A stretch of DNA of 64,000 nucleotides from a virus: positions 121,328-185,327 of IMG/VR virus record IMGVR_UViG_3300027987_000212, one strand, 5' to 3'. Positions 1 to 64,000 of the stretch are shown in pieces. The notes under the pieces are model-generated. The model had not been told where the DNA came from, searched no databases, and worked only from the letters and a program-made list of their open reading frames with translations. Position 1 is the first letter of the stretch; every line of letters begins with the position of its first letter. The translations under genes and the position numbers were made by a program.

Positions 1-2
1 TC

Positions 3-344
3 CAACCATTCGCTCTTCTGTGGCCCGGAGAATCCGTACAGACACAAGAAGGCGACTACATCGATGGGACCTGCCGACTAGAGCTCGACGACGAGAAGCC
101 CGCTACGCATCGGGCACTCATCGAGGAAGGCGCCGAACTGACCAAAGCGTACGCCGTGTTGTACTGCGTACAGGTACCAGAAGAAGTAGCCCTCCAACTC
201 AGCACCCCTCACGGTGTGCACCGGTGGTCAATTCCAGTGCAGCACCGGGAGGGTCGCTTGATTCTAGGCACCACACAAGACTTGGGCGAGCAGGCAGCTC
301 AGCCCTCCGCTGACTCCCCGGCAGCTACTACTGGGGCCGGTTGA
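3..344 (+). CDS. Hypothetical protein, 5' end cut by window edge
   Basis: The frame is open from the first bases of the window to a TGA at 342-344, giving 113 residues without a visible start, so the gene begins upstream. The protein is mixed and acidic in its first half and contains no motif I recognise. Its 3' end overlaps the 3' end of the convergent lysine-rich gene by about 46 bases. Codon choice (frequent gta, tac, gac, gaa) matches the real genes nearby, while the arginine-rich alternative frame at 20-313 does not. Function is unknown. Confidence 0.55.
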   Translation, partial: QPFALLWPGESVQTQEGDYIDGTCRLELDDEKPATHRALIEEGAELTKAYAVLYCVQVPEEVALQLSTPHGVHRWSIPVQHREGRLILGTTQDLGEQAAQPSADSPAATTGAG

Positions 345-1090
345 GCGGGCAATGGCGGTGGCGGAGCGTGCCCTCCGACACCGTTGGCGGGAGCCATACT
401 GGCAAATGCCCCTACTGTGGCCGGAGTGGAGTGTACCGTTGTACTGTGCGTAAGCAACGCACCTTCCTGTGGCTGGTCCCCCGAGGACGACAGCCTGGAC
501 GTCAAGTCACTGAGGTTGTGGAGCGCCCCCGTGATGGCCTTGCAGCCCAGCTGCACCCCGAGGGCAATGGCTTTTGGGTCAGAGCCTAGTACCTCTCGAC
601 CCATGTCCAATGCTTTGATGGCGTTGGACGCGTCAGTGACTACCGTACGTAGTAGGTTAATCCTCGAGAGCATGTCATTGCTCTCTTGCCCCAGTTCGAT
701 GGGCGTACTCGCTGCATCTTCCCCCTCCGAAGATGCCGGCTTCCCCGTAGAGCGCCCTTTGGCGATAGCCGCCCCACCAGACGAGGCAACCCTGGGACGC
801 TTCTTCCTCCCTTGCTTCTCTATGGGTAGTGGCGCCGCGTCGGCCTTCTTCGAGGCCTTCTTCGAGGCCTTCTTGCCTACCTTCTTCGAAGCCTTCTTGG
901 CCGCCTTCTTGGGGGCAGAGGGGACCCCCGTATCGAGATTGTTGTCCACGTACTTTCGACAACGGTCCTTGTCTGCGTCAGACATCTGAGACCGCCCGAT
1001 GGCACGTTTTGCGTTCGTCGAATTGTCGTACTCGCCCGCTTTGACTCGTTGAATGAATTGGTCTGCAGTAGCCTTGCTGTGGTCGGACAT
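299..1090 (-). CDS. Lysine-rich, histone H1-like basic protein
   Basis: A protein of 263 residues. After an N-terminal stretch that resembles a small helical domain (residues 1-55), residues about 60-86 are a run of KKA/SKK repeats such as KKASKKVGKKASKKASKK, the pattern of bacterial H1-like and HU-extension tails. The C-terminal half is helical and then Ala/Pro/Gly-rich. I infer nonspecific nucleic-acid binding, perhaps DNA condensation in the head. Two adjacent ATG codons exist. The second (1090) sits six bases after GAGG and is preferred over 1093. The gene diverges from the peptidase-like gene at 1235. Confidence 0.75.
   Translation of the reverse strand: MSDHSKATADQFIQRVKAGEYDNSTNAKRAIGRSQMSDADKDRCRKYVDNNLDTGVPSAPKKAAKKASKKVGKKASKKASKKADAAPLPIEKQGRKKRPRVASSGGAAIAKGRSTGKPASSEGEDAASTPIELGQESNDMLSRINLLRTVVTDASNAIKALDMGREVLGSDPKAIALGVQLGCKAITGALHNLSDLTSRLSSSGDQPQEGALLTHSTTVHSTPATVGAFASMAPANGVGGHAPPPPLPAQPAPVVAAGESAEG
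842..915 (-). repeat. Imperfect tandem repeat encoding the Lys-rich segment
   Basis: The plus strand shows repeated GCCTTCTTCGA-type units here (gccttcttcgag twice, then diverged copies). They encode the AKKASKK repeats of the basic protein on the minus strand. Such repeats can expand or contract by slippage. Confidence 0.6.
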
Positions 1091-1135
1091 CATTTACCTC
1101 GTGGGAAACAAGCGCCGAACTTACGGCGTACTGGG

Positions 1136-1152
1136 AACTAGTTCAACTAGTT
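1136..1152. promoter_or_regulatory. Tandem palindrome AACTAGTT-C-AACTAGTT (candidate operator)
   Basis: Two copies of the self-complementary octamer AACTAGTT lie one base apart in the gap between the divergent genes ending at 1090 (minus) and starting at 1235 (plus). Paired palindromes in a divergent intergenic region are a common operator arrangement. No regulator can be assigned from this window. Confidence 0.3.
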
Positions 1153-1234
1153 TCAGCTCACATCGATTGTCTCCGACTAGAAGCTGACTTTGACCCCACT
1201 ACCGGAAAAGCGCATAGTACGCACTGGAGGAAGT

Positions 1235-1918
1235 ATGCCCGAGAAGCCAAGTACGCCAGAACCCAGTAGAAACGACATCATCAATGCTGCCGGAGACCTC
1301 GCTCCCTACGGCGAAACAGGCCGACGATTATTTGCCATGATGCTGATGGAGAAGTACGTGCCCAGTGCCGTGAAAGACTCCAAGTTCCGTACCATCACCC
1401 AGGGCCGCGCCGGTGTTGCCTTCGACCGCCAACGCTTCTTCAGTACCTGTGGTGAGCTGGCCATGTTCTTGCTTCATGCACTCGGGTACCGCGGGCCTTG
1501 CCTAAATCGCACTCTACTGGCCAGCCAGGACGGCGTCTCCCGTACCTACGTCTTCGGAGCCAACATGACCTACCTAGTTGGGCGGGCCCAAGAGCAGGGG
1601 CACTTCGTACCTGCCACAAGTTCCGGCCGACCACGTCCCGGAGACATCTGCTTCATTCACGATGCAGGTGCCGCTGCCCGCTCTGAACACGTCTTCGTGT
1701 TTCAGCAGGAAGACACCAGCGCCGACAACAAGACGACCTTCTGGCGCTCCTACGATGCCGGACAAATCCAGAATCATCCATGGGAACAATGTGCCAAGAG
1801 ACGTGCACGCGTCTACGACAACGGCTATGTCGACAGCCGCAAGGTAGCTGGTTGGCTAGACATCTCCACGCTACCCCTGAGCCAGCCTGCCACCATGTTC
1901 ATCAATGAGGTTCCGTGA
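1235..1918 (+). CDS. CHAP/NlpC-like cysteine peptidase or amidase candidate
   Basis: A protein of 227 residues. The start at 1235 is chosen because GGAGGA lies four bases upstream, whereas the in-frame ATG at 1190 has no such site. Visible papain-like-fold signatures are Cys72 in STCGELAMFLLHALGY, the PGD turn at 135-137 (RPGDICF) and His152 in EHVFVF, which is the Cys ... PGD ... His order of CHAP and NlpC/P60 cell-wall hydrolases. There is no signal peptide or membrane segment. It could act in lysis or as a virion muralytic enzyme. The family call is inference from motif order only. It overlaps the next gene by GTGA. Confidence 0.5.
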   Translation: MPEKPSTPEPSRNDIINAAGDLAPYGETGRRLFAMMLMEKYVPSAVKDSKFRTITQGRAGVAFDRQRFFSTCGELAMFLLHALGYRGPCLNRTLLASQDGVSRTYVFGANMTYLVGRAQEQGHFVPATSSGRPRPGDICFIHDAGAAARSEHVFVFQQEDTSADNKTTFWRSYDAGQIQNHPWEQCAKRRARVYDNGYVDSRKVAGWLDISTLPLSQPATMFINEVP

Positions 1919-2412
1919 ATACCATCACCAAAACCATGCAGCTACGGTTACCTCCTACACTGTGGAAGTTACTGGGGCAGCAGCTAGTAACCATAAACTA
2001 CTACCGACTACTACGCGGCGAGCGTATGATGAGCCTGAACTCGCTGCTAGCCACCATCCTAGCGGGGCACACCATCCATCATGCCGAGACCATCAGTAAA
2101 GAGTTTACTTCTGTCATCGCTGCAGTCACCGAGCAAGAGCTCCCCTCCTTCTACAGCTTGGAGCAACTTGATGGGATTGCAGCCGCTACTGCCGAGCAAA
2201 TTCCCGACGCTGTCAGAATTGGCTACCGAACAGACTCAGGACACGCCCGCGTCAAAGCCAAAAAGGCTCTTCGACGTATACTTCGGGGTAAACCCAGCGC
2301 CCCTCATGCAAAATCTCCTAGCATGCCCTCAGAAGTACGAAAGAGGTGTGGCGGAGCTACTCCAGAGACTTACCAGTGGGTCCGCGAGCAACTCGACGCT
2401 ATCGGAGACTGA
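1915..2412 (+). CDS. Hypothetical protein with long out-of-frame overlap downstream
   Basis: A protein of 165 residues beginning with GTG that overlaps the previous stop by four bases, the usual coupling in this genome. Residues 1-85 are clearly protein-like and helical. From about base 2171 a second open frame with a good ribosome site runs over the same DNA for 242 bases. Either both frames are coding, or this frame is joined to the next by a shift. No family recognised. Confidence 0.55.
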   Translation: MNTITKTMQLRLPPTLWKLLGQQLVTINYYRLLRGERMMSLNSLLATILAGHTIHHAETISKEFTSVIAAVTEQELPSFYSLEQLDGIAAATAEQIPDAVRIGYRTDSGHARVKAKKALRRILRGKPSAPHAKSPSMPSEVRKRCGGATPETYQWVREQLDAIGD

Positions 2413-2599
2413 GCTGCAGCTCCTAGACCGCGCAGTCATGGACTACAACCGACCCAACGTACCCCTGAAAGAGTCCGGGCCCCGAAAGGGGCCCGAACAA
2501 GTACGGAGGGTGACTACGGCTGACGATGACGACTCCCCCGAAGAAGACTCCGAAGAGTTCGTCGAGGAAGCTCCACCAGTTTTCTGGTGGCAGAAGTAG
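2171..2599 (+). CDS. Hypothetical acidic-tailed protein
   Basis: A protein of 142 residues. The start at 2171 is preferred over the ATG at 2081 because GGAG ends seven bases before it and because TTGATG is the kind of start/stop junction used elsewhere here. Codon choice looks genuine throughout. The C-terminus is strongly acidic (DDDDSPEEDSEEF) and ends with an aromatic cluster. It shares 242 bases with the preceding gene in a different frame. Its 3' part contains two strong hairpins. Function unknown. Confidence 0.5.
   Translation: MGLQPLLPSKFPTLSELATEQTQDTPASKPKRLFDVYFGVNPAPLMQNLLACPQKYERGVAELLQRLTSGSASNSTLSETELQLLDRAVMDYNRPNVPLKESGPRKGPEQVRRVTTADDDDSPEEDSEEFVEEAPPVFWWQK
2476..2495. other. 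GC-rich hairpin with GAAA tetraloop
   Basis: CGGGCCCC, loop GAAA, GGGGCCCG is a perfect 8-bp stem with a GNRA loop, similar to the terminator stem at 50107, but no T tract follows on either strand and it lies inside an open frame. It may slow ribosomes or polymerase, or simply protect the transcript end. Confidence 0.5.
2573..2590. terminator. Hairpin at convergent gene junction
   Basis: CCACCAG, loop TTTT, CTGGTGG forms a perfect 7-bp stem at the end of the plus-strand group, just before the end of the minus-strand gene at 2611. There is no long T run, so intrinsic termination would be weak. Position suggests transcript-end function. Confidence 0.3.
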
Positions 2600-2610
2600 C
2601 CTAGCACGCA

Positions 2611-3258
2611 TCAGTACTGCGGGTAGCCGTACTGATTGACCCCGTGAGCCAGCGGAGGGCGTCCGTGCCCGTACACGGGTGTACTGGAGGGTACCATCAT
2701 GTAGTCCCGCGCTGTCCGCGTCCCCTTGGCGGCGAGATACCCGGTCCCCAGCAGCGCTGCGCCACCGAGCAGCTTGGCCTTTGTCCCAAGTCCCACCAAC
2801 GGCTTCTTGCCCGGCATGGACGCACGGACCCCCGCCTGCTGCATGGACTTGCCCGCGCTCCGCAACGCGCCGCCTAGCCCAGCCCCCGCCACATCCGGTG
2901 CCACGCCCGCCTGCTCTGCCGCTCGCAGCAGCCGCCCCGTGTTCCCGAGGCGTCCGACAGACCCCACTGCTTTGCCAGCACCCCGCAGCGCCGCGCCCAG
3001 ACCACTTCCAACGATTCCAGCTTCCTTGGAATGCTCCGCAGCACCGCGCGCCAGCGCCTCACCAGTAACGTGCGCCGCCTCGAGAGACGCGACTTTGAGC
3101 GCATCGATGGTCTGCGCCATGCGCTGTGCTTGGTAGGCACGTTCGGCCTCAGCTCGCATCGCTGCGTCCTCCTGCACATCCTGGACGTGCGCAGCATCCT
3201 GCTGAAGATACGCCATCCCGCTCAAAGCAGCGAGGGCACGTAGTAGCTCAGGAGACAT
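2611..3258 (-). CDS. Gly/Ala-rich putative internal virion protein
   Basis: A protein of 215 residues. The N-terminal third is a charged helix with a KVAS motif. The middle has two similar glycine-spaced amphipathic repeats (SGLGAALRGAGKA and AGLGGALRSAGKS), followed by a hydrophobic glycine-rich stretch LLGGAALLGTGYLAAKG that could insert in a membrane. The tail is Tyr/Pro/Gly-rich. The same glycine-zipper style recurs in several other genes of the minus-strand block, so I infer a virion or ejected protein. No database family recognised. Confidence 0.6.
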   Translation of the reverse strand: MSPELLRALAALSGMAYLQQDAAHVQDVQEDAAMRAEAERAYQAQRMAQTIDALKVASLEAAHVTGEALARGAAEHSKEAGIVGSGLGAALRGAGKAVGSVGRLGNTGRLLRAAEQAGVAPDVAGAGLGGALRSAGKSMQQAGVRASMPGKKPLVGLGTKAKLLGGAALLGTGYLAAKGTRTARDYMMVPSSTPVYGHGRPPLAHGVNQYGYPQY

Positions 3259-3264
3259 CCGCAG

Positions 3265-3843
3265 CTAGTATTGCACCGCGCCACCCCCAAGGGAAATCTT
3301 AGCCTTCTTGGGCGCGCTGTTGCTCTTGTGCGTCTTGGCTACCTTCTCTGCGGCAGCGTCGGACAAGGAGACCTCCACCTTCAGCTTACCGCGCTCGTCA
3401 GTCACCACTCGCGGGATGTCCTCGGCAACTTTGTCCACGGTTACAGCAGCCTTGTCCATGGCAGCTGCCAACCGTTCCATAGTCACAGTCGTGGTACTTA
3501 GCTGCTGCTTGAGCTCCTCAGCGTGACCTCGAGCAAGCTCCAACTCACCATGCATGCGCCCGGTAACCGAAAGCATCTGCTCCTGCCGAATCACCTGGTA
3601 GCCAATAACGAGGATGAGCATCGAGAATATGAGGAGGTTCACGCGGTACATACGCGCAAGCGACGTCCGTACGACCTCTACCAAGCGGTGGCCTTCTGCC
3701 AAGCGCTCGTTGTGCGACTTCATGTGGCCAAGGATGTCAGTAAGTACCGGCACCAACGCCTGAAGCTGTGAGGCAGCTACGTTCAACTGCTCCTTCGTTT
3801 CTGTGATAGTTCGCGTGCGGATGCTGGGATTGCGCTCATTCAT
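3265..3843 (-). CDS. Single-span membrane protein with coiled coil
   Basis: A protein of 192 residues. A membrane segment lies at about residues 68-84 (LIFSMLILVIGYQVI) between two long helical heptad-rich regions. The C-terminus is basic (KSNSAPKKAK). It overlaps the next gene upstream by eight bases. Together with the genes at 3836 and 4089 it makes a cluster of two one-span coiled-coil proteins and one small helical protein next to the tail genes. A lysis or envelope-spanning role is possible but not shown. Confidence 0.65.
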   Translation of the reverse strand: MNERNPSIRTRTITETKEQLNVAASQLQALVPVLTDILGHMKSHNERLAEGHRLVEVVRTSLARMYRVNLLIFSMLILVIGYQVIRQEQMLSVTGRMHGELELARGHAEELKQQLSTTTVTMERLAAAMDKAAVTVDKVAEDIPRVVTDERGKLKVEVSLSDAAAEKVAKTHKSNSAPKKAKISLGGGAVQY

Positions 3844-4087
3844 CTGATGTCTCCACTCCGTCTTCTCGCACCGCCGCCAACGTGTCGAAACTCTCCGAGG
3901 TAGTGCGCAGTTCGTCTAGCAGCCGCTGTGGGGGTGCCTTCGGCATCAACGTTAGCAGACGCAGCCGAGCATCCTCCAGTTGCTGATTGACCTCGTCCGC
4001 TCTGGCCGCAACGCTGCTGTAGGACGCATTCGCCCTTTCAGCCCGTTCACTGCGGCCTACCAACCTTTGGAAGAAACGGATGAGCAT
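3836..4087 (-). CDS. Small helical protein
   Basis: An 83-residue protein made almost entirely of charged helix with a short hydrophobic/basic N-terminus (MLIRFFQRLVG). It sits between the two one-span membrane proteins, one base from the upstream gene, and is probably cotranslated with them. No family recognised. Confidence 0.6.
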   Translation of the reverse strand: MLIRFFQRLVGRSERAERANASYSSVAARADEVNQQLEDARLRLLTLMPKAPPQRLLDELRTTSESFDTLAAVREDGVETSDE

Positions 4088-4088
4088 G

Positions 4089-4490
4089 CTACCTCCCCTC
4101 AGTCGGTGGTGTGCTTACCGATACCTTCTGTATTCCCCTGGGTGGGCTGTGGCGTTGCTGGGCGAGTGTGGCTAGTAGTAGGTGGTCCAGCGTCGTCTTA
4201 ACGCTTTGCAGCGCCGCCGTACCAGCGTTGTCCGACCTCTCCAGATTCGTCAGGGCAGCGGTGACATCGGCTACGGTCTTCGACAAGTTCGTAGTAATGC
4301 GCTCGAGGCGCTGACCATCTGCCTCCTTGTCCGACACACGCTGGTCCTGCACCTGCATCAACTTACGTACGCAGATGATGTTCACCCCCAACGATAGGAG
4401 GAGTACGATACCTACGATACCGTACTCCACAAGAGAAAGGCCGGCTTGTTTGCCGACCTCTTCTATCGCCTTAGCCTGGAAAGCGAGCAC
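4089..4490 (-). CDS. Single-span membrane protein with coiled coil
   Basis: A 133-residue protein with a transmembrane helix at about residues 20-40 (VEYGIVGIVLLLSLGVNIIC) and a following heptad-rich helix (residues 45-110), then a Pro/Ser-rich tail. The architecture, a short periplasmic or external N-terminus, one span and a coiled coil, parallels the protein at 3265. It could be a holin-associated, spanin-like or virion envelope-contact protein. I cannot choose between these. Confidence 0.6.
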   Translation of the reverse strand: MLAFQAKAIEEVGKQAGLSLVEYGIVGIVLLLSLGVNIICVRKLMQVQDQRVSDKEADGQRLERITTNLSKTVADVTAALTNLERSDNAGTAALQSVKTTLDHLLLATLAQQRHSPPRGIQKVSVSTPPTEGR

Positions 4491-4492
4491 GG

Positions 4493-4879
4493 TTACCCTA
4501 GCACGTCCACACGTACCCTCGCGGCACCTGTACAGATGATGGACAGGGCGGTGATACCCGTTGCGGGGTTGGGGCTGGAGTACAGCAGAAAGCCGTTGGG
4601 AGCTAGCTCCACATCATCCGTTCCCCCGTTGAACCGTAGGTTGATGGGGGCGTCCGACGCAGTCTCCTGCTCGTACTGCACGAACAACGCCTTGGCCCCC
4701 GGAGACCCAACAGCCGCCAAGTCCACTACTGTCGTACCCGCTACGGTCAAGACGTACTTCTGGCTCACACGCTTCGTGAACGTTCCCGTAAGGGTCTCGG
4801 ACACTGTCGCTTGCGGCATCCCCGAATCTGGGGGGAACTGCAGCGAAGCAAGCGCAGTGTAGGCTTCAGTTGCGGACAT
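4493..4879 (-). CDS. Putative virion protein, beta-rich
   Basis: A 128-residue protein. The sequence alternates hydrophobic and polar residues with turns, as in a small beta sandwich (TFTKRVSQKYVLTVAGTTVV ... ARVRVDVLG). It lies 12 bases downstream of the tail tube gene on the same strand, so a tail or baseplate accessory role is likely. No specific family recognised. Confidence 0.6.
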   Translation of the reverse strand: MSATEAYTALASLQFPPDSGMPQATVSETLTGTFTKRVSQKYVLTVAGTTVVDLAAVGSPGAKALFVQYEQETASDAPINLRFNGGTDDVELAPNGFLLYSSPNPATGITALSIICTGAARVRVDVLG

Positions 4880-4891
4880 CAGGCACTCCTA

Positions 4892-5653
4892 TCACGAACC
4901 AGGGATACCGAGGAAGCTGTCTCCGACGTTGGCCCCACCTGCATTCGCCGCACTGCCGCTGATGAGCGCCAACGAGCTGACGGCAACCGGCACCGCACGT
5001 TCGAACTGTAGGGCAACCTGCTCCTGAAGCAGTACCCCTTGGCTGTCCGTCTGTAGGGCGTGGTTCGGGACGTAGCAGGCCTCGAAGTAGCACGCGCCCA
5101 ACGTGTCCCGGTTGATGTCGCGCATGTACATCATGCAGCCAATCGGCTGAGAGAACAGGTCCGACGCCAAGTTGACGAAGATGTTCTCGTACCCTGGAGG
5201 TACGACCACGTCGTGGGGGTTCGCGACCGACGCCGCGCCCGCATTGGGGAACATGGCTGGCACCACCGTCGGTGGGATGAGGTCTTGGTAGTACGCGTAG
5301 AGCACGCGCAAGAGCGATGCCCCGTGGTAGTAGACCCGGGCAAGGCCCAGCTGCCCCACGGTGCGCCCTGAGATGAAGTAGGAACGCTCTGAACCGAGCT
5401 CGAAGATGCGCGAGAACTGCCGCGTGTGGTTGACGTTGAAGTTCTGTACGATGCCAATCGGGTAGACGATTTGGTTCGCAGTCTGCCCAGAGCCACTCAC
5501 GGCCTGAGCAAAAGCTGCGGCGCCACCGATGTTCGCAATGCGGGGCGGGCCCGCCGCCAGCAACGTGTGTGCGGCATTCACGTACGCGCCGTCGACCATG
5601 CCGGCTTGCACGTAGCTTGTGTAGGGGGACCAGGTGCTGAACGTTCCAGACAT
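4892..5653 (-). CDS. Tail tube protein (probable)
   Basis: A 253-residue protein. The segment RIFELGSERSYFISGRT followed by a glycine- and leucine-rich strand resembles the conserved core of tail tube proteins of large myoviruses, in which a beta-barrel monomer stacks into hexameric rings. Length fits a tube protein with loops. It lies downstream of the sheath gene with one gene between, the usual order. I rate this as probable, since the call rests on a motif and on position. Confidence 0.6.
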   Translation of the reverse strand: MSGTFSTWSPYTSYVQAGMVDGAYVNAAHTLLAAGPPRIANIGGAAAFAQAVSGSGQTANQIVYPIGIVQNFNVNHTRQFSRIFELGSERSYFISGRTVGQLGLARVYYHGASLLRVLYAYYQDLIPPTVVPAMFPNAGAASVANPHDVVVPPGYENIFVNLASDLFSQPIGCMMYMRDINRDTLGACYFEACYVPNHALQTDSQGVLLQEQVALQFERAVPVAVSSLALISGSAANAGGANVGDSFLGIPGS

Positions 5654-5667
5654 GCGCTGATTCTACC

Positions 5668-6198
5668 TTACTGGCCCGCGTCGAGGCCGACAGAATTGGT
5701 TGTGGGTGGGGCAGTTGACGTTGAGGGGGTGCTGGGCACGGTCGGCGGCTTGGCTGCGTACGCCCCTCGACCCACCGAGGGCAAGCTACCCGCGGAACGA
5801 GGTCGCATACCTGCGCCGCCCGTCGCTAGGGAAGGAGACTTGGGCGCCTGAAACACCGGGGAGCCGAAGGCCTCCTTGAACAGCCCGCCCATCGCCTCGT
5901 ACAGCGCCAGACCGCCGCCCACGGTACTCCGTCGGCTCAGAGCGAAGTCAAGGAGACCCCCATCGGCGGCAGCGGCGACCTTTGCCCGCTGCAGCTCGGT
6001 GGGTACGTCCCGTACCTCGCCAGTCCCTGCGGCAATCTCGTCGAACGCAGCTCTCTGCGCCGCTGCTGCATGCTTCCGTACGCTAACTACCGTGGGCAAC
6101 GGAGAGGTAGGACCTTTCGCCAACTGGCGGTCCCACTCCTTTGTCGAAACCCCTTCAGGTGGAGGGGGTTCGGCAAGTTTGCTCAACGGACGAAACAT
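5668..6198 (-). CDS. Hypothetical protein between sheath and tube genes
   Basis: A 176-residue protein. It starts MFRPLSKLAEPP and carries the K-x-A motif twice (SKLA, AKVA), then ends in a low-complexity Pro/Ser/Thr tail. The gene sits nine bases after the sheath stop, so it is expressed with the tail genes. It may be a chaperone or minor virion protein. No domain recognised. Confidence 0.55.
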   Translation of the reverse strand: MFRPLSKLAEPPPPEGVSTKEWDRQLAKGPTSPLPTVVSVRKHAAAAQRAAFDEIAAGTGEVRDVPTELQRAKVAAAADGGLLDFALSRRSTVGGGLALYEAMGGLFKEAFGSPVFQAPKSPSLATGGAGMRPRSAGSLPSVGRGAYAAKPPTVPSTPSTSTAPPTTNSVGLDAGQ

Positions 6199-6206
6199 GT
6201 CGGTGC

Positions 6207-9200
6207 TCAGATGACCAGCGTCAAACGCAGATAGTTGCAGGGGTAGGGTACTGCCAAGGTAACATCGATGAGGACGCTATCCGGAGCATCCTCGTCCTGA
6301 ATGATGTTGTTCGGGGAGAAGCCGGTGAGTACTCCCGCCTCAATCAAGAACCCGCCCACGCCATCGACCACCGTACCCACCGAGTCCAGGAACCCCTGGG
6401 TGATGTTGAAACGCCCGACGTATGACTTGACGGCTCTCCGCAGAACCTTCGCCGTGAAGTCCACCACTTTGGTGATGGAATCCGTACGCGTCTCGATGCT
6501 GGTAAGGTTGGTCGTCAAAGCGTGGCGACTGACGAGCGGCGCCGACGGGGCATCTTGCACGATGATGTAGGCACCTCCGCCAGCCATGATGTTCATCTGA
6601 CGTTCGCTGAAGCGGGTGTTGCTGCCGATGACCCGCGTGAACCCCGCCATCGGGAAGTTGGTGAACGACTGTTGCGGCGGCTGCGCCCCAATCAGGCCGG
6701 CGATGCCCGCGCACATGTAGAACCCCGGCAGTAGCGTCTCGAGTCCGTTGATGGTTGCTGCACACTGGTCCGGCACCGTCATCCACAGACGTCGACTACC
6801 GTAGGCCAGCCCCGTAGCTGCTACCGTCGAGGCCACTCCATTGTTGTCAGGCACACCCGTCGGAGAGAGCAGGGCTGCTCCCCGAACCTTGACGGAGAAC
6901 GGCTCTTGAATGAGCGTACCGGTGAACGCCGTCGTCGAGTAGTACCCATCATCATTCTCCCCTGAGGCGAACGACGTACGGATGGTGACGTTCGCGCCCG
7001 ACAGTGCCGAGATGGAGTAACGCTTGGCATCGGAGCCGATGTCCAAGTACAGCCCCGCGCTCACCGGGATGGTGCCAACAGGGCTGATGCCCGCATTCAG
7101 CAGCAACGCCGCCATGTTGGCGATTTGCGTATTGAACACGGTCGTGCTGACCGAGTCTCCTGCAGCACCAGAAGCAACCAGCGTGTCCAACTTGGTAGTC
7201 GGGAATTCGAGGTTGACGATGGCCACACGCTCACCACGAGCTTCAGGCTCACTCATGGCTTCCGCATGCGCCTTCCACACTTGGTGCACCGTGGCATCAT
7301 GCGTCAAGGGCGTGGTAGCGTAGACTTCCTGGCCCTCGAGGTACCCTGCGGCGCGCGTGAACGCGTCAGCCGTGCCGTAAGGCGCATCGCTACTGACCTC
7401 ATCGACCCCGAGACCCGTAACTTGAATGCCGGGCCCATTCACCAGTGCGAAGAACAAGCCCAACGCAAGTGGGTTCGAGGAGTCGATTGGAGAAAGGGCC
7501 TCCTCGAGCTCAGTCGTGTTGTCGAAGATGAGTAGCCCGGGGTTCTTGGCGATGGCAGTCACATCCCGTCGAACCGCCGTGTACGACACGTACATCGGAG
7601 CAGAAACATCGACGCGCGCCCCCCGTGTATCGCGCAGCTGCTCTGCCTTGAGTAGGGCCGCCCCCGCAGCCGTGATGACCAAGTCTGGGTCCGGCCGCCC
7701 CGTAGTAGGCAGATTCTTGGCGATGATGAAGAAGTCCCGACCATAGCCCAAGTCCAGCGCAAGCTGCTTGTCGAGCTTGAGGTTGGTGACCACTCCTCCG
7801 GGAGCCACTGCGGAGACATTGCCGACGTACACGCCGTCAATCCAGACTTCGTCGCCAGCTACCGGCTTGTTCGGCACACCGCGGTAGAACCCCGCAATCA
7901 GCGTCGGGGAAACGTTGGGGTCCAAGTTCGCCAGAGCCGTACCGCCCAAAATCTGAATGACCGAGTCCGTGCCAGTGTCCGAGTGCGTCAAACGCAGTGT
8001 GCTGCTACCGGCATCCGACGCCGTAATGCGCCCTCCTGCCGCGGTCCCTACCACCGCGTTGATTTGCGACAAGATGTCGGCGAACGCAGCCACACCGGCG
8101 AACACGATGGTCTGCACTTGCTGGCCATCGGAGATGATGAGCGTCGCTCCGTCTGCGGGGTTGGTCGCGGGGTCCGTCGCAGTCACCACTGCCGCAGTCG
8201 GCGTCGCCGTGAAGTCCTCCCCCACGAACTTCAAAATGGGCGACAGGCTGTTGCCGTCGCCATCATCGATGACCGCGATACTGACACCTGCGTAGACTCC
8301 GACGGTCAAGCCTAGCACCGACAACGCAGTACCACTGACGATTTCGATAGATGCATCAGACCCAACGTCATCGCTAGTCAGCACCAGCAAACCACCACCT
8401 GTCTGGCTAGCCACCAAGCCAGTCGTCTGTGCATCGATTTGCGACAAGACTGCGGCCGGGTTAGCCGGCGTCGCAAAGGTGACCGTTTGGTTCGCGCCAC
8501 CCCCCACAGACAGCACGACGGTCAAGGTGTCGAGGTCGCCCGGCAGCGTAAGCGTCGCCAAGTCGACAGAGCCCGTGACCACGGCAGGGTCATCGACGGT
8601 GCCGTTGCGCAAGAACGCTGAGTCGCGCATCGCTTCTCTAATATCCGTGCCGCTACCGAGCGCGAAGAACACGCGGATGGAGTCCTGCTCGATGCCCAGC
8701 TCATCCAAGTTGCCTCGAGGGTCCGGGAATGCCGCTTGCGGAATCAGTACGTCGTACTGATTGTACGCGCCCAGCCCGGCATAGGTGTGGCCGATGCCGA
8801 TGCCGAAGGCCGCCAAGACTGCAGGCGAGGTGGTCGCAGTGATGTAAATGCTCTGGAAGTCACCGACGCCAACCGTGCGCAACTGCCACTGCGTAGTACC
8901 ATCTCCGACCAACTCGGCCAGACCTGCAGTCACGCCAGCGGCCAAGAACGCGGCCTGAATCTGTGACACCACCGTCGAGGGAGTAAGTCCTCCACCGAGA
9001 GTATCACTGAACGTGACCGACACTTCTGTGCCGTTGTTGAACTGTACCGCCAAGACGAGTCCGTCCAAACCACCGTACACTGGGGTTGGCGAACCGGAGG
9101 CAGCCTTTGCGACGAAGAACGCAGGTAGTTGAACCAGCGCGTCTGCATTCAGCAGCGACCCGCCAGCTCCGTCACTCACACTCAGAGGTACTACTTGCTT

Positions 9201-9308
9201 CGCGACTCCCACCACATTCGGCATGAGTGACGGTGTGATTACCGTCGGCGTGACAGTGCGAAAGACTTGAACGACCTGTACGCCAGGACGGGGAAGTTCA
9301 CCAGCCAT
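6207..9308 (-). CDS. Tail sheath protein with inserted repeat modules
   Basis: A 1033-residue protein, much longer than typical sheath proteins. The N-terminus (PRPGVQVVQVFRTVTPT) and the C-terminal third, ending with GRFNITQGFLDSVGT and a final beta strand (NYLRLTLVI), fit contractile sheath proteins. Between residues about 95 and 470 lie three related beta modules marked by LSQI(N/D)A followed by a G-rich LTSxDxG strand and an I-x-GTAL-x-x-L motif. These look like surface domains inserted in the sheath core. Transcribed with the tube gene. Sheath subunits contract to drive the tube into the cell. Confidence 0.85.
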   Translation of the reverse strand: MAGELPRPGVQVVQVFRTVTPTVITPSLMPNVVGVAKQVVPLSVSDGAGGSLLNADALVQLPAFFVAKAASGSPTPVYGGLDGLVLAVQFNNGTEVSVTFSDTLGGGLTPSTVVSQIQAAFLAAGVTAGLAELVGDGTTQWQLRTVGVGDFQSIYITATTSPAVLAAFGIGIGHTYAGLGAYNQYDVLIPQAAFPDPRGNLDELGIEQDSIRVFFALGSGTDIREAMRDSAFLRNGTVDDPAVVTGSVDLATLTLPGDLDTLTVVLSVGGGANQTVTFATPANPAAVLSQIDAQTTGLVASQTGGGLLVLTSDDVGSDASIEIVSGTALSVLGLTVGVYAGVSIAVIDDGDGNSLSPILKFVGEDFTATPTAAVVTATDPATNPADGATLIISDGQQVQTIVFAGVAAFADILSQINAVVGTAAGGRITASDAGSSTLRLTHSDTGTDSVIQILGGTALANLDPNVSPTLIAGFYRGVPNKPVAGDEVWIDGVYVGNVSAVAPGGVVTNLKLDKQLALDLGYGRDFFIIAKNLPTTGRPDPDLVITAAGAALLKAEQLRDTRGARVDVSAPMYVSYTAVRRDVTAIAKNPGLLIFDNTTELEEALSPIDSSNPLALGLFFALVNGPGIQVTGLGVDEVSSDAPYGTADAFTRAAGYLEGQEVYATTPLTHDATVHQVWKAHAEAMSEPEARGERVAIVNLEFPTTKLDTLVASGAAGDSVSTTVFNTQIANMAALLLNAGISPVGTIPVSAGLYLDIGSDAKRYSISALSGANVTIRTSFASGENDDGYYSTTAFTGTLIQEPFSVKVRGAALLSPTGVPDNNGVASTVAATGLAYGSRRLWMTVPDQCAATINGLETLLPGFYMCAGIAGLIGAQPPQQSFTNFPMAGFTRVIGSNTRFSERQMNIMAGGGAYIIVQDAPSAPLVSRHALTTNLTSIETRTDSITKVVDFTAKVLRRAVKSYVGRFNITQGFLDSVGTVVDGVGGFLIEAGVLTGFSPNNIIQDEDAPDSVLIDVTLAVPYPCNYLRLTLVI

Positions 9309-9337
9309 GTAGAGAGATTCCTTTCACTGCTCTAGAG

Positions 9338-10267
9338 CTACGTACCTGATTCTTTCACGCAGGACCGAACTAAGGGAAGCGCCCTACCGCCCATGCTCGG
9401 CCCGCGCAACCCAGCTCTATGGGGGTACGGGAAACGAACTGTGACTCGTTGCGCAGGATTCAACGGATGCGGCTGCTTGGGAAGAAACACCTCCCTAGTA
9501 CCGGCTGGGTCAGGTGTCGCCCCGTACACATCACTTGCTCCTGGCGCAAACGATGGAGGAAAGCAGTGCTCCTGATGTACTGGGTACTCGTGCGTTGCAG
9601 CCGCGGGCACACCCAGCGACTCAACGGTCTGAAGGTTGGTACTCAGCTGCGTGCGGATGTTCTGCACGATACGCTGACTCAGCGGTGTAGTGGCACTAGT
9701 CCGGTAGAACTGGTAAGGCACCCCCACGGAGGACACGTACCACTCATCACCCGAGTCTTGCTGAATGACGGCACTAGCACTCGAGGGCGGAGAGACTTGT
9801 ACGTTCTGCCCTATTTCGAAGAAGCCTCGCCGCAAGAATTCGTCTCGAAACAACCACACGTGCTCCGCAATCACCCAAGCCAAGTTGTGAGCAACAATGT
9901 CGCTACGCGCACTGACGTTAACCGTGAGCGACCCTGGTACCAGTGATGAGCGCACCTGCCGCCCTGTACGGGGGTCGTAGTGCAGTAAGTCGCCGAGTCC
10001 CATCGAGTAGAACTGCACCGCGCCCATCGTGAGATTGATGGCTGGTCGCGCGTTAACAGACGCCACATTGATGGGATTCTCGTCTCGAATCACTATCTCG
10101 GTAGTCGTCTCATCCTCATCCCAGTGGTAGCAGCCCGGCGGCGCTGTCTGAAAGAGGCCCTGCAAGAACGAGATGACGAGTACCCGTACATGCTGCAGCG
10201 GGGCGTACGCCATACTGCTTTCGGGGTAGCCGTCAGCTGGCGCTACCTCATGAACCCTGAATGGCAC
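9338..10267 (-). CDS. Putative neck/tail-completion virion protein
   Basis: A 309-residue protein. I choose the GTG at 10267 because GGAGG lies seven bases upstream. The longer ATG start at 10330 has none and overlaps more of the previous gene. It is a mixed alpha/beta protein without low complexity except a Pro-rich tail, placed 29 bases before the sheath gene. Genes in this position usually encode neck, tail terminator or sheath-associated proteins. No specific motif supports one of these. Confidence 0.6.
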   Translation of the reverse strand: MPFRVHEVAPADGYPESSMAYAPLQHVRVLVISFLQGLFQTAPPGCYHWDEDETTTEIVIRDENPINVASVNARPAINLTMGAVQFYSMGLGDLLHYDPRTGRQVRSSLVPGSLTVNVSARSDIVAHNLAWVIAEHVWLFRDEFLRRGFFEIGQNVQVSPPSSASAVIQQDSGDEWYVSSVGVPYQFYRTSATTPLSQRIVQNIRTQLSTNLQTVESLGVPAAATHEYPVHQEHCFPPSFAPGASDVYGATPDPAGTREVFLPKQPHPLNPAQRVTVRFPYPHRAGLRGPSMGGRALPLVRSCVKESGT

Positions 10268-10577
10268 GTTGTATCCTCCGCTGCTCTTCCTGCTTCCACA
10301 AAGAATACGCCAAACCAGAGGCCGTGCCAATCACAGGGGCGAGTGTCCGAGCTACCCGTGCCCCTCGAGCAGCTCCTTGCCCGGGGCTGACCTTGGAAAT
10401 GAGGTGCCCCGCGCCGCGTCCGGCAGCAATGCCGGTACCAAATCCTAGCGTACCAAGTCCGATGTGCTTCAGCGCCGTCAAGTACCGACGTCCTTCGGCA
10501 TCCTCACGCTCTTCTGCCGCCTTTTTCGAGAAAGCAGTTGAACGTTCAAAAAACTGAGCAAACGTAGCATGCTTCAC
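10248..10577 (-). CDS. Small Gly-rich virion protein with N-terminal signal-like helix
   Basis: A 109-residue protein. The N-terminus MKHATFAQFFERSTAFSKKA is an amphipathic helix like the capsid-targeting signals of T4 internal proteins. Residues 39-62 are glycine-spaced and hydrophobic (GLGTLGFGTGIAAGRGAG), a glycine-zipper pattern. The 3' end overlaps the next gene's start by 20 bases. I infer an internal or ejected virion protein. Confidence 0.55.
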   Translation of the reverse strand: MKHATFAQFFERSTAFSKKAAEEREDAEGRRYLTALKHIGLGTLGFGTGIAAGRGAGHLISKVSPGQGAARGARVARTLAPVIGTASGLAYSLWKQEEQRRIQRAIQGS

Positions 10578-11482
10578 GACTTCACCTCAGGATAGCTAGT
10601 ACTATACAACTGCAGTACCCCCGGGTACTCCTCATTGGTGAACGATACTAGTGAATGCGGGTTGCTGAAGTTACGCGCAGGAGACAACCACAAGTCCTCA
10701 AGCGCTGCGCCGGGGTCTAGCGGGATGCGATACTCCATGTCGCTATTGGGAATCTTGTGTATCTGAAATTCCTGATGTAGCGGCGCACGCAGTTGCTCAG
10801 TGGCAGAACCCTGCACAACTCGCCACCTGACATTCTCCGGTTCGATGATGAGGTCTCCCGGCTTCAGCGGAGGCCAGTACCCCATCCGCCCCGTCGTATC
10901 ACTTTGCTGGAGAGGCCCCACGCTAGTATGCTGCCGCGCCTTTGGACTTGGGTCTATGGATACCCAAGATTCGATAGGGGTGTAGTAGCCTCGAAAGAAC
11001 CCAGTATCGAAGCAGGACACGCACTGGGTCTTGGTACGTTTCTGCAGGGTCTTACTCCAGCAATCCTGGCATCTCGGACCAAACGTACGGACTGGCAGCA
11101 CCCAACACCGTCGACCGATGAACTCCCGAAAGAGCAAGTTCATCTGCTTACGTATCTCAGTCGCGATGAGGTCCGCATCAGCACCACGGGAAGCGCCCTC
11201 TGAATCCACAGAAAGGCTGTCCCGTTTACGCGTGACACGAACCTTGTAGTACAGCTCGCGCAAGTCATGGTTACCTGGGATAGCCCGGTCCACGAACATG
11301 TACTGGTCTTCTAGCGGTTGCGATACCTCGACGAAGGGCCCTTCTGGTCCTTCAGAGCGCAGTACACGAAACTGGTAGTCGAAAACTTCGCCCGTTGTGT
11401 CGTTCGTCTTCCACGACACCACGTTGAAGTCCACATCCAGTGAGCGTACTGCCAGCTCCGTGACACGCAGGGCCAGTGCCAT
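10574..11482 (-). CDS. Virion protein with FnIII-like N-terminus and zinc knuckle
   Basis: A 302-residue protein. Residues 1-85 read like a fibronectin type III sandwich (SWKTNDTTGEVFDYQFRVLRS ... YYKVRVTR is the strand pattern). Four cysteines, Cys138/141 and Cys154/157, form a CxxC-12-CxxC zinc site followed by DTGFFRGYYTP, a combination I associate with structural proteins of large myoviruses. The rest is beta-rich. Probably a neck or connector component. It abuts its neighbours with 3-4 base gaps or overlaps. Confidence 0.6.
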   Translation of the reverse strand: MALALRVTELAVRSLDVDFNVVSWKTNDTTGEVFDYQFRVLRSEGPEGPFVEVSQPLEDQYMFVDRAIPGNHDLRELYYKVRVTRKRDSLSVDSEGASRGADADLIATEIRKQMNLLFREFIGRRCWVLPVRTFGPRCQDCWSKTLQKRTKTQCVSCFDTGFFRGYYTPIESWVSIDPSPKARQHTSVGPLQQSDTTGRMGYWPPLKPGDLIIEPENVRWRVVQGSATEQLRAPLHQEFQIHKIPNSDMEYRIPLDPGAALEDLWLSPARNFSNPHSLVSFTNEEYPGVLQLYSTSYPEVKS

Positions 11483-11484
11483 GG

Positions 11485-12291
11485 TCAGCTCGTGGCACGC
11501 CCCGCGAGGAGCCCTGCACCGAGCCCAGCCGCCCCCGTAGCCACCGCAGGATGCTTGGCAGCGAACTGCAACGCTGAGCGGCCCGCAGTCTGCAGACCAG
11601 CACCCATACCTCCACGCTGGAAAGCGGCTGTGGTACGCCCAACTCCCTTCGCAAGAGTGCCTCCGGCGCCCTGCAGCCCTGTCTTTGCTGCACCCAACAG
11701 CCCCTTGGCTAGAGCCGCGGTAAAGGCCTCCTTGTGTTGAGCCTCCTTGACCGCCGCCGAAAAGCGCGCGCGGACCTCCGCTTCCTTGTTACCCGCCTGT
11801 GGTTGCTGCGGGGGCGGAGGGGCAACTGAGGGGTCGGGAACGGTGACAGGCTCTTCGTCATCCTCGCCGCCTTCCTCGCCTTCCTCGTCCTCGGGCGCGC
11901 CGCCCTCCTCCAACGCAGCCAGCTCGAGTTCGAGCAGTTTGCGGCGCACGCACAAGTCATTACGCTGAAGGTCGCGTTTCTCCCAGTCATCGTGCTGCCG
12001 AAGCTGCTGTTCCTGCTGGCGACGCGCATGCCGCATAGCGTTCTCTTCCATGGTCAGCGCCAGCTCCTCTCGAGCAAGTGCGTACGCCTGGTCGAACAGC
12101 TCCGTACCCTTGAACTTCTCGAGCCATTCCGTATCTTCCCCGCCACCGTAGGCCAGCTTCTCCTGGCCCGTTGCCAACTCGTACAGAATGTCCTGCGGTA
12201 GCTGCGCCAACCGCGCGTTGAGGGTGGTACGTGCCTCCGCCAGCTTACATTGGCCGTAGGACGCTTCCAAGAATTGGTCCAACATGGTCAC
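11485..12291 (-). CDS. Putative internal virion protein with targeting-like N-terminus
   Basis: A 268-residue protein. The N-terminus (MTMLDQFLEASYGQCKLAEA) closely matches that of the gene at 22746. The middle is a long charged helix, then an acidic run (GGAPEDEEGEEGGEDDEEP) and a Pro/Gln linker. The last 80 residues are glycine-zipper-like (GAAGLGAGLLAGRA). This layout, signal plus helix plus acidic spacer plus membrane-active tail, suggests a head-packaged protein that may be cut by the maturation protease and ejected. Function is inference. Confidence 0.6.
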   Translation of the reverse strand: MTMLDQFLEASYGQCKLAEARTTLNARLAQLPQDILYELATGQEKLAYGGGEDTEWLEKFKGTELFDQAYALAREELALTMEENAMRHARRQQEQQLRQHDDWEKRDLQRNDLCVRRKLLELELAALEEGGAPEDEEGEEGGEDDEEPVTVPDPSVAPPPPQQPQAGNKEAEVRARFSAAVKEAQHKEAFTAALAKGLLGAAKTGLQGAGGTLAKGVGRTTAAFQRGGMGAGLQTAGRSALQFAAKHPAVATGAAGLGAGLLAGRATS

Positions 12292-14138
12292 CTCCGAAGG
12301 GCGTCAACGCCCTGTTTCAAACGCTTCACCGCAGCCATCAGCTCCGGCCCTGACGTAGCCATCGTAACGCCTCCAGCCAGTCCTCCCAAAATTGCAGCGC
12401 GACGGGGGTTGGTTTCCGCACGTTCAGCCGGACGTAGTGCCCTGTACGTTCGGGCTAGCTCCTTGGTCGTCTTTTCGTCCCCCGGCTCGCGCTTTTCTGC
12501 GAGGCGCCCCGCATGCTCCCGCAGTCCAGGGGCCTTCTTGCCAGCGAGGAGCGCCCCGCCCGCGCCGAGCAGGGCTCCACCGGCCGCCCACGGCGCCCGC
12601 GCCTTCACCGCTGCTGCCGCACTACCCTGCTTGGTCGCAAGTTCGCCGCCGGCCGCCGCCACCGGCCGCGCCGACCCCGGCCCGCTGCCCGCAACAGCCC
12701 CACCGGGAGTATTCGGACCCCCGACACCCTCCGTCGGCGCGCTCGCCCCGCCTTGCGCATCTGGCGCCTCTCCTGCTGCCCCTTCCATGTTGGGGTCACC
12801 CAAAGCAGCGTCGGGCATGGGCGACGCCAACTGCACCGGGTCCTGTGCAGCCAGCTGCAGCATGGCCTGCCGCATCTTCTCGGTACCGATACGCAAGTTG
12901 GCAATCTCCCGCGCTTGCTCGGTCGACGACATGTTAGCCTCGAGCGCTTGTTGGGTGCGCTCCTGCACTTCACCCCCCAACTGGTCTGCCTGCTGCTGCG
13001 TCTGCGACAACTGCGCCTGCGCATCTTGCATGGCCTGCGTGGCCTCACGCATCTTCTGCCGGTAGAACGCTGCCTCGTTCTGCCCTTGAATCTCTCGTGC
13101 CTGGCTCTCCTGCTCGAGGTACGCCGCAGGGTCCGAGCCGAACGCCACCTTCACCGAAGCATTCTTCCGAATATCCACCTCGGTGCCCAGCTCCTTACCC
13201 GCCTTGTTTCCCACTAGGTACCCGATACCCGCACCTATGGAGGGGCCCATCGGATGCTTCAAGTACTTGTTGCCGAGTAGGTACCCACCGGCAGCCCCAA
13301 GGGCACCCCCGGCAGTTGCCCCGAGTCGCTCACCGCGACGACCCTTCTCCCTATGTGCTTCTGCGGACAAGTTGGCGATAGCTCGTTCGCGACCCTTCTC
13401 TCTGGCCGCCGCATCTTCCGAGCCACGCTTCTCACGCAACTTGTCCGCAGTCAGACAAAAGGCGAACTTCTGCCGCAGCAAAGCGACTTTCTCCTCAGGT
13501 AGCCCAGTCGACTCTTCCGCAGCACCTTCCGGCACTTCCTCAGGTATCTCCTGAGGTATGGTGGGAACAAGCGAACCTTGCGACGCCCCCTGCGGCATCA
13601 TCTGCCACATCTCATCCAAGTGATGTTGGTCCTTGAGCATGTGCTCCTCGATACCAACACGCATTGGGTTGTCTTCGCCGACCATCTCCCGCAGCTCACG
13701 CTGGACAAGGATGCCCTCCTGCTCTGCTCGAGCCAGGATGTTGAAGATGGTGATGGGCTCACTTGCCGGCGGGGGTACCTCCACATCCTCGTAGTGCACC
13801 GGCCCTCCAAGGGCAGCCGCACGCTTCAAGTAGTACTCGAAGCCCTCACGTTCATCCTCAGCGTGTTCGTAGAACTCAGTCTTGGTGGCGCGCCAACCCT
13901 CGCCTTTCAAGCTTTGCGCGTATGTGTAGTACGCAAGCATGAGGCGAGCCTTGGCAGTAATCACCTGCTTCAACTTGTCGAGAAGCTCGACCGCCGAAAC
14001 AGCGAAGCGTCCCTCCATCACGCCTTCCTGGTCAGGTGGGTCTGTCCATGAGGCGGTCTTCATCTTGGTGAAGAAAGCCGCACCCGCCGCAAAAGGGATA
14101 GCCCGCGTGCCAACTAGCGCCCGTGCAAACTTGTCCAT
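12288..14138 (-). CDS. Ferritin-like domain fused to glycine-zipper virion protein
   Basis: A 616-residue protein. Residues about 48-182 form four helices with the spacing and flavour of a bacterioferritin/Dps-like bundle: EFYEHAEDEREGF, ILARAEQEGILVQREL and EEHMLKDQHHLDEM. Compared with true ferritins, the helix A glutamate aligns with Lys, the helix B histidine of ExxH with Gly, and helix D has Asp for Glu, so iron binding may be reduced or lost. Residues 272-317 hold two glycine zippers, 340-430 a Gln-rich coiled coil, 430-510 a Pro/Gly linker, and 517-534 and about 588-600 further zippers. Probably an internal or ejected virion protein. Confidence 0.6.
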   Translation of the reverse strand: MDKFARALVGTRAIPFAAGAAFFTKMKTASWTDPPDQEGVMEGRFAVSAVELLDKLKQVITAKARLMLAYYTYAQSLKGEGWRATKTEFYEHAEDEREGFEYYLKRAAALGGPVHYEDVEVPPPASEPITIFNILARAEQEGILVQRELREMVGEDNPMRVGIEEHMLKDQHHLDEMWQMMPQGASQGSLVPTIPQEIPEEVPEGAAEESTGLPEEKVALLRQKFAFCLTADKLREKRGSEDAAAREKGRERAIANLSAEAHREKGRRGERLGATAGGALGAAGGYLLGNKYLKHPMGPSIGAGIGYLVGNKAGKELGTEVDIRKNASVKVAFGSDPAAYLEQESQAREIQGQNEAAFYRQKMREATQAMQDAQAQLSQTQQQADQLGGEVQERTQQALEANMSSTEQAREIANLRIGTEKMRQAMLQLAAQDPVQLASPMPDAALGDPNMEGAAGEAPDAQGGASAPTEGVGGPNTPGGAVAGSGPGSARPVAAAGGELATKQGSAAAAVKARAPWAAGGALLGAGGALLAGKKAPGLREHAGRLAEKREPGDEKTTKELARTYRALRPAERAETNPRRAAILGGLAGGVTMATSGPELMAAVKRLKQGVDALRR

Positions 14139-14139
14139 G

Positions 14140-14607
14140 TTACGCGTTCTCCACTACTACCAGGTAGCTGCCAGGAGTCTCGACTACGATTTGAATGAAA
14201 CGAGGAGCGGTGCCCGAAGGGGCGTTGTACACCACGCCCACCTCATTTACTTGGTCCCCGAACCCTAGTAATGCATTGGCTGTACCATCCTTTGAGATGG
14301 TGACCCCACCTGAGACGGTAGTCTCATGCAGCGCAATGTGCCCCTCGTGAACGTGCGCATCGACGCCAGTCGTCTGTGCCTCAATTTGAGCTAGTACCTG
14401 CGCTATCGTCAGCGGTACCTGCGCGCCCCCGCTGTTGAACGTCACTGTGTTCGCATTGGGGGCCAAGAAAATCAGCGTCTTGTTGTGCAAGTACAGCGAA
14501 CTCGGCCGTGCGGTGAGGTCTACCCCACTCACGATGCCACCGTTCAGGAAGTGATTGACGCCATTGATGCCGCCAAGCCTACGCAGATACAACTTCGCCT
14601 GTGCCAT
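14140..14607 (-). CDS. Virion protein carrying the sheath-type repeat module
   Basis: A 155-residue protein. Residues about 50-140 repeat the module found three times in the tail sheath, with VLAQIEAQTTG here against VLSQIDAQTTG there. The DNA is also alike: the 15-mer GCCAGTCGTCTGTGC occurs at 14365 and at 8418. This points to a duplication of one domain between the two genes. The protein is likely a surface or decoration component. Confidence 0.6.
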   Translation of the reverse strand: MAQAKLYLRRLGGINGVNHFLNGGIVSGVDLTARPSSLYLHNKTLIFLAPNANTVTFNSGGAQVPLTIAQVLAQIEAQTTGVDAHVHEGHIALHETTVSGGVTISKDGTANALLGFGDQVNEVGVVYNAPSGTAPRFIQIVVETPGSYLVVVENA

Positions 14608-14613
14608 GTGACC

Positions 14614-15117
14614 TCAGTAACTCAAGTAGGTGGCGTTGATTGCCCAGAGCTCGGAGTGCACACCACTAGCCCCCGAGTCCAGTAACTGACTGATGTTCAA
14701 ACTCACCTTCACCTGCGTCAGCCGTTGTTCAATGAAAGAACGAAAGTACTGCAGCCAGTTCATGATGAGCGGCGTCTTGTCGTTCACGCCCACGTTCAAC
14801 CCGCCATTGGAGTAGTTGATGTGATTGCGTGTTTGCAGTAAGCCAACAGACTCCAGCACGCCTACTGTTACCATACGCAACAGAAGTGCGTGCTGGTTCA
14901 ACTGCAGTAGGTCGTCGAGGCTGAGCCTAGTGAAATGTGGCGTGCCATTGAACCACGCAACAGCATCAAGCACCGCCCACGCGAGGAACCGGTCTGAAGA
15001 CTCCACGCCAGCCAGCAGCCGGTTCAACTCGGGGTGGTCCCGCAGGTAAGCGCGCACGACTGGTACGAAGGCCTTCATCGTAGGCGACATCCCTACCAGT
15101 GTTTCCAGCTCAGCCAT
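14614..15117 (-). CDS. Putative head-tail connector or neck protein
   Basis: A 167-residue, largely helical protein without low complexity (VVRAYLRDHPELNRLLAG ... SLDDLLQLNQHALLLRM). Its size, composition and place between the capsid and sheath genes suit an adaptor or neck protein. No conserved motif allows a firm assignment. Confidence 0.55.
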   Translation of the reverse strand: MAELETLVGMSPTMKAFVPVVRAYLRDHPELNRLLAGVESSDRFLAWAVLDAVAWFNGTPHFTRLSLDDLLQLNQHALLLRMVTVGVLESVGLLQTRNHINYSNGGLNVGVNDKTPLIMNWLQYFRSFIEQRLTQVKVSLNISQLLDSGASGVHSELWAINATYLSY

Positions 15118-15119
15118 GC

Positions 15120-15545
15120 CTACCTCCGGGACTTCTTACCTCTGGACGCCCTTCTCGCATCCTCAGGTGAGGCCTCTGCCTCCTTGGGCGCGTCACCCTC
15201 TTCTACCTCCGGGAGTACCGGGGTGTCCAACGCGGTTTGCGCAGGAGCCGATTCCTCCAAAAGGCCTTCCTCCTCGGGCGGGGGAGGCGCGCGCGGCGGG
15301 GGAGGCGGAGGAGACGGCTGAGTTGGCGTGCGTGGACGATACCAACTCGGCAGCTCCCCCTCCACGAGTACACCACGACACGCCCAGTAGTCGATGTCCG
15401 CTGCCACCCCTGCCCTGTCCTGCACCTGAACGGTACATCCCGGGGCCACAGGCATCCCGCCGACACGAACAGACGCTCCGACTAAACCAGCCTGGCGTAG
15501 TCGAGCTGTTTCGACATCGGCGATGTTTGTGACCGTACGCCTCAC
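15120..15545 (-). CDS. Proline-rich hypothetical virion protein
   Basis: A 141-residue protein. Residues 1-70 look folded (VGGMPVAPGCTVQVQDRAG, perhaps a small beta barrel), residues 72-92 are almost pure Pro with Arg, and the rest is acidic with a basic end (RRASRGKKSRR). It overlaps the previous gene by four bases. The folded part followed by a disordered tail suggests a minor structural protein. Confidence 0.55.
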   Translation of the reverse strand: MRRTVTNIADVETARLRQAGLVGASVRVGGMPVAPGCTVQVQDRAGVAADIDYWACRGVLVEGELPSWYRPRTPTQPSPPPPPPRAPPPPEEEGLLEESAPAQTALDTPVLPEVEEGDAPKEAEASPEDARRASRGKKSRR

Positions 15546-16192
15546 CGACTCTTACCCTTCCCACCTTTGCCCGTCGGAGGCCGAGCAACTGGCGCGGGCG
15601 GGGCCAACGGCGAGGGTGTGGGAGCAGCAGCAGCAGCAGCAGCAGCAGCCTCCGCGGAAGCGGGAGCCTCCGCACTCTCTTCTTCGACGGCAGCAGCCTC
15701 CGCACTATCGCGGGTGCCCTCCTCCAGACTATCGGAGACCGACGCATTTTCTTCGGCAGCCTCCGACGTTTCCTCCAAGGTTGGCTTGAGCAAGTCCGGC
15801 AACTCCCCGCGCGCATGTACCGACGGCTCGATTCCAGCATTCGGGGAAGCTGTCGCCGGGCGGACTGGGTTCACGTCGTTGTTGGCATCGTCCAGGGGGA
15901 AGTTCGGGTTTACCTCGGCTGGAGGTGGTGCCGCTATGGACACCCTCAACGACTTGAGGTCGACCACGGCGCCAGCCGGCGTGCGCACCTCGAGCGCACC
16001 GGCTTCGATGGCGGCATTCAACATGTCGAAGTTGGCTTCCAAGAATGCGCGGTCGACCCGCTTTGGGCGCCCCCGCTTGACCGAGAGCTCACCCACCCGT
16101 TGATGCAGCCGAGCTCGGGTAGGCTGAGCCGTTCGAACAGACTTGGTACGCTTGCTGCGTACCGTGTTGTGCAGGTAGTAGATGGCTGACAT
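15542..16192 (-). CDS. Hypothetical protein with polyalanine tract
   Basis: A 216-residue protein. Residues 1-80 are basic and folded-looking (RGRPKRVDRAFLEANFDML, then VRTPAGAVVDL). The rest is acidic and disordered and includes a polyalanine run encoded by nine repeated triplets. It starts nine bases after the frameshifted gene and lies in the capsid operon. A role in head assembly is possible. No family recognised. Confidence 0.55.
   Translation of the reverse strand: MSAIYYLHNTVRSKRTKSVRTAQPTRARLHQRVGELSVKRGRPKRVDRAFLEANFDMLNAAIEAGALEVRTPAGAVVDLKSLRVSIAAPPPAEVNPNFPLDDANNDVNPVRPATASPNAGIEPSVHARGELPDLLKPTLEETSEAAEENASVSDSLEEGTRDSAEAAAVEEESAEAPASAEAAAAAAAAAPTPSPLAPPAPVARPPTGKGGKGKSR
15623..15649. 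repeat. (AGC)9 trinucleotide repeat
   Basis: Nine perfect AGC units on the plus strand encode alanines on the minus strand in the gene at 15542. Uninterrupted triplet repeats of this length are rare in phage genomes and are likely to vary in length by slippage. Confidence 0.85.
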
Positions 16193-16200
16193 CAGCTACC

Positions 16201-16889
16201 TCAGGTGTTCGCAGAAGCGTCGTATTCGTAGAAGAGGGCGTAGTCCCGCGTGTCGTTGGGGGCATTGGCCGGCGTGTACGTTCCGTGCGGGCCTTGCGTT
16301 GCTGCGTCCGCAAAGGCACCAGTGGTGACACCTCTAGAAGGACTGCTGCAAGACCCGCCCGAGACAAGAGGGGCTTGCCCAGGCCAATCCGAGCGCCGAA
16401 GCCAATGGTCAACGCACCGCCCGTACCGCCTTGCGCGGGGATGTCGACCTGCTCCACCGAAGCGAAGGCCTTCAACCCTGCGTCGGTGACACCGCCACCG
16501 TCCGTCAGCGTGATGTTCTCGGTCAGGGCATCTCCGTTGATGTCCGTACCCGTAACGACTACGACCACCGCGTCGATGTCCGCGTGTGTCGTGGTCGTGA
16601 TGGTGATGTTGCGTGGAGGACTGATAGCGCCTGCGCCGATGACGCCGTTCAGAGCAGCCCCCGAGTAGCTCACTGGCGAAGCCGAGGAAGCGATGGAAGT
16701 CTTGATGGCATCGACATCGGCGACGGGGACGTTGGTGAACTCCTCCACGGCAACAGCTGCGTTGGCCGCGAAGTCGCGTTTGATGTCTGCGCGAAGGTCT
16801 GCCACCTCCGCTTGAATACCGCCGCTGCCGCGCAGCAAGTGCTGTTTGACCGCATTCTGCGAACTGAACTGACCAGAACCGAGACTCAT
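16201..16889 (-). CDS. Virion structural protein, reading frame broken by a -1 shift
   Basis: The frame starting at 16889 (MSLGSGQFSSQNAVKQHLL) encodes a clear beta-sandwich structural protein through about base 16336, with repeated strands (NITITTTTHADIDAVVVVV, GGALTIGFGARIGLGK). The expected C-terminus, GVTTGAFADAATQGPHGTYT onward to DYALFYEYDAS, is in the neighbouring frame and stops at 16201, just before the next gene. Unshifted reading gives an unnatural basic tail running to 16089 over the next gene. A -1 slip or a missing base near CTTCTAGAGGTG restores about 229 residues. It directly follows MCP, so it is probably an abundant head protein. Confidence 0.6.
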
Positions 16890-16911
16890 GATGACGTAAC
16901 TCCTTGTCCTT

Positions 16912-16952
16912 CAAAAACAGAAAGGGCGCCGGGCCAACCGGCTCCGACGCCC
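16912..16952 (-). terminator. Intrinsic terminator after the major capsid gene
   Basis: On the minus strand GGGCG ... CGCCC closes a long GC-rich hairpin (with one bulge and one mismatch) around a GGTT loop and is followed by TTTCTGTTTTT. It lies between the capsid stop (16988) and the next start (16889), so it can end or attenuate capsid transcripts. Confidence 0.7.
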
Positions 16953-16987
16953 AATCCAAACCAGAATACCGACCCGGTACTGAAGCG

Positions 16988-18106
16988 TCAGTACGCGTTG
17001 ATTTGCGGGAACCGCAAGCCTTGGTCGAGACGGTTGTTCGGCGTACCCAGCTGGTCTTCCTCCACCGGGACGAAGTTGCTGATGAGCGTCTGGCTGCCCG
17101 CATTCGGGTTGGCGTTGCCGGAGTACAGCTCGCACTTCACGACTGCCGCCACGTTGGCGATGCCCATGGCGATGTCTTCCCACGCCTGCCACGAGATGAG
17201 GTTCGCGACCTTGTCGATGTAGAACTTCGTGTTGTTCAGGATGTAGAACTTCGCGAAAAACTCTGGCTTCGTGATGCAGTAGATGTTGCCGGGGCGCAAG
17301 ATGTCCGTCTTGATGGTACGCACGTAGGCACGTCCCAAGATGGTGTTGTACTTGTACCCGTCGACCGTCGTTTCCGACTGCACACGGTCACCGAAGTCTT
17401 CGACGGTCCATTGCAACATGTCGTCGAAGTCGGGGTCGGAGATGAGCGTCGTTTCGGCGCGCAACCGACGACCATCGAGGCGCTTGTATATGTTCACGAA
17501 GTCGGGGCGCTGAACAGGCCACACCACTGCGGTGTCCGCGGTCTGGCTTCGCGCAAGCTCCCCCTTGAAGATGGAGTACTCCACCGTCGCACCGATGGTC
17601 GAAGCCGCCAATGCTGCGGCGGTACCGCCGTTGGCTTCCGTCTGCAGTGCTTGGCAGGCGGACTCCATGTGAATGGTGAACTCACGGTCTTCGATTTCAC
17701 CGATGTCCTTCACCGAGTTCTCCTCGATGATTTTGGTGATGGGCATCTCGTACGCGAGCAACTCTTGCTCGGTCTTCTGGAACATCTCCGAAGAGATGGT
17801 GAAGAAGCCAACAGCGAAACGTCGACCGCTGATGACACGTGCGGAGGGCTGACCTCGGAACGAAATCGACATCGCACGAGATTGTGGCTCCATGTCCACA
17901 ATCTTGATGAGAGTGTCGTGGTTCACGCTGCGCTGGCAATCAGCGCGGGTGACCTGCTGCGGGGGAATCAACTTCCTGGTGTACGCGACTTCGCGTAGAC
18001 GGTCTCGCACATAGCTACCACCGTACTCTGCGACCTTCTCTTTTCCCTCCGCTGTTGCCACCTTCTGGGTGAAGAGGTCGTTCAACATCTGTGCCGGAAC
18101 GCTCAT
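16988..18106 (-). CDS. Major capsid protein (probable, HK97-like)
   Basis: A 372-residue protein. It has the features of myovirus capsid proteins: an N-terminal helical arm, RREVAYT-like and PPQQVTRADCQRS segments, a long central helix (FTISSEMFQKTEQELLAYEM) with an acidic helix (EENSVKDIGEIEDREFTIHM), and a beta-rich C-terminus. Length, its own downstream terminator, and a decoration-like gene immediately upstream agree with this. It self-assembles to form the head shell. No other gene in the window fits this role better. Confidence 0.75.
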   Translation of the reverse strand: MSVPAQMLNDLFTQKVATAEGKEKVAEYGGSYVRDRLREVAYTRKLIPPQQVTRADCQRSVNHDTLIKIVDMEPQSRAMSISFRGQPSARVISGRRFAVGFFTISSEMFQKTEQELLAYEMPITKIIEENSVKDIGEIEDREFTIHMESACQALQTEANGGTAAALAASTIGATVEYSIFKGELARSQTADTAVVWPVQRPDFVNIYKRLDGRRLRAETTLISDPDFDDMLQWTVEDFGDRVQSETTVDGYKYNTILGRAYVRTIKTDILRPGNIYCITKPEFFAKFYILNNTKFYIDKVANLISWQAWEDIAMGIANVAAVVKCELYSGNANPNAGSQTLISNFVPVEEDQLGTPNNRLDQGLRFPQINAY

Positions 18107-18142
18107 GATTCTGGGTGTCCTTTCTCTCTTCTACCCGTGGGG

Positions 18143-18664
18143 TCAGATACTGCTGGCCAAACGGAAGCGAAGCTTGCCGCCGTTCACAGCCGGCAACCTG
18201 GTGACGCGTGCAACGATGGGTTCACCGTCGCCGACAACTGCGCCGACGAGGCCAATCTTCACGAGCCCGCTGATTGTGATGGAAGCGACCTTGAGTGGCT
18301 GCCCCGTGAAAGTGATGGCAGCGCCACCGCTGACGACGGCCGTAGCATCGAAGATGCGCGTGTCGGCCTCGAGGAAGCCTTGCCAGATGAGTGGGACGGC
18401 TTTTCTGGACATGGCCTGGATGTCCGAACGACCCTGCTCCGCGTAGACCGGGTAGGACGTCTGCGTAGCAACATTGCCTGCGCCACTACGGTCGCAAGCA
18501 ACAGCTGCCTTGTAGCTGTTGTCGATAATCATCCACTCGCCATCGACGAGAGGGTTGGCCCCGTTGGGGTCGGCCAGCGTCGGGTCGGCCAAAGAGAAGT
18601 CGCGACGCTGAGTGGCCAAAAGGTCACTGAACGGCTCGAAGTTGACGCGCTGAACTGTGCTCAT
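18143..18664 (-). CDS. Putative head decoration protein
   Basis: A 173-residue protein, beta-rich in its second half (AAITFTGQPLKVASITISGLVKI in outline), with a short helical N-terminus. It lies 36 bases before the capsid gene, where head decoration or stabilisation proteins are often encoded. The assignment rests on position and fold impression only. Confidence 0.5.
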   Translation of the reverse strand: MSTVQRVNFEPFSDLLATQRRDFSLADPTLADPNGANPLVDGEWMIIDNSYKAAVACDRSGAGNVATQTSYPVYAEQGRSDIQAMSRKAVPLIWQGFLEADTRIFDATAVVSGGAAITFTGQPLKVASITISGLVKIGLVGAVVGDGEPIVARVTRLPAVNGGKLRFRLASSI

Positions 18665-18694
18665 GTTCCTTGTTCCTCCTGCTGTTGCTGCTGG

Positions 18695-19051
18695 TTAGCT
18701 ACCAACGTTCCCTATCAGATACGCGGTGAGCTGGTCAGCTACCGCCCCACCAGGGACACCAGACTGTGATGCAAACGGGAAGCTAGGTCCCATCATATCA
18801 ACAGCCCGAGTGATTTCTCCAAGTTTGCCGGCCTGCGCTTCCTTGCGCAGGTCCATTACGAGGGTGTCCAAGTCTTGGTCCACGTTCACACCTCGCGCGT
18901 GCATTGCCTGTGCGACTTTCACGCACTCACGCTCTTCATGCAGGTCTGCCAGCTCTGCAGCCAGCTTGTCTCGCTCCTCTGTGAGCAGCAAAACAGTCTG
19001 CTGCGCTTCTCGCAACACCCTGGCAACCTTCGTACTCGACAACTTCTCCAT
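18695..19051 (-). CDS. Hypothetical helical protein in head operon
   Basis: A 118-residue protein. Residues 1-85 are a continuous charged helix likely to form a coiled coil (REAQQTVLLLTEERDKLAAE), with KVAR and KVAQ motifs. The end is Gly/Pro-rich. Small coiled-coil proteins next to the capsid gene are often scaffold or core components. Confidence 0.55.
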   Translation of the reverse strand: MEKLSSTKVARVLREAQQTVLLLTEERDKLAAELADLHEERECVKVAQAMHARGVNVDQDLDTLVMDLRKEAQAGKLGEITRAVDMMGPSFPFASQSGVPGGAVADQLTAYLIGNVGS

Positions 19052-19086
19052 TTTGGGTACCTCTCAAGTGAACGGAGGCGCAAGCC

Positions 19087-20355
19087 TCACATGGAGCTTG
19101 CGGTGAATCCGGACGCTTGCTGCGGAGTGGCCGGGGCCATCCCCTGCCCGTCCTTCTCCTTGGCCTTCTTCATTTCCTTGGGGTCCGCGCAGGCGGCGGC
19201 CTTCACCAAGCTCGAGAGCAGCACGCGAGCTGCGGCGGTCTTGATGCCCCCCTGCTGCATACTGGCAATCTTCGCGCCCGCTTCGCCCGTACGGTCGAAG
19301 ACACGCTCGAGCGTCTTGTCCGTTGCAGCGGTCTGCGCGTTCTCGCTCAACAGCTGGTCGACATCCTTCTTCGGGTCTGCCTTGGCGTCCCGCTTGGTGA
19401 AATCGATGGCAGCCTGGTTCGACGCGACCATCTGCTCTTGCGAGCTGACGTCACTCGGAACGGCCGGCACGTTCTCCTCTGAGGCGGAAGCCCCTTCAGG
19501 AGGACCGTTGGGAACAGTGCCTGCCGAAATCTGTGCGGGGTTGATAGCATCCTCGGCGACCTTCTGCCGCTGACGAATCTCGGCGACCGTCACGCCAGCG
19601 CCGCCCGCTGCCGCTTGCTTACCCAACATCTGTTGCAGACGTACGGTGTTGTTGTGTAGCTGCGCAACCTTCTGGTTGGCGATGGGCTCGACCGGTTGCT
19701 CTGGGTGCTGCATCGCGGCATTGTCTGGGAGAGTACCCAGAGCAGCCGTCGAAGTCGTCTTTGGCTGCTGATTGGCGCCGGAGGCTTGCCCGCCCTCCCC
19801 TGTGTCGATGTTCGGCTCCGACGCCGTGGCAGCCGACGCCGGCAATGCGTTGGGCCCCGTAGACTCCTCGGCATCTTTCTCGAACTCGCCGGCAAGGTAC
19901 GCCAACGCGCTAGCCAACTTTGCTGCCTGCTCCGTCGGTATGTGGGTGGATGCGTTTGCAACCTTGGTCTGAGGCGCCACACCGAGCTGCATGTCTGCCT
20001 CGATACCGGCGGCCACACGTTGCATCGTGCCGGCCATCGCCGCTTTGACCAGGTCGTTCAGTTCTGGACGTCCAAGTGTACTCATGTTGACCTTCGCTGT
20101 TTTTGCGGGGAGAAGTGCTAGGCCTCCATTGGGGCCGGTCTTTGCGCTGGTGCCCGTATCGGGCGTCGGAGGACGCGCGGTGTTCACGCGCGAGTAGGTG
20201 GTGCGGGGCGACAGCCCCTTGGGCCCCGTCTGCCCCGGGGCTGTCTTGTTCTCGACAGCCGGCGGGGGCAGAGGGGTAATAGCGGCTTGACCTTTCAGGC
20301 CATCCGGAGCTGCGGAGCCTACAGCCTCCGCAAGTTTGTGCCCAGCCGCCACCAT
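19087..20355 (-). CDS. Putative scaffold/prohead core protein
   Basis: A 422-residue, low-complexity Ala/Gln/Pro/Thr-rich protein with short helices separated by disordered linkers. The K-(T/V/L/I)-A motif occurs at least seven times (for example KTAK, KVAN, KVAQ, KVAE, KIAS, KTAA). No enzyme motif is present. Together with the gene at 20363 it forms a pair of charged, repetitive proteins upstream of the capsid gene, the usual place for scaffold or internal core proteins that are proteolysed during maturation. Confidence 0.5.
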   Translation of the reverse strand: MVAAGHKLAEAVGSAAPDGLKGQAAITPLPPPAVENKTAPGQTGPKGLSPRTTYSRVNTARPPTPDTGTSAKTGPNGGLALLPAKTAKVNMSTLGRPELNDLVKAAMAGTMQRVAAGIEADMQLGVAPQTKVANASTHIPTEQAAKLASALAYLAGEFEKDAEESTGPNALPASAATASEPNIDTGEGGQASGANQQPKTTSTAALGTLPDNAAMQHPEQPVEPIANQKVAQLHNNTVRLQQMLGKQAAAGGAGVTVAEIRQRQKVAEDAINPAQISAGTVPNGPPEGASASEENVPAVPSDVSSQEQMVASNQAAIDFTKRDAKADPKKDVDQLLSENAQTAATDKTLERVFDRTGEAGAKIASMQQGGIKTAAARVLLSSLVKAAACADPKEMKKAKEKDGQGMAPATPQQASGFTASSM

Positions 20356-20362
20356 GATACCG

Positions 20363-21043
20363 TCAGTCCCACTTTACGGGGTAGCCCGCAGCCTCCAGGT
20401 ACTCGAGAGCACGAACGTGCACGGCATCATCCAAGTTCGTGGTGGAGGCAGTCTTGCTCTCCTGCCCCTCCAACGACCCCAACGTCGCCACTGCCTGTGT
20501 GCGCGCGATGGCAACATCCACGTCGACACCCGCCTCCTTGGCGATGTTCGGCACTTGCGCAAGTGCCAGGCGGTCGACAGCCGAAAAGCCGGCAACCTTG
20601 GTTTGCGTCGTGGTGGTTTGCGTCGCAGACTGAGCCTGCTTCACCCGCGCGACGGTGTCGGTCGCCGAAGCTCCGAGAGCCCCCGCACCGGCTTCCTTCT
20701 GCAGCGTCTGAATGAAGGATGCAGCCATGGTCTGCCCGAGCTCATGCGCCCAAGCCGCCTCTGCCTGCTTCTCCTGCTGTCGAGTGAACTCGAGCGCGGC
20801 CGCAGCCTTGGTGGCTTCCTCTTCCTTGGCTTCCTCTTCCTTCTTCTTTTTCTTCTCTTCGTCCTCTTCAGCGGCTTCGCCGGGAGGCATGTCCCCCGCC
20901 AACTTGGTGCCGTAGACGTTGAACCAAAGCTCGCCGATGGCATCTTCGGGCATCGTACTCAAGTCGACACCCTGCTCCGTGGCAAGCTTCGCGAAAAGGG
21001 AAATCTGGGCTTCCTTCTCGAGTTCTTCAGCGGTCCTATTCAT
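20363..21043 (-). CDS. Putative prohead core protein, acidic/lysine coil
   Basis: A 226-residue protein. The centre is a highly charged helix (EEDEEKKKKKEEEAKEEE), flanked by Ala-rich helices. KLAT, KLAG, KVAG and KTAS motifs appear at intervals. It ends eight bases before the start of the gene at 20355. A scaffold or core role is inferred from composition and location. Confidence 0.5.
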   Translation of the reverse strand: MNRTAEELEKEAQISLFAKLATEQGVDLSTMPEDAIGELWFNVYGTKLAGDMPPGEAAEEDEEKKKKKEEEAKEEEATKAAAALEFTRQQEKQAEAAWAHELGQTMAASFIQTLQKEAGAGALGASATDTVARVKQAQSATQTTTTQTKVAGFSAVDRLALAQVPNIAKEAGVDVDVAIARTQAVATLGSLEGQESKTASTTNLDDAVHVRALEYLEAAGYPVKWD

Positions 21044-21104
21044 GATGGTCTCCTACGTCTTTGTGAATCACGCTGTCTTCGAGGGGGTACCCTCTCCGCG
21101 TTGG

Positions 21105-22742
21105 CTACTGCCAGTCCGTAACTTGAGCACCCCTACCGCATTCGTCCAAGAATGCACGATGAAAGTACGTCGCACTCAGCGGGGTGAACAGGGCTTCTAC
21201 TGGTACCGTGGCAAGCTTGATGCAGCTCGGCTCCTTGACTCTCGAAGAGTCCAGTAAGTCTGGGGCGTGAGCTACTAGTTCCATGAGGCCTGCGCGGTAC
21301 CCGTTGTACGCAGCCCCAATCTTACGCATCAGGTCACTGTGAAGGGAAGCACTTACCCCCTCCACTGGCTCAGGTGTCTTCCCTAGCACCAGCACACGCT
21401 GCTCGATGAAGGGCCCAAAGCCACTGCGTCCAGACAAGAAAGGCAGCAATAGCGGCAGTAATGTAGACAAGAAACCTTCAGGCCTGAGCGACATGTCCTG
21501 CACTTCATCGCACCGCGGGAACACCTGGTTACCCTCCGCAAACTCATCGGCAAGCCCACCAGCACCTGCATGCATGAGAAGCATGTGCTGAAACTCCTTG
21601 GGGCGCAGGACAATGCCCAGCGCGGTAAGGGTAGCCAGCGACTGCGGAAGAGGCAGCCCCGCCAAGTCCGCAAGCAAGTCTGGCGGTAAGTCCCGCTCTT
21701 GTCGAGTCAACAATGGCACCGCTTTGCCTGCCAGATTACTGGGCAAGTTGTCCTTGTCTATGGAACCCCGCTTGGACCCAGCCTGCTTCCCGAATTCTCC
21801 AGTAAGAATGCGCTCAAACGTACTGGGCGCAGAAGCAGTCTTCGTGCCCTCCACCGACGCTGTCTCCAAGGTCGACGTACGTAGTGGCCACGAGCCCTTA
21901 CCGCTGAAGATGAGTAGCATCTGCTTCGCCGTGCGGTCAGCACCGATAAAGACGTAGCTGATATCGAAGAACCTCGGGTAGTCGTTGAAGACGAACACTT
22001 TCCTGCCATCAGGCAGGATGACGTTCATCATCTTCAGGGCATGCTCACAGTAGTCTTTGCGCGTGATGGACACGCCACGAATAGGCTTCCGCTTGTGTAC
22101 CTCGAGTACAGCCATGCCCGGGTGGGCATGCCGCTTCGGGTCAAACGTCGCCTGCGCGGCACGGTACCGGTCCCAGTCTAAGCAGATGGAGCAAGTATCG
22201 AACGGAACCTTCGCGCCCATACTAACGTCGGGGAATCCGCCAGCCTGTATCTTGTCCCAAACCCCCGTACCCCCAAACTGCTGACACTTGTCGTAGTCAA
22301 GACGCGTAACCAGCTCCGCCCGCCGCATATGCGGGTTCCACGTTGCCAGTTCCACTTCCCCAAAAGCCTGGGCTGAGTCCTTGTTCTTGTGATGCGCGTA
22401 GGGGTGCGCTCCGTAGAACGTGGGAAACCCGTACGGCCACGACTCAGCAAGTACCTTGTCGTGAGCAGGTACGTTGGTCCACTCACTGGGGCGATGGACG
22501 AGGGCTGCCTCGGGAAACGCGTCGCCATTGACGTTCGACCCGAAGTACTCACTCGCCCCGAGTGCATTGACCAGGACGTACTGCGACTCCTTGCGTGGCC
22601 GCAATCCCTGAATGTACGTCGCCACCTCAGGCATGAGGCCGACAGAAGCCGTCTTCTCGAAGTACTTGTCGGCATGCCCAAAAAGCGGAACGACGACCTT
22701 ACCGGCCTCACCCTCGTGGCGATAGTAGCTGTACTTGAGCAT
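21105..22742 (-). CDS. Prohead maturation protease candidate with zinc knuckle
   Basis: A 545-residue protein. Residues 60-275 are the conserved-looking part: SNVNGDAFP, FYGAHPYAHHKNKD (His113), then GGFPDVSMGAKVPFDTCSIC with Ser174 and Cys184/187, YCEH (Cys232/His234) and FFDISYVFIGADRTA. The His ... Ser layout and the position between terminase and capsid suit a head maturation serine protease, and CxxC ... CxxH could bind zinc. I recall this block from large phage genomes but cannot confirm catalysis. The C-terminal half is helical and unlike anything I know. Confidence 0.45.
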   Translation of the reverse strand: MLKYSYYRHEGEAGKVVVPLFGHADKYFEKTASVGLMPEVATYIQGLRPRKESQYVLVNALGASEYFGSNVNGDAFPEAALVHRPSEWTNVPAHDKVLAESWPYGFPTFYGAHPYAHHKNKDSAQAFGEVELATWNPHMRRAELVTRLDYDKCQQFGGTGVWDKIQAGGFPDVSMGAKVPFDTCSICLDWDRYRAAQATFDPKRHAHPGMAVLEVHKRKPIRGVSITRKDYCEHALKMMNVILPDGRKVFVFNDYPRFFDISYVFIGADRTAKQMLLIFSGKGSWPLRTSTLETASVEGTKTASAPSTFERILTGEFGKQAGSKRGSIDKDNLPSNLAGKAVPLLTRQERDLPPDLLADLAGLPLPQSLATLTALGIVLRPKEFQHMLLMHAGAGGLADEFAEGNQVFPRCDEVQDMSLRPEGFLSTLLPLLLPFLSGRSGFGPFIEQRVLVLGKTPEPVEGVSASLHSDLMRKIGAAYNGYRAGLMELVAHAPDLLDSSRVKEPSCIKLATVPVEALFTPLSATYFHRAFLDECGRGAQVTDWQ

Positions 22743-22745
22743 GTA

Positions 22746-23303
22746 CTACGCCGTCTGCTGGGCAGCTCGAGCGCGGCGCTGCTCCTCCTCGAACCCTTGT
22801 TGCCGTCGAGCTTCTTGCATCTGACTGTTGAGGCCGTACTGCACACCCGCACCCATCGCACGTTGGATGTCAGGAACCAGCGACATGTTGCCCCGAGTCA
22901 GCCCCGCGTGCTCCTTAGCCAAGTTCACCAAGGTGCCCCCGACATTGCTTGGGTTCTCTCCCATCATCCGCATGAAGTGCGCTGCGACCAGCGGCTGCGC
23001 TGCGAATTCAGGTGCCATGCTTCTCAGCGCAGTAAAGCGTCGGTTGAACGTTCGAGGGTCCTCTTGTTGGTACTCTCGAAGCCCTGGGTCCGCCTCCATC
23101 ATGCTCGAAAAGTCTCGCCGCTTGGTCAGTGCTTGGTAGGCCTTCCCCGTGGCTGCAACGAGGCCAGTCGCTGCAATGCTGCCCCCGACGGACACCGCAA
23201 CACCGGGTATGGCTGCCTTGGCTGCGGGCCAGAACGAGGCTGTCTTTGGGGAGGCCAGTTTGACCTCCCCGTACGTCTCCAAGTACTCATCGAGTGGGTT
23301 CAT
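22746..23303 (-). CDS. Internal virion protein candidate with targeting-like N-terminus
   Basis: A 185-residue protein. Its first residues, MNPLDEYLETYGEVKLASP, match the pattern of the protein at 11485 (LD-x-(Y/F)-LE-x-x-YG-x-x-KLA). A glycine-rich hydrophobic stretch follows (GVAVSVGGSIAATGLVAATG), then charged helices. I infer a protein packaged in the head through an N-terminal signal, as T4 internal proteins are. It overlaps its upstream neighbour by four bases. Confidence 0.55.
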   Translation of the reverse strand: MNPLDEYLETYGEVKLASPKTASFWPAAKAAIPGVAVSVGGSIAATGLVAATGKAYQALTKRRDFSSMMEADPGLREYQQEDPRTFNRRFTALRSMAPEFAAQPLVAAHFMRMMGENPSNVGGTLVNLAKEHAGLTRGNMSLVPDIQRAMGAGVQYGLNSQMQEARRQQGFEEEQRRARAAQQTA

Positions 23304-24568
23304 ACGGGAAAGCCCTGCTGGTAGCTGTACTGCCGAATCATGTTCTGGTGGGTGTAAGGCACCCGGCTCAGGACGAAGTTCTTCGCCCCTTGTACCATCG
23401 GATTGTACTTGGCGCGCTGGTAGGCGTCCTCGAGCGCAATACCGCCAGCGATGTGCGGCGCGTACTTCACCGCCCCGCCCAAGACGTTCCCCGCACGCTC
23501 CGCGGCTTGGACGCTACCTCCCGCCGCCTCCACCATTTCACGCGTGAACGCATTGACGGGGCGCGACGCTTTCGCGGTAGCTTGCGTCACACCCCGAACC
23601 GCTTTTGGGATTTTGCCCAAGATTCCGCCAATCTCTGACGCGGAGCTTGCCTCCTTCAAGAAGGTCTCGACTTGGCCCAGAGCCGTCTCGACGTCCTCCA
23701 TGACCTGCCGCGTTGCCGCCAACTTGTTCAGCGTCTCGCACCACGTCGAGAACGTCCGCACCAACGGGTGCGCCGCGTTGACGGGCGTCGCCGCAACCTT
23801 CACCGCGAGGGACTCGACGAGCTCCTCTCGAGAGGGGAACACCCCGGAAGTCACCAAGGCGGGAGTCAACATCGTGAAAGCAGCCTTGATGAACTCCGGC
23901 TGCGCCCCAGCGCCCGCCCCCCAGGCTGCGACGATGTGCGACAACGGGACACCCGCCAAGGCTGCCTGCTTCGTTCGCTCGAGTAGCTCCCCACCCAGCA
24001 TCTGCAGCTGCGTTTCCCCCAAGCTCATCTCGGCCAAGGCCTCCTCGTACAAACTGGCAAGCTTGCTCCGAGCCTCGAGCGCGGGGGCCAGTGGTTCTGC
24101 GAAAGGCATTGGGGAGGGGGTAGCCTGGAAGAGTTCGGCCAGCTTGACCTCGTCCAGACCCATCCGCGCCTCATTGGCCGCCGCAGCCTTCGCGAAGTCG
24201 GGCGGGGGAGCCTGGTAGTCCCCGCTGCCGGTGTCGAACACAGACCCACCCCCACCGTCGTTCAAATCCTGAAGGATGGCCGCGGGGTCTGCCGGGCCGC
24301 CGACGAACTCCACGAACTTGTGCGACGCGCCCACCTTGCTGAACTCAGTCTGGTAGGCAGCATGGTTCGTGAACTCGACTACACGCCGTACTTGTTCCGG
24401 AGACAAGCCAGCAGTCTTCACCGTGCTTACTACAGCCTCAGTCAACGTACTACACTGCCCACGATGGTAGAGTGCCGCAGCATACTTCCCCAGCGTCTCC
24501 AGTTCTGCGCCTGTCTTGTTGCGCGCGGCCTTCTGCTGCACCAGCATTGACGTGGGAAGGTCATTCAT
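23300..24568 (-). CDS. Large Ala-rich head-operon protein, unknown
   Basis: A 422-residue protein from the ATG at 24568 (an upstream TTG at 24592 is also possible). It is mostly helical with many KTA/KLA/KVA motifs (KTAG, KLAE, KLAS, KVAA) and a hydrophobic glycine-rich stretch near residue 380 (GNVLGGAVKYAPHIAGGIAL). It takes the place between terminase and protease where a portal would be expected but shows no portal features that I recognise. Probably an internal virion protein. Confidence 0.5.
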   Translation of the reverse strand: MNDLPTSMLVQQKAARNKTGAELETLGKYAAALYHRGQCSTLTEAVVSTVKTAGLSPEQVRRVVEFTNHAAYQTEFSKVGASHKFVEFVGGPADPAAILQDLNDGGGGSVFDTGSGDYQAPPPDFAKAAAANEARMGLDEVKLAELFQATPSPMPFAEPLAPALEARSKLASLYEEALAEMSLGETQLQMLGGELLERTKQAALAGVPLSHIVAAWGAGAGAQPEFIKAAFTMLTPALVTSGVFPSREELVESLAVKVAATPVNAAHPLVRTFSTWCETLNKLAATRQVMEDVETALGQVETFLKEASSASEIGGILGKIPKAVRGVTQATAKASRPVNAFTREMVEAAGGSVQAAERAGNVLGGAVKYAPHIAGGIALEDAYQRAKYNPMVQGAKNFVLSRVPYTHQNMIRQYSYQQGFPV

Positions 24569-24612
24569 AGCAAGTAGCGTACACCCACCCAATCTCCAAG
24601 GGAAGTAATCGA

Positions 24613-25314
24613 GTGACGGAACCCAGCGAACTCGTTAGCACCCAAGAAGCGGCGCAACTCCTAGACCTTGCGCCGCGCTCTGTGCGCGACCTGGTAGCAA
24701 AAGGCTACCTACGGCCGACTGCAGCCGGCACTCACTACAAGTTCCGAAAGAGCGACGTATTGCTGCTCGCGGCCATGCGCCAGCAAGGTACCGACTTACC
24801 CTCTGTCGCACTGATGGCAGCACACTCCGCCGCACGTATTGCCCAGCTCGAGCGACAACTTCACTACCTCTCCGTAGTGCTCCAAGTCGACATCCCTAGT
24901 GCGGACCTAGCCGCCGATGCCGTCAAATCGCGCCACATCAAAGCACAGGACACTGTAGGCAGGAGGCAGCACACTACTGAAGAGGTGTTCGAGTGGGCTC
25001 GGTTCTTCTACGCGGTTGGGGAGGAGTACTTCGACGCCATACTTCAGCATGTAGGAGACACAGAACCTTGGCAGTTACTCCTGAAGACAGCTAACCACCT
25101 CATGACCTGCTGCACCCCCAAGCTGGTAGCCAAGGACACTGAAGCCCGGGCAGCCTTTCAGTATCTCGATGCTGCCCGGCGCAACCTGTACCATGCAGCT
25201 TACTTCTACGTGCGGCGCTCCTACGGCGCAAGGGCGTCTAACGCGCTATTCCCGCACGCTACTGGTAACATCAACGCCGAGTTATCCGCGTTAGCCAACG
25301 CCATTCATGCCTAG
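24613..25314 (+). CDS. MerR/excisionase-type HTH regulator
   Basis: A 233-residue protein. Residues 8-60 (STQEAAQLLDLAPRSVRDLV, then KGYLRP and HYKFRKSDVL) are a typical winged HTH of the MerR/HTH_17 type. The remainder is helical with a possible dimerisation coil (residues 75-95) and no recognised ligand domain. It begins with GTG after GGGAAG. It is on the plus strand inside the minus-strand morphogenesis block, divergent from 24568 and overlapping the terminase stop by four bases, so it could control the head operon promoter region between 24568 and 24613. Confidence 0.65.
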   Translation: MTEPSELVSTQEAAQLLDLAPRSVRDLVAKGYLRPTAAGTHYKFRKSDVLLLAAMRQQGTDLPSVALMAAHSAARIAQLERQLHYLSVVLQVDIPSADLAADAVKSRHIKAQDTVGRRQHTTEEVFEWARFFYAVGEEYFDAILQHVGDTEPWQLLLKTANHLMTCCTPKLVAKDTEARAAFQYLDAARRNLYHAAYFYVRRSYGARASNALFPHATGNINAELSALANAIHA

Positions 25315-27101
25315 AACTCCAGCCCAACAGGCATGATGTATGCGGCCATCTTGTTACCGTGCTTGTCCTCTTGATTGGGGGCGATGATGTCCGACCGCGG
25401 AATCTGCAGCATAGACACAAGCCACGCGTATAAGAACGAGTGAAACGTGTCATCCGGCTTGTCCGGTGAATGCAGGTACTGCAAGAACCTCAGGCGCTCG
25501 TTGTACTGGCTGTAGATGTTCAGGAAGTCTGCGGCGTAAGGAGTCTCGAACTCTTCCCATCGTGGGAATTCGCACTGCTTACCCTTCTTGATGGCGTTGA
25601 AGATGTCGCTCATCACCTCCGTGCGACGAACCTTGAACCTGCGCAACTTGTTGTCCCACTCCACCTTCGCCTTGCACTGAGACAAGTACTGGTACTGCCA
25701 TACGCGGCGCGCGCCGTAGCGACGCAGCAATAAGCTGTTGGGGTGGAAACCGCCACCGTAGTCCACACCAATCAACGAGACGTTGAAATAGTCCAAGAGC
25801 TGCGTGATGAGGTCCATCTGTATGGAGGGCTCAACCTCCCGCCCCGTAAAACGGTGCGTGTAGAACATCCGAAAGCGGTTGTCTACGTACGTAGCAAGGG
25901 ACAGGACAGTGTAGCTGTTCTCTCCCGTACCCCAGTCAATGCCCGCGAAGATGGGTTGGCCAAAACCGAGTGAGCGGTAGCGTTCGATGTCCTCCATCGA
26001 CACAGCGTCATTGCAGCATATTTTGACCTCATGTTTAGCTAGAGGACGTAGACCAGAATCATAGCTAAGCCCAAGCACCTCATTGTAGAACTGCGCTCGC
26101 GGGTAGCGCTCGTAGTCGTTGAGTATCTCCGACCAACTACGCCAAGGCACCATGAGCTGGGATATACGGTAGCCCTCAAAGGTTATCTTTGGCGGGTCCA
26201 GCTTGTTCATAGCTGCCCACTGCGCTCGCTCGTGCTGGGGGTTCAGCAACTTGCCACACTTAGAGCAAATGAGTCCCTTGCGCCCAATGTTACTCTCGCC
26301 AAGTACATTCCAGTGGCGGCAACCGTCGCAGGGAACCACCCACTCACACTGCGTGGAGTACCTATCCCAGTAGTACTCGATAGTGTTGTCTAGGGACTTC
26401 GGCGTACCAGAATAGAGGTAGCGCTTCCAGCGCTCCGGTGCGTGCGAGGTGCACTGCTCCATCACCGGGATGTTGTCCGGCAAAAGGTCTTGAATCTCAT
26501 CCAGTTCTAACAACCAGGCGGGGATGCCGCGCGTGCGGTCGGCATTCAAGAAAGCGTAGCGTAGCGTAATCTTGCTGCGGTTGACGAACTGCTTCTCCAA
26601 GATGTTCTGCGACAACATCTTGGTCGTGAACCGACGAAGCATCGGGCTAGTATCGATAGGCTCCTTGATGCGGTCCTTGGAGAAGGTATCCGTCTGCCGT
26701 CCCGATGGTGAGACATACAAAGCACGATAACCCGGCACCATACAGCAGTACGTGAGCGCATAGTTGCCGAGGAACGTACTCTTCTCGACCTGCCTACCGC
26801 ACTTGAGCAGGACACGATTGGCTGGCGTATCGTAGCAACGTCTGAGATGGGGACGGGGACCAAAAGAGAAGCGCCGCATCTCCATCCGCCCCTCCTCCGT
26901 CTCAGTGGGCATCATGAATGCCGCTTCTGTAAACTGTGAGGGGGTCAGCTCGGGAAGTACTGGCGTCGCACGCCGTCCTTGCGTGAAGTAGGATTCTTCT
27001 ACAGACTCCTCCCCAGGACTCCAAATCACTCCCTCAGGGATAGGCCCACCATCTGGGTCATCCAGGTCCGCCTCTCCTACCCAGTACTGCTCAGCCGCCA
27101 T
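25311..27101 (-). CDS. terL: Terminase large subunit
   Basis: A 596-residue protein from the ATG at 27101, which has GGGGAGA upstream. ATPase: Walker A-like GRQVEKST (102-109) and Walker B LLELDE (197-202). Nuclease: the three acidic sites GIDWG (387-391), GVDYG (445-449) and PDDTFHS (549-555), as in RNase H-like terminase nucleases. A CDGC ... CSKC pair (258-261, 279-282) sits between the two domains as a zinc-ribbon insertion. It cuts concatemeric DNA and powers packaging through the portal. All key residues are present. Confidence 0.93.
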   Translation of the reverse strand: MAAEQYWVGEADLDDPDGGPIPEGVIWSPGEESVEESYFTQGRRATPVLPELTPSQFTEAAFMMPTETEEGRMEMRRFSFGPRPHLRRCYDTPANRVLLKCGRQVEKSTFLGNYALTYCCMVPGYRALYVSPSGRQTDTFSKDRIKEPIDTSPMLRRFTTKMLSQNILEKQFVNRSKITLRYAFLNADRTRGIPAWLLELDEIQDLLPDNIPVMEQCTSHAPERWKRYLYSGTPKSLDNTIEYYWDRYSTQCEWVVPCDGCRHWNVLGESNIGRKGLICSKCGKLLNPQHERAQWAAMNKLDPPKITFEGYRISQLMVPWRSWSEILNDYERYPRAQFYNEVLGLSYDSGLRPLAKHEVKICCNDAVSMEDIERYRSLGFGQPIFAGIDWGTGENSYTVLSLATYVDNRFRMFYTHRFTGREVEPSIQMDLITQLLDYFNVSLIGVDYGGGFHPNSLLLRRYGARRVWQYQYLSQCKAKVEWDNKLRRFKVRRTEVMSDIFNAIKKGKQCEFPRWEEFETPYAADFLNIYSQYNERLRFLQYLHSPDKPDDTFHSFLYAWLVSMLQIPRSDIIAPNQEDKHGNKMAAYIMPVGLEF

Positions 27102-27483
27102 GTTCTCCCCAGAGCCAACCAGCAATCCCATCGAGTGGCTGACCCAGGTAGGCCAAGCCCTGACCTTTGCCGGAGACCACCTCAGTGGTCAAGCTAGCTG
27201 CGTAGAAGCAACCACAACTCCCGGGACGTTTGACGTGGCTTTTCACCTACAGGGCCTCGTAACAGGAAAAGGTAAGCAGGCCCTAGTAGGGTACATACGC
27301 GAGTACGCTCGAGGCTGCGGCTGGGTAGCCTCCAAGTTTACGTGGTCGATGACATCCCTCATGTTTCAAGTGAGGGTAAGAAGTCATCGAGTCCCTGGTC
27401 CATACTCTGAAAGAAGCGAACAAGGTACGACCGCAAGTCAAGAATATGACCATAATCCCTGGCTCGAAGCCACCAAGACGTGA
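27100..27483 (+). CDS. Hypothetical protein on opposite strand to terminase
   Basis: A 127-residue frame with good codon choice up to about base 27370. The ATG at 27100 touches the terminase start, so the two genes diverge with essentially no gap. The 3' end overlaps the convergent gene at 27359 by 125 bases, where the sequence becomes less protein-like. There is no clear ribosome site. The region 27102-27358 has no better gene on either strand. Confidence 0.4.
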   Translation: MFSPEPTSNPIEWLTQVGQALTFAGDHLSGQASCVEATTTPGTFDVAFHLQGLVTGKGKQALVGYIREYARGCGWVASKFTWSMTSLMFQVRVRSHRVPGPYSERSEQGTTASQEYDHNPWLEATKT

Positions 27484-27808
27484 CCTCCGGCGAGTACTTA
27501 GCCACTAGGCGCGGTTGTTCCGCATCAAAGTGTGCGCGAGCGACTGGGTCGAGGACACTGGGGAATAACTGCGTCCAATAGTGGTGTACCGCCGGTTTCA
27601 GTGGGTGCCCTTCGGGTCCTTGCAGCTCCCTAGGAAGGAAGAAGTGGACGACGATGTCCGACTCTTCTAGCAAGGTGTACTCCGCATTGAATGTGGTGAA
27701 GTCGTCTATCGGGGTGAAGCGAACAACCGCCTCCTCGAGTCCGCCGACAGCAACCTGCCCCATTTCGTTCAACAGCGTACTTGTGTTTGCATCACTTGCC
27801 TGCGTCAT
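27359..27808 (-). CDS. Hypothetical protein upstream of terminase
   Basis: A 149-residue acidic protein. The ATG at 27808 is preferred over 27826 because GGAAGGTGG precedes it. It overlaps the 3' end of the small-terminase candidate by 17 bases. Aromatic-rich segments (VVHFFLPREL, TSWWLRARDYGH) suggest a folded globular domain. No family recognised. Confidence 0.6.
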   Translation of the reverse strand: MTQASDANTSTLLNEMGQVAVGGLEEAVVRFTPIDDFTTFNAEYTLLEESDIVVHFFLPRELQGPEGHPLKPAVHHYWTQLFPSVLDPVARAHFDAEQPRLVAKYSPEVTSWWLRARDYGHILDLRSYLVRFFQSMDQGLDDFLPSLET

Positions 27809-28712
27809 CGTTAACCACCTTCCCATCCGTCAACATCGGCACTGATTCATCCGGCAGACTAGCCAGCGTCGGCACCTCGCTGGTCTCTGTACGGAGCATC
27901 AACCTAGCCAAGTCCTCATGCATCTCATCCACCGAGCTACCAACATCGACCATGATTTCGTGCATAGCCTTGGCTACCAGTGCCAAGTCTCGAGCCTCTG
28001 CGGCCGCACCCGACATCACAGCGTTCAAGGAGGCCGCAACTGCAGACAGTCGTGTCGCCCCAACCATGTTGGCCAGCTGCACATTGGCCGGCATGTACCC
28101 CAGGCGTAGGCTAGTCAGCATCGTCCCGAGTGTCGGCGAGGGCATTCGAGCGACCGTACGCCGCGGGTCTTTCCGGTGTTCCGTGGCAAACGCCCCCGCC
28201 AATGCAGTCTCATCTGGGTCAGTGGACGCAGCACCGTAGCTACTTCGCACCTCAATGAGGGCGCGCAGCTCTGTCGTGTCGACCAAGTCAACGTTGAAAT
28301 AGTGCTCCGCGAAACGCTGTACAGCTAACGGAGCACACTGCCTACGTTCTCGTGAAGCCAACACCATGGCGATGTAGTTGTAGGGGGCTCGAGTAATGAG
28401 CAACGTCTCGATTGCTTCCTTCAAGCGCGGCAGCTGCAACATCTGGTTAGCTGCCCGCATCGCATCATCCGGATGGAACAACCAGAACAGCCGCTCCCGC
28501 AGTAGAAAGCGGTAAGAGGCAGCGTGGGCTAAGTCTTGCGGACGAAAGGGCAGCGGCCGCACCATGGAGTCCCGTAATCGCTGCAAGTAGGGCATGCCCA
28601 GAAAAGGGAGACCCAGTTGCAGGCACATTTCCCGTATTTGGTCGTCTGGGTAGTCATCGGGGTGTACCAGAAGGTACCTCAGGTAGTACTCCGCGGGGGA
28701 CCGGCGAACCAT
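27792..28712 (-). CDS. Terminase small subunit candidate
   Basis: A 306-residue helical protein that begins the minus-strand block. Residues about 105-145 (RAPYNYIAMVLASRERR, then FAEHYFNVDLVD) resemble the HTH plus YE-x-x-FFDV segment seen in proteins next to terminases of large phages. The C-terminal part (residues 215-290) looks like an oligomerisation coil. The position just upstream of terL supports a DNA-recognition role in packaging. This is inference rather than a family match. Confidence 0.4.
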   Translation of the reverse strand: MVRRSPAEYYLRYLLVHPDDYPDDQIREMCLQLGLPFLGMPYLQRLRDSMVRPLPFRPQDLAHAASYRFLLRERLFWLFHPDDAMRAANQMLQLPRLKEAIETLLITRAPYNYIAMVLASRERRQCAPLAVQRFAEHYFNVDLVDTTELRALIEVRSSYGAASTDPDETALAGAFATEHRKDPRRTVARMPSPTLGTMLTSLRLGYMPANVQLANMVGATRLSAVAASLNAVMSGAAAEARDLALVAKAMHEIMVDVGSSVDEMHEDLARLMLRTETSEVPTLASLPDESVPMLTDGKVVNDDAGK

Positions 28713-28744
28713 TCACGAGAACGTGGACCATTCAGGCCAGCTAG

Positions 28745-28781
28745 TCAATAAGAAGCTGCGCACAGGGATAAGTACCACGAG
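28745..28781 (+). promoter_or_regulatory. GATAAG-type promoter 1
   Basis: TCAA, 15 bases, AGGGATAAG, then TACCACGAG. This is the first copy, at the divergent junction between the virion arm and the accessory arm, 21 bases before the gene at 28802. Conserved bases, spacing and orientation match the other copies. Confidence 0.6.
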
Positions 28782-28801
28782 CAACCACTAGGACTAGAGG
28801 C

Positions 28802-29506
28802 ATGCAAAACCCCAACGCAACACTCATCATCGGCGACGTCACCCTCGTACAAGTAGAGGTACCCGAACGCCCCAATACTCGTGAGTGGCACTCACTGTTC
28901 GACACAGGCCCCCAAGTGAAGCTGGTCGAGCATCTGTCTGCCGTGCAGGGTGGTTGGGAAGCCGTAGTCCACCGCCCGGAAGACCCCAACCGGACGGTAG
29001 CCATGTTCGCCGGCTTGTACGAAGACCTACACCCGCCATTACTAGCCGCACTCAACGTAGGGTCAAAGACAGAGGAAGACCTCTCGAAGCGTGTGAAGCA
29101 AGTAATCAAAGCAGCCACCATGAAATGGACAGACAGCCCCACAGACGACCCTGCTGGCGGGCAGATGGGCGGGGCTCGCTATCTCAAGTCCTTCGAGCTG
29201 CCCATCTCCGCACTACCCACCGTGGTAACCGTAGAGCTGGACGACCCCATCATTGGACTGCGCTGTCGAGCCTGTCTTGCTCCCTACTACCTGACGCTAG
29301 AGAAAAGAAGCTTGCGCAGCAAGGATGGTATCCGCCAACTGACTGTGGGCGGCTGCAGCTTGTGCACCACATGCAACAAGTCCAAAGAATCAGCTACAAC
29401 GCTGCGCGCTCATGGCGTTTACCGAATGCCCGCACGTGTACGGGAGCACCTCATCGAAACAGTCAACCCAGTAGACGGGCCAGGAGTACTAAAACTGCCC
29501 AAGTAG
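28802..29506 (+). CDS. Hypothetical protein with C-terminal zinc ribbon
   Basis: A 234-residue protein and the first gene of the accessory arm. Residues 1-150 are mixed alpha/beta without a known motif. CRAC (about 156) and CSLCTTC (about 187) form a probable zinc ribbon, followed by a short basic end. The alternative frame on the same strand (from 28885) is arginine-rich and is a shadow. Function unknown. Binding to nucleic acid or protein through the ribbon is possible. Confidence 0.6.
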   Translation: MQNPNATLIIGDVTLVQVEVPERPNTREWHSLFDTGPQVKLVEHLSAVQGGWEAVVHRPEDPNRTVAMFAGLYEDLHPPLLAALNVGSKTEEDLSKRVKQVIKAATMKWTDSPTDDPAGGQMGGARYLKSFELPISALPTVVTVELDDPIIGLRCRACLAPYYLTLEKRSLRSKDGIRQLTVGGCSLCTTCNKSKESATTLRAHGVYRMPARVREHLIETVNPVDGPGVLKLPK

Positions 29507-29514
29507 GAGTAACT

Positions 29515-30471
29515 ATGCACAACGAAGAAAACAAAACCCCTGAGCAGGAAACCACCGCAGAAGAAGTCAAAGAGGTCACTCCGGCGGAAGTGACGTTGAC
29601 TGACAACGACGTCCCTGAAGACGCCAGCAGCACCATACCTAGCGGACCGCCCACCGATGCCACCGAAGTACTTGAGGCACCGATGCCCGAAGTGCCCGTC
29701 GGTGAATACCCAGACATCGTCGGACAAGGCGAGGACATCACCGTCATCGCAGATAACCCGCAACAAATGGTGCAAGCCCAACTCGACCTCATTCAAGCTT
29801 GCGACAGAAAGATAGCAGCAGCCAGGCAAGCACTTCAGGAACGTCAAGAAAACCTGGACGCAGCACTTCGGGGAAAGCTTCGTACCACCGTATGGCGAAG
29901 ACTCGTCAAAGAGGCAGAAGCCGCAGTCGTGTACTACGAGAAGATGAAGACTGCCTTCAGCCTAGGCTACTTCATGGTCCCCGACTTCCCCATCACCCTC
30001 ATCGCCATTCGTACCGACAACAAACCTGCTGCAAAACAAACACGCCTCGCTCACCGAGGACTGCAGGCCGAAGATGCGCTCAACCTACCCCGCGGCGAAG
30101 GACGCTACGTGCACCCAATCCCATCCGGCACTACCTACCAAGAGCGAACGTCACCCTCCACTGAACCGGCAAGATACACCCAGTACGTTACGACAACGGG
30201 TGACTACAAACCAGTAGACTTCCCAATGCGCTTGGTCAAACCTCGTATCGTCAACAACCTGACAGAAGCACTAGCCCGCAAAGTCTTCGATGAGGTAGGC
30301 ATCCTGCCTTCTTCAGTTGCTCCGGCTAGGCGTAGCCGAACTGGGCTCACCGCTGGCGCCTCAGCCAATCCAGACCCAATGGTCATTGGCCGCATCTTCC
30401 GCCAAGACCGCGGGCACCGCATCAGTGCCAGCTTCCTCATCACATGGTGGATTGACGCCAACACCCTATGA
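29515..30471 (+). CDS. Hypothetical protein, acidic N-terminus and coiled coil
   Basis: A 318-residue protein. The start at 29515 follows AGGAGTAAC. Residues 1-75 are acidic and disordered, 88-150 form a charged coiled coil (QAQLDLIQACDRKIAAARQA), and residues 150-318 look globular with a conserved-looking end (RIFRQDRGHRISASFL). It overlaps the acetyltransferase start by ATGA. No family recognised. Confidence 0.65.
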   Translation: MHNEENKTPEQETTAEEVKEVTPAEVTLTDNDVPEDASSTIPSGPPTDATEVLEAPMPEVPVGEYPDIVGQGEDITVIADNPQQMVQAQLDLIQACDRKIAAARQALQERQENLDAALRGKLRTTVWRRLVKEAEAAVVYYEKMKTAFSLGYFMVPDFPITLIAIRTDNKPAAKQTRLAHRGLQAEDALNLPRGEGRYVHPIPSGTTYQERTSPSTEPARYTQYVTTTGDYKPVDFPMRLVKPRIVNNLTEALARKVFDEVGILPSSVAPARRSRTGLTAGASANPDPMVIGRIFRQDRGHRISASFLITWWIDANTL

Positions 30472-30872
30472 AGCTCACAGACATCACGTCGCGCCCAGCG
30501 CATACTCGAGGGTCTGTTCTGGTCCAATCCCCCCGTGGAATTGTTACTGCTAGTGCTTCGGTCGTCGATGCAGACCCTGATAGTGACATCCCCTTCCTGC
30601 ATTGGTACGTGAATCGCGTACTGGTACAGGAAGGGTACAGGGGGCAGGGGTATGGTAGCGCTGCCGTCCAGCAGCTCTTGAAGGCTATCGAAAAAAGTAA
30701 CCAAGCATTCGAGGACATTCCCGTCATCGTTACCCCTGGCGGCTACAACAGCTCCCCTCAACGCCTGCACACCTTTTACACACGCCTCGGGTTTACTCTG
30801 TGGAAACCCCGCTGCCCAATTCTCATCTGGAGAGCTCATGAACCCACACAACACCTCTCCTGCGGAACCTGA
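30468..30872 (+). CDS. GNAT-family N-acetyltransferase
   Basis: A 134-residue protein. The segment VNRVLVQEGYRGQGYGSAAV (residues about 48-67) is the GNAT motif A, with RGQGYG as the acetyl-CoA pyrophosphate loop, and FYTRLGF near residue 104 is motif B. Length equals a single GNAT domain. The substrate cannot be predicted. It is coupled by ATGA to the previous gene and overlaps the next by 35 bases. Confidence 0.75.
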   Translation: MKLTDITSRPAHTRGSVLVQSPRGIVTASASVVDADPDSDIPFLHWYVNRVLVQEGYRGQGYGSAAVQQLLKAIEKSNQAFEDIPVIVTPGGYNSSPQRLHTFYTRLGFTLWKPRCPILIWRAHEPTQHLSCGT

Positions 30873-31656
30873 GTGGTCTAACGAAGACTTCCTGGACTAC
30901 GTACAGGAACACAGTAAGACCGAACGAGCACTATTCTCCTACAACCATGTACGTCGCCTAATACTACTAGCGGGCCTACCAAACAACGCCTGGTTCAACT
31001 CCATTGCAGCAACACCTGACAAGTTCATTAGCATCGATGCCTCCTCCGCTGCCAGCCTAATTAGCCATGCGGTAAAGCGCATGGCTTGGGTTAATACGGA
31101 GGGACCCCTACGCTACGATGCTGTACCTCAATTCCCTCAAGCACACTGGGGCGTGGATATCTCCTGGAGCTACCTGGAGGAGTACATCCACATTCAGTCC
31201 AACGCACACACCACCCAAGCCAGTTTGGACCTAGAACCAGACTTCCAACGCGCGCATGTTTGGACGTACGAGCAGCAGGTTGCCTACGTTGAATACGTAC
31301 TAAAAGGCGGCGAAGTTTCACGCACACTCACTTTCAACTGCCCTGGCTGGAACTCAGACTGGCGAGGACCCTACGTCATCATCGACGGTAAGCAACGCCT
31401 CGAAGCTGTACGCCGCTTCCTGCGCGGAGAGCTGCTCGCGTTTGGGCGCTACTTCAGCGAATTTACGGGCAGCATGCGCTTAACCGGCCCCAGTTTCCGG
31501 TGGAACGTGTGTGCCCTCGAGTCACGGGCAGAAGTCTTGCGCATGTACTTGAACATCAACGCAGGAGGAACGCCCCACACCCCCGTAGAGCTTAGCCGTG
31601 TACGGCAGTTGTTGGTCGAAGCAGATGAACAGCTCAACGACGACAACGTGCCCTGA
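30838..31656 (+). CDS. DUF262/ParB-like (GmrSD N-domain type) protein
   Basis: A 272-residue protein with GGAGAG before the start. Residues 131-190 have the DUF262 signature: EPDFQR (133-138), then VIIDGKQRLEAVRRFLRGEL (180-199), then a region ending MYLNINAGGTPHT. These proteins share a ParB/Srx-like fold and occur as the NTP-sensing half of GmrSD-type restriction enzymes and as stand-alone phage proteins. No HNH domain follows, so nuclease activity is not indicated. A regulatory or counter-defence role is possible. Confidence 0.65.
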   Translation: MNPHNTSPAEPEWSNEDFLDYVQEHSKTERALFSYNHVRRLILLAGLPNNAWFNSIAATPDKFISIDASSAASLISHAVKRMAWVNTEGPLRYDAVPQFPQAHWGVDISWSYLEEYIHIQSNAHTTQASLDLEPDFQRAHVWTYEQQVAYVEYVLKGGEVSRTLTFNCPGWNSDWRGPYVIIDGKQRLEAVRRFLRGELLAFGRYFSEFTGSMRLTGPSFRWNVCALESRAEVLRMYLNINAGGTPHTPVELSRVRQLLVEADEQLNDDNVP

Positions 31657-32206
31657 GTGTGGTGAAGAGGTAGACGAACTTGTCTACGTGGCGTACGAAG
31701 ACCTGCACATGTGTGAACAGTGCAGAGAGTATGGAGACCTCGACCAAGAATTCCGAAACGACCAGTTCGAAGAAGGCCTGCGAATAACCAGCGAGTACCA
31801 GGAGGTAGAAATGAGCGACTGCAAAATCACTAAGCAACTAGTATACACCGCTGAGCAGGGGGACGACACCCTACTGTTCATCACGCACAGCTATGGGGCC
31901 CTATCAGGTGCACCGCAGCACGTACAAGCCGTCGCAAAGACGGCTGGCGGAGACGTCATCATACTGAACCTGCACCCAAACACAAAGCCTAGTCCGACCG
32001 AAACAGTGTTGTACGAAGTCCACGTGCGCGTCTACACCGGCGAGTACGAAGAGTTCGCACACCGACACTATGCTAGCGATGAGTCAAGCAGCATCGAGAA
32101 AGCCCTGGAGTGGGCATTGACCGTTTACCAGCAGTGGCACACTGAGTACTACGAAGACGAGGTAGACGAAGAAGCTGAGGGCGAAGACGCCCCCTCATCC
32201 GTTTAG
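31625..32206 (+). CDS. Zinc-ribbon protein with possible internal start
   Basis: A 193-residue protein. Residues 8-35 hold CPECGEEVDELVY and HMCEQC, a zinc ribbon. At 31811, in the same frame, AGGAGGTAGAA precedes an ATG (MSDCKITK). This is one of the best ribosome sites in the region, so a shorter 131-residue product is likely in addition. The C-terminal part is mixed alpha/beta and ends in an acidic tail. It overlaps the DUF262 gene and is closed by the terminator at 32216. Confidence 0.6.
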   Translation: MNSSTTTTCPECGEEVDELVYVAYEDLHMCEQCREYGDLDQEFRNDQFEEGLRITSEYQEVEMSDCKITKQLVYTAEQGDDTLLFITHSYGALSGAPQHVQAVAKTAGGDVIILNLHPNTKPSPTETVLYEVHVRVYTGEYEEFAHRHYASDESSSIEKALEWALTVYQQWHTEYYEDEVDEEAEGEDAPSSV

Positions 32207-32215
32207 GACATTGCG

Positions 32216-32240
32216 AAGGCCGCACATCGTGGCCTTTTTT
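32216..32240 (+). terminator. Intrinsic terminator
   Basis: AAGGCCGC, loop, GTGGCCTT, followed by TTTT. It lies nine bases after the stop at 32206 and directly before promoter 2, so it separates two transcription units. Confidence 0.8.
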
Positions 32241-32258
32241 AGGGATAAGACTTACGAA
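32222..32258 (+). promoter_or_regulatory. GATAAG-type promoter 2
   Basis: GCAC, 15 bases, AGGGATAAG, then ACTTACGAA. The upstream element lies inside the terminator hairpin, so termination of the first unit and initiation of the next overlap physically. The gene at 32283 begins about 35 bases downstream. Confidence 0.55.
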
Positions 32259-32282
32259 CCCCAAGACCATTAGGTAACCACT

Positions 32283-33194
32283 GTGAACAACCGCCCCGAC
32301 CAGCAAACGAGCATCAAGGCCCCCCTGCTCCTACTCGAGCTACGACCACGTTACGAAGGAAGACGGACGTTCGTCTTCCTTGGAGTCCCGTTCATACTTC
32401 GAATGGACGTGGGCCCAGGCCCCCACATGAGCCTCGTCTCGGGCTACGTAGAAGAGGTATCGAATACGCCCGGACGGCAGTACGCCCTAAGGAACAATGA
32501 CAGTCAGCCATTCCTGCTGCAAGCGGCTTTGGATGCAGTCAACAACCCCACCGAGTGCACCTTCATCCCCCTGCTGTCTGTACTACTGCCAACCGTACTT
32601 GCCGCACACTTCGTGGATATGGCACGCCATGTCCTACACGACTTACCGCCACAGGCGAACTTATCTCCGAGCGACTACCGCCAGTTCGCCTCCAGCACGC
32701 ACTACCAAACAGGTGAGCAAGACTTGGTAGGCCTAGCTACACGTCTACTCACTACGGTTGCTCTGGGCAATCTACCTACCCTCCTTCGTCGACCCGACTT
32801 CGCATCCTGCTACGGCACCGTTCAACAAACTGTCGAACAAGACGAAGAACTACTCCACTTTTACTGCGAGCGAGTGAACGCCGCCACAGTACTCATCACA
32901 AGCAGTAGTACCCGGCAGTCCATGGTACTACTGCTAAATGAGGACGGCACTTACGGCGCGGGTACCCTCGACCTGCACCATGTGTCCGTACAAATCGACC
33001 TTGTAGCGAACAAGGCTCACGTAGACGTGTTCGCTCCGAATGACGCCAAAGTCATATGCACCGATGTCGTAGCAAGCACCCCCAACAACCCGGTCAGCCC
33101 GCTGCTGAGCTACTACCTCAAAACAGCGGCCCTCATCATGTTTGCAACACGAGAGACTGCGGCAAGTCAGGCACCTGCCAGCCCCCTGAACTGA
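32283..33194 (+). CDS. Hypothetical protein
   Basis: A 303-residue protein starting with GTG after AGGTAACC. It appears to have two domains: an N-terminal beta-rich part (LLLLELRPRYEGRRTFVFL) and a helical middle, then another beta part (STRQSMVLLLNEDGTYG). No enzyme motif or membrane segment. First gene of the unit driven by promoter 2. Confidence 0.6.
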   Translation: MNNRPDQQTSIKAPLLLLELRPRYEGRRTFVFLGVPFILRMDVGPGPHMSLVSGYVEEVSNTPGRQYALRNNDSQPFLLQAALDAVNNPTECTFIPLLSVLLPTVLAAHFVDMARHVLHDLPPQANLSPSDYRQFASSTHYQTGEQDLVGLATRLLTTVALGNLPTLLRRPDFASCYGTVQQTVEQDEELLHFYCERVNAATVLITSSSTRQSMVLLLNEDGTYGAGTLDLHHVSVQIDLVANKAHVDVFAPNDAKVICTDVVASTPNNPVSPLLSYYLKTAALIMFATRETAASQAPASPLN

Positions 33195-33200
33195 GGCAAC

Positions 33201-33725
33201 ATGCACCCACCAAAAATCACGTCTGACAAGTCTGGTCGCGTCGTATTCCATGTAGCAGGTGACCTAGTCATCGCCTATCCCAAAGAAGCCTGGGGAGCCA
33301 AGGGTGCCGCCTGGAACCACCTGGTAGAGCATCCGCCACCCATTCTCGCACGAACCCCCGGGGTCAGCAGCACCGATAACCCTTACCATGCCTGCCATGA
33401 TGACGAAGCCTACTGGGCATGGGCCGTACGCGACATCACTCGCGTACTCTACACGCGTTTCGGATGTGGGGGTCTCATCGACGGACTACGAAACTCCCTA
33501 CGCCTAGACGACCTACGCAAGGTAGCCGCTGCCATCGAGGCAGCAGTCAACAATGTCACACAGCAGCTAAAGGACCTGGAACTTGCACCACCTACGACCA
33601 ACGCGGCAACTCCGCAGACAACTGAGGCTGCTGCAGCATCGGCTACAAGCTCTGACGGGAATTCCAAAGAAGAAAATCCCAACGGTGACTCTGTCGATGC
33701 ACGAAACGCATCCGACGGTGGATAG
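33201..33725 (+). CDS. Hypothetical protein with Ala/Thr/Ser-rich tail
   Basis: A 174-residue protein. Residues 1-125 are globular (helical end LRLDDLRKVAAAIEAAVNNV), then a disordered acidic tail whose coding sequence overlaps the start of the HExxH gene by 29 bases. No family recognised. Confidence 0.6.
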   Translation: MHPPKITSDKSGRVVFHVAGDLVIAYPKEAWGAKGAAWNHLVEHPPPILARTPGVSSTDNPYHACHDDEAYWAWAVRDITRVLYTRFGCGGLIDGLRNSLRLDDLRKVAAAIEAAVNNVTQQLKDLELAPPTTNAATPQTTEAAAASATSSDGNSKEENPNGDSVDARNASDGG

Positions 33726-34119
33726 GTGCGAAGTACTCCTCCACGAACTGGCGCACATGCGGCTACTAAATCTGCACCCAGACGAAGAGCTGTGGGGGGT
33801 AATCGACACCTGTTTGAAGCGGCGTCCTCCCCTGTTTCAGGCTCTGCATGAAGTGCGCGCCATAGCCATCGAACTAGAGGTGGCAAAAAGGCTGGGGCTG
33901 GGCTTGAACTACTTCGGCGTTCTGTGGACAGGCGCACGCAACACCCCGCTCATCTGGGACAAGTGCCTGCACTCCGAGGCGCGGTTCCGCAAGTTGTACC
34001 GGCGCGCCCGCCGCACGCAAAAGGTACAACGGCTAGCTACTCAGCTTGTACAAGAAATCACGTCCACAGGACGCATAAACCTACCACCCACAAGATGGTC
34101 CTCCGGTCATCAAGGTTAG
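33697..34119 (+). CDS. HExxH putative metallopeptidase, copy 1
   Basis: A 140-residue protein. HELAH (residues 16-20) is the zinc-binding motif of gluzincin-type peptidases. About 48 residues later comes LHEVRAIAIELEVAKRLGLG, a helix with a candidate third ligand glutamate. The architecture matches the genes at 42075 and 51846. ATG at 33697 is chosen because GGTGA precedes it and the longer frame reads as Arg/Leu-rich noise. Possible targets are phage repressors or host proteins, as for ImmA/IrrE-like peptidases. This is inference. Confidence 0.55.
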   Translation: MHETHPTVDRCEVLLHELAHMRLLNLHPDEELWGVIDTCLKRRPPLFQALHEVRAIAIELEVAKRLGLGLNYFGVLWTGARNTPLIWDKCLHSEARFRKLYRRARRTQKVQRLATQLVQEITSTGRINLPPTRWSSGHQG

Positions 34120-34127
34120 GGGCATGT

Positions 34128-34325
34128 ATGCAAAAACCTAGAAACCAAACGTACACCTTCGAGGTACGACCTGGCACACGCTACATCAAACTCGGACCAC
34201 GCTGCAGAGCAACGTGCCACACATGCCAAAAAGAGATGCCCATCGAACTGCGCAACATGGGTAATGGAGACGTACGGGAACAACCAAACTGCCAAGAATG
34301 TCGTAAACGCGAGCCCGAAGAATGA
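34128..34325 (+). CDS. Small zinc-ribbon protein
   Basis: A 65-residue protein. CHTC and CQEC are spaced 24 residues apart, a complete zinc ribbon, with a basic N-terminal half. AGGGG precedes the ATG. The end overlaps the next start by ATGA. Probably binds nucleic acid or a protein partner. Confidence 0.6.
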   Translation: MQKPRNQTYTFEVRPGTRYIKLGPRCRATCHTCQKEMPIELRNMGNGDVREQPNCQECRKREPEE

Positions 34326-35017
34326 CTAGCCAACTCAAGCAAGTAGTGTTCACCGGACTCGACGAGAAGACAGACTTCCAGCGGTTGCGTGAGATGTACC
34401 AGCTGGACCCGCGCATGCGCTTCTCCGTGATGGTCAACGGTAAGAAGGTCGCCCAAAACGCTGGGCGGGCCAAAATCAGCATGTTGTACCCACCAAACCC
34501 CTACGGACTGCTGGCCAATAGCGGCCTGCCTCCGAGGGCGCTAGTTGCGCATCTACAAGGGAACGACGCCATAGACTTCGTGCAGATGCCGACTGCGTTC
34601 AAAAACGTCGTAAGGTACCTGTCCCGTATTCACATACAGCAGGAGCCGACCGTCCTCTCGGCAGGCCTCGCCGCACGAGCAGCCCGCCAACTGGGCATAG
34701 AAGTCAGCCTCCACACCAAGTGCAACCCCGTCCCTTGGTATGCTGGAGTCACCCTACTCTCCCTAAGCCTAGTCCCTACCAAACCCAAAGGGTGGGGCAC
34801 GCCCGACAGTCTGTACCACTCAACAGACCTACTCGGATACAGCGGAGGCATCACCCCAGACAACCTACCAAGCGTGCTCCCCGCCATCCAAGAAGCTAGG
34901 GGAACGGGTGCATTCTGGATTGAACTAGGCGAAGGCATTCGTGTGGGAGACTGCTTCGACGCCGATGAAGTAGAAGCAGCCATGGTCGCCATCAGAAACT
35001 GGGAGCGTGGAATATGA
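34322..35017 (+). CDS. TIM-barrel candidate, TrpF-like
   Basis: A 231-residue protein. The N-terminal strand and turn VVFTGLDEKTD, the middle RFSVMV strand, and near the C-terminus SGGITPDNLPSVLPAI followed by FWIELGEGIRV recall the phosphate-binding strands of phosphoribosylanthranilate isomerase-like barrels (GGL-x-P-x-NV, then VDVSSGVE). Size is right for one barrel. It is unlikely to make tryptophan alone. The sugar-phosphate substrate is unknown. Low-certainty fold assignment. Confidence 0.45.
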   Translation: MTSQLKQVVFTGLDEKTDFQRLREMYQLDPRMRFSVMVNGKKVAQNAGRAKISMLYPPNPYGLLANSGLPPRALVAHLQGNDAIDFVQMPTAFKNVVRYLSRIHIQQEPTVLSAGLAARAARQLGIEVSLHTKCNPVPWYAGVTLLSLSLVPTKPKGWGTPDSLYHSTDLLGYSGGITPDNLPSVLPAIQEARGTGAFWIELGEGIRVGDCFDADEVEAAMVAIRNWERGI

Positions 35018-35655
35018 ATGGCATAGCCAAGGCGCTGCAAGAGGGACGCTTGATTAGAGGTAGCTTCGTAAAGCGCCGTGGTGGGCAACTATACGTGTGC
35101 CCCCTAGCTGCCTTGATGGGCATCGAACCGGTACACGACAATGTACACCCACTCTTCGAGTACATCCCCCAATCAGTGGCCCCCCGTTGGATAGCCGAGC
35201 TCATCCCGGCTTGGGCTGACTGCGGCACTAAGCGTAACTGGCACGACCTGATGGTCAGACTAGCGGCACTTGCCTCCAAGTTCTCTAACCTGGAAGAGAC
35301 GTGCAGCAGAGTAGCTGAGGCGCACTGCCAACTCGTGTGTCTGCAGTTGCTGCTGGAGTACGGTAACCACGACTTCAGCCGCCTCGTACGATGTTGGCGG
35401 CAAGTGGCTAGAGGGCAGGAACCCGTCTCCGACAAATGGTCACAAGCCTACGACCAAGTGGGCGCGTTACTTGGCTCGCACCAAACGAAACAGCGTATCT
35501 TCAGTGTGACTAGCTGTATGCGCCTGGCGATTGACCTCAGTGTGTACAACCTCACTGGGGAGCAGCGTACGCGCGTTAAGCAAGTCACTGCCGACCGCAT
35601 CATCAAAGCGCACTTCGACGAACTCGAAGAAGTCTTCGCACGCTTCCAGGTCTAG
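35014..35655 (+). CDS. Hypothetical protein
   Basis: A 213-residue protein coupled to the previous gene by ATGA. The N-terminal segment LIRGSFVKRRGGQLYVCPLAALMG has a Cys-containing strand pattern seen in many unassigned phage proteins, and the rest is helical. Last gene before promoter 3. Confidence 0.6.
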   Translation: MNGIAKALQEGRLIRGSFVKRRGGQLYVCPLAALMGIEPVHDNVHPLFEYIPQSVAPRWIAELIPAWADCGTKRNWHDLMVRLAALASKFSNLEETCSRVAEAHCQLVCLQLLLEYGNHDFSRLVRCWRQVARGQEPVSDKWSQAYDQVGALLGSHQTKQRIFSVTSCMRLAIDLSVYNLTGEQRTRVKQVTADRIIKAHFDELEEVFARFQV

Positions 35656-35656
35656 C

Positions 35657-35694
35657 GCAAGGCAGCCCTCCTTTCGGGGATAAGACTGATGGAG
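35657..35694 (+). promoter_or_regulatory. GATAAG-type promoter 3
   Basis: GCAA, 15 bases, GGGGATAAG, then ACTGATGGAGAGAAC. One of the exact GCAA copies. It lies in the 64-base gap before the gene at 35720, whose ribosome site GGAGG follows. Confidence 0.65.
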
Positions 35695-35719
35695 AGAACA
35701 CCACCATCGGAGGGATACC

Positions 35720-36100
35720 ATGCACAACACTGACATAGCACTCGTTTCGACTCGTCGCCTCGTACGAATGGACCTACAAGCACTGCAGGACTACGTCCAG
35801 CTCACCGTAGTCTTGGCTTACGAGGACAGGCGCGCCACCTTTAAACTTCGCGTCGGCAAACACGAGCTCTGCACGCTAGACTCCATCCTAGCGTCGCTGC
35901 TTCTAACCCAAGCCTTCGAGATGACACCGACCCAGTGGACTCAACGCACGGGGACGCGCAGCGCAGACGAATTCCAACGCTGCAAACGCATGAGTGTCAC
36001 TCTGGCGGCGCTACTCGGCAGAGACCGCTTCGTACAACTGGTGCGAAGGTTCGATTCGCTGCCCCTGGGTACCGCCAAGCCCACGCGCTTGTTGAACTAG
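35720..36100 (+). CDS. Hypothetical protein
   Basis: A 126-residue protein, single gene between promoter 3 and a perfect 12-bp hairpin. The C-terminal half is helical and basic (DEFQRCKRMSVTLAALLGRD). Expressed apparently as its own short transcript. No family recognised. Confidence 0.6.
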   Translation: MHNTDIALVSTRRLVRMDLQALQDYVQLTVVLAYEDRRATFKLRVGKHELCTLDSILASLLLTQAFEMTPTQWTQRTGTRSADEFQRCKRMSVTLAALLGRDRFVQLVRRFDSLPLGTAKPTRLLN

Positions 36101-36110
36101 CTCTTGCCCT

Positions 36111-36137
36111 GCCCGCCACAGCATTGCTGTGGCGGGC
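36111..36137. terminator. Perfect 12-bp hairpin, terminator-like without T run
   Basis: GCCCGCCACAGC, loop ATT, GCTGTGGCGGGC. It lies 11 bases after the stop at 36100. No T tract follows, so it may be a weak or factor-dependent terminator, an RNA stability element, or a protein-binding site. Confidence 0.55.
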
Positions 36138-36193
36138 GTTGCGTAGCCCTACCTGTTAGCGAGGTAACCTAGACCAACTTAGTTGTACAAACT

Positions 36194-36511
36194 ATGCCAA
36201 AAACTTCAGACGACCCCATCACCAACTTTCTACGACCCTACACATTACCTCCGAACACATACGACCCAGAAGTCTGGCGGCGCATCAGCACGAAGTCCAG
36301 AATCATTGCTCGTTTGCCTGAGGGACTCACAGGCCTGCAGGCACTTCAGCGCGTAAGCCCGGAAACAGCCCAAGAGCTTCTAGCTCAACTCGAACAACGG
36401 GCAGCCAATACGTACCGACGCATATACGCCATGCGCGATGGGAACATACGATACTTGTCGCCAGACCAGTGGCTGGCCTTCAAAGCAGCTGGCGGGCAAG
36501 CCTCATGGTAG
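36194..36511 (+). CDS. Hypothetical helical protein
   Basis: A 105-residue protein. It looks mostly helical, with QRVSPETAQELLAQLEQRA in the centre and an Arg/Tyr-rich end. The 56-base gap upstream contains TTAGTTGTACAAACTA, a near palindrome that may be a control site. It overlaps the next gene by seven bases (ATGGTAG). Confidence 0.55.
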   Translation: MPKTSDDPITNFLRPYTLPPNTYDPEVWRRISTKSRIIARLPEGLTGLQALQRVSPETAQELLAQLEQRAANTYRRIYAMRDGNIRYLSPDQWLAFKAAGGQASW

Positions 36512-36705
36512 ACCAACTTCCCGAGTTGTACTGCACCACGTACTGCAACAAGCCGCACCGAGTCAGGGACGGTATGCCGGTCAACCACGAGTGCCGCGTA
36601 CTTCCGCACGAGGTACTCAAGGCAGAAATCGACGGCGACTACACACTAGCCCAACAGCTACTGGGCAAAGCCTCCACACGCATCAGTAAAGGAATCAAGC
36701 TGTGA
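36505..36705 (+). CDS. Small Cys-rich protein
   Basis: A 66-residue protein. YCTTYCNKPH near the start and HEC at about 29-31 make a CxxxC ... HxC arrangement that could bind zinc. It starts at the ATG overlapping the previous stop and ends overlapping the next GTG start. Confidence 0.5.
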   Translation: MVDQLPELYCTTYCNKPHRVRDGMPVNHECRVLPHEVLKAEIDGDYTLAQQLLGKASTRISKGIKL

Positions 36706-37607
36706 CTCTTGAAGACGACTTCTCCGACCCAACTAGTCTGCTGTACTGCCGCTACTGCGGCGATACCAACCTTCGTCTCGACTTCGTGCCCACTTGCGAT
36801 ACCGACGTCCTCGAATGTCCATGTGGAGCACCCTGCAACCTAAGCGACGTTCGCATCATGACCCCCATCACGCCTGATGGCGGGGTAGCGCTACTGACCT
36901 TAGAGGAGCTGGCTGTCTCTCACGGCGGGCACCTGAACACCAGGAAAGTCAGCCAGCAGGTACGCGACCAACTCGTGTACCTGACCACAGAGGCTTTCGT
37001 GAAACTAACTCCACCAGCGCACTGCCCAGAGGCCACGCATATCATCCGACTCACTACCAAGGGTCGCCGCGTGGCAGGCTTCCTGCGCGCCATACAGGCA
37101 GAGCACTCCCGAAAGGAAGACATCCACACCCAAGCAGCCTTCAAGCAGGAGCACCGCGGAAACCAACTCACAATTCACTCCTACCGCATGCCAGCCTACC
37201 CGTACACCCCAGCCAACCCTATACGGGACGTGCTGAGGCTACTCAGTAGGGGGAAGGAGCCACCCAAGTATGTCATCGGTTACTCGACCCACGTACCTGA
37301 CGGGTGCACGCTGCCGTTACAAGACTGGGCAGCCAGCAATGCTGGCGTGGGCTGGATGACCGGCATTGGCCTACTCGACGCTGCCGACCTACTAGTCGCG
37401 AGCGCCGTCGGGAATGCCAACATCCCTCCGGAGCCCCCGTCCAGCGACCCAGTACTGTTCATTCCTCCAGGATACCCTGCTGGAGATGGCACTGACCTCG
37501 AGTGTGGCTGGTACTTCTCTGACGAAACCTGGACCACCCTACTTGGGCCCCATCCCACCGAAGCAGCGGCACGCGTCGCACTCACCAAGTACGCCGAAAC
37601 TCTCTGA
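36702..37607 (+). CDS. Zinc-ribbon plus winged-helix-like protein, paralogue A
   Basis: A 301-residue protein. Residues 16-46 contain CRYC and CPCGAPC (zinc ribbon). Residues about 65-135, LEELAVSHGGHLNTRKVSQQ through HIIRLTTKGRRVAGFLRAIQAE, read as a winged helix. The same two-domain order, with aligned residues, occurs in the gene at 40203. The C-terminal 165 residues are unique to this protein and end in an aromatic segment. A DNA-binding regulator is the simplest guess. GTG start coupled by GTGA. Confidence 0.55.
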   Translation: MTLEDDFSDPTSLLYCRYCGDTNLRLDFVPTCDTDVLECPCGAPCNLSDVRIMTPITPDGGVALLTLEELAVSHGGHLNTRKVSQQVRDQLVYLTTEAFVKLTPPAHCPEATHIIRLTTKGRRVAGFLRAIQAEHSRKEDIHTQAAFKQEHRGNQLTIHSYRMPAYPYTPANPIRDVLRLLSRGKEPPKYVIGYSTHVPDGCTLPLQDWAASNAGVGWMTGIGLLDAADLLVASAVGNANIPPEPPSSDPVLFIPPGYPAGDGTDLECGWYFSDETWTTLLGPHPTEAAARVALTKYAETL

Positions 37608-37614
37608 GGACAGC

Positions 37615-38265
37615 ATGAAAAACCGAAGGTACGTAGAGCCCGCAGAAAAACCAGAACCCCTTCCCCTACCCAAAAAGCCGCTGACCAACGGTGGCGAATA
37701 CTGGGTTAGCATCCGTGGGGTACCTGTCAAAGGCACCATCCTTTGCAGCAAGAATGGTGAAGATGTAGTCTTCATCAACCGCCGCACACGCCGGGCTAAA
37801 CTGCTCAAGTCCGTCTCAGAAGTGTACGATTCTGAAAAAGCCGCTGCCGTGGGGCCACGCGCCGGCGTGAAGCTGTGGCACGTCGACCTCAACCCACATA
37901 CTGGGCCAGTTCTCGAGGAGGTCATCTACTACGCCCCCGAAGACAGTATGGACCGTGAGTCGCGGTACTACCACTACTGGTTGGACGCGGAAGGGCAAGA
38001 GCACCACGAAAGTGCGTGCTTTAACAACTACCTCCACTTCGTTCGAACGCGCCGCGAAGCACTCAAGCTACTCGCGCCACACATAGGACGCTGCGTAGCG
38101 CACCACACTCGCAGACGAGACGACGCGGTCAGCACTCAAGGCAAGTCCGGCGCCGCACTGAAGGCGTTGATGGAGCTCTACACAGAGTGCAGGGCGACCC
38201 ACATCAGAGTCAACCTCAAGCCCACACCCAACCGCAGCCAGCTACTACGAAGGAAGAAACGATGA
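37615..38265 (+). CDS. Hypothetical basic protein
   Basis: A 216-residue protein from the ATG at 37615 (GAGGA upstream). The first 35 residues are Pro/Lys-rich, then a strand-rich domain (YWVSIRGVPVKGTILCSKNG), then helices, and a basic end (RSQLLRRKKR). The longer frame upstream is a shadow of the previous gene. No family recognised. Confidence 0.6.
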   Translation: MKNRRYVEPAEKPEPLPLPKKPLTNGGEYWVSIRGVPVKGTILCSKNGEDVVFINRRTRRAKLLKSVSEVYDSEKAAAVGPRAGVKLWHVDLNPHTGPVLEEVIYYAPEDSMDRESRYYHYWLDAEGQEHHESACFNNYLHFVRTRREALKLLAPHIGRCVAHHTRRRDDAVSTQGKSGAALKALMELYTECRATHIRVNLKPTPNRSQLLRRKKR

Positions 38266-38813
38266 GCAACAACTTCACCATCACGTACCACGACCTCTAC
38301 GCGCTGAGCCTCAACCGGCTAGAGCACTACAAAGACCTCGAAGGCGAAGCTTGCGCAAACGAGACGCTCCGAAAGCACTTCGAGTGCTTTTGGTCAGACG
38401 TGCGAATCTGGGCGGCCAGCAATGTTGGGATGACCACTCTCGACGACATGCGCGAGGCCGGGTTAACGCAATCAGCTTCCGTACTCCTCGACCTCTACAG
38501 CACCAATGGCGCTCTACGCGCCAGGTACTTCGACCAGCCCATGCCCACTCTCGAGCAGGACCCAAGCAACCCGTACCTACGTGGCATCGATGACGCTCTC
38601 CGTAAAACGCGCTTCGACCTACGCCTACACGCCTTCAGCAATCTCATCCCCGGACTAACCCAAGACCAAAATGACCGCATCGCAGCTGCAGCCTACCGCA
38701 CAGCACTAGGGGTCATCACAGGAGTACAAAACAGCTATGCCGAACCACCCAAGCACCCTCAGAGCAGCGGCGACAATAGTAGTACACCTACTGGAGGACT
38801 TGCTGGAGGATAA
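38262..38813 (+). CDS. Hypothetical helical protein
   Basis: A 183-residue protein coupled by ATGA to the preceding gene. Mostly helical (YALSLNRLEHYKDLEGEAC), ending in a Ser/Thr/Gly-rich tail whose DNA overlaps the next gene by 77 bases. Function unknown. Confidence 0.6.
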   Translation: MSNNFTITYHDLYALSLNRLEHYKDLEGEACANETLRKHFECFWSDVRIWAASNVGMTTLDDMREAGLTQSASVLLDLYSTNGALRARYFDQPMPTLEQDPSNPYLRGIDDALRKTRFDLRLHAFSNLIPGLTQDQNDRIAAAAYRTALGVITGVQNSYAEPPKHPQSSGDNSSTPTGGLAGG

Positions 38814-39012
38814 GCCAGGACCGCTGGTGGGGCCACCACATAGGGTACGTATGGATGAAGTCCTACGTACCCTACGGCGCGGTCTACTGCTTCCAGATTC
38901 CGAGCCAATCCCATTCGGTAGGGAAACAACCGGCCCTCTAACAGACGCAGAGTACCGCGTGTGGGTAGGCGGCTTCACTCACGCGTTGCCGCTAGGGGGA
39001 GTAACGCCCTAG
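38737..39012 (+). CDS. Hypothetical protein
   Basis: A 91-residue frame. An amphipathic helix (LRAAATIVVHLLEDLLED) opens the protein, followed by a basic helix and a glycine-rich end. The overlap with the previous gene is longer than usual (77 bases). A shorter start at 38851 is possible. Confidence 0.4.
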   Translation: MPNHPSTLRAAATIVVHLLEDLLEDKPGPLVGPPHRVRMDEVLRTLRRGLLLPDSEPIPFGRETTGPLTDAEYRVWVGGFTHALPLGGVTP

Positions 39013-39116
39013 CCCTAGCAGATAAAGCAGTCCTAGAGTTCCGCAGTGCGTTGCAAGTCGAGCACAACAAACAACGTGAGGCACTACAAGAAGCACTCGA
39101 CGAAGAGGGTCGATGA
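38961..39116 (+). CDS. Small ORF ending at the nucleotidyltransferase start
   Basis: About 51 codons in a third frame. The last 32 residues (ADKAVLEFRSALQVEHNKQR and an acidic end) look like a genuine helical protein and the TGA overlaps the next ATG as ATGA. The start is unclear: GTG at 38961 is the only standard candidate and has no good ribosome site. Confidence 0.35.
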   Translation: MGRRLHSRVAARGSNALALADKAVLEFRSALQVEHNKQREALQEALDEEGR

Positions 39117-39514
39117 CGTTAACTACACACGAGCAAGTAGTGCAAGAACGCCTAGAGCTCAGCCGACGACGCCGTGCAGTCCAAGGTGATTGGACCTTAC
39201 GACGCGCCCTAACCTTCTTGCGTAAGCTGTCTCCTCCACTACTGCGAGAGGGCTTCGATTGCGGCCTCTTGGGCTCCGTACTACTCAAGGGCCACTCTAC
39301 CAAAGACCTAGACATCGTCGTATTCCCGACAGATACAGCCAAGTATTCCCTAGACGCTGCCAAGCATGTGTTTACCCACGCTATGCGCATGGAGCAGCTC
39401 TACGACAAAGTCGATGTGCTCAAGTTTTGGCGCAGGCACGAGTCTACCGACTTCAAGCATGTAGAAGTGTGGGCCTACAACAACCATCGCGTAGACATCT
39501 TCTTCATGAGGTAA
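39113..39514 (+). CDS. Nucleotidyltransferase-fold protein
   Basis: A 133-residue protein. Residues 51-70, GLLGSVLLKGHSTKDLDIVV, hold the GS ... DxD motif of the polymerase-beta-like nucleotidyltransferases (Gly54-Ser55, Asp65, Asp67), and RVDIFF near the end provides the third acidic residue. Such minimal NTases transfer NMP to proteins, RNA or small molecules. The target is unknown here. All catalytic residues are present. Confidence 0.7.
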   Translation: MTLTTHEQVVQERLELSRRRRAVQGDWTLRRALTFLRKLSPPLLREGFDCGLLGSVLLKGHSTKDLDIVVFPTDTAKYSLDAAKHVFTHAMRMEQLYDKVDVLKFWRRHESTDFKHVEVWAYNNHRVDIFFMR

Positions 39515-39516
39515 CC

Positions 39517-40206
39517 ATGTCCGACACAAGCATCACGTACGGAGGCGTCACCCTCTACAAAGTCGAGGGGTGCCCCCACAATCGCTGGGTAACCGTCCCC
39601 ACCAACTCACTCGTAGTGGAGGAGACCTTCCCTGGCTCCGGTCGCTACCATGCAGGAGCTAACCTACCGCTTCTCGGACACGTCCACACCGGTGTGGGGG
39701 AGACCAAAAATAACGCGGTAGAAGCTTTGAAGCATCTGAACGTGCTCATAGTCGCCACGCAACTAGAGCAGGAAGCTATCACAGCGGCCATGGCCGCGGC
39801 AACCACACGACTCGTCGTATTCGACTCCATCCCCGGCGTACCCGTAGACCAGGTGGAGTACCAGCTGCACATCGCACAAGAAGAGCTCACTGAGGTTCGA
39901 GGTAACGCGATGGCCTCGGGAGATGACGCAGCAGATAAAGCATACGAAGACGAGATACTCGCCCGTCTCGAGCGAGACGACCTACTTGCCTGGTGTTGTC
40001 TTCAAGTAACCGCCCGCTGGCGACACTACTCCGCACAAGCCTGCCTCGGTGCCTACTCCTTCGCAGAGGGAGTAGGTGACCCAGAACAAGCCGCTGCAGA
40101 CGAGTTTGCTCAGCTGAAACAGGATGCCTACGACTTCCTAAACGCCCAAGTACAGGCGCAGCTCACCAGCACCCTTCTCGGACTCTATCCCATGGAGCGC
40201 ACATGA
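39517..40206 (+). CDS. Hypothetical acidic protein
   Basis: A 229-residue protein with AGGT upstream of the ATG. The N-terminus is strand-rich (ITYGGVTLYKVEGCPHNRW), then long acidic helices (ADKAYEDEILARLERDDLLA). It overlaps paralogue B by ATGA. No motif recognised. Confidence 0.6.
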   Translation: MSDTSITYGGVTLYKVEGCPHNRWVTVPTNSLVVEETFPGSGRYHAGANLPLLGHVHTGVGETKNNAVEALKHLNVLIVATQLEQEAITAAMAAATTRLVVFDSIPGVPVDQVEYQLHIAQEELTEVRGNAMASGDDAADKAYEDEILARLERDDLLAWCCLQVTARWRHYSAQACLGAYSFAEGVGDPEQAAADEFAQLKQDAYDFLNAQVQAQLTSTLLGLYPMERT

Positions 40207-40667
40207 CCGCACCCAAACTTGAACTCTCATCCATCTACATCTGCCCCAACTGCTGCAAACCGAGTGCAGGTGCAGACCTGGTTCGCGCGCAGGACCCAAC
40301 TGCATGTATCTGTCCGCAGTGCATGCAACACTTCCAGTACACAAGTGCCCCACCCTACGCACCAGAATTCACCCAACAGCAGTTAAACCTGCTGCTCTAC
40401 CTCGAAACCTGCGCCGTTGATGGGGGGAAGGTAGACATACGTCGAATGCGCCCAGAAGAAGTCGAGCAAGTAGAGCGGTGGGTAGCCAACAAGCTACTGC
40501 AATTCGGGCGAGTCTGTCTGGACAGCGGTGGCGGGCACTGGATACGCCTATCACCCAAGGTACGTGTAGTAATTGCTCTCGAACGCACGATACGCGCAGA
40601 GCGTTTTTGGGCATCACGGACGTGGCAGACGACCAGCGAACTACGTACAGGGAAGCGCGTAGAATAG
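40203..40667 (+). CDS. Zinc-ribbon plus winged-helix-like protein, paralogue B
   Basis: A 154-residue protein. CPNCCKP (residue about 14) and CPQC (about 37) form a zinc ribbon. Residues 60-145 contain LLLYLETCAVDGGKVDIRRM and HWIRLSPKVRVVIALERTI, which line up with the winged-helix region of the gene at 36702. It lacks that protein's long C-terminal domain. Probably a small DNA-binding regulator. Last gene of its unit, followed two bases later by promoter 4. Confidence 0.6.
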   Translation: MTAPKLELSSIYICPNCCKPSAGADLVRAQDPTACICPQCMQHFQYTSAPPYAPEFTQQQLNLLLYLETCAVDGGKVDIRRMRPEEVEQVERWVANKLLQFGRVCLDSGGGHWIRLSPKVRVVIALERTIRAERFWASRTWQTTSELRTGKRVE

Positions 40668-40668
40668 C

Positions 40669-40706
40669 ACAAGTCACCGCAAAAATGCGGGATAAGGCTA
40701 ATAGAG
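40669..40706 (+). promoter_or_regulatory. GATAAG-type promoter 4
   Basis: ACAA, 15 bases, CGGGATAAG, then GCTAATAGAGGAA. The downstream AGAGGA doubles as the ribosome site of the gene at 40715, so the leader would be very short. Confidence 0.6.
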
Positions 40707-40714
40707 GAATACCC

Positions 40715-40924
40715 ATGGAAGTACATCCGCGAGAAAAATTGGTACAGGAAGCTGAGCATAAAATCAGCTCAGCCATACTCGATGCAGTCGAGCACTTGAC
40801 GCAACTCGAACAACTGCAGGTAGTGAACAAGGTTGCCAGCGAGTACATAGCGAGCCTGGCAAAGTATGGAATACGCTACGAAAGGCACGGCAACGGCGAT
40901 ACACCCGGCGGGTTGGTGGGGTAA
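40715..40924 (+). CDS. Small helical protein
   Basis: A 69-residue protein. The ATG at 40715 is chosen because AGAGGA lies seven bases upstream and promoter 4 lies just before. Upstream reading is a shadow of the previous gene. It is an amphipathic helix pair (EHLTQLEQLQVVNKVASEYI). First gene of its unit. Confidence 0.6.
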   Translation: MEVHPREKLVQEAEHKISSAILDAVEHLTQLEQLQVVNKVASEYIASLAKYGIRYERHGNGDTPGGLVG

Positions 40925-40926
40925 CC

Positions 40927-41175
40927 ATGGCCATTGAACAAATACCTCGACCCAAGGAGTACATCACCATCACTGAAGGCCTGCGAGGCTTCTTCGCGGT
41001 GCACGCGGTACTCGTAACCGACGAATTCGGCACCTACTATGACGCCGAACAAACCCACCCCTCATCCTACAAGACCGAAGCAGAAGCAATCCCAGACGCA
41101 GTAGCGTGGGCTAAGGACAACAACATCGAGTTTCGTCTGCAGGGGTATGACGGGCAAGGCAACCCAACCAACTAG
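40927..41175 (+). CDS. Small acidic hypothetical protein
   Basis: An 82-residue alpha/beta protein (GFFAVHAVLVTDEFGTYYD, then an acidic helix EAEAIPDAVAWAKDN). It is two bases from its upstream neighbour. The pattern of a strand pair followed by a helix also appears in the small proteins at 43862 and 63839. Function unknown. Confidence 0.6.
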   Translation: MAIEQIPRPKEYITITEGLRGFFAVHAVLVTDEFGTYYDAEQTHPSSYKTEAEAIPDAVAWAKDNNIEFRLQGYDGQGNPTN

Positions 41176-41182
41176 GAGCCAC

Positions 41183-42157
41183 ATGAACCAAGTCACCGTA
41201 GAGAAGGCAGTATACGACAACCTAGAAAGCATGGCAGCTGAGTGCGGGCAGTGGCGAGAGCTAGCCGCCCTGTACCTGCTACAACTAGAAGACCTCGAAG
41301 AACCGGCAGAAGACTGGACGCACACAGCAGCTGAAGTGCTCCGTACGCTGAAGCGGGCTGTTGCAGAGCACGTGGTTGCGCGTAACGACGGTGAACGAAA
41401 TCACCTACGTGACCTTCGCGCAATCGCAAAGGCCCTGTACGCCGCAGAGGATGCTGGCATTGACAAAAACTCCGATGAGCTACGGGACCACATTCTTGCG
41501 GGTCTTCATGAATGGCATGCTGGAGAAGCTGAACTAAATGAGCAACGAGAGCAAGTTGACGCGCAGCTTACCGAGGCACTGTCCGAGGTCAACCTGCTCC
41601 TCAATATGCTGGGCGTCGACCCCAGTACTACCCGCACAGACCTGCTGTCCCGCATCAGAGCACTCAAGGCTGTCTACGAGCTGGACGCAAATCCGGACCC
41701 CAACTTCAAGCGACCGGAGTTCACCACCGCTCTAGTACGCCTACTGCGTCAACATCTCCCAGCACGCATTCACGAGCGGATGCTCTACGACCAAGTTCGC
41801 TGGGTAGTTGACCAGTGGTGCATCCTCTCCAAGCTGGATGAGTTCGCCAGTCAAGGGTGCGTAGCTGCCGTACAAGCCCTCGTTGATGACCTCAACTTGT
41901 ACGAACTTGGGACGCATCAACCAAACGAAGCAGTGGGCACTGCGATAGACATCCTGTGGGCCGCCTGCTGCAAGGCAGCCGGACAACCCCCTCCCTTCCT
42001 CGTACCCGCAATGCACCAAGCAGCTACGGTACTGGGCAGCAAGTGCTTGGAGCTTGGCTACCTCGCAGGGAAACGTGCCAAACAAGAAAATCTTCCGCAA
42101 GTACCGCCCGCTCAAACTACGCCCGAAGCTCCAACAACTTCTAGCACAGACAGATAG
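41183..42157 (+). CDS. Hypothetical helical protein
   Basis: A 324-residue protein from the ATG at 41183 (AGGAG upstream). It is almost entirely helical with a charged N-terminal half and a hydrophobic C-terminal half (AVGTAIDILWAACCKAAGQP). Its last 83 bases overlap the next gene in another frame. No family recognised. Confidence 0.6.
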   Translation: MNQVTVEKAVYDNLESMAAECGQWRELAALYLLQLEDLEEPAEDWTHTAAEVLRTLKRAVAEHVVARNDGERNHLRDLRAIAKALYAAEDAGIDKNSDELRDHILAGLHEWHAGEAELNEQREQVDAQLTEALSEVNLLLNMLGVDPSTTRTDLLSRIRALKAVYELDANPDPNFKRPEFTTALVRLLRQHLPARIHERMLYDQVRWVVDQWCILSKLDEFASQGCVAAVQALVDDLNLYELGTHQPNEAVGTAIDILWAACCKAAGQPPPFLVPAMHQAATVLGSKCLELGYLAGKRAKQENLPQVPPAQTTPEAPTTSSTDR

Positions 42158-42680
42158 GGTCAAGTACGAGCCCGGACTAGAGGGGCAGTACGTATCAGAG
42201 GACCGATGCATCTACGTGGGCGACCGAGCAGGTCCCGAACGTAGCGTCCACAACCTGTTACACGAACTAGCCCACTTCGTCGAAATCGACGAGGCTAGGA
42301 TGTGTTGCACAGGCTGGGGGCTGCACGTTCGTCAGGTGCTGGTGTTCAACCAACTCTGTTACGAACCGCAGACCAGCCAGGCTACAGAGCGTGAGCTGCG
42401 TGTCATAGCTTACCAGACCAACCTCGCGTTAGCGCTCGGCTACGCCTCACGCTTGCCTAGTTACGTTACAGCACTCAGCTGGTTGGCAGACTACTGCAAC
42501 GTACCGCTCGCCGACGGCCGGTTACTGAGTGAGCATGGCCCAAAAGAAGTCAACTACGAGCGCGTAGAGGCCTCCAGAAACCGCTGGAGGCTCTCACGCG
42601 CTAGACAACTACAGTCCACCTATACCTACGAAAGGTTCCAACAAGAATGGCATCGAAAACTACAGCTACTGAATCACTAG
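42075..42680 (+). CDS. HExxH putative metallopeptidase, copy 2
   Basis: A 201-residue protein with a GTG start after CAGGGAAA. HELAH is at residues 63-67, preceded by the strand CIYVGDRAGPERSVHNLL. About 45 residues further on, ERELRVIAYQTNLALALGY resembles the downstream helix of the copies at 33697 and 51846. The C-terminal 70 residues are helical and basic. Zinc hydrolase activity is predicted from the motif alone. Confidence 0.55.
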   Translation: MPNKKIFRKYRPLKLRPKLQQLLAQTDRVKYEPGLEGQYVSEDRCIYVGDRAGPERSVHNLLHELAHFVEIDEARMCCTGWGLHVRQVLVFNQLCYEPQTSQATERELRVIAYQTNLALALGYASRLPSYVTALSWLADYCNVPLADGRLLSEHGPKEVNYERVEASRNRWRLSRARQLQSTYTYERFQQEWHRKLQLLNH

Positions 42681-43192
42681 CCCTCCGCTGGGAAGCCCTG
42701 CAAGGGCAACAGAACGCCGTCCTGCGCGAGCTCCCTCGAGTATACGGCTTCGGAAGTATGGCGAGCTTCGTCGAAGCACTGACGCGAGCAGAGGCGGCCA
42801 CCCCGATGCAGCCACCAAAATCACCTTCGGTACCATCGACGAAACTCGCTGCTGCGCGCAAAGGCGCAAAGGGACGACGTCTGTCGGATGCAGAACGCGC
42901 AGCAATCATCGAAGCGCTGAAGGGTGGGATGAAGGGGGTCGATGCCGTCAAGCACTTCGGGGTATCTTACCCGACAGTCCACGTCATGAAGCAAGAACTG
43001 GGTCTCGTGAAGGCGCGCGGACCAAAGACACCCCCTGGAGCTGCTGCAAAGAGCGCAACAACGAAAGCCCCGACAGCACAAACTACCGTGGCTCCCCCAA
43101 AGAAGGCTGCGCCTACGAAAAAAGTGATGCTCACGAAGCAATCCACCAAACCAGGCACCCTTCAACTGAGGAAGCCTAAGAAGTCAATATGA
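42647..43192 (+). CDS. HTH DNA-binding protein with Lys/Ala/Pro tail
   Basis: A 181-residue protein. Residues about 76-120, GRRLSDAERAAIIEALKGG and AVKHFGVSYPTVHVMKQEL, are a resolvase- or transposase-like HTH. The C-terminal 60 residues are an AKSATTKAP and PPKKAAPTKK tail like those of nucleoid-associated proteins. The N-terminus is helical. I infer a sequence-specific binder with a nonspecific basic tail. It may be a chromosome-organising or regulatory protein. Confidence 0.6.
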   Translation: MASKTTATESLALRWEALQGQQNAVLRELPRVYGFGSMASFVEALTRAEAATPMQPPKSPSVPSTKLAAARKGAKGRRLSDAERAAIIEALKGGMKGVDAVKHFGVSYPTVHVMKQELGLVKARGPKTPPGAAAKSATTKAPTAQTTVAPPKKAAPTKKVMLTKQSTKPGTLQLRKPKKSI

Positions 43193-43893
43193 GCACTCCC
43201 CTCGATACTGCACTCAATGCCATCCCTGAGGCAGTCCGGCCCCACATCGGTGCTCGCCAAGGCTACAGCGCCGCACAACTAGCCCGTACGGCCTTCTTCG
43301 GCGCCAATCCCGCAAGACACGGGTACCCCCACGACTGGGAAGCGCTGCCGCAAGAGTTGCGCAACTTCCTTACGGTATTCACCGTGGCGCTCCTCGACGA
43401 GGTCCACAGCAGAGGCCTGTACGGGTTTCCCGGTGCACTCGTCCTACCTCGAGAGGATACCGTGCAAGCACGTTGGGCCAACCATTCTGGTACCCCGTAT
43501 CAGTTCCTACTCAGCTGCCTGGACTTGGCTGTATTACTACCTGAGCCGCAAAAGTTTGTGTCTTGGGCGGTGCACAACGTGCAGCGCACCCCTGAAGGCG
43601 AAGGTATGGGACCGAGCATGGTTACGTACCCACAAGACAACAGCGACCGTTACGCCATCATCGCCGCCCAGATGCCCAAAGAGCTCGAGCTGTACGGGAA
43701 GGGCACCCTGTACTGCACCCTGGTTATCAACGAGCCTTGGGTATCCAAGAAAGTGCGCGCCCAAGAAGAACTCGACTCAGCTCGAGTATCCCTGGAGCGT
43801 GCAGAGGCCAACCTCGCCGATGCCCAGCACTCAGCCGAGTGCGCCCGAAAGAGGTTTGAAGATGCCGAGCAAGAGTACGCCAAAGCCACGTAA
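43189..43893 (+). CDS. Hypothetical protein with C-terminal coiled coil
   Basis: A 234-residue protein. Residues 1-185 look globular, with Tyr/Phe-rich segments. Residues 188-234 form a coiled coil (QEELDSARVSLERAEANLAD). The 3' end overlaps the next gene by 32 bases. No family recognised. Confidence 0.6.
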   Translation: MSTPLDTALNAIPEAVRPHIGARQGYSAAQLARTAFFGANPARHGYPHDWEALPQELRNFLTVFTVALLDEVHSRGLYGFPGALVLPREDTVQARWANHSGTPYQFLLSCLDLAVLLPEPQKFVSWAVHNVQRTPEGEGMGPSMVTYPQDNSDRYAIIAAQMPKELELYGKGTLYCTLVINEPWVSKKVRAQEELDSARVSLERAEANLADAQHSAECARKRFEDAEQEYAKAT

Positions 43894-44122
43894 CCCAACC
43901 ATCCACCTCACCTACGTCGCCAACGTTGGCGAAGAGAAAACGTACAGATACAGCGACATCAAGTGGGCTCGACAGCGAGCCCACAAACTCGTCACCGCCA
44001 GCCCAAGAGAGGACATCGATGGCTACGCCGTACACCCCGTCCACGGAGGATGCCTGTTCTTCCGGGGGACCACATTCCAAGAACTCTTCCCCGCAGGCAA
44101 GCCGGTGCTGCCCAAATTGTGA
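43862..44122 (+). CDS. Small basic hypothetical protein
   Basis: An 86-residue protein with AGAGGTTTGAAG before the ATG. Strand-helix-strand pattern (IHLTYVANVGEEKTYRYSD). It shares 104 bases with the next gene in another frame. Function unknown. Confidence 0.55.
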   Translation: MPSKSTPKPRNPTIHLTYVANVGEEKTYRYSDIKWARQRAHKLVTASPREDIDGYAVHPVHGGCLFFRGTTFQELFPAGKPVLPKL

Positions 44123-44294
44123 TAGGTACCTAGTTCTCGTCACCGAGCACGAGGCTACTATCTACGCACTGCAGCGCCAACTTCAGCTAGCGCATGAAGC
44201 CATCAAGCAGCTCAACAAGAGCCTAGCTGAAGCTTCTGCCCTCTCAGGTCAGCTGAGTGAGATACCGGACAACTTGAAAAGGGGTACCAGGTAG
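44019..44294 (+). CDS. Small Cys-containing coiled-coil protein
   Basis: A 91-residue frame. ATG at 44019 follows GAGGA at good spacing. CCPNC near residue 33 is half of a zinc ribbon, and residues 45-80 are a coiled coil (ATIYALQRQLQLAHEAIKQL). The first 28 residues overlap the previous gene and are less convincing, so the true start could differ. Confidence 0.45.
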   Translation: MATPYTPSTEDACSSGGPHSKNSSPQASRCCPNCDRYLVLVTEHEATIYALQRQLQLAHEAIKQLNKSLAEASALSGQLSEIPDNLKRGTR

Positions 44295-44308
44295 GGCAGC
44301 CTAGTAGC

Positions 44309-44539
44309 ATGTTCCCTTCTTGGATAGAAGTAGCTGCACTATTCGCTGCCACCCTACTTGGTACGCTCGTCGGCCGTATCACGGCCAATCCACAGCCCCC
44401 TACGCCACACCCACTGCGTCGCCGCGACCTCATCGTGGTGACAGTGTCCCGTGTGCGTAGGGGGCGCCGTTGGGGCAAAAACTTTCGCTGCACAGTCTGC
44501 GGACATAGCGGCTGGATGCCGGACCGCCGAGTGCACTAG
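44309..44539 (+). CDS. Small membrane protein with CxxC
   Basis: A 76-residue protein. One transmembrane helix (residues 4-24, SWIEVAALFAATLLGTLVGR), then a basic segment and CTVC. No classical signal peptidase site. Probably an inner-membrane protein of unknown role. Confidence 0.55.
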   Translation: MFPSWIEVAALFAATLLGTLVGRITANPQPPTPHPLRRRDLIVVTVSRVRRGRRWGKNFRCTVCGHSGWMPDRRVH

Positions 44540-44547
44540 GAGGCGCC

Positions 44548-44769
44548 GTGGCCAAGAGAACGTACTGGCCCAAAACCCACTTTGCCGACCACACCACCGG
44601 TAAGACCTTCTGCGGGCTACCACTCACCTCGAAACGACTCACTACCGATTCTGAGGATGAGTGTAACTGCGACCGCTGCCAGGCGAGCGACACTCGTCGA
44701 ATGCTCGAGAGTTACCAACGTGAACAAGCAGCATTGCCGCCAGAGAAACGCGATAACTACGAAGGGTAA
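44548..44769 (+). CDS. Small zinc-binding protein
   Basis: A 73-residue protein with GTG start eight bases after AGGAGG. FCGLPL and CNCDRC give three or four possible zinc ligands, and an HF-x-x-H element lies near the N-terminus. The layout resembles small phage zinc-finger proteins with unknown targets. Confidence 0.6.
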   Translation: MAKRTYWPKTHFADHTTGKTFCGLPLTSKRLTTDSEDECNCDRCQASDTRRMLESYQREQAALPPEKRDNYEG

Positions 44770-44771
44770 CC

Positions 44772-45008
44772 ATGCCGTACGTAATCAAAGACAACCAATC
44801 CAAGACGTTCTACAGCTCCTGGAGTGCCATTGGCCCCTGCTTCGGCGCTAGTCTGCAGCACGCAGCTAGCTTTCCCACCAAAGTAGCTGCAGTGAAGCTG
44901 ATGGGTCAGCACAGTATTGCCTTCGTACGCAGCACTGTGAAGGAGTTCGTCCTCGACGATACCAAGAAGCGGCGCATCAAACAGGCACCCATCAAGAAAG
45001 CTCGTTAG
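44772..45008 (+). CDS. Small basic hypothetical protein
   Basis: A 78-residue protein with a strand-rich start and a strongly basic C-terminus (DDTKKRRIKQAPIKKAR). It is two bases from each neighbour. The basic tail suggests nucleic-acid contact. Confidence 0.55.
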   Translation: MPYVIKDNQSKTFYSSWSAIGPCFGASLQHAASFPTKVAAVKLMGQHSIAFVRSTVKEFVLDDTKKRRIKQAPIKKAR

Positions 45009-45009
45009 C

Positions 45010-45627
45010 ATGTCCTTCAACACCATCGCCATTGACTTCGATGGCGTTCTTCACCAGCACAAAGCCCCCTACACCGTCCCTGAGGAAGTCAACGATACAC
45101 CTACACCCGGCGCACTCACCGCAGTACACGCCTACCATAAGGCGGGGCTTGAGGTTGTAGTTATCACTACTCGAGCCTGCGCCCCAAAAGGCAAGCGGGC
45201 AGTAGAGGAGTGGCTAGCTCTCCACAAGTTTCCGCCGCTAGAGGTAACTGCAACCAAGCTTCACGCAGCCGCCTACATTGACGACCGAGCCTTCCTATTC
45301 ACTGGGCGCAACTGGCCGACTGTCAAAGACATACGTCAGTTCAGACCTTGGAACAAACGCTCGAGTCGTCCCGCGTATCTACGTCGCTATCCAGATGTCG
45401 GCATCGATTGGGCCGAAGAAGGAACTACTGACTACACCGTCTGGTCCTGGTCCTCTGCAGTCGCTTTCGACGGTCGACGTCTGCTAGCCAAGGACGCGGC
45501 TAACGCCCACTTGTTCGGGCACAGGTATCTCGAGCACGTCCTACTCAATCTGCCCGAACTTCCAGAAGGGCAGTATACCCTGACCTTCCAACTCGTACGC
45601 ACCAACCAAGAAAGCTCCGAGCAATGA
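45010..45627 (+). CDS. HAD-superfamily hydrolase with extra C-terminal domain
   Basis: A 205-residue protein. Residues 7-13 IDFDGVL give the nucleophile Asp9 and acid Asp11, VVVITTR (49-55) is motif II, KLHA (about 84-87) may supply the motif III lysine and YIDDRAF (90-96) motif IV. The compact HAD core of about 115 residues resembles phage phosphatases of the PNKP or 5'-nucleotidase type. Residues 116-205 are a separate beta-rich domain of unknown role. Substrate unknown. Confidence 0.7.
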   Translation: MSFNTIAIDFDGVLHQHKAPYTVPEEVNDTPTPGALTAVHAYHKAGLEVVVITTRACAPKGKRAVEEWLALHKFPPLEVTATKLHAAAYIDDRAFLFTGRNWPTVKDIRQFRPWNKRSSRPAYLRRYPDVGIDWAEEGTTDYTVWSWSSAVAFDGRRLLAKDAANAHLFGHRYLEHVLLNLPELPEGQYTLTFQLVRTNQESSEQ

Positions 45628-46439
45628 GCACTATTGATGCGAATTACACCGAAGTCATCACCGTGCGAAACGGTAAGTGCGTCCCAACAGCTCGCTACAG
45701 AAATCGTACAGGGGTGGGTACCGCTCTGCTGCAAGCCTTGAGGACTAAGTACGGGGACCGTATCAAGGCACGCCCCGAAACAACGGACCTCGTGCTGTTA
45801 CTGCGCTTCTGCGCAGCAGACTTGGCAGACGTACTCCTCCCTGAGGAGGCCAACTTGTTGACCTTCTGTATGCCTCGAAGCCTCCTGGCGCTGAAGGATG
45901 TGCCCGTCTTCATCGAGTCGGTCAGACGCGCAGAAGCAACCATTCTGTGGTCGCTAACCAACTACTGGCCTGACATCGTGACGCATATCGAGACTACGCT
46001 GCGCATGGACAACGCTGGAGAAGTACAGGCCTTCGGCCTGTACATTCCGCATATGCACGATGGGCAGCTACTGGAGAATCCTTGGGAGGTACCCATCAGA
46101 GACAACGAAGGACTCGTACAAATGAGGCCATACGATATTGGCCGCGACCATGCCCACCTGTTCGAGCCGATGCTTCCGCTAAAGCCCGCAGACGACCCCG
46201 CAGCCCCTACCAAGGAAACTACGTTCACCACTCTCACCATAGACAAGGTAGAGCACGTCTCCCTGGGACTACAGGAGCCGCCCGTATCCTGGGCTACGCA
46301 ACGTTGCTACCTCCTGCAGAGCACCTCTCCCGACTCCACTGCGCTGGACAGCTGTCACATACCAACCCACATCTTTGGGCGCAAGCTACTTCCACCAGGT
46401 ACACGTATCAAGTTAACAATCATGCCCGATGAGGGATAA
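45624..46439 (+). CDS. Hypothetical protein
   Basis: A 271-residue protein coupled by ATGA to the HAD gene. The N-terminal half is helical, and the C-terminal half strand-rich (TTFTTLTIDKVEHVSLGL). The 3' end overlaps promoter 5. No family recognised. Confidence 0.6.
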   Translation: MSTIDANYTEVITVRNGKCVPTARYRNRTGVGTALLQALRTKYGDRIKARPETTDLVLLLRFCAADLADVLLPEEANLLTFCMPRSLLALKDVPVFIESVRRAEATILWSLTNYWPDIVTHIETTLRMDNAGEVQAFGLYIPHMHDGQLLENPWEVPIRDNEGLVQMRPYDIGRDHAHLFEPMLPLKPADDPAAPTKETTFTTLTIDKVEHVSLGLQEPPVSWATQRCYLLQSTSPDSTALDSCHIPTHIFGRKLLPPGTRIKLTIMPDEG

Positions 46440-46450
46440 GTACTGTAGAG
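46413..46450 (+). promoter_or_regulatory. GATAAG-type promoter 5
   Basis: TTAA, 15 bases, AGGGATAAG, then TACTGTAGAGGACAC. It lies over the stop codon of the upstream gene, and AGAGGA is also the ribosome site of the Nudix gene at 46456. Confidence 0.6.
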
Positions 46451-46455
46451 GACAC

Positions 46456-46923
46456 ATGAACCAATCCATTCCTGTGTACGTAATAGGTTTTGCCTTCACC
46501 GAAGACCTGCGTGGCGTAGTCCTAGTGAAGAAGAACCACCCGGACTTCTTCAAAGACAAGTGGACTGGTATCGGCGGCCGCCCCAACGGGCCCTCCGAGT
46601 GCTTACTGCACGCAATGCGCCGAGAATTTCTGGAAGAAACCGGGATTCAGCTATCGGCCTGGCTGCGCGTCTGCACGGTACACTTCGACGATAGGACGCT
46701 CGTCTGCTACGCCGCCCGCCTCACAGGCGTCCACGCGCTACCTCCCACAAACGACGTGGGCGAAGAACTGATGTTCGCAGACTACCGCACCAAGCTCGCA
46801 GTCACTGAGGACACCCCTTGGTTGATGGAGATGGCGAAAGCCCGTATCGCGTGCACTATGTACGCATCCAGCGATTGGCCACTCACTATTTATACTAACG
46901 AAATGACACCAGTTAACCTATAG
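46456..46923 (+). CDS. Nudix hydrolase
   Basis: A 155-residue protein. The Nudix box spans residues 40-64: GGRPNGPSE, seven residues, REFLEETGI. Glu48, Arg56, Glu57, Glu60 and Glu61 are in place, and the glycine-to-glutamate spacing is one residue longer than the canonical GX5E. It hydrolyses a nucleoside diphosphate linked to another group. Possible roles include nucleotide sanitising, NAD or cap-like RNA metabolism. First gene after promoter 5. Confidence 0.8.
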   Translation: MNQSIPVYVIGFAFTEDLRGVVLVKKNHPDFFKDKWTGIGGRPNGPSECLLHAMRREFLEETGIQLSAWLRVCTVHFDDRTLVCYAARLTGVHALPPTNDVGEELMFADYRTKLAVTEDTPWLMEMAKARIACTMYASSDWPLTIYTNEMTPVNL

Positions 46924-46931
46924 GATCAACT

Positions 46932-48407
46932 ATGGTACCAGCGATTCCTCCGCCAGCTTTTGTCGACAATCACCAGCTCCTGTCTCTGGAAGCAGCGCAG
47001 CTGATGCTCAAGGGCACTCAGTTCACCAAACGCGACCCAAAACCCGGTGACAACCACACAGTCTACCGCTGCGGGCATGCGATGCTCGTGCTCCACCTAC
47101 CCGACGCCAAGTGGACAGCACTCACTACACATCTTAACGACATCGCCACCTTCCATCAAAACAGTACGCAGTGGCACGCAACCGCCGCAGATGCCTACAA
47201 TACTGCATACGCACGCTCTCGCTTATTTAGGGAAGCAATGCGAGAAGCTCGAGAGAGCCCCGAACAAACCAACCACCCCAACCAATCTTCCTTCACGGTA
47301 GACGGGCTGCTGTTTTCAAAGAGTACTGCGGTGCTCCTCGATGGATTAGAACAGTTCTCCCATGGCGGGATGAGTCTCTTCCGACGTACTACAGACTCCG
47401 CATGGGCACCAGCCCTTGCTGGTGGGCGCTGTGCGGGCTGGGCGCCCACCCCCGAGAAGGCCCTAACCAAGGGGCGCGCCAACCCCGCCTTCGAACAGGA
47501 GTACCAAGAAGCACGCCTATCCCTCCTCAGTAAGGAGGCCCAAGCAGGTACAAAGGAGTACCCGCCGCCTCATCTGTTGAAGTACATTCGTGGGGTGCCC
47601 TTCACCGGGTCACCCGTGCCGAACATAACGGGGCGCGCTCCTTGCGCAGTCCGTTGGAGCTTAGCTGGGCACGACCCCGTACTAGTCAACAACCTCAAGC
47701 ACAAGCGTTGGGCACACAACGGGCGCGGAGACTATGCCACAGCAGAAGAACTCTTCGACCACCTTTGGTCACACGACTTGGTGTTCGCTAATAGTGTGAA
47801 GGACTGGCGTACCTCCGACCTCGGACACTTCCACGCCGTTAGTGTCTTCGACGGTGAGGGCGACCTGCTGCTATTCCTGGGCACGCGCAACCCAGACAAC
47901 AACGAACTCTGCGAGGTGGTCTACGGGGCATCCTTCACGCACCCGAGCTACCCAAACTTGCCCCACATCAAAGCCACTCGGCTGGACTTCAACGACTCCT
48001 GGTCGTTTGGGCGCCATACAGGCGGCGGGACTTGGTTGATGGCCCCAAACCGTTCGACGGCGCAGCAAGCGTTCGACGCAGCCCTCGAGCAACCAGAATT
48101 TCGTGACGCAGTGCACCAGCTCAAGCGAGCAGGCGGCCTGGCCTACTACCGCCGCAATCACCTCGTTGAGCCTCCCGAGACGCCCGCCCCGCCGACACCC
48201 GTCAGCGACTCGCCGCCCAACTCCGCGGCCGTTGCCTGTCTGCACTGTGGCGCCACCGAGCCACACGTACGCCTGTTCTCCGTTCCCGAAGGCTTCCTAT
48301 GCGGGGACCACGCCGTCCTCGACCGGGTACCGGCCGTCGCCGGCCGTCTCTGCACTCCACCCTACCACCAAAATCTGGCCCACCCCGCGAAGGACCCCAA
48401 GGGATGA
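46932..48407 (+). CDS. Large hypothetical protein with C-terminal zinc finger
   Basis: A 491-residue protein, among the largest in the accessory arm. The bulk is globular with many Trp and His residues. After a Pro-rich linker (residues about 415-435), CLHCGATEPH and FLCGDH form a CxxC ... CxxH zinc finger. No enzyme motif recognised. It overlaps the next gene by ATGA. Confidence 0.6.
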   Translation: MVPAIPPPAFVDNHQLLSLEAAQLMLKGTQFTKRDPKPGDNHTVYRCGHAMLVLHLPDAKWTALTTHLNDIATFHQNSTQWHATAADAYNTAYARSRLFREAMREARESPEQTNHPNQSSFTVDGLLFSKSTAVLLDGLEQFSHGGMSLFRRTTDSAWAPALAGGRCAGWAPTPEKALTKGRANPAFEQEYQEARLSLLSKEAQAGTKEYPPPHLLKYIRGVPFTGSPVPNITGRAPCAVRWSLAGHDPVLVNNLKHKRWAHNGRGDYATAEELFDHLWSHDLVFANSVKDWRTSDLGHFHAVSVFDGEGDLLLFLGTRNPDNNELCEVVYGASFTHPSYPNLPHIKATRLDFNDSWSFGRHTGGGTWLMAPNRSTAQQAFDAALEQPEFRDAVHQLKRAGGLAYYRRNHLVEPPETPAPPTPVSDSPPNSAAVACLHCGATEPHVRLFSVPEGFLCGDHAVLDRVPAVAGRLCTPPYHQNLAHPAKDPKG

Positions 48408-49261
48408 CAACCTCGCCGCCCACCAAGATGACCCCCTGCCCCGCGTGCGGCGAGGTGGGGGAGTCCGACTTCGAGGAGACCTACCTCACCTGCCCTGAAT
48501 GCGGGCATGAGTGGGAAGTGTTCCCCGACCCCACCGCACTCACACGTACAGAGCTACTCGCAGCGGTGCAGTCGCTTCAGGAGCAGCTCGCGTCCATGAA
48601 GTGGAGAAGTCTGCTCGTTGCCGTGGCCCGCGCCATCGGTTCGACAAGCATGGTTTTGTCAGAGCTGCCCGGTGAGGTCAAGAAGAGAATCAAACAAGAC
48701 AACGATGCTCTGACGAAGGCGAGGGCGTTGGTACAGTTGCTCCAAGGAGAAAACGCCTACCTTCGGCAACAACTCAAAAAACATGAGGCGGTAGACCCCG
48801 TACTTGCACAGTGCTCGCCGGCCGACCTACTGCCGTTGGTACAACGTAGCAACATAGACCTCGCCGCCTCGTGGGATGCGTGGAGGCCTGACCTCAACGC
48901 AGCAACGACTGATGTCGATGGTAAACCTCCAGGACTCACTACGGCTGTGGTGCGCACAGGAAAACAGGCAAGCGCATTCTACGTCCCTCAACTGAAGCAA
49001 CAGCAAGCACTACTCACGTTTCTTCGTCTGCTACCCGCACCTCCACAGAATCTGAGCGACGAAGAACTGTACGCACTACGCGACAGGTTCCCTCAGGCAA
49101 ACATGTGGGTCCGTGCTTGCATCTCTGCAGCCACACTCCACGTACTCGAGCTGGGGGACGGCACAGTTCTACTGCCCGACGGCTCGCGCCATGTAATAGA
49201 CCCAGGCACCCAGGTGCGTGATACCGACGAAAACCCGCGACCCTCGGAGCGCCATCCATGA
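48404..49261 (+). CDS. PhnA-like zinc ribbon with helical domain
   Basis: A 285-residue protein. Residues 12-37, CPACGEVGESDF and TCPECGHEW, are a zinc ribbon of the PhnA N-terminal type. A long coiled coil follows (LLQGENAYLRQQLKKHEAVD), then an alpha/beta region. PhnA-like ribbons occur as nucleic-acid or protein-binding modules. The role here is unknown. Confidence 0.6.
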   Translation: MTTSPPTKMTPCPACGEVGESDFEETYLTCPECGHEWEVFPDPTALTRTELLAAVQSLQEQLASMKWRSLLVAVARAIGSTSMVLSELPGEVKKRIKQDNDALTKARALVQLLQGENAYLRQQLKKHEAVDPVLAQCSPADLLPLVQRSNIDLAASWDAWRPDLNAATTDVDGKPPGLTTAVVRTGKQASAFYVPQLKQQQALLTFLRLLPAPPQNLSDEELYALRDRFPQANMWVRACISAATLHVLELGDGTVLLPDGSRHVIDPGTQVRDTDENPRPSERHP

Positions 49262-49752
49262 CTACGCAAGAACAACCAAAGCCCGTCAAGTGTCCCATTT
49301 GCAAGTCAGCTGAGTGCGCAACGCTGAAACAGCCCAAGGGCTCTGGCATGCTGCACGAGTTCCTCGCGCGCATGCATTGCTACAAGACCATGGGACTCAA
49401 CCACCGTGCGCACATTGCCATGCTACAGCAGGCGTTCATCTTCCTGGATACCCTGCAGACGCTTCCACAGGCGTTGCAGAAAGCGTTGAGGGATGACCTA
49501 CGCGACGAGTACCCTGTGCTGCACGTCGCCAGCCTCTTGAGCAAGTTGTACGGACATGTCCAGCGCCAGACCAAGTGCAGTGAAGGCTGCGAAGCTATCA
49601 CAGGCTACCAAGACGTCATCGTACCATATGCACCGGAGCGCGCCGTACTCACCTACGCACAGCTCAAACTAGTAGCAGAAGACCAAGGCGTCGCCCTCGA
49701 ACCTGGAGCTACCCTCGACATCGTGTACGCCGTAGTAAAGAGGCGAACATGA
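49258..49752 (+). CDS. Cys-rich hypothetical protein
   Basis: A 164-residue protein. CPICKSAEC near the N-terminus and CSEGC near residue 108 may together bind zinc. The middle is helical (HIAMLQQAFIFLDTLQTLPQ). It is coupled by ATGA on both sides. Confidence 0.55.
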   Translation: MTTQEQPKPVKCPICKSAECATLKQPKGSGMLHEFLARMHCYKTMGLNHRAHIAMLQQAFIFLDTLQTLPQALQKALRDDLRDEYPVLHVASLLSKLYGHVQRQTKCSEGCEAITGYQDVIVPYAPERAVLTYAQLKLVAEDQGVALEPGATLDIVYAVVKRRT

Positions 49753-50045
49753 CCAGCCCCTCCGAGAAAGAGGTGAATTACGTACTAGCACCGGCGCGCT
49801 GGGGACTTTGGAGCATGTTCGGGATAGGCCTGCTCACAGGCCTCGTGGCTGGCTCTCTGTGGACCCTAAGAGGCGCGCGAGAAAAGGACCCAGCAGCACC
49901 CTGCCCTCCTACAGGCTTCGAGATGCCGGCGGAAGAGGCCCATCGTTGCCCCTGCAAGGAGCCACGCGTACTACAGCGCGTACCAGGCACACGTGACCCC
50001 GACGCACGCTACCACTGCGACTTCCCTCGAGTGCAAAAGCAATAA
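49749..50045 (+). CDS. Small membrane protein
   Basis: A 98-residue protein with one transmembrane helix at residues 20-40 (WSMFGIGLLTGLVAGSLWTL). The soluble part contains three Cys near CPCKEP. It is the last gene before a strong terminator. A role in the cell envelope is likely but unspecified. Confidence 0.6.
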   Translation: MTSPSEKEVNYVLAPARWGLWSMFGIGLLTGLVAGSLWTLRGAREKDPAAPCPPTGFEMPAEEAHRCPCKEPRVLQRVPGTRDPDARYHCDFPRVQKQ

Positions 50046-50106
50046 GCACCACCAAGACGTTACCAACCTGCATAGCATGTCTGAGCGGTGTGGTTGGTAG
50101 TGGGGA

Positions 50107-50135
50107 GGGCCCGGGAAACCGGGCCCTTTCTTTTT
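50107..50135 (+). terminator. Strong intrinsic terminator
   Basis: GGGCCCGG, loop GAAA, CCGGGCCC, then TTTCTTTTT. A perfect 8-bp GC stem with a T run, 61 bases after the stop at 50045 and just before promoter 6. Confidence 0.92.
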
Positions 50136-50140
50136 GCCCC

Positions 50141-50178
50141 GCAAATGAGGTAGTAATCCGGAGATAACAGTAATGAAG
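50141..50178 (+). promoter_or_regulatory. GATAAG-type promoter 6
   Basis: GCAA, 15 bases, GGAGATAAC, then AGTAATGAAGGAG. It begins six bases after the preceding terminator. The gene at 50188 follows with AAGGAG as ribosome site. Confidence 0.6.
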
Positions 50179-50187
50179 GAGTACTCC

Positions 50188-50445
50188 ATGCAAAACACCC
50201 AGCCCAACCAACCCATCAAACCGTGGCGACACCGCAAAGGGGCGGAGCAACCCCCGCCCGCACCCAACGGACCCATGGCCAAGGTGTTCGATTGGCTTGC
50301 CGACAAGAAGGTGCACAACCTCACCGAGCTGGCACCTCTCTCGAACTCCATGCGGTGCACTATCTCCAACCTTGCTCTGCGCGGCCGCATCATCAGCCTC
50401 GGGGAAGGTGACTACCGTTTACCAAGAAAGCGTGAGCAGAAGTGA
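50188..50445 (+). CDS. Small winged-HTH protein
   Basis: An 85-residue protein. The ATG at 50188 is chosen because AAGGAG lies at ideal distance. Residues 30-80, VFDWLADKKVHNLTELAPLS and MRCTISNLALRGRIISLGEG, are a compact winged helix. It heads a two-gene unit between two terminators. Likely a transcription regulator. Confidence 0.65.
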   Translation: MQNTQPNQPIKPWRHRKGAEQPPPAPNGPMAKVFDWLADKKVHNLTELAPLSNSMRCTISNLALRGRIISLGEGDYRLPRKREQK

Positions 50446-50660
50446 ACCCGCCACCGAACTTCGTGCACCCAGTCACAACTTTCCTCGGGTACGTAGTGGG
50501 TACCATGGTTCTGCTGCACGGCATCCGCAAACTCCAAAGCACCCGGCCGGTGCCGGAGTCAGCGCCGTTCTACCCAGGGGGTAAGCGCTATCGCGTCATT
50601 GACGTCCAAGCAGACCCAGCTACACACAAAGTCACATACACCCTCGAGGTGGACCACTGA
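50442..50660 (+). CDS. Small membrane protein
   Basis: A 72-residue protein with GTG start overlapping the previous stop. One transmembrane helix at residues 9-26 (HPVTTFLGYVVGTMVLLHG) and a short strand-rich domain after it. Function unknown. Confidence 0.6.
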   Translation: MNPPPNFVHPVTTFLGYVVGTMVLLHGIRKLQSTRPVPESAPFYPGGKRYRVIDVQADPATHKVTYTLEVDH

Positions 50661-50688
50661 AGAAGGCCCCGCTAGGGGCCTTCTTTTT
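50661..50688 (+). terminator. Strong intrinsic terminator
   Basis: AGAAGGCCCC, loop GCTA, GGGGCCTTCT, then TTTT. It starts at the base after the stop at 50660. Confidence 0.92.
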
Positions 50689-50717
50689 GCCCAGTAACCA
50701 GAGACAAGTACTACGCA
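50681..50717 (+). promoter_or_regulatory. Degenerate GATAAG-type promoter
   Basis: AGAGACAAG then TACTACGCAG, with GACAA in place of GATAA and no GCAA-like element at the expected distance. The downstream TACTACG part is conserved, so it may be a weakened copy driving 50723. Confidence 0.35.
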
Positions 50718-50722
50718 GCCCT

Positions 50723-51943
50723 ATGCCCAAAAACTACCTATTCCAACCCACCAGCACAGTCGCAGAGCTTCGCCAGTTGGTATCCCTACATGCCTGGCTA
50801 CTCATGAGCGCTATCGATGAAAACTTGGAGAACTCGATGCATACGTTCTCCAAGCTCTTGAAAGCGTACGCACCCCCAGACGCCCAAGAAGCGGGCAAGC
50901 CTGTTCGATACACCTTTGGGCTAACCAACATGGAGATGTCGCGGCTGTTGGTCAACATCAGCATGACAGCTGCAGACAAGGCTAAGAAGCACGACTTCAT
51001 CGACGAAGACGAGTACGACTACACAGTCGAAGCCTTCTCTACGATGCTAGCGACTACTATCTCTAGCGTGTCTATGCTGCTCCAGTACGCCTCCAACGCA
51101 CTGTGGTTCGAAGAGGGCATGCCAACAATTGAAGTTGGGCACAAACTGGCCGCATCTCTGATGACAACCAGGCTGACCGAGGAGGTCACTAGGGACGCGC
51201 ACTTACCGTTTCACGCCTTCTCCGTCGTCCTGCCAGACAATCTCGTCTTCATCGACACCCGTGAAGGTATCTGCGATGCGCGCTATGCCATGCTAGCGCG
51301 GCTACGTCACGTCATCAGTGACCAGTACACTTACGGTTGCTTCATCGTGGGTAGCAATTCCATGGCGACCTGCCTGCATGGGCATTACCCAACTCTCTGG
51401 GATGCGTACACGCACATGGGCGTAGCATTTGAGGGGGACCCCTTCCAACTGGAGATGGCAGACAACGACACGCGCAACGCCATCTTGGGGCGGCGTTTGC
51501 TCATCAACATCAGTCTGATGATGACTGACCCCGCCAACTACAAGAAGGTAGGCAAGGGTCACGCGCCCTACGAGGCGGGCATCTCTCGAAGCCGGCTGCG
51601 GGGCATCGAGCGCCCTACCAAACGCGTATTCAAATTGATTCGCCCCGTACGTCACGACTTCCGAGACCTAGTACGCGCCTACGCCCGCGGTGAGGCCAAA
51701 AAACTCAGCGTACAAGGCTTCATCGCGGGTCACATCAAGTACAACCAACCGTACGGGCCCGGCAGTACCCTCCGCAAACGAATCTGGATTGAACCCTACT
51801 GGCGAGGTCCAGAAGACGCCCCCATCGCTCTACCTTCACCCAGAAATGCTTGCTGTCGTAGCAGCACACGAAGCCCTCGGCATTACCGTGTCCATCGGGC
51901 AACTACCGCTCAGCCATGGAGACCTCAGCCCATTGGATGGTAA
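50723..51943 (+). CDS. Hypothetical protein with basic C-terminal motif
   Basis: A 406-residue protein. Residues 1-330 are helical. Near residue 350-370, GHIKYNQPYGPGSTLRKRIW followed by EPYWRGPED resembles a short C-terminal motif (GHWR ... WI-x-PY-x-RG) that I have seen at the ends of other phage proteins of unknown role. The last 30 codons overlap the next gene and read unnaturally. The ATG at 50723 has no clear ribosome site and lies close to the degenerate promoter. Confidence 0.6.
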   Translation: MPKNYLFQPTSTVAELRQLVSLHAWLLMSAIDENLENSMHTFSKLLKAYAPPDAQEAGKPVRYTFGLTNMEMSRLLVNISMTAADKAKKHDFIDEDEYDYTVEAFSTMLATTISSVSMLLQYASNALWFEEGMPTIEVGHKLAASLMTTRLTEEVTRDAHLPFHAFSVVLPDNLVFIDTREGICDARYAMLARLRHVISDQYTYGCFIVGSNSMATCLHGHYPTLWDAYTHMGVAFEGDPFQLEMADNDTRNAILGRRLLINISLMMTDPANYKKVGKGHAPYEAGISRSRLRGIERPTKRVFKLIRPVRHDFRDLVRAYARGEAKKLSVQGFIAGHIKYNQPYGPGSTLRKRIWIEPYWRGPEDAPIALPSPRNACCRSSTRSPRHYRVHRATTAQPWRPQPIGW

Positions 51944-52397
51944 CTTCCGCATCGATTGGGAGCTACGCACACTGTACATCTCCGCAACCACCCTCACGCA
52001 GCGGCCCCACGACAGAGCAGCCATACTCATCCACGAGATTGGGCACCTTTGTGCATGTCCAGAAGCACCAGAATTCAGCGACGAGTACGACTTCCTCGGC
52101 TGGGAGTGGCAATACGCGAAACTACTTGGCATCGAACAGAAGTGGCGAGAGTCTGTATCTCGCTACGGACTAGGTCAAGGCTCTGACCCTGACCTACACG
52201 GTACCGACCTCATCCCACCAGACTCCAGCCTCATGAACGAGATACTGCGAGAACGGCGGACGTACGCACGAGATACGGGCCTACTCAACGCACACTTTCA
52301 ACCAATCAGTCTACTAACCAAACGCCCAATCACTCGTCAAGTAATTAACCAAGCCCTGCTATCTCTCGTACAGGAAACCCATGCAGTACCGGTATGA
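51846..52397 (+). CDS. HExxH putative metallopeptidase, copy 3
   Basis: A 183-residue protein. HEIGH is at residues 63-67 after AAILI. Then DEYDFLGWEWQYAKLLGIE provides a downstream acidic helix as in copies 1 and 2. Upstream, RIDWELRTLYISATTL is the usual strand before the active-site helix. The 98-base overlap with the preceding gene is long for this genome, so the start is uncertain. Confidence 0.55.
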   Translation: MLAVVAAHEALGITVSIGQLPLSHGDLSPLDGNFRIDWELRTLYISATTLTQRPHDRAAILIHEIGHLCACPEAPEFSDEYDFLGWEWQYAKLLGIEQKWRESVSRYGLGQGSDPDLHGTDLIPPDSSLMNEILRERRTYARDTGLLNAHFQPISLLTKRPITRQVINQALLSLVQETHAVPV

Positions 52398-52785
52398 GCA
52401 CGACTATCTGAACTTCCACAAGCTGCCACAACAATGGGCTGACGTCCACACTGACTTCAAACGTTATGCCTCACGCTTCATGCGCCGAGCGGGTTACAAC
52501 TCTGTGGTGTGTTGCTACGGAGGAAACGTCGTAGGCGTATTCCGCTATTACCTGGGGCGACTTACTGGACAAGACCGCATGAGCATACGTGGTTGTGGTC
52601 TCTACGTACTACGCCTGCACCGGCGCCGAGGCATAGGCATGCAGCTACTGGCTCAAGCCATTCAGAAGCACAACCCGCGCACAATGCACCTATCTCCAGC
52701 CGAGACAGCCAACGTACGTAGCCTCTACAGACGCCTCGAAGAGGCGTACCCTCGCGTCACGTTCATCTACACGGAGGACCAATGA
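52381..52785 (+). CDS. GNAT-family acetyltransferase, tandem copy 1
   Basis: A 134-residue protein. LYVLRLHRRRGIGMQLLAQA (residues about 77-96) is GNAT motif A with RRRGIG as the acetyl-CoA loop. VVGVFRYYLG before it is the beta strand bearing the substrate cleft. It is exactly as long as the following gene and shares DFKRYA, GVFRY and RR-x-GIG with it. It overlaps the peptidase gene by 17 bases and the next by ATGA. Confidence 0.7.
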   Translation: MQYRYEHDYLNFHKLPQQWADVHTDFKRYASRFMRRAGYNSVVCCYGGNVVGVFRYYLGRLTGQDRMSIRGCGLYVLRLHRRRGIGMQLLAQAIQKHNPRTMHLSPAETANVRSLYRRLEEAYPRVTFIYTEDQ

Positions 52786-53186
52786 GCCTGAACCTAAAGG
52801 AGCTACGCTTCGAAGCGTCCATGAGCAGCAGCTTCAAACCACCGCCCTCCTTGTGGCGCGGTGTCAACGGAGACTTCAAGCGATACGCCCCACAGTTCGC
52901 GTCAAATGACCTACCTGTCGATGGAGCGACTGCGTGCTACCTGGGTCCCCGACTCATCGGAGTATTCCGCTACTGCGAAGCCGGCGGCGGATTAAGTCTC
53001 TTCGACGCAGGCATGTACATCCTCAAACCGTACCGACGCAACGGTATCGGGTTGAAGCTGCTCATCACCACGATGGACACCATCAAACCCATCAGCATCG
53101 CGCTGACCCCAGTTAACCCAGCGGGCACTGCTCTAGCGGAGAAGTTCGCCAAGCTATACCCACGCCAAACCAACATCCTGAAGTAG
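52782..53186 (+). CDS. GNAT-family acetyltransferase, tandem copy 2
   Basis: A 134-residue protein, paralogue of the preceding gene. Shared features are DFKRYA (about 31-36), IGVFRY, MYILKPYRRNGIGLKLL with RRNGIG as acetyl-CoA loop, and a C-terminal YPR motif. The tandem pair shows gene duplication followed by divergence. The substrate of neither is known. Confidence 0.7.
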   Translation: MSLNLKELRFEASMSSSFKPPPSLWRGVNGDFKRYAPQFASNDLPVDGATACYLGPRLIGVFRYCEAGGGLSLFDAGMYILKPYRRNGIGLKLLITTMDTIKPISIALTPVNPAGTALAEKFAKLYPRQTNILK

Positions 53187-53226
53187 CAAAAACGTCCTAA
53201 CTTCGGAGATAAGACTACTGAGAGAG
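53186..53226 (+). promoter_or_regulatory. GATAAG-type promoter 8
   Basis: GCAA, 15 bases, GGAGATAAG, then ACTACTGAGAGAGACC. GCAA overlaps the upstream stop codon. This copy is followed not by a gene but by a long structured leader. Confidence 0.65.
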
Positions 53227-53394
53227 ACCTTCTGTCTGCATTACCGTGTAGGCAGCGGGTACATGGTAGTAGCAACGCGGCCGATGGCCCTTACGGAACC
53301 TCCGGTGGACTAGGTCACCATTGGTTCAGCTGTGCTACTTCTCGAGTTCAAATCTCGGGCTCTCTCACTACCAGTCCAACCACCGGAGAAAATC
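53221..53394 (+). promoter_or_regulatory. Structured 5' leader with T-arm-like hairpin and SD-masking stem
   Basis: No open frame is convincing here. Visible elements: an 8-bp hairpin CTGTCTGC/GTAGGCAG (53232-53255); GGCC-GAT-GGCC (53279-53289); TCGAG-TTCAAAT-CTCGG (53342-53358), which has the exact 5+7+5 form of a tRNA T arm; AGAGAG near 53221 able to pair with CTCTCT near 53361; and CTCCGGTGG (53300-53308) perfectly complementary to CCACCGGAG (53380-53388), which contains the Shine-Dalgarno of the gene at 53395. A D arm and anticodon arm are not identifiable, so it is not called a tRNA. Likely a cis-regulatory RNA. Confidence 0.5.
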
Positions 53395-53844
53395 ATGCAC
53401 CTAACCGCAGTACCCGAACAGTCCAACCCATACCTCAGCCTGCTAACCAAACACCTCTACATGATAACCAAGGCAGCCGTATCACCGAGCGATGATACTG
53501 GCCGCGCTGCCATCGCAGTACAAGTCCTAAGGCTAGTGGACTCCTTCCAATTAGAGGACCACTATGCGCCTGACGAAGAGTACCGCCAGGCCATCACGTC
53601 AGCAGACCATTGGTGGTCTTGCGTGTGGGCCTGTGTCGACCTGGCTCTGGCAGCCGTAGACGTGCGCCCCGCACTGCTCGACCAACCAGCAGTACAAGAA
53701 GCCATACAAGGGCTCGACGAGCTCATGATGCGGCACGTCAAGGTGGACACCGCCTTCCCCCTCAACCGAAGCGACCTACGTCTGCTAGGTATGCTGCACA
53801 ATGTCTGCAAGAATCGCGGTTACACGGTAGGGTTCAAAGCATGA
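53395..53844 (+). CDS. Hypothetical protein downstream of structured leader
   Basis: A 149-residue helical protein with several Trp and Cys residues (SADHWWSCVWACVDLALAAV). The SD GGAG lies six bases before the ATG and is fully contained in the 3' strand of the 9-bp stem of the leader, so translation may be switched. Function unknown. Overlaps the next gene by ATGA. Confidence 0.6.
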   Translation: MHLTAVPEQSNPYLSLLTKHLYMITKAAVSPSDDTGRAAIAVQVLRLVDSFQLEDHYAPDEEYRQAITSADHWWSCVWACVDLALAAVDVRPALLDQPAVQEAIQGLDELMMRHVKVDTAFPLNRSDLRLLGMLHNVCKNRGYTVGFKA

Positions 53845-54104
53845 CTCCCCGCCTACTCGAGCTTCAAGTGGAACTACGTGCCGCAGGAGCGGCACTACCA
53901 GAGGAGCCAGTAGTAGCAAGATTCCGTGAACCCCTGCCCACCGACAGTCCCTTCATCCGCGCGGTGCTCACACTTGCCAAAGAAGAAAGCACCATGACTG
54001 ACTTCCACCTTGGCTACCTCGACGGCCGTCGAGAACTTCAGAACTGGAAGCTCAGCCCGCTATACGAGCGAGGCTACCGGGCAGGACGCACGCAGAGTAA
54101 GTAG
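53841..54104 (+). CDS. Small hypothetical protein
   Basis: An 87-residue protein. Its second half contains FHLGYLDGRRELQNW and YERGYRAGR, two GY-x-x-GR-like helices typical of small phage proteins that repeat this pattern. Last gene before a terminator. Confidence 0.6.
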   Translation: MTPRLLELQVELRAAGAALPEEPVVARFREPLPTDSPFIRAVLTLAKEESTMTDFHLGYLDGRRELQNWKLSPLYERGYRAGRTQSK

Positions 54105-54105
54105 G

Positions 54106-54133
54106 AGAAAGGCCCCGAAGGGCCTTTCTTTTT
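54106..54133 (+). terminator. Intrinsic terminator
   Basis: GAAAGGCCC, loop CGAA, GGGCCTTTC, then TTTTT. It closes the plus-strand unit before the convergent minus-strand genes. Confidence 0.9.
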
Positions 54134-54144
54134 GCTGCCTGTTC

Positions 54145-54675
54145 CTACGCTTCTCGTACGCGTGCAAGCGCAGCGATGGCCGTACCCAGAGCTGCAATCA
54201 CGTCGTTCTGACGCTTGAACGGAGGGTCCTCCAACAACTCCGTATAGGGGTCGTCGACAGGAGTCGCGCAGCCAGCATTTTGCCGCATCTCGATGAGGTC
54301 ACGCCGATTACGCACCTCGCGCTGCAACTGTTCCTCGAGTAGCCCCAACACATGCTGAATGGGCGGCATCCCCCGCTTCTCTGGGCATGCGGGGTCGATG
54401 GAACCTACGCGCCCGAGACGACAGTACTCTCGAAGCAGTCCTCCGAGTGCCTCATCCTTGGTACCACCCTCTACAAACACTTCTCGGAATGGGAGTGAGG
54501 CAACGAACACCACCGTGTCCCCCTCACCCACATTAGTGGTTACCTTGGGCGCCCAACTACGCACGTTGCACTCCCAGTTCTCGCGTGCGCGTTTCTCCAA
54601 CTCTGCGTTGATAATGGCCATCGCCGCAGACTCTCCGTACCGCACACCTTGCTTCGCACTACCTTGCTGTTCCAT
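54145..54675 (-). CDS. Hypothetical protein next to sigma factor
   Basis: A 176-residue protein from the ATG at 54675 with AGAGGAACC upstream. It contains a strand-rich segment (VVFVASLPFREVFVEGG) and Cys residues in DPACPEKRG and NAGCATP, then a helical end. It lies downstream of the sigma factor on the same strand, 70 bases away, and may be cotranscribed. An anti-sigma or co-regulator role is possible but unsupported by motif. Confidence 0.55.
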   Translation of the reverse strand: MEQQGSAKQGVRYGESAAMAIINAELEKRARENWECNVRSWAPKVTTNVGEGDTVVFVASLPFREVFVEGGTKDEALGGLLREYCRLGRVGSIDPACPEKRGMPPIQHVLGLLEEQLQREVRNRRDLIEMRQNAGCATPVDDPYTELLEDPPFKRQNDVIAALGTAIAALARVREA

Positions 54676-54745
54676 GGTTCCTCTTTCTGCGCCAGTAACC
54701 CGTAGGCCTGGCACGAGCAGAAGAGTACAAGTCGGGCAGCGCCGG

Positions 54746-55288
54746 TCAAGGCTCTTCGCACAACAAGTCGCGCAAGCTATGTACCGCCAACGAGTACAGC
54801 TGTGATACCCGAGTATCCGTTACACCGAAGACCCTCGCCAAGTCCCTGTTTGTACGTCCATTGAGCCGCCCGACGACTACCTCACGAAGTCGGTCTGGCA
54901 AACGTGCAGCAGCGCGCACAAGGTCCTCCTGAAGCAACCCCTCAAGCACGTCGTACTCCGGGGCGGCCATCCCCTCGAAGACCTCATCCGGGTCAAACAC
55001 GGACCGTTGCGGCATATAGCCTATCCGCCTAGCCCGCCGGGGCGCCCAGTCTTGTGCCCGCAGCTCATCCAGTACGGCCCCCGCTACACGTGTGGCACAG
55101 TAGTTTCGGAAGAACTCATGCTCAGGTTGGCGTATCACCGCCTGCCAAGCACCGAACCGCCCAGCACTGAGCAAGTCTTCCTTAGGGGCGTACCGCCCAG
55201 TCCTGCAGTGGATACGCTCCACAATCTTGTCGACCATGGGCAGCATCTCCTCGAACAGTTTCATCTGTTCTGCTCGAGACAACTCCAT
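54746..55288 (-). CDS. FliA-like RNA polymerase sigma factor
   Basis: A 180-residue sigma-70-family protein of the sigma-28 (FliA/WhiG) type. Region 2: DLLSAGRFGAWQAV (38-51) and GAVLDELRAQDWAPRRAR (70-87), the latter closely matching the GA-(I/V)-xDELR-x-x-DW-x-PR block of FliA. Region 4: LPDRLREVVVGRLNG and ARVFGVTDTRVSQLYSLAVH (130-170), the -35-binding HTH. Region 3 is short. It should redirect host core polymerase to phage promoters, and the GATAAG-type elements in this arm are the obvious candidates. It lies on the minus strand with no such element upstream, so it probably starts from another promoter. Confidence 0.88.
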   Translation of the reverse strand: MELSRAEQMKLFEEMLPMVDKIVERIHCRTGRYAPKEDLLSAGRFGAWQAVIRQPEHEFFRNYCATRVAGAVLDELRAQDWAPRRARRIGYMPQRSVFDPDEVFEGMAAPEYDVLEGLLQEDLVRAAARLPDRLREVVVGRLNGRTNRDLARVFGVTDTRVSQLYSLAVHSLRDLLCEEP

Positions 55289-55368
55289 ACCAACTAACGT
55301 AGCCTGCTTCGTGCGACATCGAAACCCTACTAGTTCCTACGCGGTTCTAGCCTGAGCTTCATCCTCGC

Positions 55369-55701
55369 TTACCCGTCCATCTCATCCGGCCAGCACCAGT
55401 AATTACCGTGCGCCGGCTGCGACGCTCGATGAACTACCGAAGATTCGCGGATGAGCTGTTGACCGTAGGTGTCCTTTCGCTTCACGTCCCCTGAGACCCA
55501 GACAAGGTTGCAGCATGCCTCGATAACAGCGGTGTGTATCGGCGGGTCTTGAGCTGCCAAGACCTCAACACTCCGTTGCTGAGCCGAGATGTGTGCCTCC
55601 CTGTCATTGCCACAGTGCCACTGAGTAACCAGTGCGGGACGCCGAATCCCATGCGGGTCGACGAAGATGACAACTACGCCTTCTGAGTATGCCTTTTCCA
55701 T
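55369..55701 (-). CDS. Hypothetical protein
   Basis: A 110-residue protein on the same strand as the sigma factor, 80 bases upstream of it. An N-terminal strand pair (GVVVIFVDPHGIRRPALV) and Trp-rich C-terminus (GNYWCWPDEMDG). No family recognised. It could share a transcript with the sigma gene. Confidence 0.6.
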   Translation of the reverse strand: MEKAYSEGVVVIFVDPHGIRRPALVTQWHCGNDREAHISAQQRSVEVLAAQDPPIHTAVIEACCNLVWVSGDVKRKDTYGQQLIRESSVVHRASQPAHGNYWCWPDEMDG

Positions 55702-55770
55702 TCTGACTCACTTCCTGCGGCTTCGGTGCCGCACGAAGCAGGCTCCTCCATGATAGCACCAATCCTCGAC

Positions 55771-55808
55771 GCAGGAAAGGCGCACTCTACGGGATAAGAA
55801 TGACGAAG
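55771..55808 (+). promoter_or_regulatory. GATAAG-type promoter 9
   Basis: GCAG, 15 bases, CGGGATAAG, then AATGACGAAGGAG. It heads the long plus-strand unit after the minus-strand sigma cluster. The first gene starts at 55819. Confidence 0.6.
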
Positions 55809-55818
55809 GAGTAAGACC

Positions 55819-56397
55819 TTGACCAAGCCCACCCCCACTGAAACCCACCCACTACTGCTTGAACTACGCAGTCTCGTAAACTCCAATGAAGTACCCACAC
55901 TCTACTTACTGGAGCAACTCACTTACCCTGACAACCTGCCGCACATCATCTCCTCATCAGGCATACGCAAAGCAGCTATCATAGCGCTCAGCATGAGTGA
56001 GGCGCCCGGTGACAGGTACCCTAAACTATTCCCCCCAAGAACGTGGGCGCCCCGTGCCAACGCGTACACCTTAGGCGTACTGCGTGCGTACAACGACCAA
56101 CTGAGCGACAATGCGGGCTACATCCGTACCGATAAGAACACCCTCTGGTGCCCACAACACGCCTTAGCAGATGGTTGCCGACAACTACTCAGACAGCACG
56201 GTAAGCTGGCAGAGAACAGTGCTCCGCACCTAGTTGAGTTCCCGCCCAGCTTTCGGCGAGACGAGCTAAACATGGAACTACGCCGGGGACAACTAGCGCC
56301 AGACATTGCACTACTCGTACACTGCCAAATAACCGACCAACCGGCACAGCACTTGTACTACTCCGTGTGGGGTGTACTTGAAGATGGGGTACTATGA
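55819..56397 (+). CDS. Hypothetical protein, TTG start
   Basis: A 192-residue protein. The frame opens with TTG after AAGGAGTAAGACC. No ATG or GTG fits better. It is helical in the first third and contains a WCPQHALADGCRQLLRQH segment with two Cys. No family recognised. Confidence 0.6.
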   Translation: MTKPTPTETHPLLLELRSLVNSNEVPTLYLLEQLTYPDNLPHIISSSGIRKAAIIALSMSEAPGDRYPKLFPPRTWAPRANAYTLGVLRAYNDQLSDNAGYIRTDKNTLWCPQHALADGCRQLLRQHGKLAENSAPHLVEFPPSFRRDELNMELRRGQLAPDIALLVHCQITDQPAQHLYYSVWGVLEDGVL

Positions 56398-56999
56398 AAG
56401 GTTACGCCGCAACCGTCGACTTCAGTCCAACGCGCCAAAAGCTTTGGAGCACCGCAACAACTTTGGTCCAGAGTGTCCCGGAGGAGTGGGAGGCTCGTTG
56501 TCACGAGTTAACCCGCGCCATCGCGGAAGTGCTACCAAGCGCTGTACCCGAGTTACTTACCGTACAAGACGGCATGCTCGGCCCGCAGGAGCACAGTTGG
56601 CTATGGGTAGGCCTACCGCCACCGAAGATAGCCTGCAGACACATCGGATGCGACTGGACGGCAGTGTACCGCACAGGCAAGTGGGACGAGCGCCTGAACA
56701 ACTACCCAGCTTACTGCGACTGGCACATCGGGTTGTACCGTTCGGAGGACCACTACTCACCCATCCTGAACGAGGGGGCTACCATCCTAGACACGTACTT
56801 CCCCGGAGCGCTCCCTCCGGTCGTGCTGCTCTCACAACATCGAGGGTTACACCTAGCTCGCGCTGCGTATTGCCCAGGACCAGACAGGGTCGACATCAAC
56901 CCTACCATACTCAGCAAAATGGTGTTCCTCTTTCGCGCGGTACTAACCGCTAACCCCGACCTCACATTCCAGCCACGTGAAAGGCCATTACGTCGATGA
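56394..56999 (+). CDS. Hypothetical protein with HSW and D/G-P motifs
   Basis: A 201-residue protein. EHSWLWVGLPPPKI is followed 60 residues later by ATILDTYFPGALPPVVLLS. A His-Trp strand followed by an ILD ... G-x-PP strand recalls transglutaminase-like or related papain folds in which His and Asp are catalytic, but a nucleophilic Cys is not obvious. Cys/His residues at CRHIGCDW and CDWHI may bind metal. ATGA coupling on both sides. Confidence 0.5.
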   Translation: MKGYAATVDFSPTRQKLWSTATTLVQSVPEEWEARCHELTRAIAEVLPSAVPELLTVQDGMLGPQEHSWLWVGLPPPKIACRHIGCDWTAVYRTGKWDERLNNYPAYCDWHIGLYRSEDHYSPILNEGATILDTYFPGALPPVVLLSQHRGLHLARAAYCPGPDRVDINPTILSKMVFLFRAVLTANPDLTFQPRERPLRR

Positions 57000-57358
57000 A
57001 CAACTCTACCAAGCTCTTCGACGGGGACTACGCTGCAACTCGTCAAGCAGTCGCAGCGCACATACTAGCGCACATGGACGAAACCTCCCCACAAGGATTG
57101 TACGCAGTCAGTACCGAGTGCAGCGCGATGATTAAGCTGTTCTCTCGACATACCACCCTCGGACGAGCCCTACGAGAACTAGTCACACCTGAAGAAGTCG
57201 CTGAGTTCGATGCCGCCCTCCAAACCATCCTAACCTTTGCCGACAGCAAGGCACGTGCAATCCCACTACGCCTACTCGGCAAAATCGAAGAGGCGAGACA
57301 ACTCGAGAACCAAGCTGACGCAGCTTACGAAACACTGCCAACTGAGTGGCGCTGGTAA
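56996..57358 (+). CDS. Hypothetical helical protein
   Basis: A 120-residue, all-helical protein (TRQAVAAHILAHMDETSPQ and later EFDAALQTILTFADSKARA). No zinc or enzyme motif. It ends 15 bases before the next gene. Confidence 0.6.
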   Translation: MNNSTKLFDGDYAATRQAVAAHILAHMDETSPQGLYAVSTECSAMIKLFSRHTTLGRALRELVTPEEVAEFDAALQTILTFADSKARAIPLRLLGKIEEARQLENQADAAYETLPTEWRW

Positions 57359-57373
57359 CCAAGGAGCAACACA

Positions 57374-58177
57374 ATGCAATGCAAGTTCTGCAACAACAAG
57401 TTGGAAGAGGGGGTAGACCCGCGAGGCTGGGGGACGCTGGCGCTCTCCATCGTAGGGGGGAATGACGTCGTAGGGTCAATCTGCCCCACCTGTCTGAGCA
57501 TCGGACGGATAGAGGCGATGCTCGCCGACACAGCCGAGGAGCCCAAGAATACCTCCTCAGACTTTCGGGACGGCGTAGCCCACGCCACGCACAAACTCGA
57601 GAAGATGCTAGCAGCTACGAATCTCCCGAAGTCCTTCATTATGCCGGTACCCCCGCTATTCCTCTCCCCACCTGACATGTGGTCGCGCACAACTGGCGCA
57701 CTGTTGGAGGAGCTCTCGGAGGACGAGGTACGCGACATTGAGGCGGTCGTAGAGATGTGCAACAAAGTAGCCCGAGGCTACTACGAACCCATCATCGAAC
57801 AGCTCTACCTCGACTTCGTTGCTCTCTACACACAACACAACAATCCGCGCATCTCTTTGACCGACGCCTCCCCCGAGAGCCCACTCGGCAAAGCCCTGAA
57901 GGAGCACCAAGATGGTGTCACAGGCGTCGTCAAAGACATCCACACGACCTTACGCCAGCTAGAACAGTGCGTGGCCCGTCTCGAGGGGAGGTATTCCCCC
58001 AGCGACGCCATCTCGTGGCACGAAGACTTTCCCCCACATTGGGCCTGCTACATGGACCTGCTCGCCGTGACTTACCCAGATGCCATGAAGGCCATGCAAC
58101 GTCGTCCAGGCAGACTGACCATGACGTTTACTCCTACCGGCCCAATCCCACCACAACGAATCGAGTACGCACCATGA
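57374..58177 (+). CDS. Zinc-ribbon hypothetical protein
   Basis: A 267-residue protein. CKFCNNKL at residues 3-10 and CPTCLSIG at about 37-44 form an N-terminal zinc ribbon. The remainder is helical with one coiled-coil segment near residues 180-205. Coupled by ATGA to the 500-residue gene. Confidence 0.6.
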   Translation: MQCKFCNNKLEEGVDPRGWGTLALSIVGGNDVVGSICPTCLSIGRIEAMLADTAEEPKNTSSDFRDGVAHATHKLEKMLAATNLPKSFIMPVPPLFLSPPDMWSRTTGALLEELSEDEVRDIEAVVEMCNKVARGYYEPIIEQLYLDFVALYTQHNNPRISLTDASPESPLGKALKEHQDGVTGVVKDIHTTLRQLEQCVARLEGRYSPSDAISWHEDFPPHWACYMDLLAVTYPDAMKAMQRRPGRLTMTFTPTGPIPPQRIEYAP

Positions 58178-59676
58178 CTACTGCACATGCCTGCTACTGC
58201 AAAAAACCCCACTGTACTGCACCGCGCTCCAAAGCATGCCTGAACCGGGCCATCGAGACATTCCTCACTAACCTCGTCGAAGTGAGCATGCAGCCACTGC
58301 CCGAAGAAAGCGTGGAGCAGGAGACTCCTGGGGCACCAGATACAACTGAGGGTAACTTCAGCGTACAAGTCACCTCCGGCAAAGTACCCGATAGCTCTGA
58401 GGTAACTACCACCATCAGGATAGCTTGGTGCCCTTACTACAAGCAAGGGCCAATAGCGATGTTGGTAGGTACCCCGCCTAACGAGGAACTCTTCCACGAA
58501 GTACTCGCAGAGCGAGCCAGACTACGCGAAGAGGTAGCTAGGCTCAACCGCACACACGACGAGTGGTACCCGCAACTGGTAGGCGCACTCGGGTTTAACC
58601 CGCACAGCACACAACACATCCTCGAAACCATCGTAAACCACGCGGTGCAAGCTCAAGAAGCTTGGAAAGAGGTAACCAGTACTACGGGCATGTACTACGA
58701 ACGGGTAACGTCACCTGAGCAACTGCCTCAATCTATCGTAGTTCTCGACTACCCAGACCCACTCGTGCCATGGGTTGCCTGTCAGTTCTGTAAGAAACTA
58801 TATCCCCATCATCATGTGCGCAGAGTACCGAGACCGGAGCACTGCCCCACGTGCCACTCCCACGACCCAGCCCTTCATCCAGCGATGCAGCATGGCGGCG
58901 AGGTACAGCCGTGTTCCAATACTTGGCATCAGTACACTTCCCCGCTACGGATGCTACAAGCGCAAGCGGCAACGCACACGAGAGTAGAGACAGACACAGA
59001 GCTGCTCCTAACTAAGGTGGGTAAACTCGAGGCAGACGCTGAACGCATCGCTACGGCACTCGGAGCAGCAATAGTCACCCCCAATGGGGTAGCGATTGCC
59101 GACGTGGAAGACCAGCTACGCCTCATCAATCTCCTGAAGAGGTATGTGCCGCGCGACCACGCCGCCCTGCGTCGTTACTTCAATTGCACCGGTGGCATCA
59201 CCGGGCGAACGCCTTCTACACAGCCCAACCTCAGCAACACCCCTGCTACCGAGAACGCTGGCACCAACCTCCCGCTATCCACGCAAGAACGCGAAGAGCT
59301 CGAAGACTGGCGAGCAGTCTTCTGTCTGGAGTTTGCCCCAGAGCACCACACCGCAGGCCCCTTCTCTACCTGGCCACACCTACTGGCAGCCAACATCCAC
59401 GCCTTACGAGAAGAGGTGAAGACAGCACGCGAGAATCGCGTCTCCCCACACCCTTTACTCGAGCTAGAGCACTGGCGTGCCGTGTTCCGCCTCGAGTATG
59501 CCGTCGAAAGTGACTACCTGGAATCCTACAACCAATGGCCACGACAGCTGCAACGCTATGCAAACCAAGCACGCGAAACGATGGAAAAGATGCGGGCAGA
59601 GCAGCATCGCCTGCAGGAGTACGCAGCTCAAGCACGCGCAGAACTGGAGAACATGCGGACTGGAGACAAAACATGA
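58174..59676 (+). CDS. Large Cys-rich protein with duplicated WRAVF motif
   Basis: A 500-residue protein. CYCKKPHCTAP at the N-terminus and CQFCKKLY/HCPTCHSH near residues 205-230 are zinc-binding patterns. Coiled coils occur at about 108-125 and 295-320. The C-terminal third has two copies of a motif, LEDWRAVFCLEFA and LEHWRAVFRLEYA, about 60 residues apart, each followed by a W-P-x-x-L helix. The start is the ATG at 58174. The longer upstream frame is a shadow. Function unknown. Confidence 0.6.
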   Translation: MTTAHACYCKKPHCTAPRSKACLNRAIETFLTNLVEVSMQPLPEESVEQETPGAPDTTEGNFSVQVTSGKVPDSSEVTTTIRIAWCPYYKQGPIAMLVGTPPNEELFHEVLAERARLREEVARLNRTHDEWYPQLVGALGFNPHSTQHILETIVNHAVQAQEAWKEVTSTTGMYYERVTSPEQLPQSIVVLDYPDPLVPWVACQFCKKLYPHHHVRRVPRPEHCPTCHSHDPALHPAMQHGGEVQPCSNTWHQYTSPLRMLQAQAATHTRVETDTELLLTKVGKLEADAERIATALGAAIVTPNGVAIADVEDQLRLINLLKRYVPRDHAALRRYFNCTGGITGRTPSTQPNLSNTPATENAGTNLPLSTQEREELEDWRAVFCLEFAPEHHTAGPFSTWPHLLAANIHALREEVKTARENRVSPHPLLELEHWRAVFRLEYAVESDYLESYNQWPRQLQRYANQARETMEKMRAEQHRLQEYAAQARAELENMRTGDKT

Positions 59677-59927
59677 AACGCATCGGCTGGTGGCTGCTCA
59701 CCTATAGCGTTCCGCTCATGACCCTGTTGCTGGGCGGCACACTAGCGCTAGTTGCTCGGCGGGATTGGCTCGAGCACAACCCAGACCTCGCTGCCATCAA
59801 GTGCCTGGGGGTACTCATATTACTCGCACACGGATACATCGGCTACCACATCGTGCGACGGCACAAGCAACGCATGGACGAGCTCAGAGCAATGGAGGAA
59901 AGATGGTACGAACACGGAACAGACTGA
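59673..59927 (+). CDS. Two-span small membrane protein
   Basis: An 84-residue protein with hydrophobic helices at about 6-27 and 42-60, then a charged cytoplasmic tail (RRHKQRMDELRAMEERW). Size and topology suit a class II holin, but the location in the accessory arm and the absence of a lysin next to it leave this open. It is followed by a second two-span protein. Confidence 0.6.
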   Translation: MKRIGWWLLTYSVPLMTLLLGGTLALVARRDWLEHNPDLAAIKCLGVLILLAHGYIGYHIVRRHKQRMDELRAMEERWYEHGTD

Positions 59928-60187
59928 GTTGGCTCTACTTCTTCCCGGTGCTGTCCTTCTTCCTCAGCGCTGTATTTGCTGCCGTAGCCTACCGGTACTA
60001 CCAAGAAGGGAGGTGTCTTTTGGTGGCGGTCAACAGCCTCGCCAGCGTATCTCTCCTATTCTTCGTCATAAGCTTTCGCTGGTCCATTCGACGACTCATC
60101 GCCGTTAACCGAGCATACCAAAAACAGGTCACTGACCTAGAAGGGCGCCCACATGAGGATGATACTGATTACCGAGAGTCGCCTTGA
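59903..60187 (+). CDS. Two-span small membrane protein
   Basis: A 94-residue protein with GAGGAAAG immediately before the ATG. Membrane helices at about 10-30 and 40-57 (LSWLYFFPVLSFFLSAVF, VAVNSLASVSLLFFVISF), then a charged helix. It is probably translated together with the preceding membrane protein, and the two could form a complex. Confidence 0.6.
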   Translation: MVRTRNRLSWLYFFPVLSFFLSAVFAAVAYRYYQEGRCLLVAVNSLASVSLLFFVISFRWSIRRLIAVNRAYQKQVTDLEGRPHEDDTDYRESP

Positions 60188-60326
60188 CGAGTTGTTCGAC
60201 GCAGCTCTGGCCACCATCGCCGAGAGACTCAATGGGCACGCGCCTACCAAAGACCCAAACGGTACCGTGGTCTACTACGTACGCAACCTTCAGAAGGCAG
60301 TGAAGGACGGGCCACTCGGTACTTAG
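60153..60326 (+). CDS. Small 57-residue protein
   Basis: A short frame with credible coding sequence, MRMILITESRLDELFDAALA and a basic end (YYVRNLQKAVKDG). It overlaps the previous gene by 35 bases and ends just before promoter 10, filling what would otherwise be a gap. No family recognised. Confidence 0.5.
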   Translation: MRMILITESRLDELFDAALATIAERLNGHAPTKDPNGTVVYYVRNLQKAVKDGPLGT

Positions 60327-60364
60327 TGCAGTCCATCAGGATAACGGGGATAAGTACTACGAAG
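60327..60364 (+). promoter_or_regulatory. GATAAG-type promoter 10
   Basis: TGCA (GCAG with one base less), then GGGGATAAG and TACTACGAAG. The downstream part is the best match to the consensus. It precedes the small gene at 60386 and the GNAT fusion. Confidence 0.6.
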
Positions 60365-60385
60365 ACCCACAACCTCCGGAGTACC

Positions 60386-60580
60386 ATGTCCCTAAACAAA
60401 GAACAGCAACAACTAGTGACCAACTTGCTCGTAGAGGCCATCGCCGCCGAGCGGTCGCCCTTGGGCAAGCCAACATCTGCCCGCATGACACGGATGAGCA
60501 AACTCGCCCAGAAACTTGGGATGAAGGATGGCTGGCTGGAGAGGTGGGTGGAGCTCATGTGGAGCAGCAAAATGGGGTGA
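60386..60580 (+). CDS. Small helical protein
   Basis: A 64-residue protein with GGAG before the ATG at 60386. Two helices, QQQLVTNLLVEAIAAERS and MSKLAQKLGMKDGWLERW. First gene after promoter 10. Function unknown. Confidence 0.6.
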   Translation: MSLNKEQQQLVTNLLVEAIAAERSPLGKPTSARMTRMSKLAQKLGMKDGWLERWVELMWSSKMG

Positions 60581-60587
60581 GCACGTT

Positions 60588-61439
60588 ATGACTACATGGG
60601 AAGTAGTATATTGCCGAGCAGCAGACCTCCATCAAGGCTTGTTCCCGCGCCTGCAACAACTCACCAATGGGCGCCCAGACTCAGGACTTCTGGAGGTATT
60701 GGACGAAGCCGCCGACCCCAGCAGCCCAAACCGTGTAGCACTTGGTTACCTTGGTGGTCGCTTAGTTGGGTGGGCGGCCCTCGTCCCCTACAACATCGGG
60801 CGGCGCGTTACCTTCCACGTGTTCGTAGACCACGACTATCGCCAACGTGGTCTAGGTGCAAAACTGGCACAGTGTGTACTGAACCTGGCGGCGCTTCATC
60901 ACCCACACTCCGCTGTGCATGTTGTGCTTCCCGCAAAGGACCCTGCCAGACAAGCACTCTACCGCAAGCTACTTCTAACCCACACCTTCTACGTAACCCA
61001 AGAACCAACTGGAGCCAACATGACTAAGTGTGACCTGTTGCAGGCACTCTTCTACGACCTGTTGCGTGACTGCGCTCCCGCCGGAGTAATCGAGAAAGCA
61101 GTACAAGACCTGGAAGCGGTCCCCGTGACCACTACTAACGTGAAATACTCTAACGAGCATCTCGCGAAGTACGCAGACGAGCTGGCAACCCGCGTCTTCG
61201 TGCGACTCAACAAGCCCCCAGTGGTGCAGGAAGAGTTACCTGCCCCACCGACTCAACCACCATGTCGTGCATGCCGCTTCTCGTTCATGGAACCCGACGA
61301 CAACTTGACCTGCGGCCACCCCGAATCGGGCACCATGGGTCAATACGTGCACAGGGGCCGTGTCAAGCACTGCAAGCAAGCCGACAAGTTCGAGCAACAC
61401 CCGCAACGCAACCCCGATGGTTCGCTGAAACACGCTTGA
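60588..61439 (+). CDS. GNAT acetyltransferase fused to zinc-binding C-domain
   Basis: A 283-residue protein. Residues 1-145 are a GNAT domain, with VFVDHDYRQRGLGAKLAQCV (about 76-95) as motif A and RQRGLG as the acetyl-CoA loop. An in-frame ATG at 61020 (MTKCDLLQALFYDLLRDC) follows GGAGCCAAC and may give a separate 139-residue product. That part contains a helical domain and CRACRFSF ... LTCGHPES ... HCK, a probable zinc site. Either a true fusion or two genes sharing one frame. Confidence 0.65.
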   Translation: MTTWEVVYCRAADLHQGLFPRLQQLTNGRPDSGLLEVLDEAADPSSPNRVALGYLGGRLVGWAALVPYNIGRRVTFHVFVDHDYRQRGLGAKLAQCVLNLAALHHPHSAVHVVLPAKDPARQALYRKLLLTHTFYVTQEPTGANMTKCDLLQALFYDLLRDCAPAGVIEKAVQDLEAVPVTTTNVKYSNEHLAKYADELATRVFVRLNKPPVVQEELPAPPTQPPCRACRFSFMEPDDNLTCGHPESGTMGQYVHRGRVKHCKQADKFEQHPQRNPDGSLKHA

Positions 61440-61464
61440 GTAACCCCAGCCCAGGAGAGGCTTG

Positions 61465-61806
61465 ATGGATACCTGCCCTCGTTGCAATCGAGCACTGCTC
61501 GTACTCTTCTTCTCTGTTGAGTGCACCTATTGCGACTTCAAACCCCATGAGGGTTGGACTGTCCTCAACGAGTCCGCCAAGGAGGCGCTCCGCAATCCAG
61601 ACTACACCGGCATCTTCTGCTTACTGGAGAGCACCCAAGAAAAGGCATTAGAGTTGGCGCGTAGTTTTGAACTTCGAGGAGACTTACTCCCAGTTTACTC
61701 TGTGGAGCCTCGATACGGTAAGGAAGTCTACCTCCACCGGTGCAAGCCTGAAAAACTGCGCCTGAGTTACGCCTGGCTTGCTGACACAAGGATACTCAAT
61801 GACTGA
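61465..61806 (+). CDS. Zinc-ribbon protein, tandem paralogue 1
   Basis: A 113-residue protein. CPRCNRALLVLFFSVECTYC at residues 4-23 is a zinc ribbon with an unusually hydrophobic knuckle. The following TVLNESAKEALRNPDY and an Arg/Glu-rich half match the next gene. AGGAGAGG precedes the start, and the TTG at 61462 is an alternative. Function unknown. Confidence 0.65.
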   Translation: MDTCPRCNRALLVLFFSVECTYCDFKPHEGWTVLNESAKEALRNPDYTGIFCLLESTQEKALELARSFELRGDLLPVYSVEPRYGKEVYLHRCKPEKLRLSYAWLADTRILND

Positions 61807-62149
61807 CGTTCATCTTTGCCCGAAGTGCAGCCGGCGAATGCTCGTACTATTCATCAGTGTCGAGTGCGAGTACTGCACACGACTCAAAAACATGCCGCGA
61901 GCTTGGGTAGTCCTCATCGACGCCGAGCGTACTACCCTGAGGAATGATGACTACGTTCGGCTCCGAACCTTCTCCAAACGAGAGGAAGCGGAGGAGGACG
62001 CAGGAGACTATAGCGACGGGGTGGTAACAGAAGTTTACGCGCATAGGTCAGATGCCAGCGTAGCACTTTACCGCTACCAACCCGCTTCCTCCTGCGAGGA
62101 CCACGCCTGGTTAGTTAACCCAGCAGACTGCGAGCCGAGGAAGCTATGA
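61799..62149 (+). CDS. Zinc-ribbon protein, tandem paralogue 2
   Basis: A 116-residue protein. CPKCSRRMLVLFISVECEYC (residues 7-26) and WVVLIDAERTTLRNDDYV align with the preceding gene, and both end with a WL(A/V) segment. The pair is a tandem duplication. The start overlaps the upstream stop by eight bases. Confidence 0.65.
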   Translation: MTDVHLCPKCSRRMLVLFISVECEYCTRLKNMPRAWVVLIDAERTTLRNDDYVRLRTFSKREEAEEDAGDYSDGVVTEVYAHRSDASVALYRYQPASSCEDHAWLVNPADCEPRKL

Positions 62150-62613
62150 TTAAACGAATCAAGTTGGACACACCGGTGAACACGGAAGTGCTCGCCATCC
62201 ACTGCACAGAACGGACCATCGTGGAAGGGCAGTTGACCGAACTCAAGAGGATGCAGGCGGGTGCAGAAGACGGGCCGCCGACCATCGACAACCTACTCGC
62301 ACTGGTTAAGCGCCACACAGACGGTGCGTTGGTCTACTTCCCCGCTTCGCTCTGCTACGTGAACCACGTAGCAGCCGCCCCCACCGGCTCCTGGGGGTGG
62401 GCTTGCGCCTTCGCAATCCAAGGCGCTCGAGTAGGCTCAGAGTTCGCCCGGACTGAAATGGGCTACCGACCAATGTTTCCTGGAACCCAGCTAGGATTGG
62501 TGCGCTACTCCGCCCCCTACGGTAGCGAGAACGCGGATGTATGGTCGTTCATGCGCGTCACCGAGAACGACATCACCGCAGCTGACTGGCGTCTCATCAC
62601 CCTGGCAGAGTAG
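62146..62613 (+). CDS. WxWAC-family hypothetical protein, member 1
   Basis: A 155-residue protein. It contains LVYFPASLCYV, GSWGWACAFAIQGARVGSEF and a late ADWRL, in the same order as the genes at 62624 and 63081. The GxWxWACxxA core looks like a helix with a buried Cys. The family has no function that I know. Coupled by ATGA to the zinc-ribbon gene. Confidence 0.6.
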   Translation: MIKRIKLDTPVNTEVLAIHCTERTIVEGQLTELKRMQAGAEDGPPTIDNLLALVKRHTDGALVYFPASLCYVNHVAAAPTGSWGWACAFAIQGARVGSEFARTEMGYRPMFPGTQLGLVRYSAPYGSENADVWSFMRVTENDITAADWRLITLAE

Positions 62614-62623
62614 GCTCGGGGAC

Positions 62624-63007
62624 ATGCCTAAAAACCACCTCACCCGCATTGCCGCCAACACCCCCGCAGGAGCACACGTCCTAGTCTCCACGGACGACCA
62701 ACTCATCCGAGCGGTGACACTCAGCCCAGTCGATGCAGAAGGCTACGTAGAACTCGAGAGAGGGCGGACCAACAGTGCGTTCGTCTACCTCGACGATATG
62801 CGCGAGGGCTGCTGGGAGTGGGCCTGCATGCAGGCCCTGCTCGGGCATCTCGTCAGGTCAGACTTGCTAAAGATGGAGCTCGGGAAACGCATCGGCCACC
62901 CACACTCCCAGAATACCGTCATCTGTCGCCCAATGGGGGCCACCGCGTGGTTCCCTGTGCAGGTAACACTAGAGCTCGTTCTCACGAATGACTGGAAACT
63001 ACAATGA
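62624..63007 (+). CDS. WxWAC-family hypothetical protein, member 2
   Basis: A 127-residue protein from the ATG at 62624 (GGGGA upstream). FVYLDDMREGCWEWACMQAL and LGHLVRSDLLKMELG, then a final NDWKL, line up with members 1 and 3. It lacks the longer insertion of the others. Confidence 0.6.
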   Translation: MPKNHLTRIAANTPAGAHVLVSTDDQLIRAVTLSPVDAEGYVELERGRTNSAFVYLDDMREGCWEWACMQALLGHLVRSDLLKMELGKRIGHPHSQNTVICRPMGATAWFPVQVTLELVLTNDWKLQ

Positions 63008-63084
63008 CTGATTTCGATGCCCTCGTACATCGCTTGGCCTGGTACCTCCAGGCGGCTGACATCTTGGAGGAGGCTGGTTTATGA
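63004..63084 (+). CDS. Tiny 26-codon ORF between WxWAC genes
   Basis: A 26-residue frame (MTDFDALVHRLAWYLQAADI then ILEEAGL) linked by ATGA-type overlaps at both ends, exactly as other genes here. It is short, but otherwise the 73 bases would be empty. It may be a real micropeptide or only a translational bridge. Confidence 0.35.
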   Translation: MTDFDALVHRLAWYLQAADILEEAGL

Positions 63085-63623
63085 ACACCCTCGACAACGT
63101 ACACAACGCAGCACTGCTGGCTCACTATGGTGCACGCGTACTCGTACACGAGTCAGACTGCATCCTACGCGGTACACTCCTCAGGATAGACACTACTCGA
63201 GTAGAGGCACAAGTATCCCTGGAACTGGACCACCCCCTGAAGATGCTATCGATGACACTGAACCTGACCACAGGAAAGGCGTCACCACTCGTTCAAGCCA
63301 CATGTGCTGCCCCCGTCATCTGCACCTACCCACTATCAAAGGTCTACCTCGAAGAGCCGCCCGAAGGGTCCTGGCAGTGGGCGTGCGCGAAAGCCTTCGC
63401 CGGTAATCGCGTACGCTCTACCCACGCCAGTACGGAGATGGTGGCGAATAACTCTGCACACGCACGATACATCATAGATGACTTACCAAACTCTGGGGTA
63501 CTTCGTCGTGTGTTGTCCAGTGGGGAGCTCGTAGCTCTGATAATTACACAACGTATGACCATCGAGGACGACTGGGAGGTCGTAGATGAACAAGTTGGCA
63601 AGACGCCTCCTACTCCTGGATGA
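63081..63623 (+). CDS. WxWAC-family hypothetical protein, member 3
   Basis: A 180-residue protein. KVYLEEPPEGSWQWACAKAF and GNRVRSTHASTEM, then DDWEVV near the end, match members 1 and 2. It has an extra N-terminal strand-rich region (ARVLVHESDCILRGTLLRID). The 3' end overlaps the next gene by 38 bases. Confidence 0.6.
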   Translation: MNTLDNVHNAALLAHYGARVLVHESDCILRGTLLRIDTTRVEAQVSLELDHPLKMLSMTLNLTTGKASPLVQATCAAPVICTYPLSKVYLEEPPEGSWQWACAKAFAGNRVRSTHASTEMVANNSAHARYIIDDLPNSGVLRRVLSSGELVALIITQRMTIEDDWEVVDEQVGKTPPTPG

Positions 63624-63828
63624 CATGCTCGAAGCTATCCTCAAGGATGGCTGCCTAAACACGGTACTCTGTCGCGGCTACCTTGCCCCAACCCGCGACA
63701 TGCAGACCTGCCGACACTGCGCCATCATCAACCGGGCCATCCGCATGGGACTACTCATGCGCAACCCAAACCACATACCAGGCTCCTTCGAGTACACCCA
63801 GGTGCCCGCGCAAGACTACAACAAGTAA
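63586..63828 (+). CDS. Small CxxC protein
   Basis: An 80-residue protein with GGGAGG at good spacing before the ATG. A basic helical N-terminus (KLARRLLLLDDMLEAILKDG) and CRHCAIINRAIRM near residue 42. Probably a small zinc- or nucleic-acid-binding protein. Confidence 0.55.
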   Translation: MNKLARRLLLLDDMLEAILKDGCLNTVLCRGYLAPTRDMQTCRHCAIINRAIRMGLLMRNPNHIPGSFEYTQVPAQDYNK

Positions 63829-63838
63829 CTGAGGACCT

Positions 63839-64000
63839 ATGACATTCACCGTAGCATACCGCCGCCCCGGCGAACGTGCGTGGTACTACACCCCAGAGCT
63901 CTGCAAAGTCGAAAGTGCGGAGTACGTACTGAAGCGCTACCAGCAAGCCGGGCTTGAAGCAGAGCGATGCACCGCCGACGATGCGCGTAAAGACTTACGT
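63839..64000 (+). CDS. Hypothetical protein, 3' end beyond window
   Basis: The first 54 codons of a gene starting after GAGGACCT. Strand-rich start (TFTVAYRRPGERAWYYTPE) followed by a helix, like the small alpha/beta proteins at 40927 and 43862. The gene runs off the window. Confidence 0.55.
   Translation, partial: MTFTVAYRRPGERAWYYTPELCKVESAEYVLKRYQQAGLEAERCTADDARKDLR

Follow-up and report, generated by a model that had tools for sequence, protein, structure and literature searches.

A conserved class of predicted bipartite promoters in large tailed phages that encode a fused RNA polymerase and a divergent sigma-70-family factor

Introduction

Which RNA polymerase, guided by which specificity factor, would read a repeated GATAA element that lies between the genes of a large phage? 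The window analysed here, a stretch of 64,000 nucleotides (bases 121328-185327) from a 185,327-b viral record (G000) with a 144-b terminal repeat, raises this question: nine such elements lie on its plus strand, and it also contains a gene for a FliA-like sigma factor. A preliminary description of the window took the elements for a dedicated phage promoter class, heading gene clusters and read by that sigma factor. All nine sites were found where it had placed them, and the 4-mers 15 bases upstream match those it had listed.

Phage sigma factors such as T4 gp55 and SPO1 gp28 and gp33-34 redirect the host core polymerase to phage promoters. According to a review, jumbo phages that encode an RNA polymerase recognize promoters in a way unlike that of cellular enzymes, and phages with clear sigma homologs are usually without a polymerase (PMC7598289); a study of phage AR9 called recognition by beta/beta'-like chains alone unprecedented (PMC5312081). 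Here we describe a polymerase, a sigma-70-family factor and sharp bipartite promoters that are conserved together in an uncharacterized phage family and in cultured isolates, and that bear on the way in which giant-phage virion polymerases locate early promoters.

Results

The nine sites are predicted members of a genome-wide promoter class

We read the whole G000 record stretch by stretch and trained a position weight matrix on the nine cores, from p-4 to p+17, where p is the G of GATAA. A bare search for GGRGATAAG with one mismatch is not significant alone (19 sites found, 15 expected). The full-core matrix finds 28 sites in G000 at a threshold where about one is expected, 22 of them on the plus strand, and at a score of 16 there are 20+3 sites against 0.0 expected. 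About 24 sites in the 185,327-b phage look genuine; they are spread genome-wide and not confined to the window, with two good minus-strand sites at genome positions 83469 and 92502. Upstream of the core, a -35 element (GCAAgWA) emerges at p-22 to p-16, in columns outside those used to train the matrix. Under the simple models from which our P-values come, its informative columns (p-22 to p-17) give P = 1e-4, 2.5e-3, 6e-4, 3e-7 and 1.6e-7, and GCAA itself occurs six times at p-22 and at most once at any other offset.

Our own, approximate gene calls leave 13.5% of the genome uncovered, and 23 of the 26 -10 elements fall in this part (P = 1.6e-15); 21 of the 26 are on the plus strand. The motif is thus nearly always intergenic and strongly strand-biased, and these two counts refute the possibility, raised in the preliminary description, that it is equally frequent within genes or on both strands. 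A Shine-Dalgarno sequence and a start follow within 80 bases at 15 of 26 sites in G000 and at 24 of 26 in the relative G024, as compared to 13% of random positions. As judged from their sequence and placement, the sites are promoters of a genome-wide class, which we call class A (Table 1). The earlier proposal of a dedicated phage promoter class heading gene clusters is therefore upheld, with the refinement that the clusters are non-virion ones, while its second half, reading by the FliA-like sigma, is not supported, for reasons given below. The accompanying statement that several sites directly follow terminators shrinks to two of the nine (32244 and 50163), where a clear hairpin and T-run are present.

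Table 1. Features of the window, in window coordinates. The +1 given for the first site is placed by the conserved YR step at p+11/p+12.
Feature	Position	Strand	Remarks
Class A promoter	28745..28779	+	-35 TCAATAA, -10 AGGGATAAG, inferred +1 ~28779
Class A promoter	32222..32256	+	-35 GCACATC, -10 AGGGATAAG; -35 overlaps terminator hairpin
Class A promoter	35657..35691	+	-35 GCAAGGC, -10 CGGGGATAAG
Class A promoter	40669..40703	+	-35 ACAAGTC, -10 GCGGGATAAG
Class A promoter	46413..46447	+	-35 TTAACAA, -10 GAGGGATAAG; overlaps end of preceding gene
Class A promoter	50141..50175	+	-35 GCAAATG, -10 CGGAGATAAC; preceded by strong terminator hairpin (z -3.7)
Possible weak class A site	50681..50715	+	GAGACAAGTACTACGCAG, score 15.0; before 406-aa gene; absent from the preliminary description
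Class A promoter	53186..53220	+	-35 GCAAAAA, -10 CGGAGATAAG
Class A promoter	55771..55805	+	-35 GCAGGAA, -10 ACGGGATAAG
Class A promoter	60327..60361	+	-35 TGCAGTC (out of register by one base), -10 CGGGGATAAG
FliA-like sigma, 180 aa	54746..55288	-	regions 2 and 4, without region 3; accessory in the phage family
Function-unassigned protein, 176 aa	54145..54675	-	adjoins the FliA-like sigma

Class A has ordinary sigma-70-family spacing

The layout of class A is GCAA-N15-NGGGATAAG-N6-R(+1), followed by a short Shine-Dalgarno leader. The consensus comprises a -35 of GCAAaW, a -10 of (G)GNATAAG, six further bases and a purine start, and a YR step is conserved at p+11/p+12 across 250 sites pooled from ten genomes. 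This step would correspond to -1/+1, which places the predicted start point 6 bases after ATAAG. If p+12 is taken as +1, the -10 hexamer NATAAG falls at -12 to -7 with G at -14 and -13, GCAA falls at -34 to -31, and the spacer between the -35 and -10 hexamers is 16 bases, which is ordinary sigma-70-family geometry. The 15-base spacing emphasized in the preliminary description does match that of sigma-28 promoters; it does not point to FliA specifically, because the general sigma-70-family geometry fits it equally. In several relatives the leader is most often 13-15 bases long, and a class A mRNA would begin with or near its own Shine-Dalgarno sequence.

Class A sites are frequently arranged back to back with virion operons that run the other way (genome 22912-22967, 32334-32407 and 107691-107740; window 28712-28767), and back-to-back early and late promoters have likewise been reported for AR9.

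Class A is conserved in a family of uncharacterized phages

Searches with the capsid and other conserved proteins recovered some two dozen more large contigs of the same family, and phage records contained no near DNA match to G000. The G000 family consists of uncharacterized tailed phages of ~170-195 kb, and the viral records compared are metagenomic. One of them, G001 (195,580 b, with a 100-b terminal repeat), is syntenic with G000. Class A is present in G000, G001, G008, G009, G010, G011, G012, G014, G018, G024 and G021. Across the 250 sites from ten genomes, the relatives share an identical -35/-10 spacing, the same -35 and the same downstream part; the G001 sites were first picked by a matrix that included the -35, those of the other relatives by the core alone. 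In G025, which has the polymerase and a distant form of the sigma B described below, class A was not found by motif scan or word enrichment. In the intergenic regions of a more distant relative, G016, very strong enrichment is seen for TTAGTGATC and TGATCCCAG (up to 23 copies), which look like a different repeated element.

A fused RNA polymerase and a divergent sigma factor accompany class A

Outside the window, G000 encodes a fused beta-beta' RNA polymerase (genome 16406-22912, minus strand; 2168 aa) that carries NADFDGD and the domains Rpb2_6 (6.7e-59) and Rpb1_2 (8.4e-26). Its ortholog in G001 (140307-146696, minus strand) is a single chain of 2129 aa, and polymerase matches occur in 15 of 15 genomes compared. 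A further gene outside the window (genome 91694-92476, minus strand; 260 aa) matches Pfam Sigma70_r3 at 7.8e-11. We call its product sigma B, a label of our own with no relation to Bacillus SigB meant. When 13 orthologs are combined in a profile, positions 78-246 of its 250 match SigA structures at 2.5e-18, and regions 2.2-2.4, 3 and 4 are alignable to known sigma factors; by these sequence profiles, which settle its family, sigma B is a divergent sigma-70-family factor. It was found in 23 of 28 genomes and in all 15 with the polymerase except G021, from which it is missing; the contig ends in that region, and the neighbours of sigma B are missing too. A scan of viral contigs with the sigma B profile returned only a known relative.

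Every one of the ten class A genomes examined (G000, G001, G008, G009, G010, G011, G012, G014, G018 and G024) has a class A site at the head of its sigma B operon, at an upstream distance of either 10-26 bases or 1.5-2.1 kb. Seven family members tested for sigma-70 consensus sites have about 1.6- to threefold fewer of them than expected; in G000 the count is 19 against an expectation of 53.7.

Cultured isolates carry diverged forms of class A

The nearest isolates are Salmonella phage Arash and the Vibrio phages D69, D148 and D181. For Arash, identity is 27-33% in the terminase, capsid, sigma B and polymerase; in the Vibrio phages the polymerase is 31% identical over 92%, and the sigma B ortholog is 44% identical to that of Arash. 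Unlike in the G000 family, the polymerase of Arash and D69 is split between two genes and sigma B lies in a virion operon; a second annotated sigma factor is also present.

In Arash and D69, where polymerase and sigma B have diverged, the motif has diverged as well. The Arash form is GGTATAAG-N6-G, with 39 sites of the form GGTATAAGtAAngTG, 37 of which are on the non-virion strand, opposite to most virion genes. GGTATAAG is also the top intergenic word of this phage (27 of 31 copies are intergenic), and sigma-70-like sites are not depleted there. The D69 form is tCAAt-N13-TTGTTATAAG, which retains CAA at the -35, and the motif TGTTATAAG / TTGTTATAAGTAATAT is on the non-virion strand at 19 of 20 sites.

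Mass spectrometry of Arash virions detected the beta chain gp206 (3516 spectra), the beta' chain gp216 (1210 spectra) and gp10, which is the ortholog of sigma B (467 spectra from 24 unique peptides); the second sigma factor, gp196, is absent from the virion protein list (PMC10585845). Its authors warn that enzymes of this kind could have been carried over from infected cells, and the preparation also contained many non-virion enzymes (PMC10585845). Virion packaging is published for Arash alone, in a paper that does not mention promoters (PMC10585845).

The phage polymerase with sigma B is a candidate reader of class A

We give about even odds (a probability of roughly 0.5) to the reading that class A sites are early/middle promoters of the phage polymerase with sigma B, probably delivered by the virion. 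The fused beta-beta' polymerase would be the reader, with sigma B as its specificity subunit; by analogy with Arash, both would probably travel in the virion and enter the cell together with the DNA, and class A would drive the non-virion (host-takeover and replication-type) operons. From the sequence, we infer both this mode of reading and its timing: class A is most likely early/middle because it heads non-virion operons, and the system would reinforce itself because its own sigma B operon lies behind a class A promoter. Four lines of evidence speak for the proposal, namely the co-conservation of its parts, the strand and context of the sites, the depletion of host-type sigma-70 consensus sites in the members examined and the Arash virion data. 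Against it, a class A-headed sigma B operon also fits a regulatory cascade, and in Arash and D69 sigma B lies in a virion operon instead. Moreover, polymerase, sigma B and class A all belong to the core of the family, so that their co-occurrence does not tell sigma B apart from other candidates, whether core or host factors. The failure to find class A in G025, despite its polymerase and distant sigma B, and the lack of sigma-70 site depletion in Arash also weigh against the proposal.

Such a cascade is the main rival, and we consider it rather unlikely but compatible with the data. It holds that a reader present from the outset, either a host sigma or the virion polymerase working with some other factor, acts on class A, that this leads to sigma B, and that sigma B then directs late transcription from TANNNT sites before virion operons, which resemble extended -10 elements. 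The class A site before the sigma B operon, seen in all ten genomes examined, fits this order of events, as does the fact that the sigma B profile is closest to SigA-type factors. In addition, the heads of virion operons, including that of the polymerase gene, carry another short-leader motif across relatives (GGTATACT, TGnTAGAAT or TACGCT). However, this weak, late-like motif might just as well be an extended -10 for host sigma-70, and the sigma B genes of Arash and D69, being in a virion operon, do not lie behind a class A-type promoter.

The TANNNT motif was picked out by eye and across orthologs; an expectation-maximization motif finder run on the minus-strand regions returned only low-complexity or Shine-Dalgarno-like motifs. 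Its forms GGTAYRCT and TGnTAGAAT lie 13-26 bases before virion-operon start codons (genome 22926, 32357 and 76118 (-)) and at orthologous places, often giving nearly leaderless mRNAs, and may represent a second, late promoter class.

Reading of class A by the host polymerase with one of its own alternative sigmas, of the sigma-28 or SigB/SigF kind, is less likely than reading by the phage polymerase with sigma B, and we regard it as quite improbable. The sigma-70-family -35/-10 architecture would suit a host factor, and the -10 GGGATAAG mixes features of sigma-28 (GATAA) and SigB/SigF (GGG) promoters, yet we know of no host sigma consensus that class A matches. Canonical sigma-28 sites are at chance, the same core and fixed geometry recur in phages of unlike genomes, Salmonella and Vibrio phages among them, and these phages carry a polymerase and sigma of their own. 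A host search by capsid gave one phage contig, L244 (JAKPDW010000082.1), whose capsid is 70% identical and which is binned into a Deltaproteobacteria MAG, the only host clue and too weak to name a host.

The FliA-like sigma factor is an accessory gene

The preliminary description had the FliA-like sigma read class A, and the proposal that it binds the host (or phage) core polymerase and reads class A as a dedicated regulon now appears very unlikely. The protein is a genuine member of the sigma-70 family: it matches Pfam Sigma70_r2 at 1.3e-8, FliA proteins are its best PDB matches and TIGR02479 (FliA/WhiG) is its top model. Its region 2 is thus of the FliA type, as had been claimed, but profile searches did not find region 3, its TIGR02479 score of 76.8 bits is below the 189.6 cut-off, and the gene is on the minus strand. 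The -35/-10 spacing and ATAA core of class A do resemble sigma-28 promoters, and sigma and motif are both present in G000 and in the syntenic G001, which has the one close counterpart of the protein. However, eight relatives without a FliA-like sigma keep the same promoters (G008, G010, G011, G012, G014, G018, G024 and G021). Three of these records have terminal repeats (G010, 123 b; G011, 127 b; G018, 127 b) and so look complete, which makes incomplete records an unlikely reason for the absence of a FliA-like gene. The FliA-like sigma is therefore rejected as a necessary reader.

The promoters themselves also depart from those of sigma-28 (FliA/WhiG) regulons. Both have a 15-base gap from the 4-mer to the 8-mer, and both have GATAA at the core; in contrast, the -35 is TAAA in sigma-28 promoters and GCAA in class A, and GATAA is preceded by CC in the former and GG in the latter, with G at p-2 in 246 of 250 class A sites where sigma-28 has C. 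Canonical TAAA-N15-GCCGATAA sites with up to two mismatches number 5 in G000 against 4.75 expected, and are near or below chance in five other genomes, both with and without a FliA-like sigma. No class A sites were found in fragments of unrelated phages that have FliA-like sigmas.

Within the family, the FliA-like sigma is an accessory gene of few members. Among 26 related large contigs, only G009 and G010 have a sigma region 2 above the curated cut-off, and the G010 protein is RpoH/RpoS-like, not FliA-like. In all three phages with a FliA-like sigma (G000, G001 and G009), the same protein is encoded directly downstream (in G001 at 9964-10605 and in G009 at about 127900-128485, both on the plus strand); G011 has this protein without the sigma. 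Searches of PHROGs, Pfam and NCBIfam gave nothing for it, and it is a candidate partner or co-factor, or else an antagonist or anti-sigma.

Least probable of all is that the element is a repressor-binding site or a translation leader motif: its 3' half (GRAGGA) overlaps the Shine-Dalgarno at many sites, but the -35 is fixed at 22 bases, the 3' half persists at genome 5202 and 181676, where another Shine-Dalgarno follows farther downstream, the ATAAG core, 6-base gap and purine start fit promoter geometry, and the strand bias tracks gene direction.

Discussion

The preferred reading, the phage polymerase with sigma B, invites comparison with the early promoters of the phiKZ/AR9-type virion polymerases. 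There too, a phage polymerase of the multisubunit type is associated with one strongly conserved element before presumed early genes (PMC5312081, PMC7598289), and in both systems the element is divergent from the virion operons. The AR9 element, AAATATATATTAT-6N-G, lies 6 bases before its G start (PMC5312081, PMC7598289), the same distance as predicted for class A. In contrast, class A combines a -35 and a -10 in sigma-70 geometry, and its GG-NATAAG core is not simply AT-rich; the G000 family also differs in its fused beta-beta' chain and its recognizable sigma-70-family factor. The T4 and SPO1 cascades differ in another respect, as they use the host core polymerase and the G000 family has its own. 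The mReC Caudovirales, with their deep-branching multisubunit RNA polymerase, likewise have beta and beta' with NADFDG, a likeness drawn from their description, in a paper that does not mention a sigma factor or promoters (PMC7481178).

A more far-reaching form of the proposal would have these phages bring a complete sigma-dependent machine of their own, in which a single-chain polymerase and a co-packaged sigma-70-type factor are injected and act on private bipartite early promoters; we put this forward tentatively, at somewhat less than even odds. If true, this would be, as far as we know, the first phage virion polymerase known to use a recognizable sigma-70-family factor. If phages do have a holoenzyme built on the cellular plan, this would inform how viral and cellular polymerases are related. 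How a virion polymerase of a giant phage locates its early promoters becomes directly testable in Salmonella phage Arash.

FliA-like sigmas, seemingly without region 3, are also present in three unrelated IMG/VR contigs of 69-70% GC (L019, L021 and L022), and phages may have acquired short FliA-derived sigmas repeatedly.
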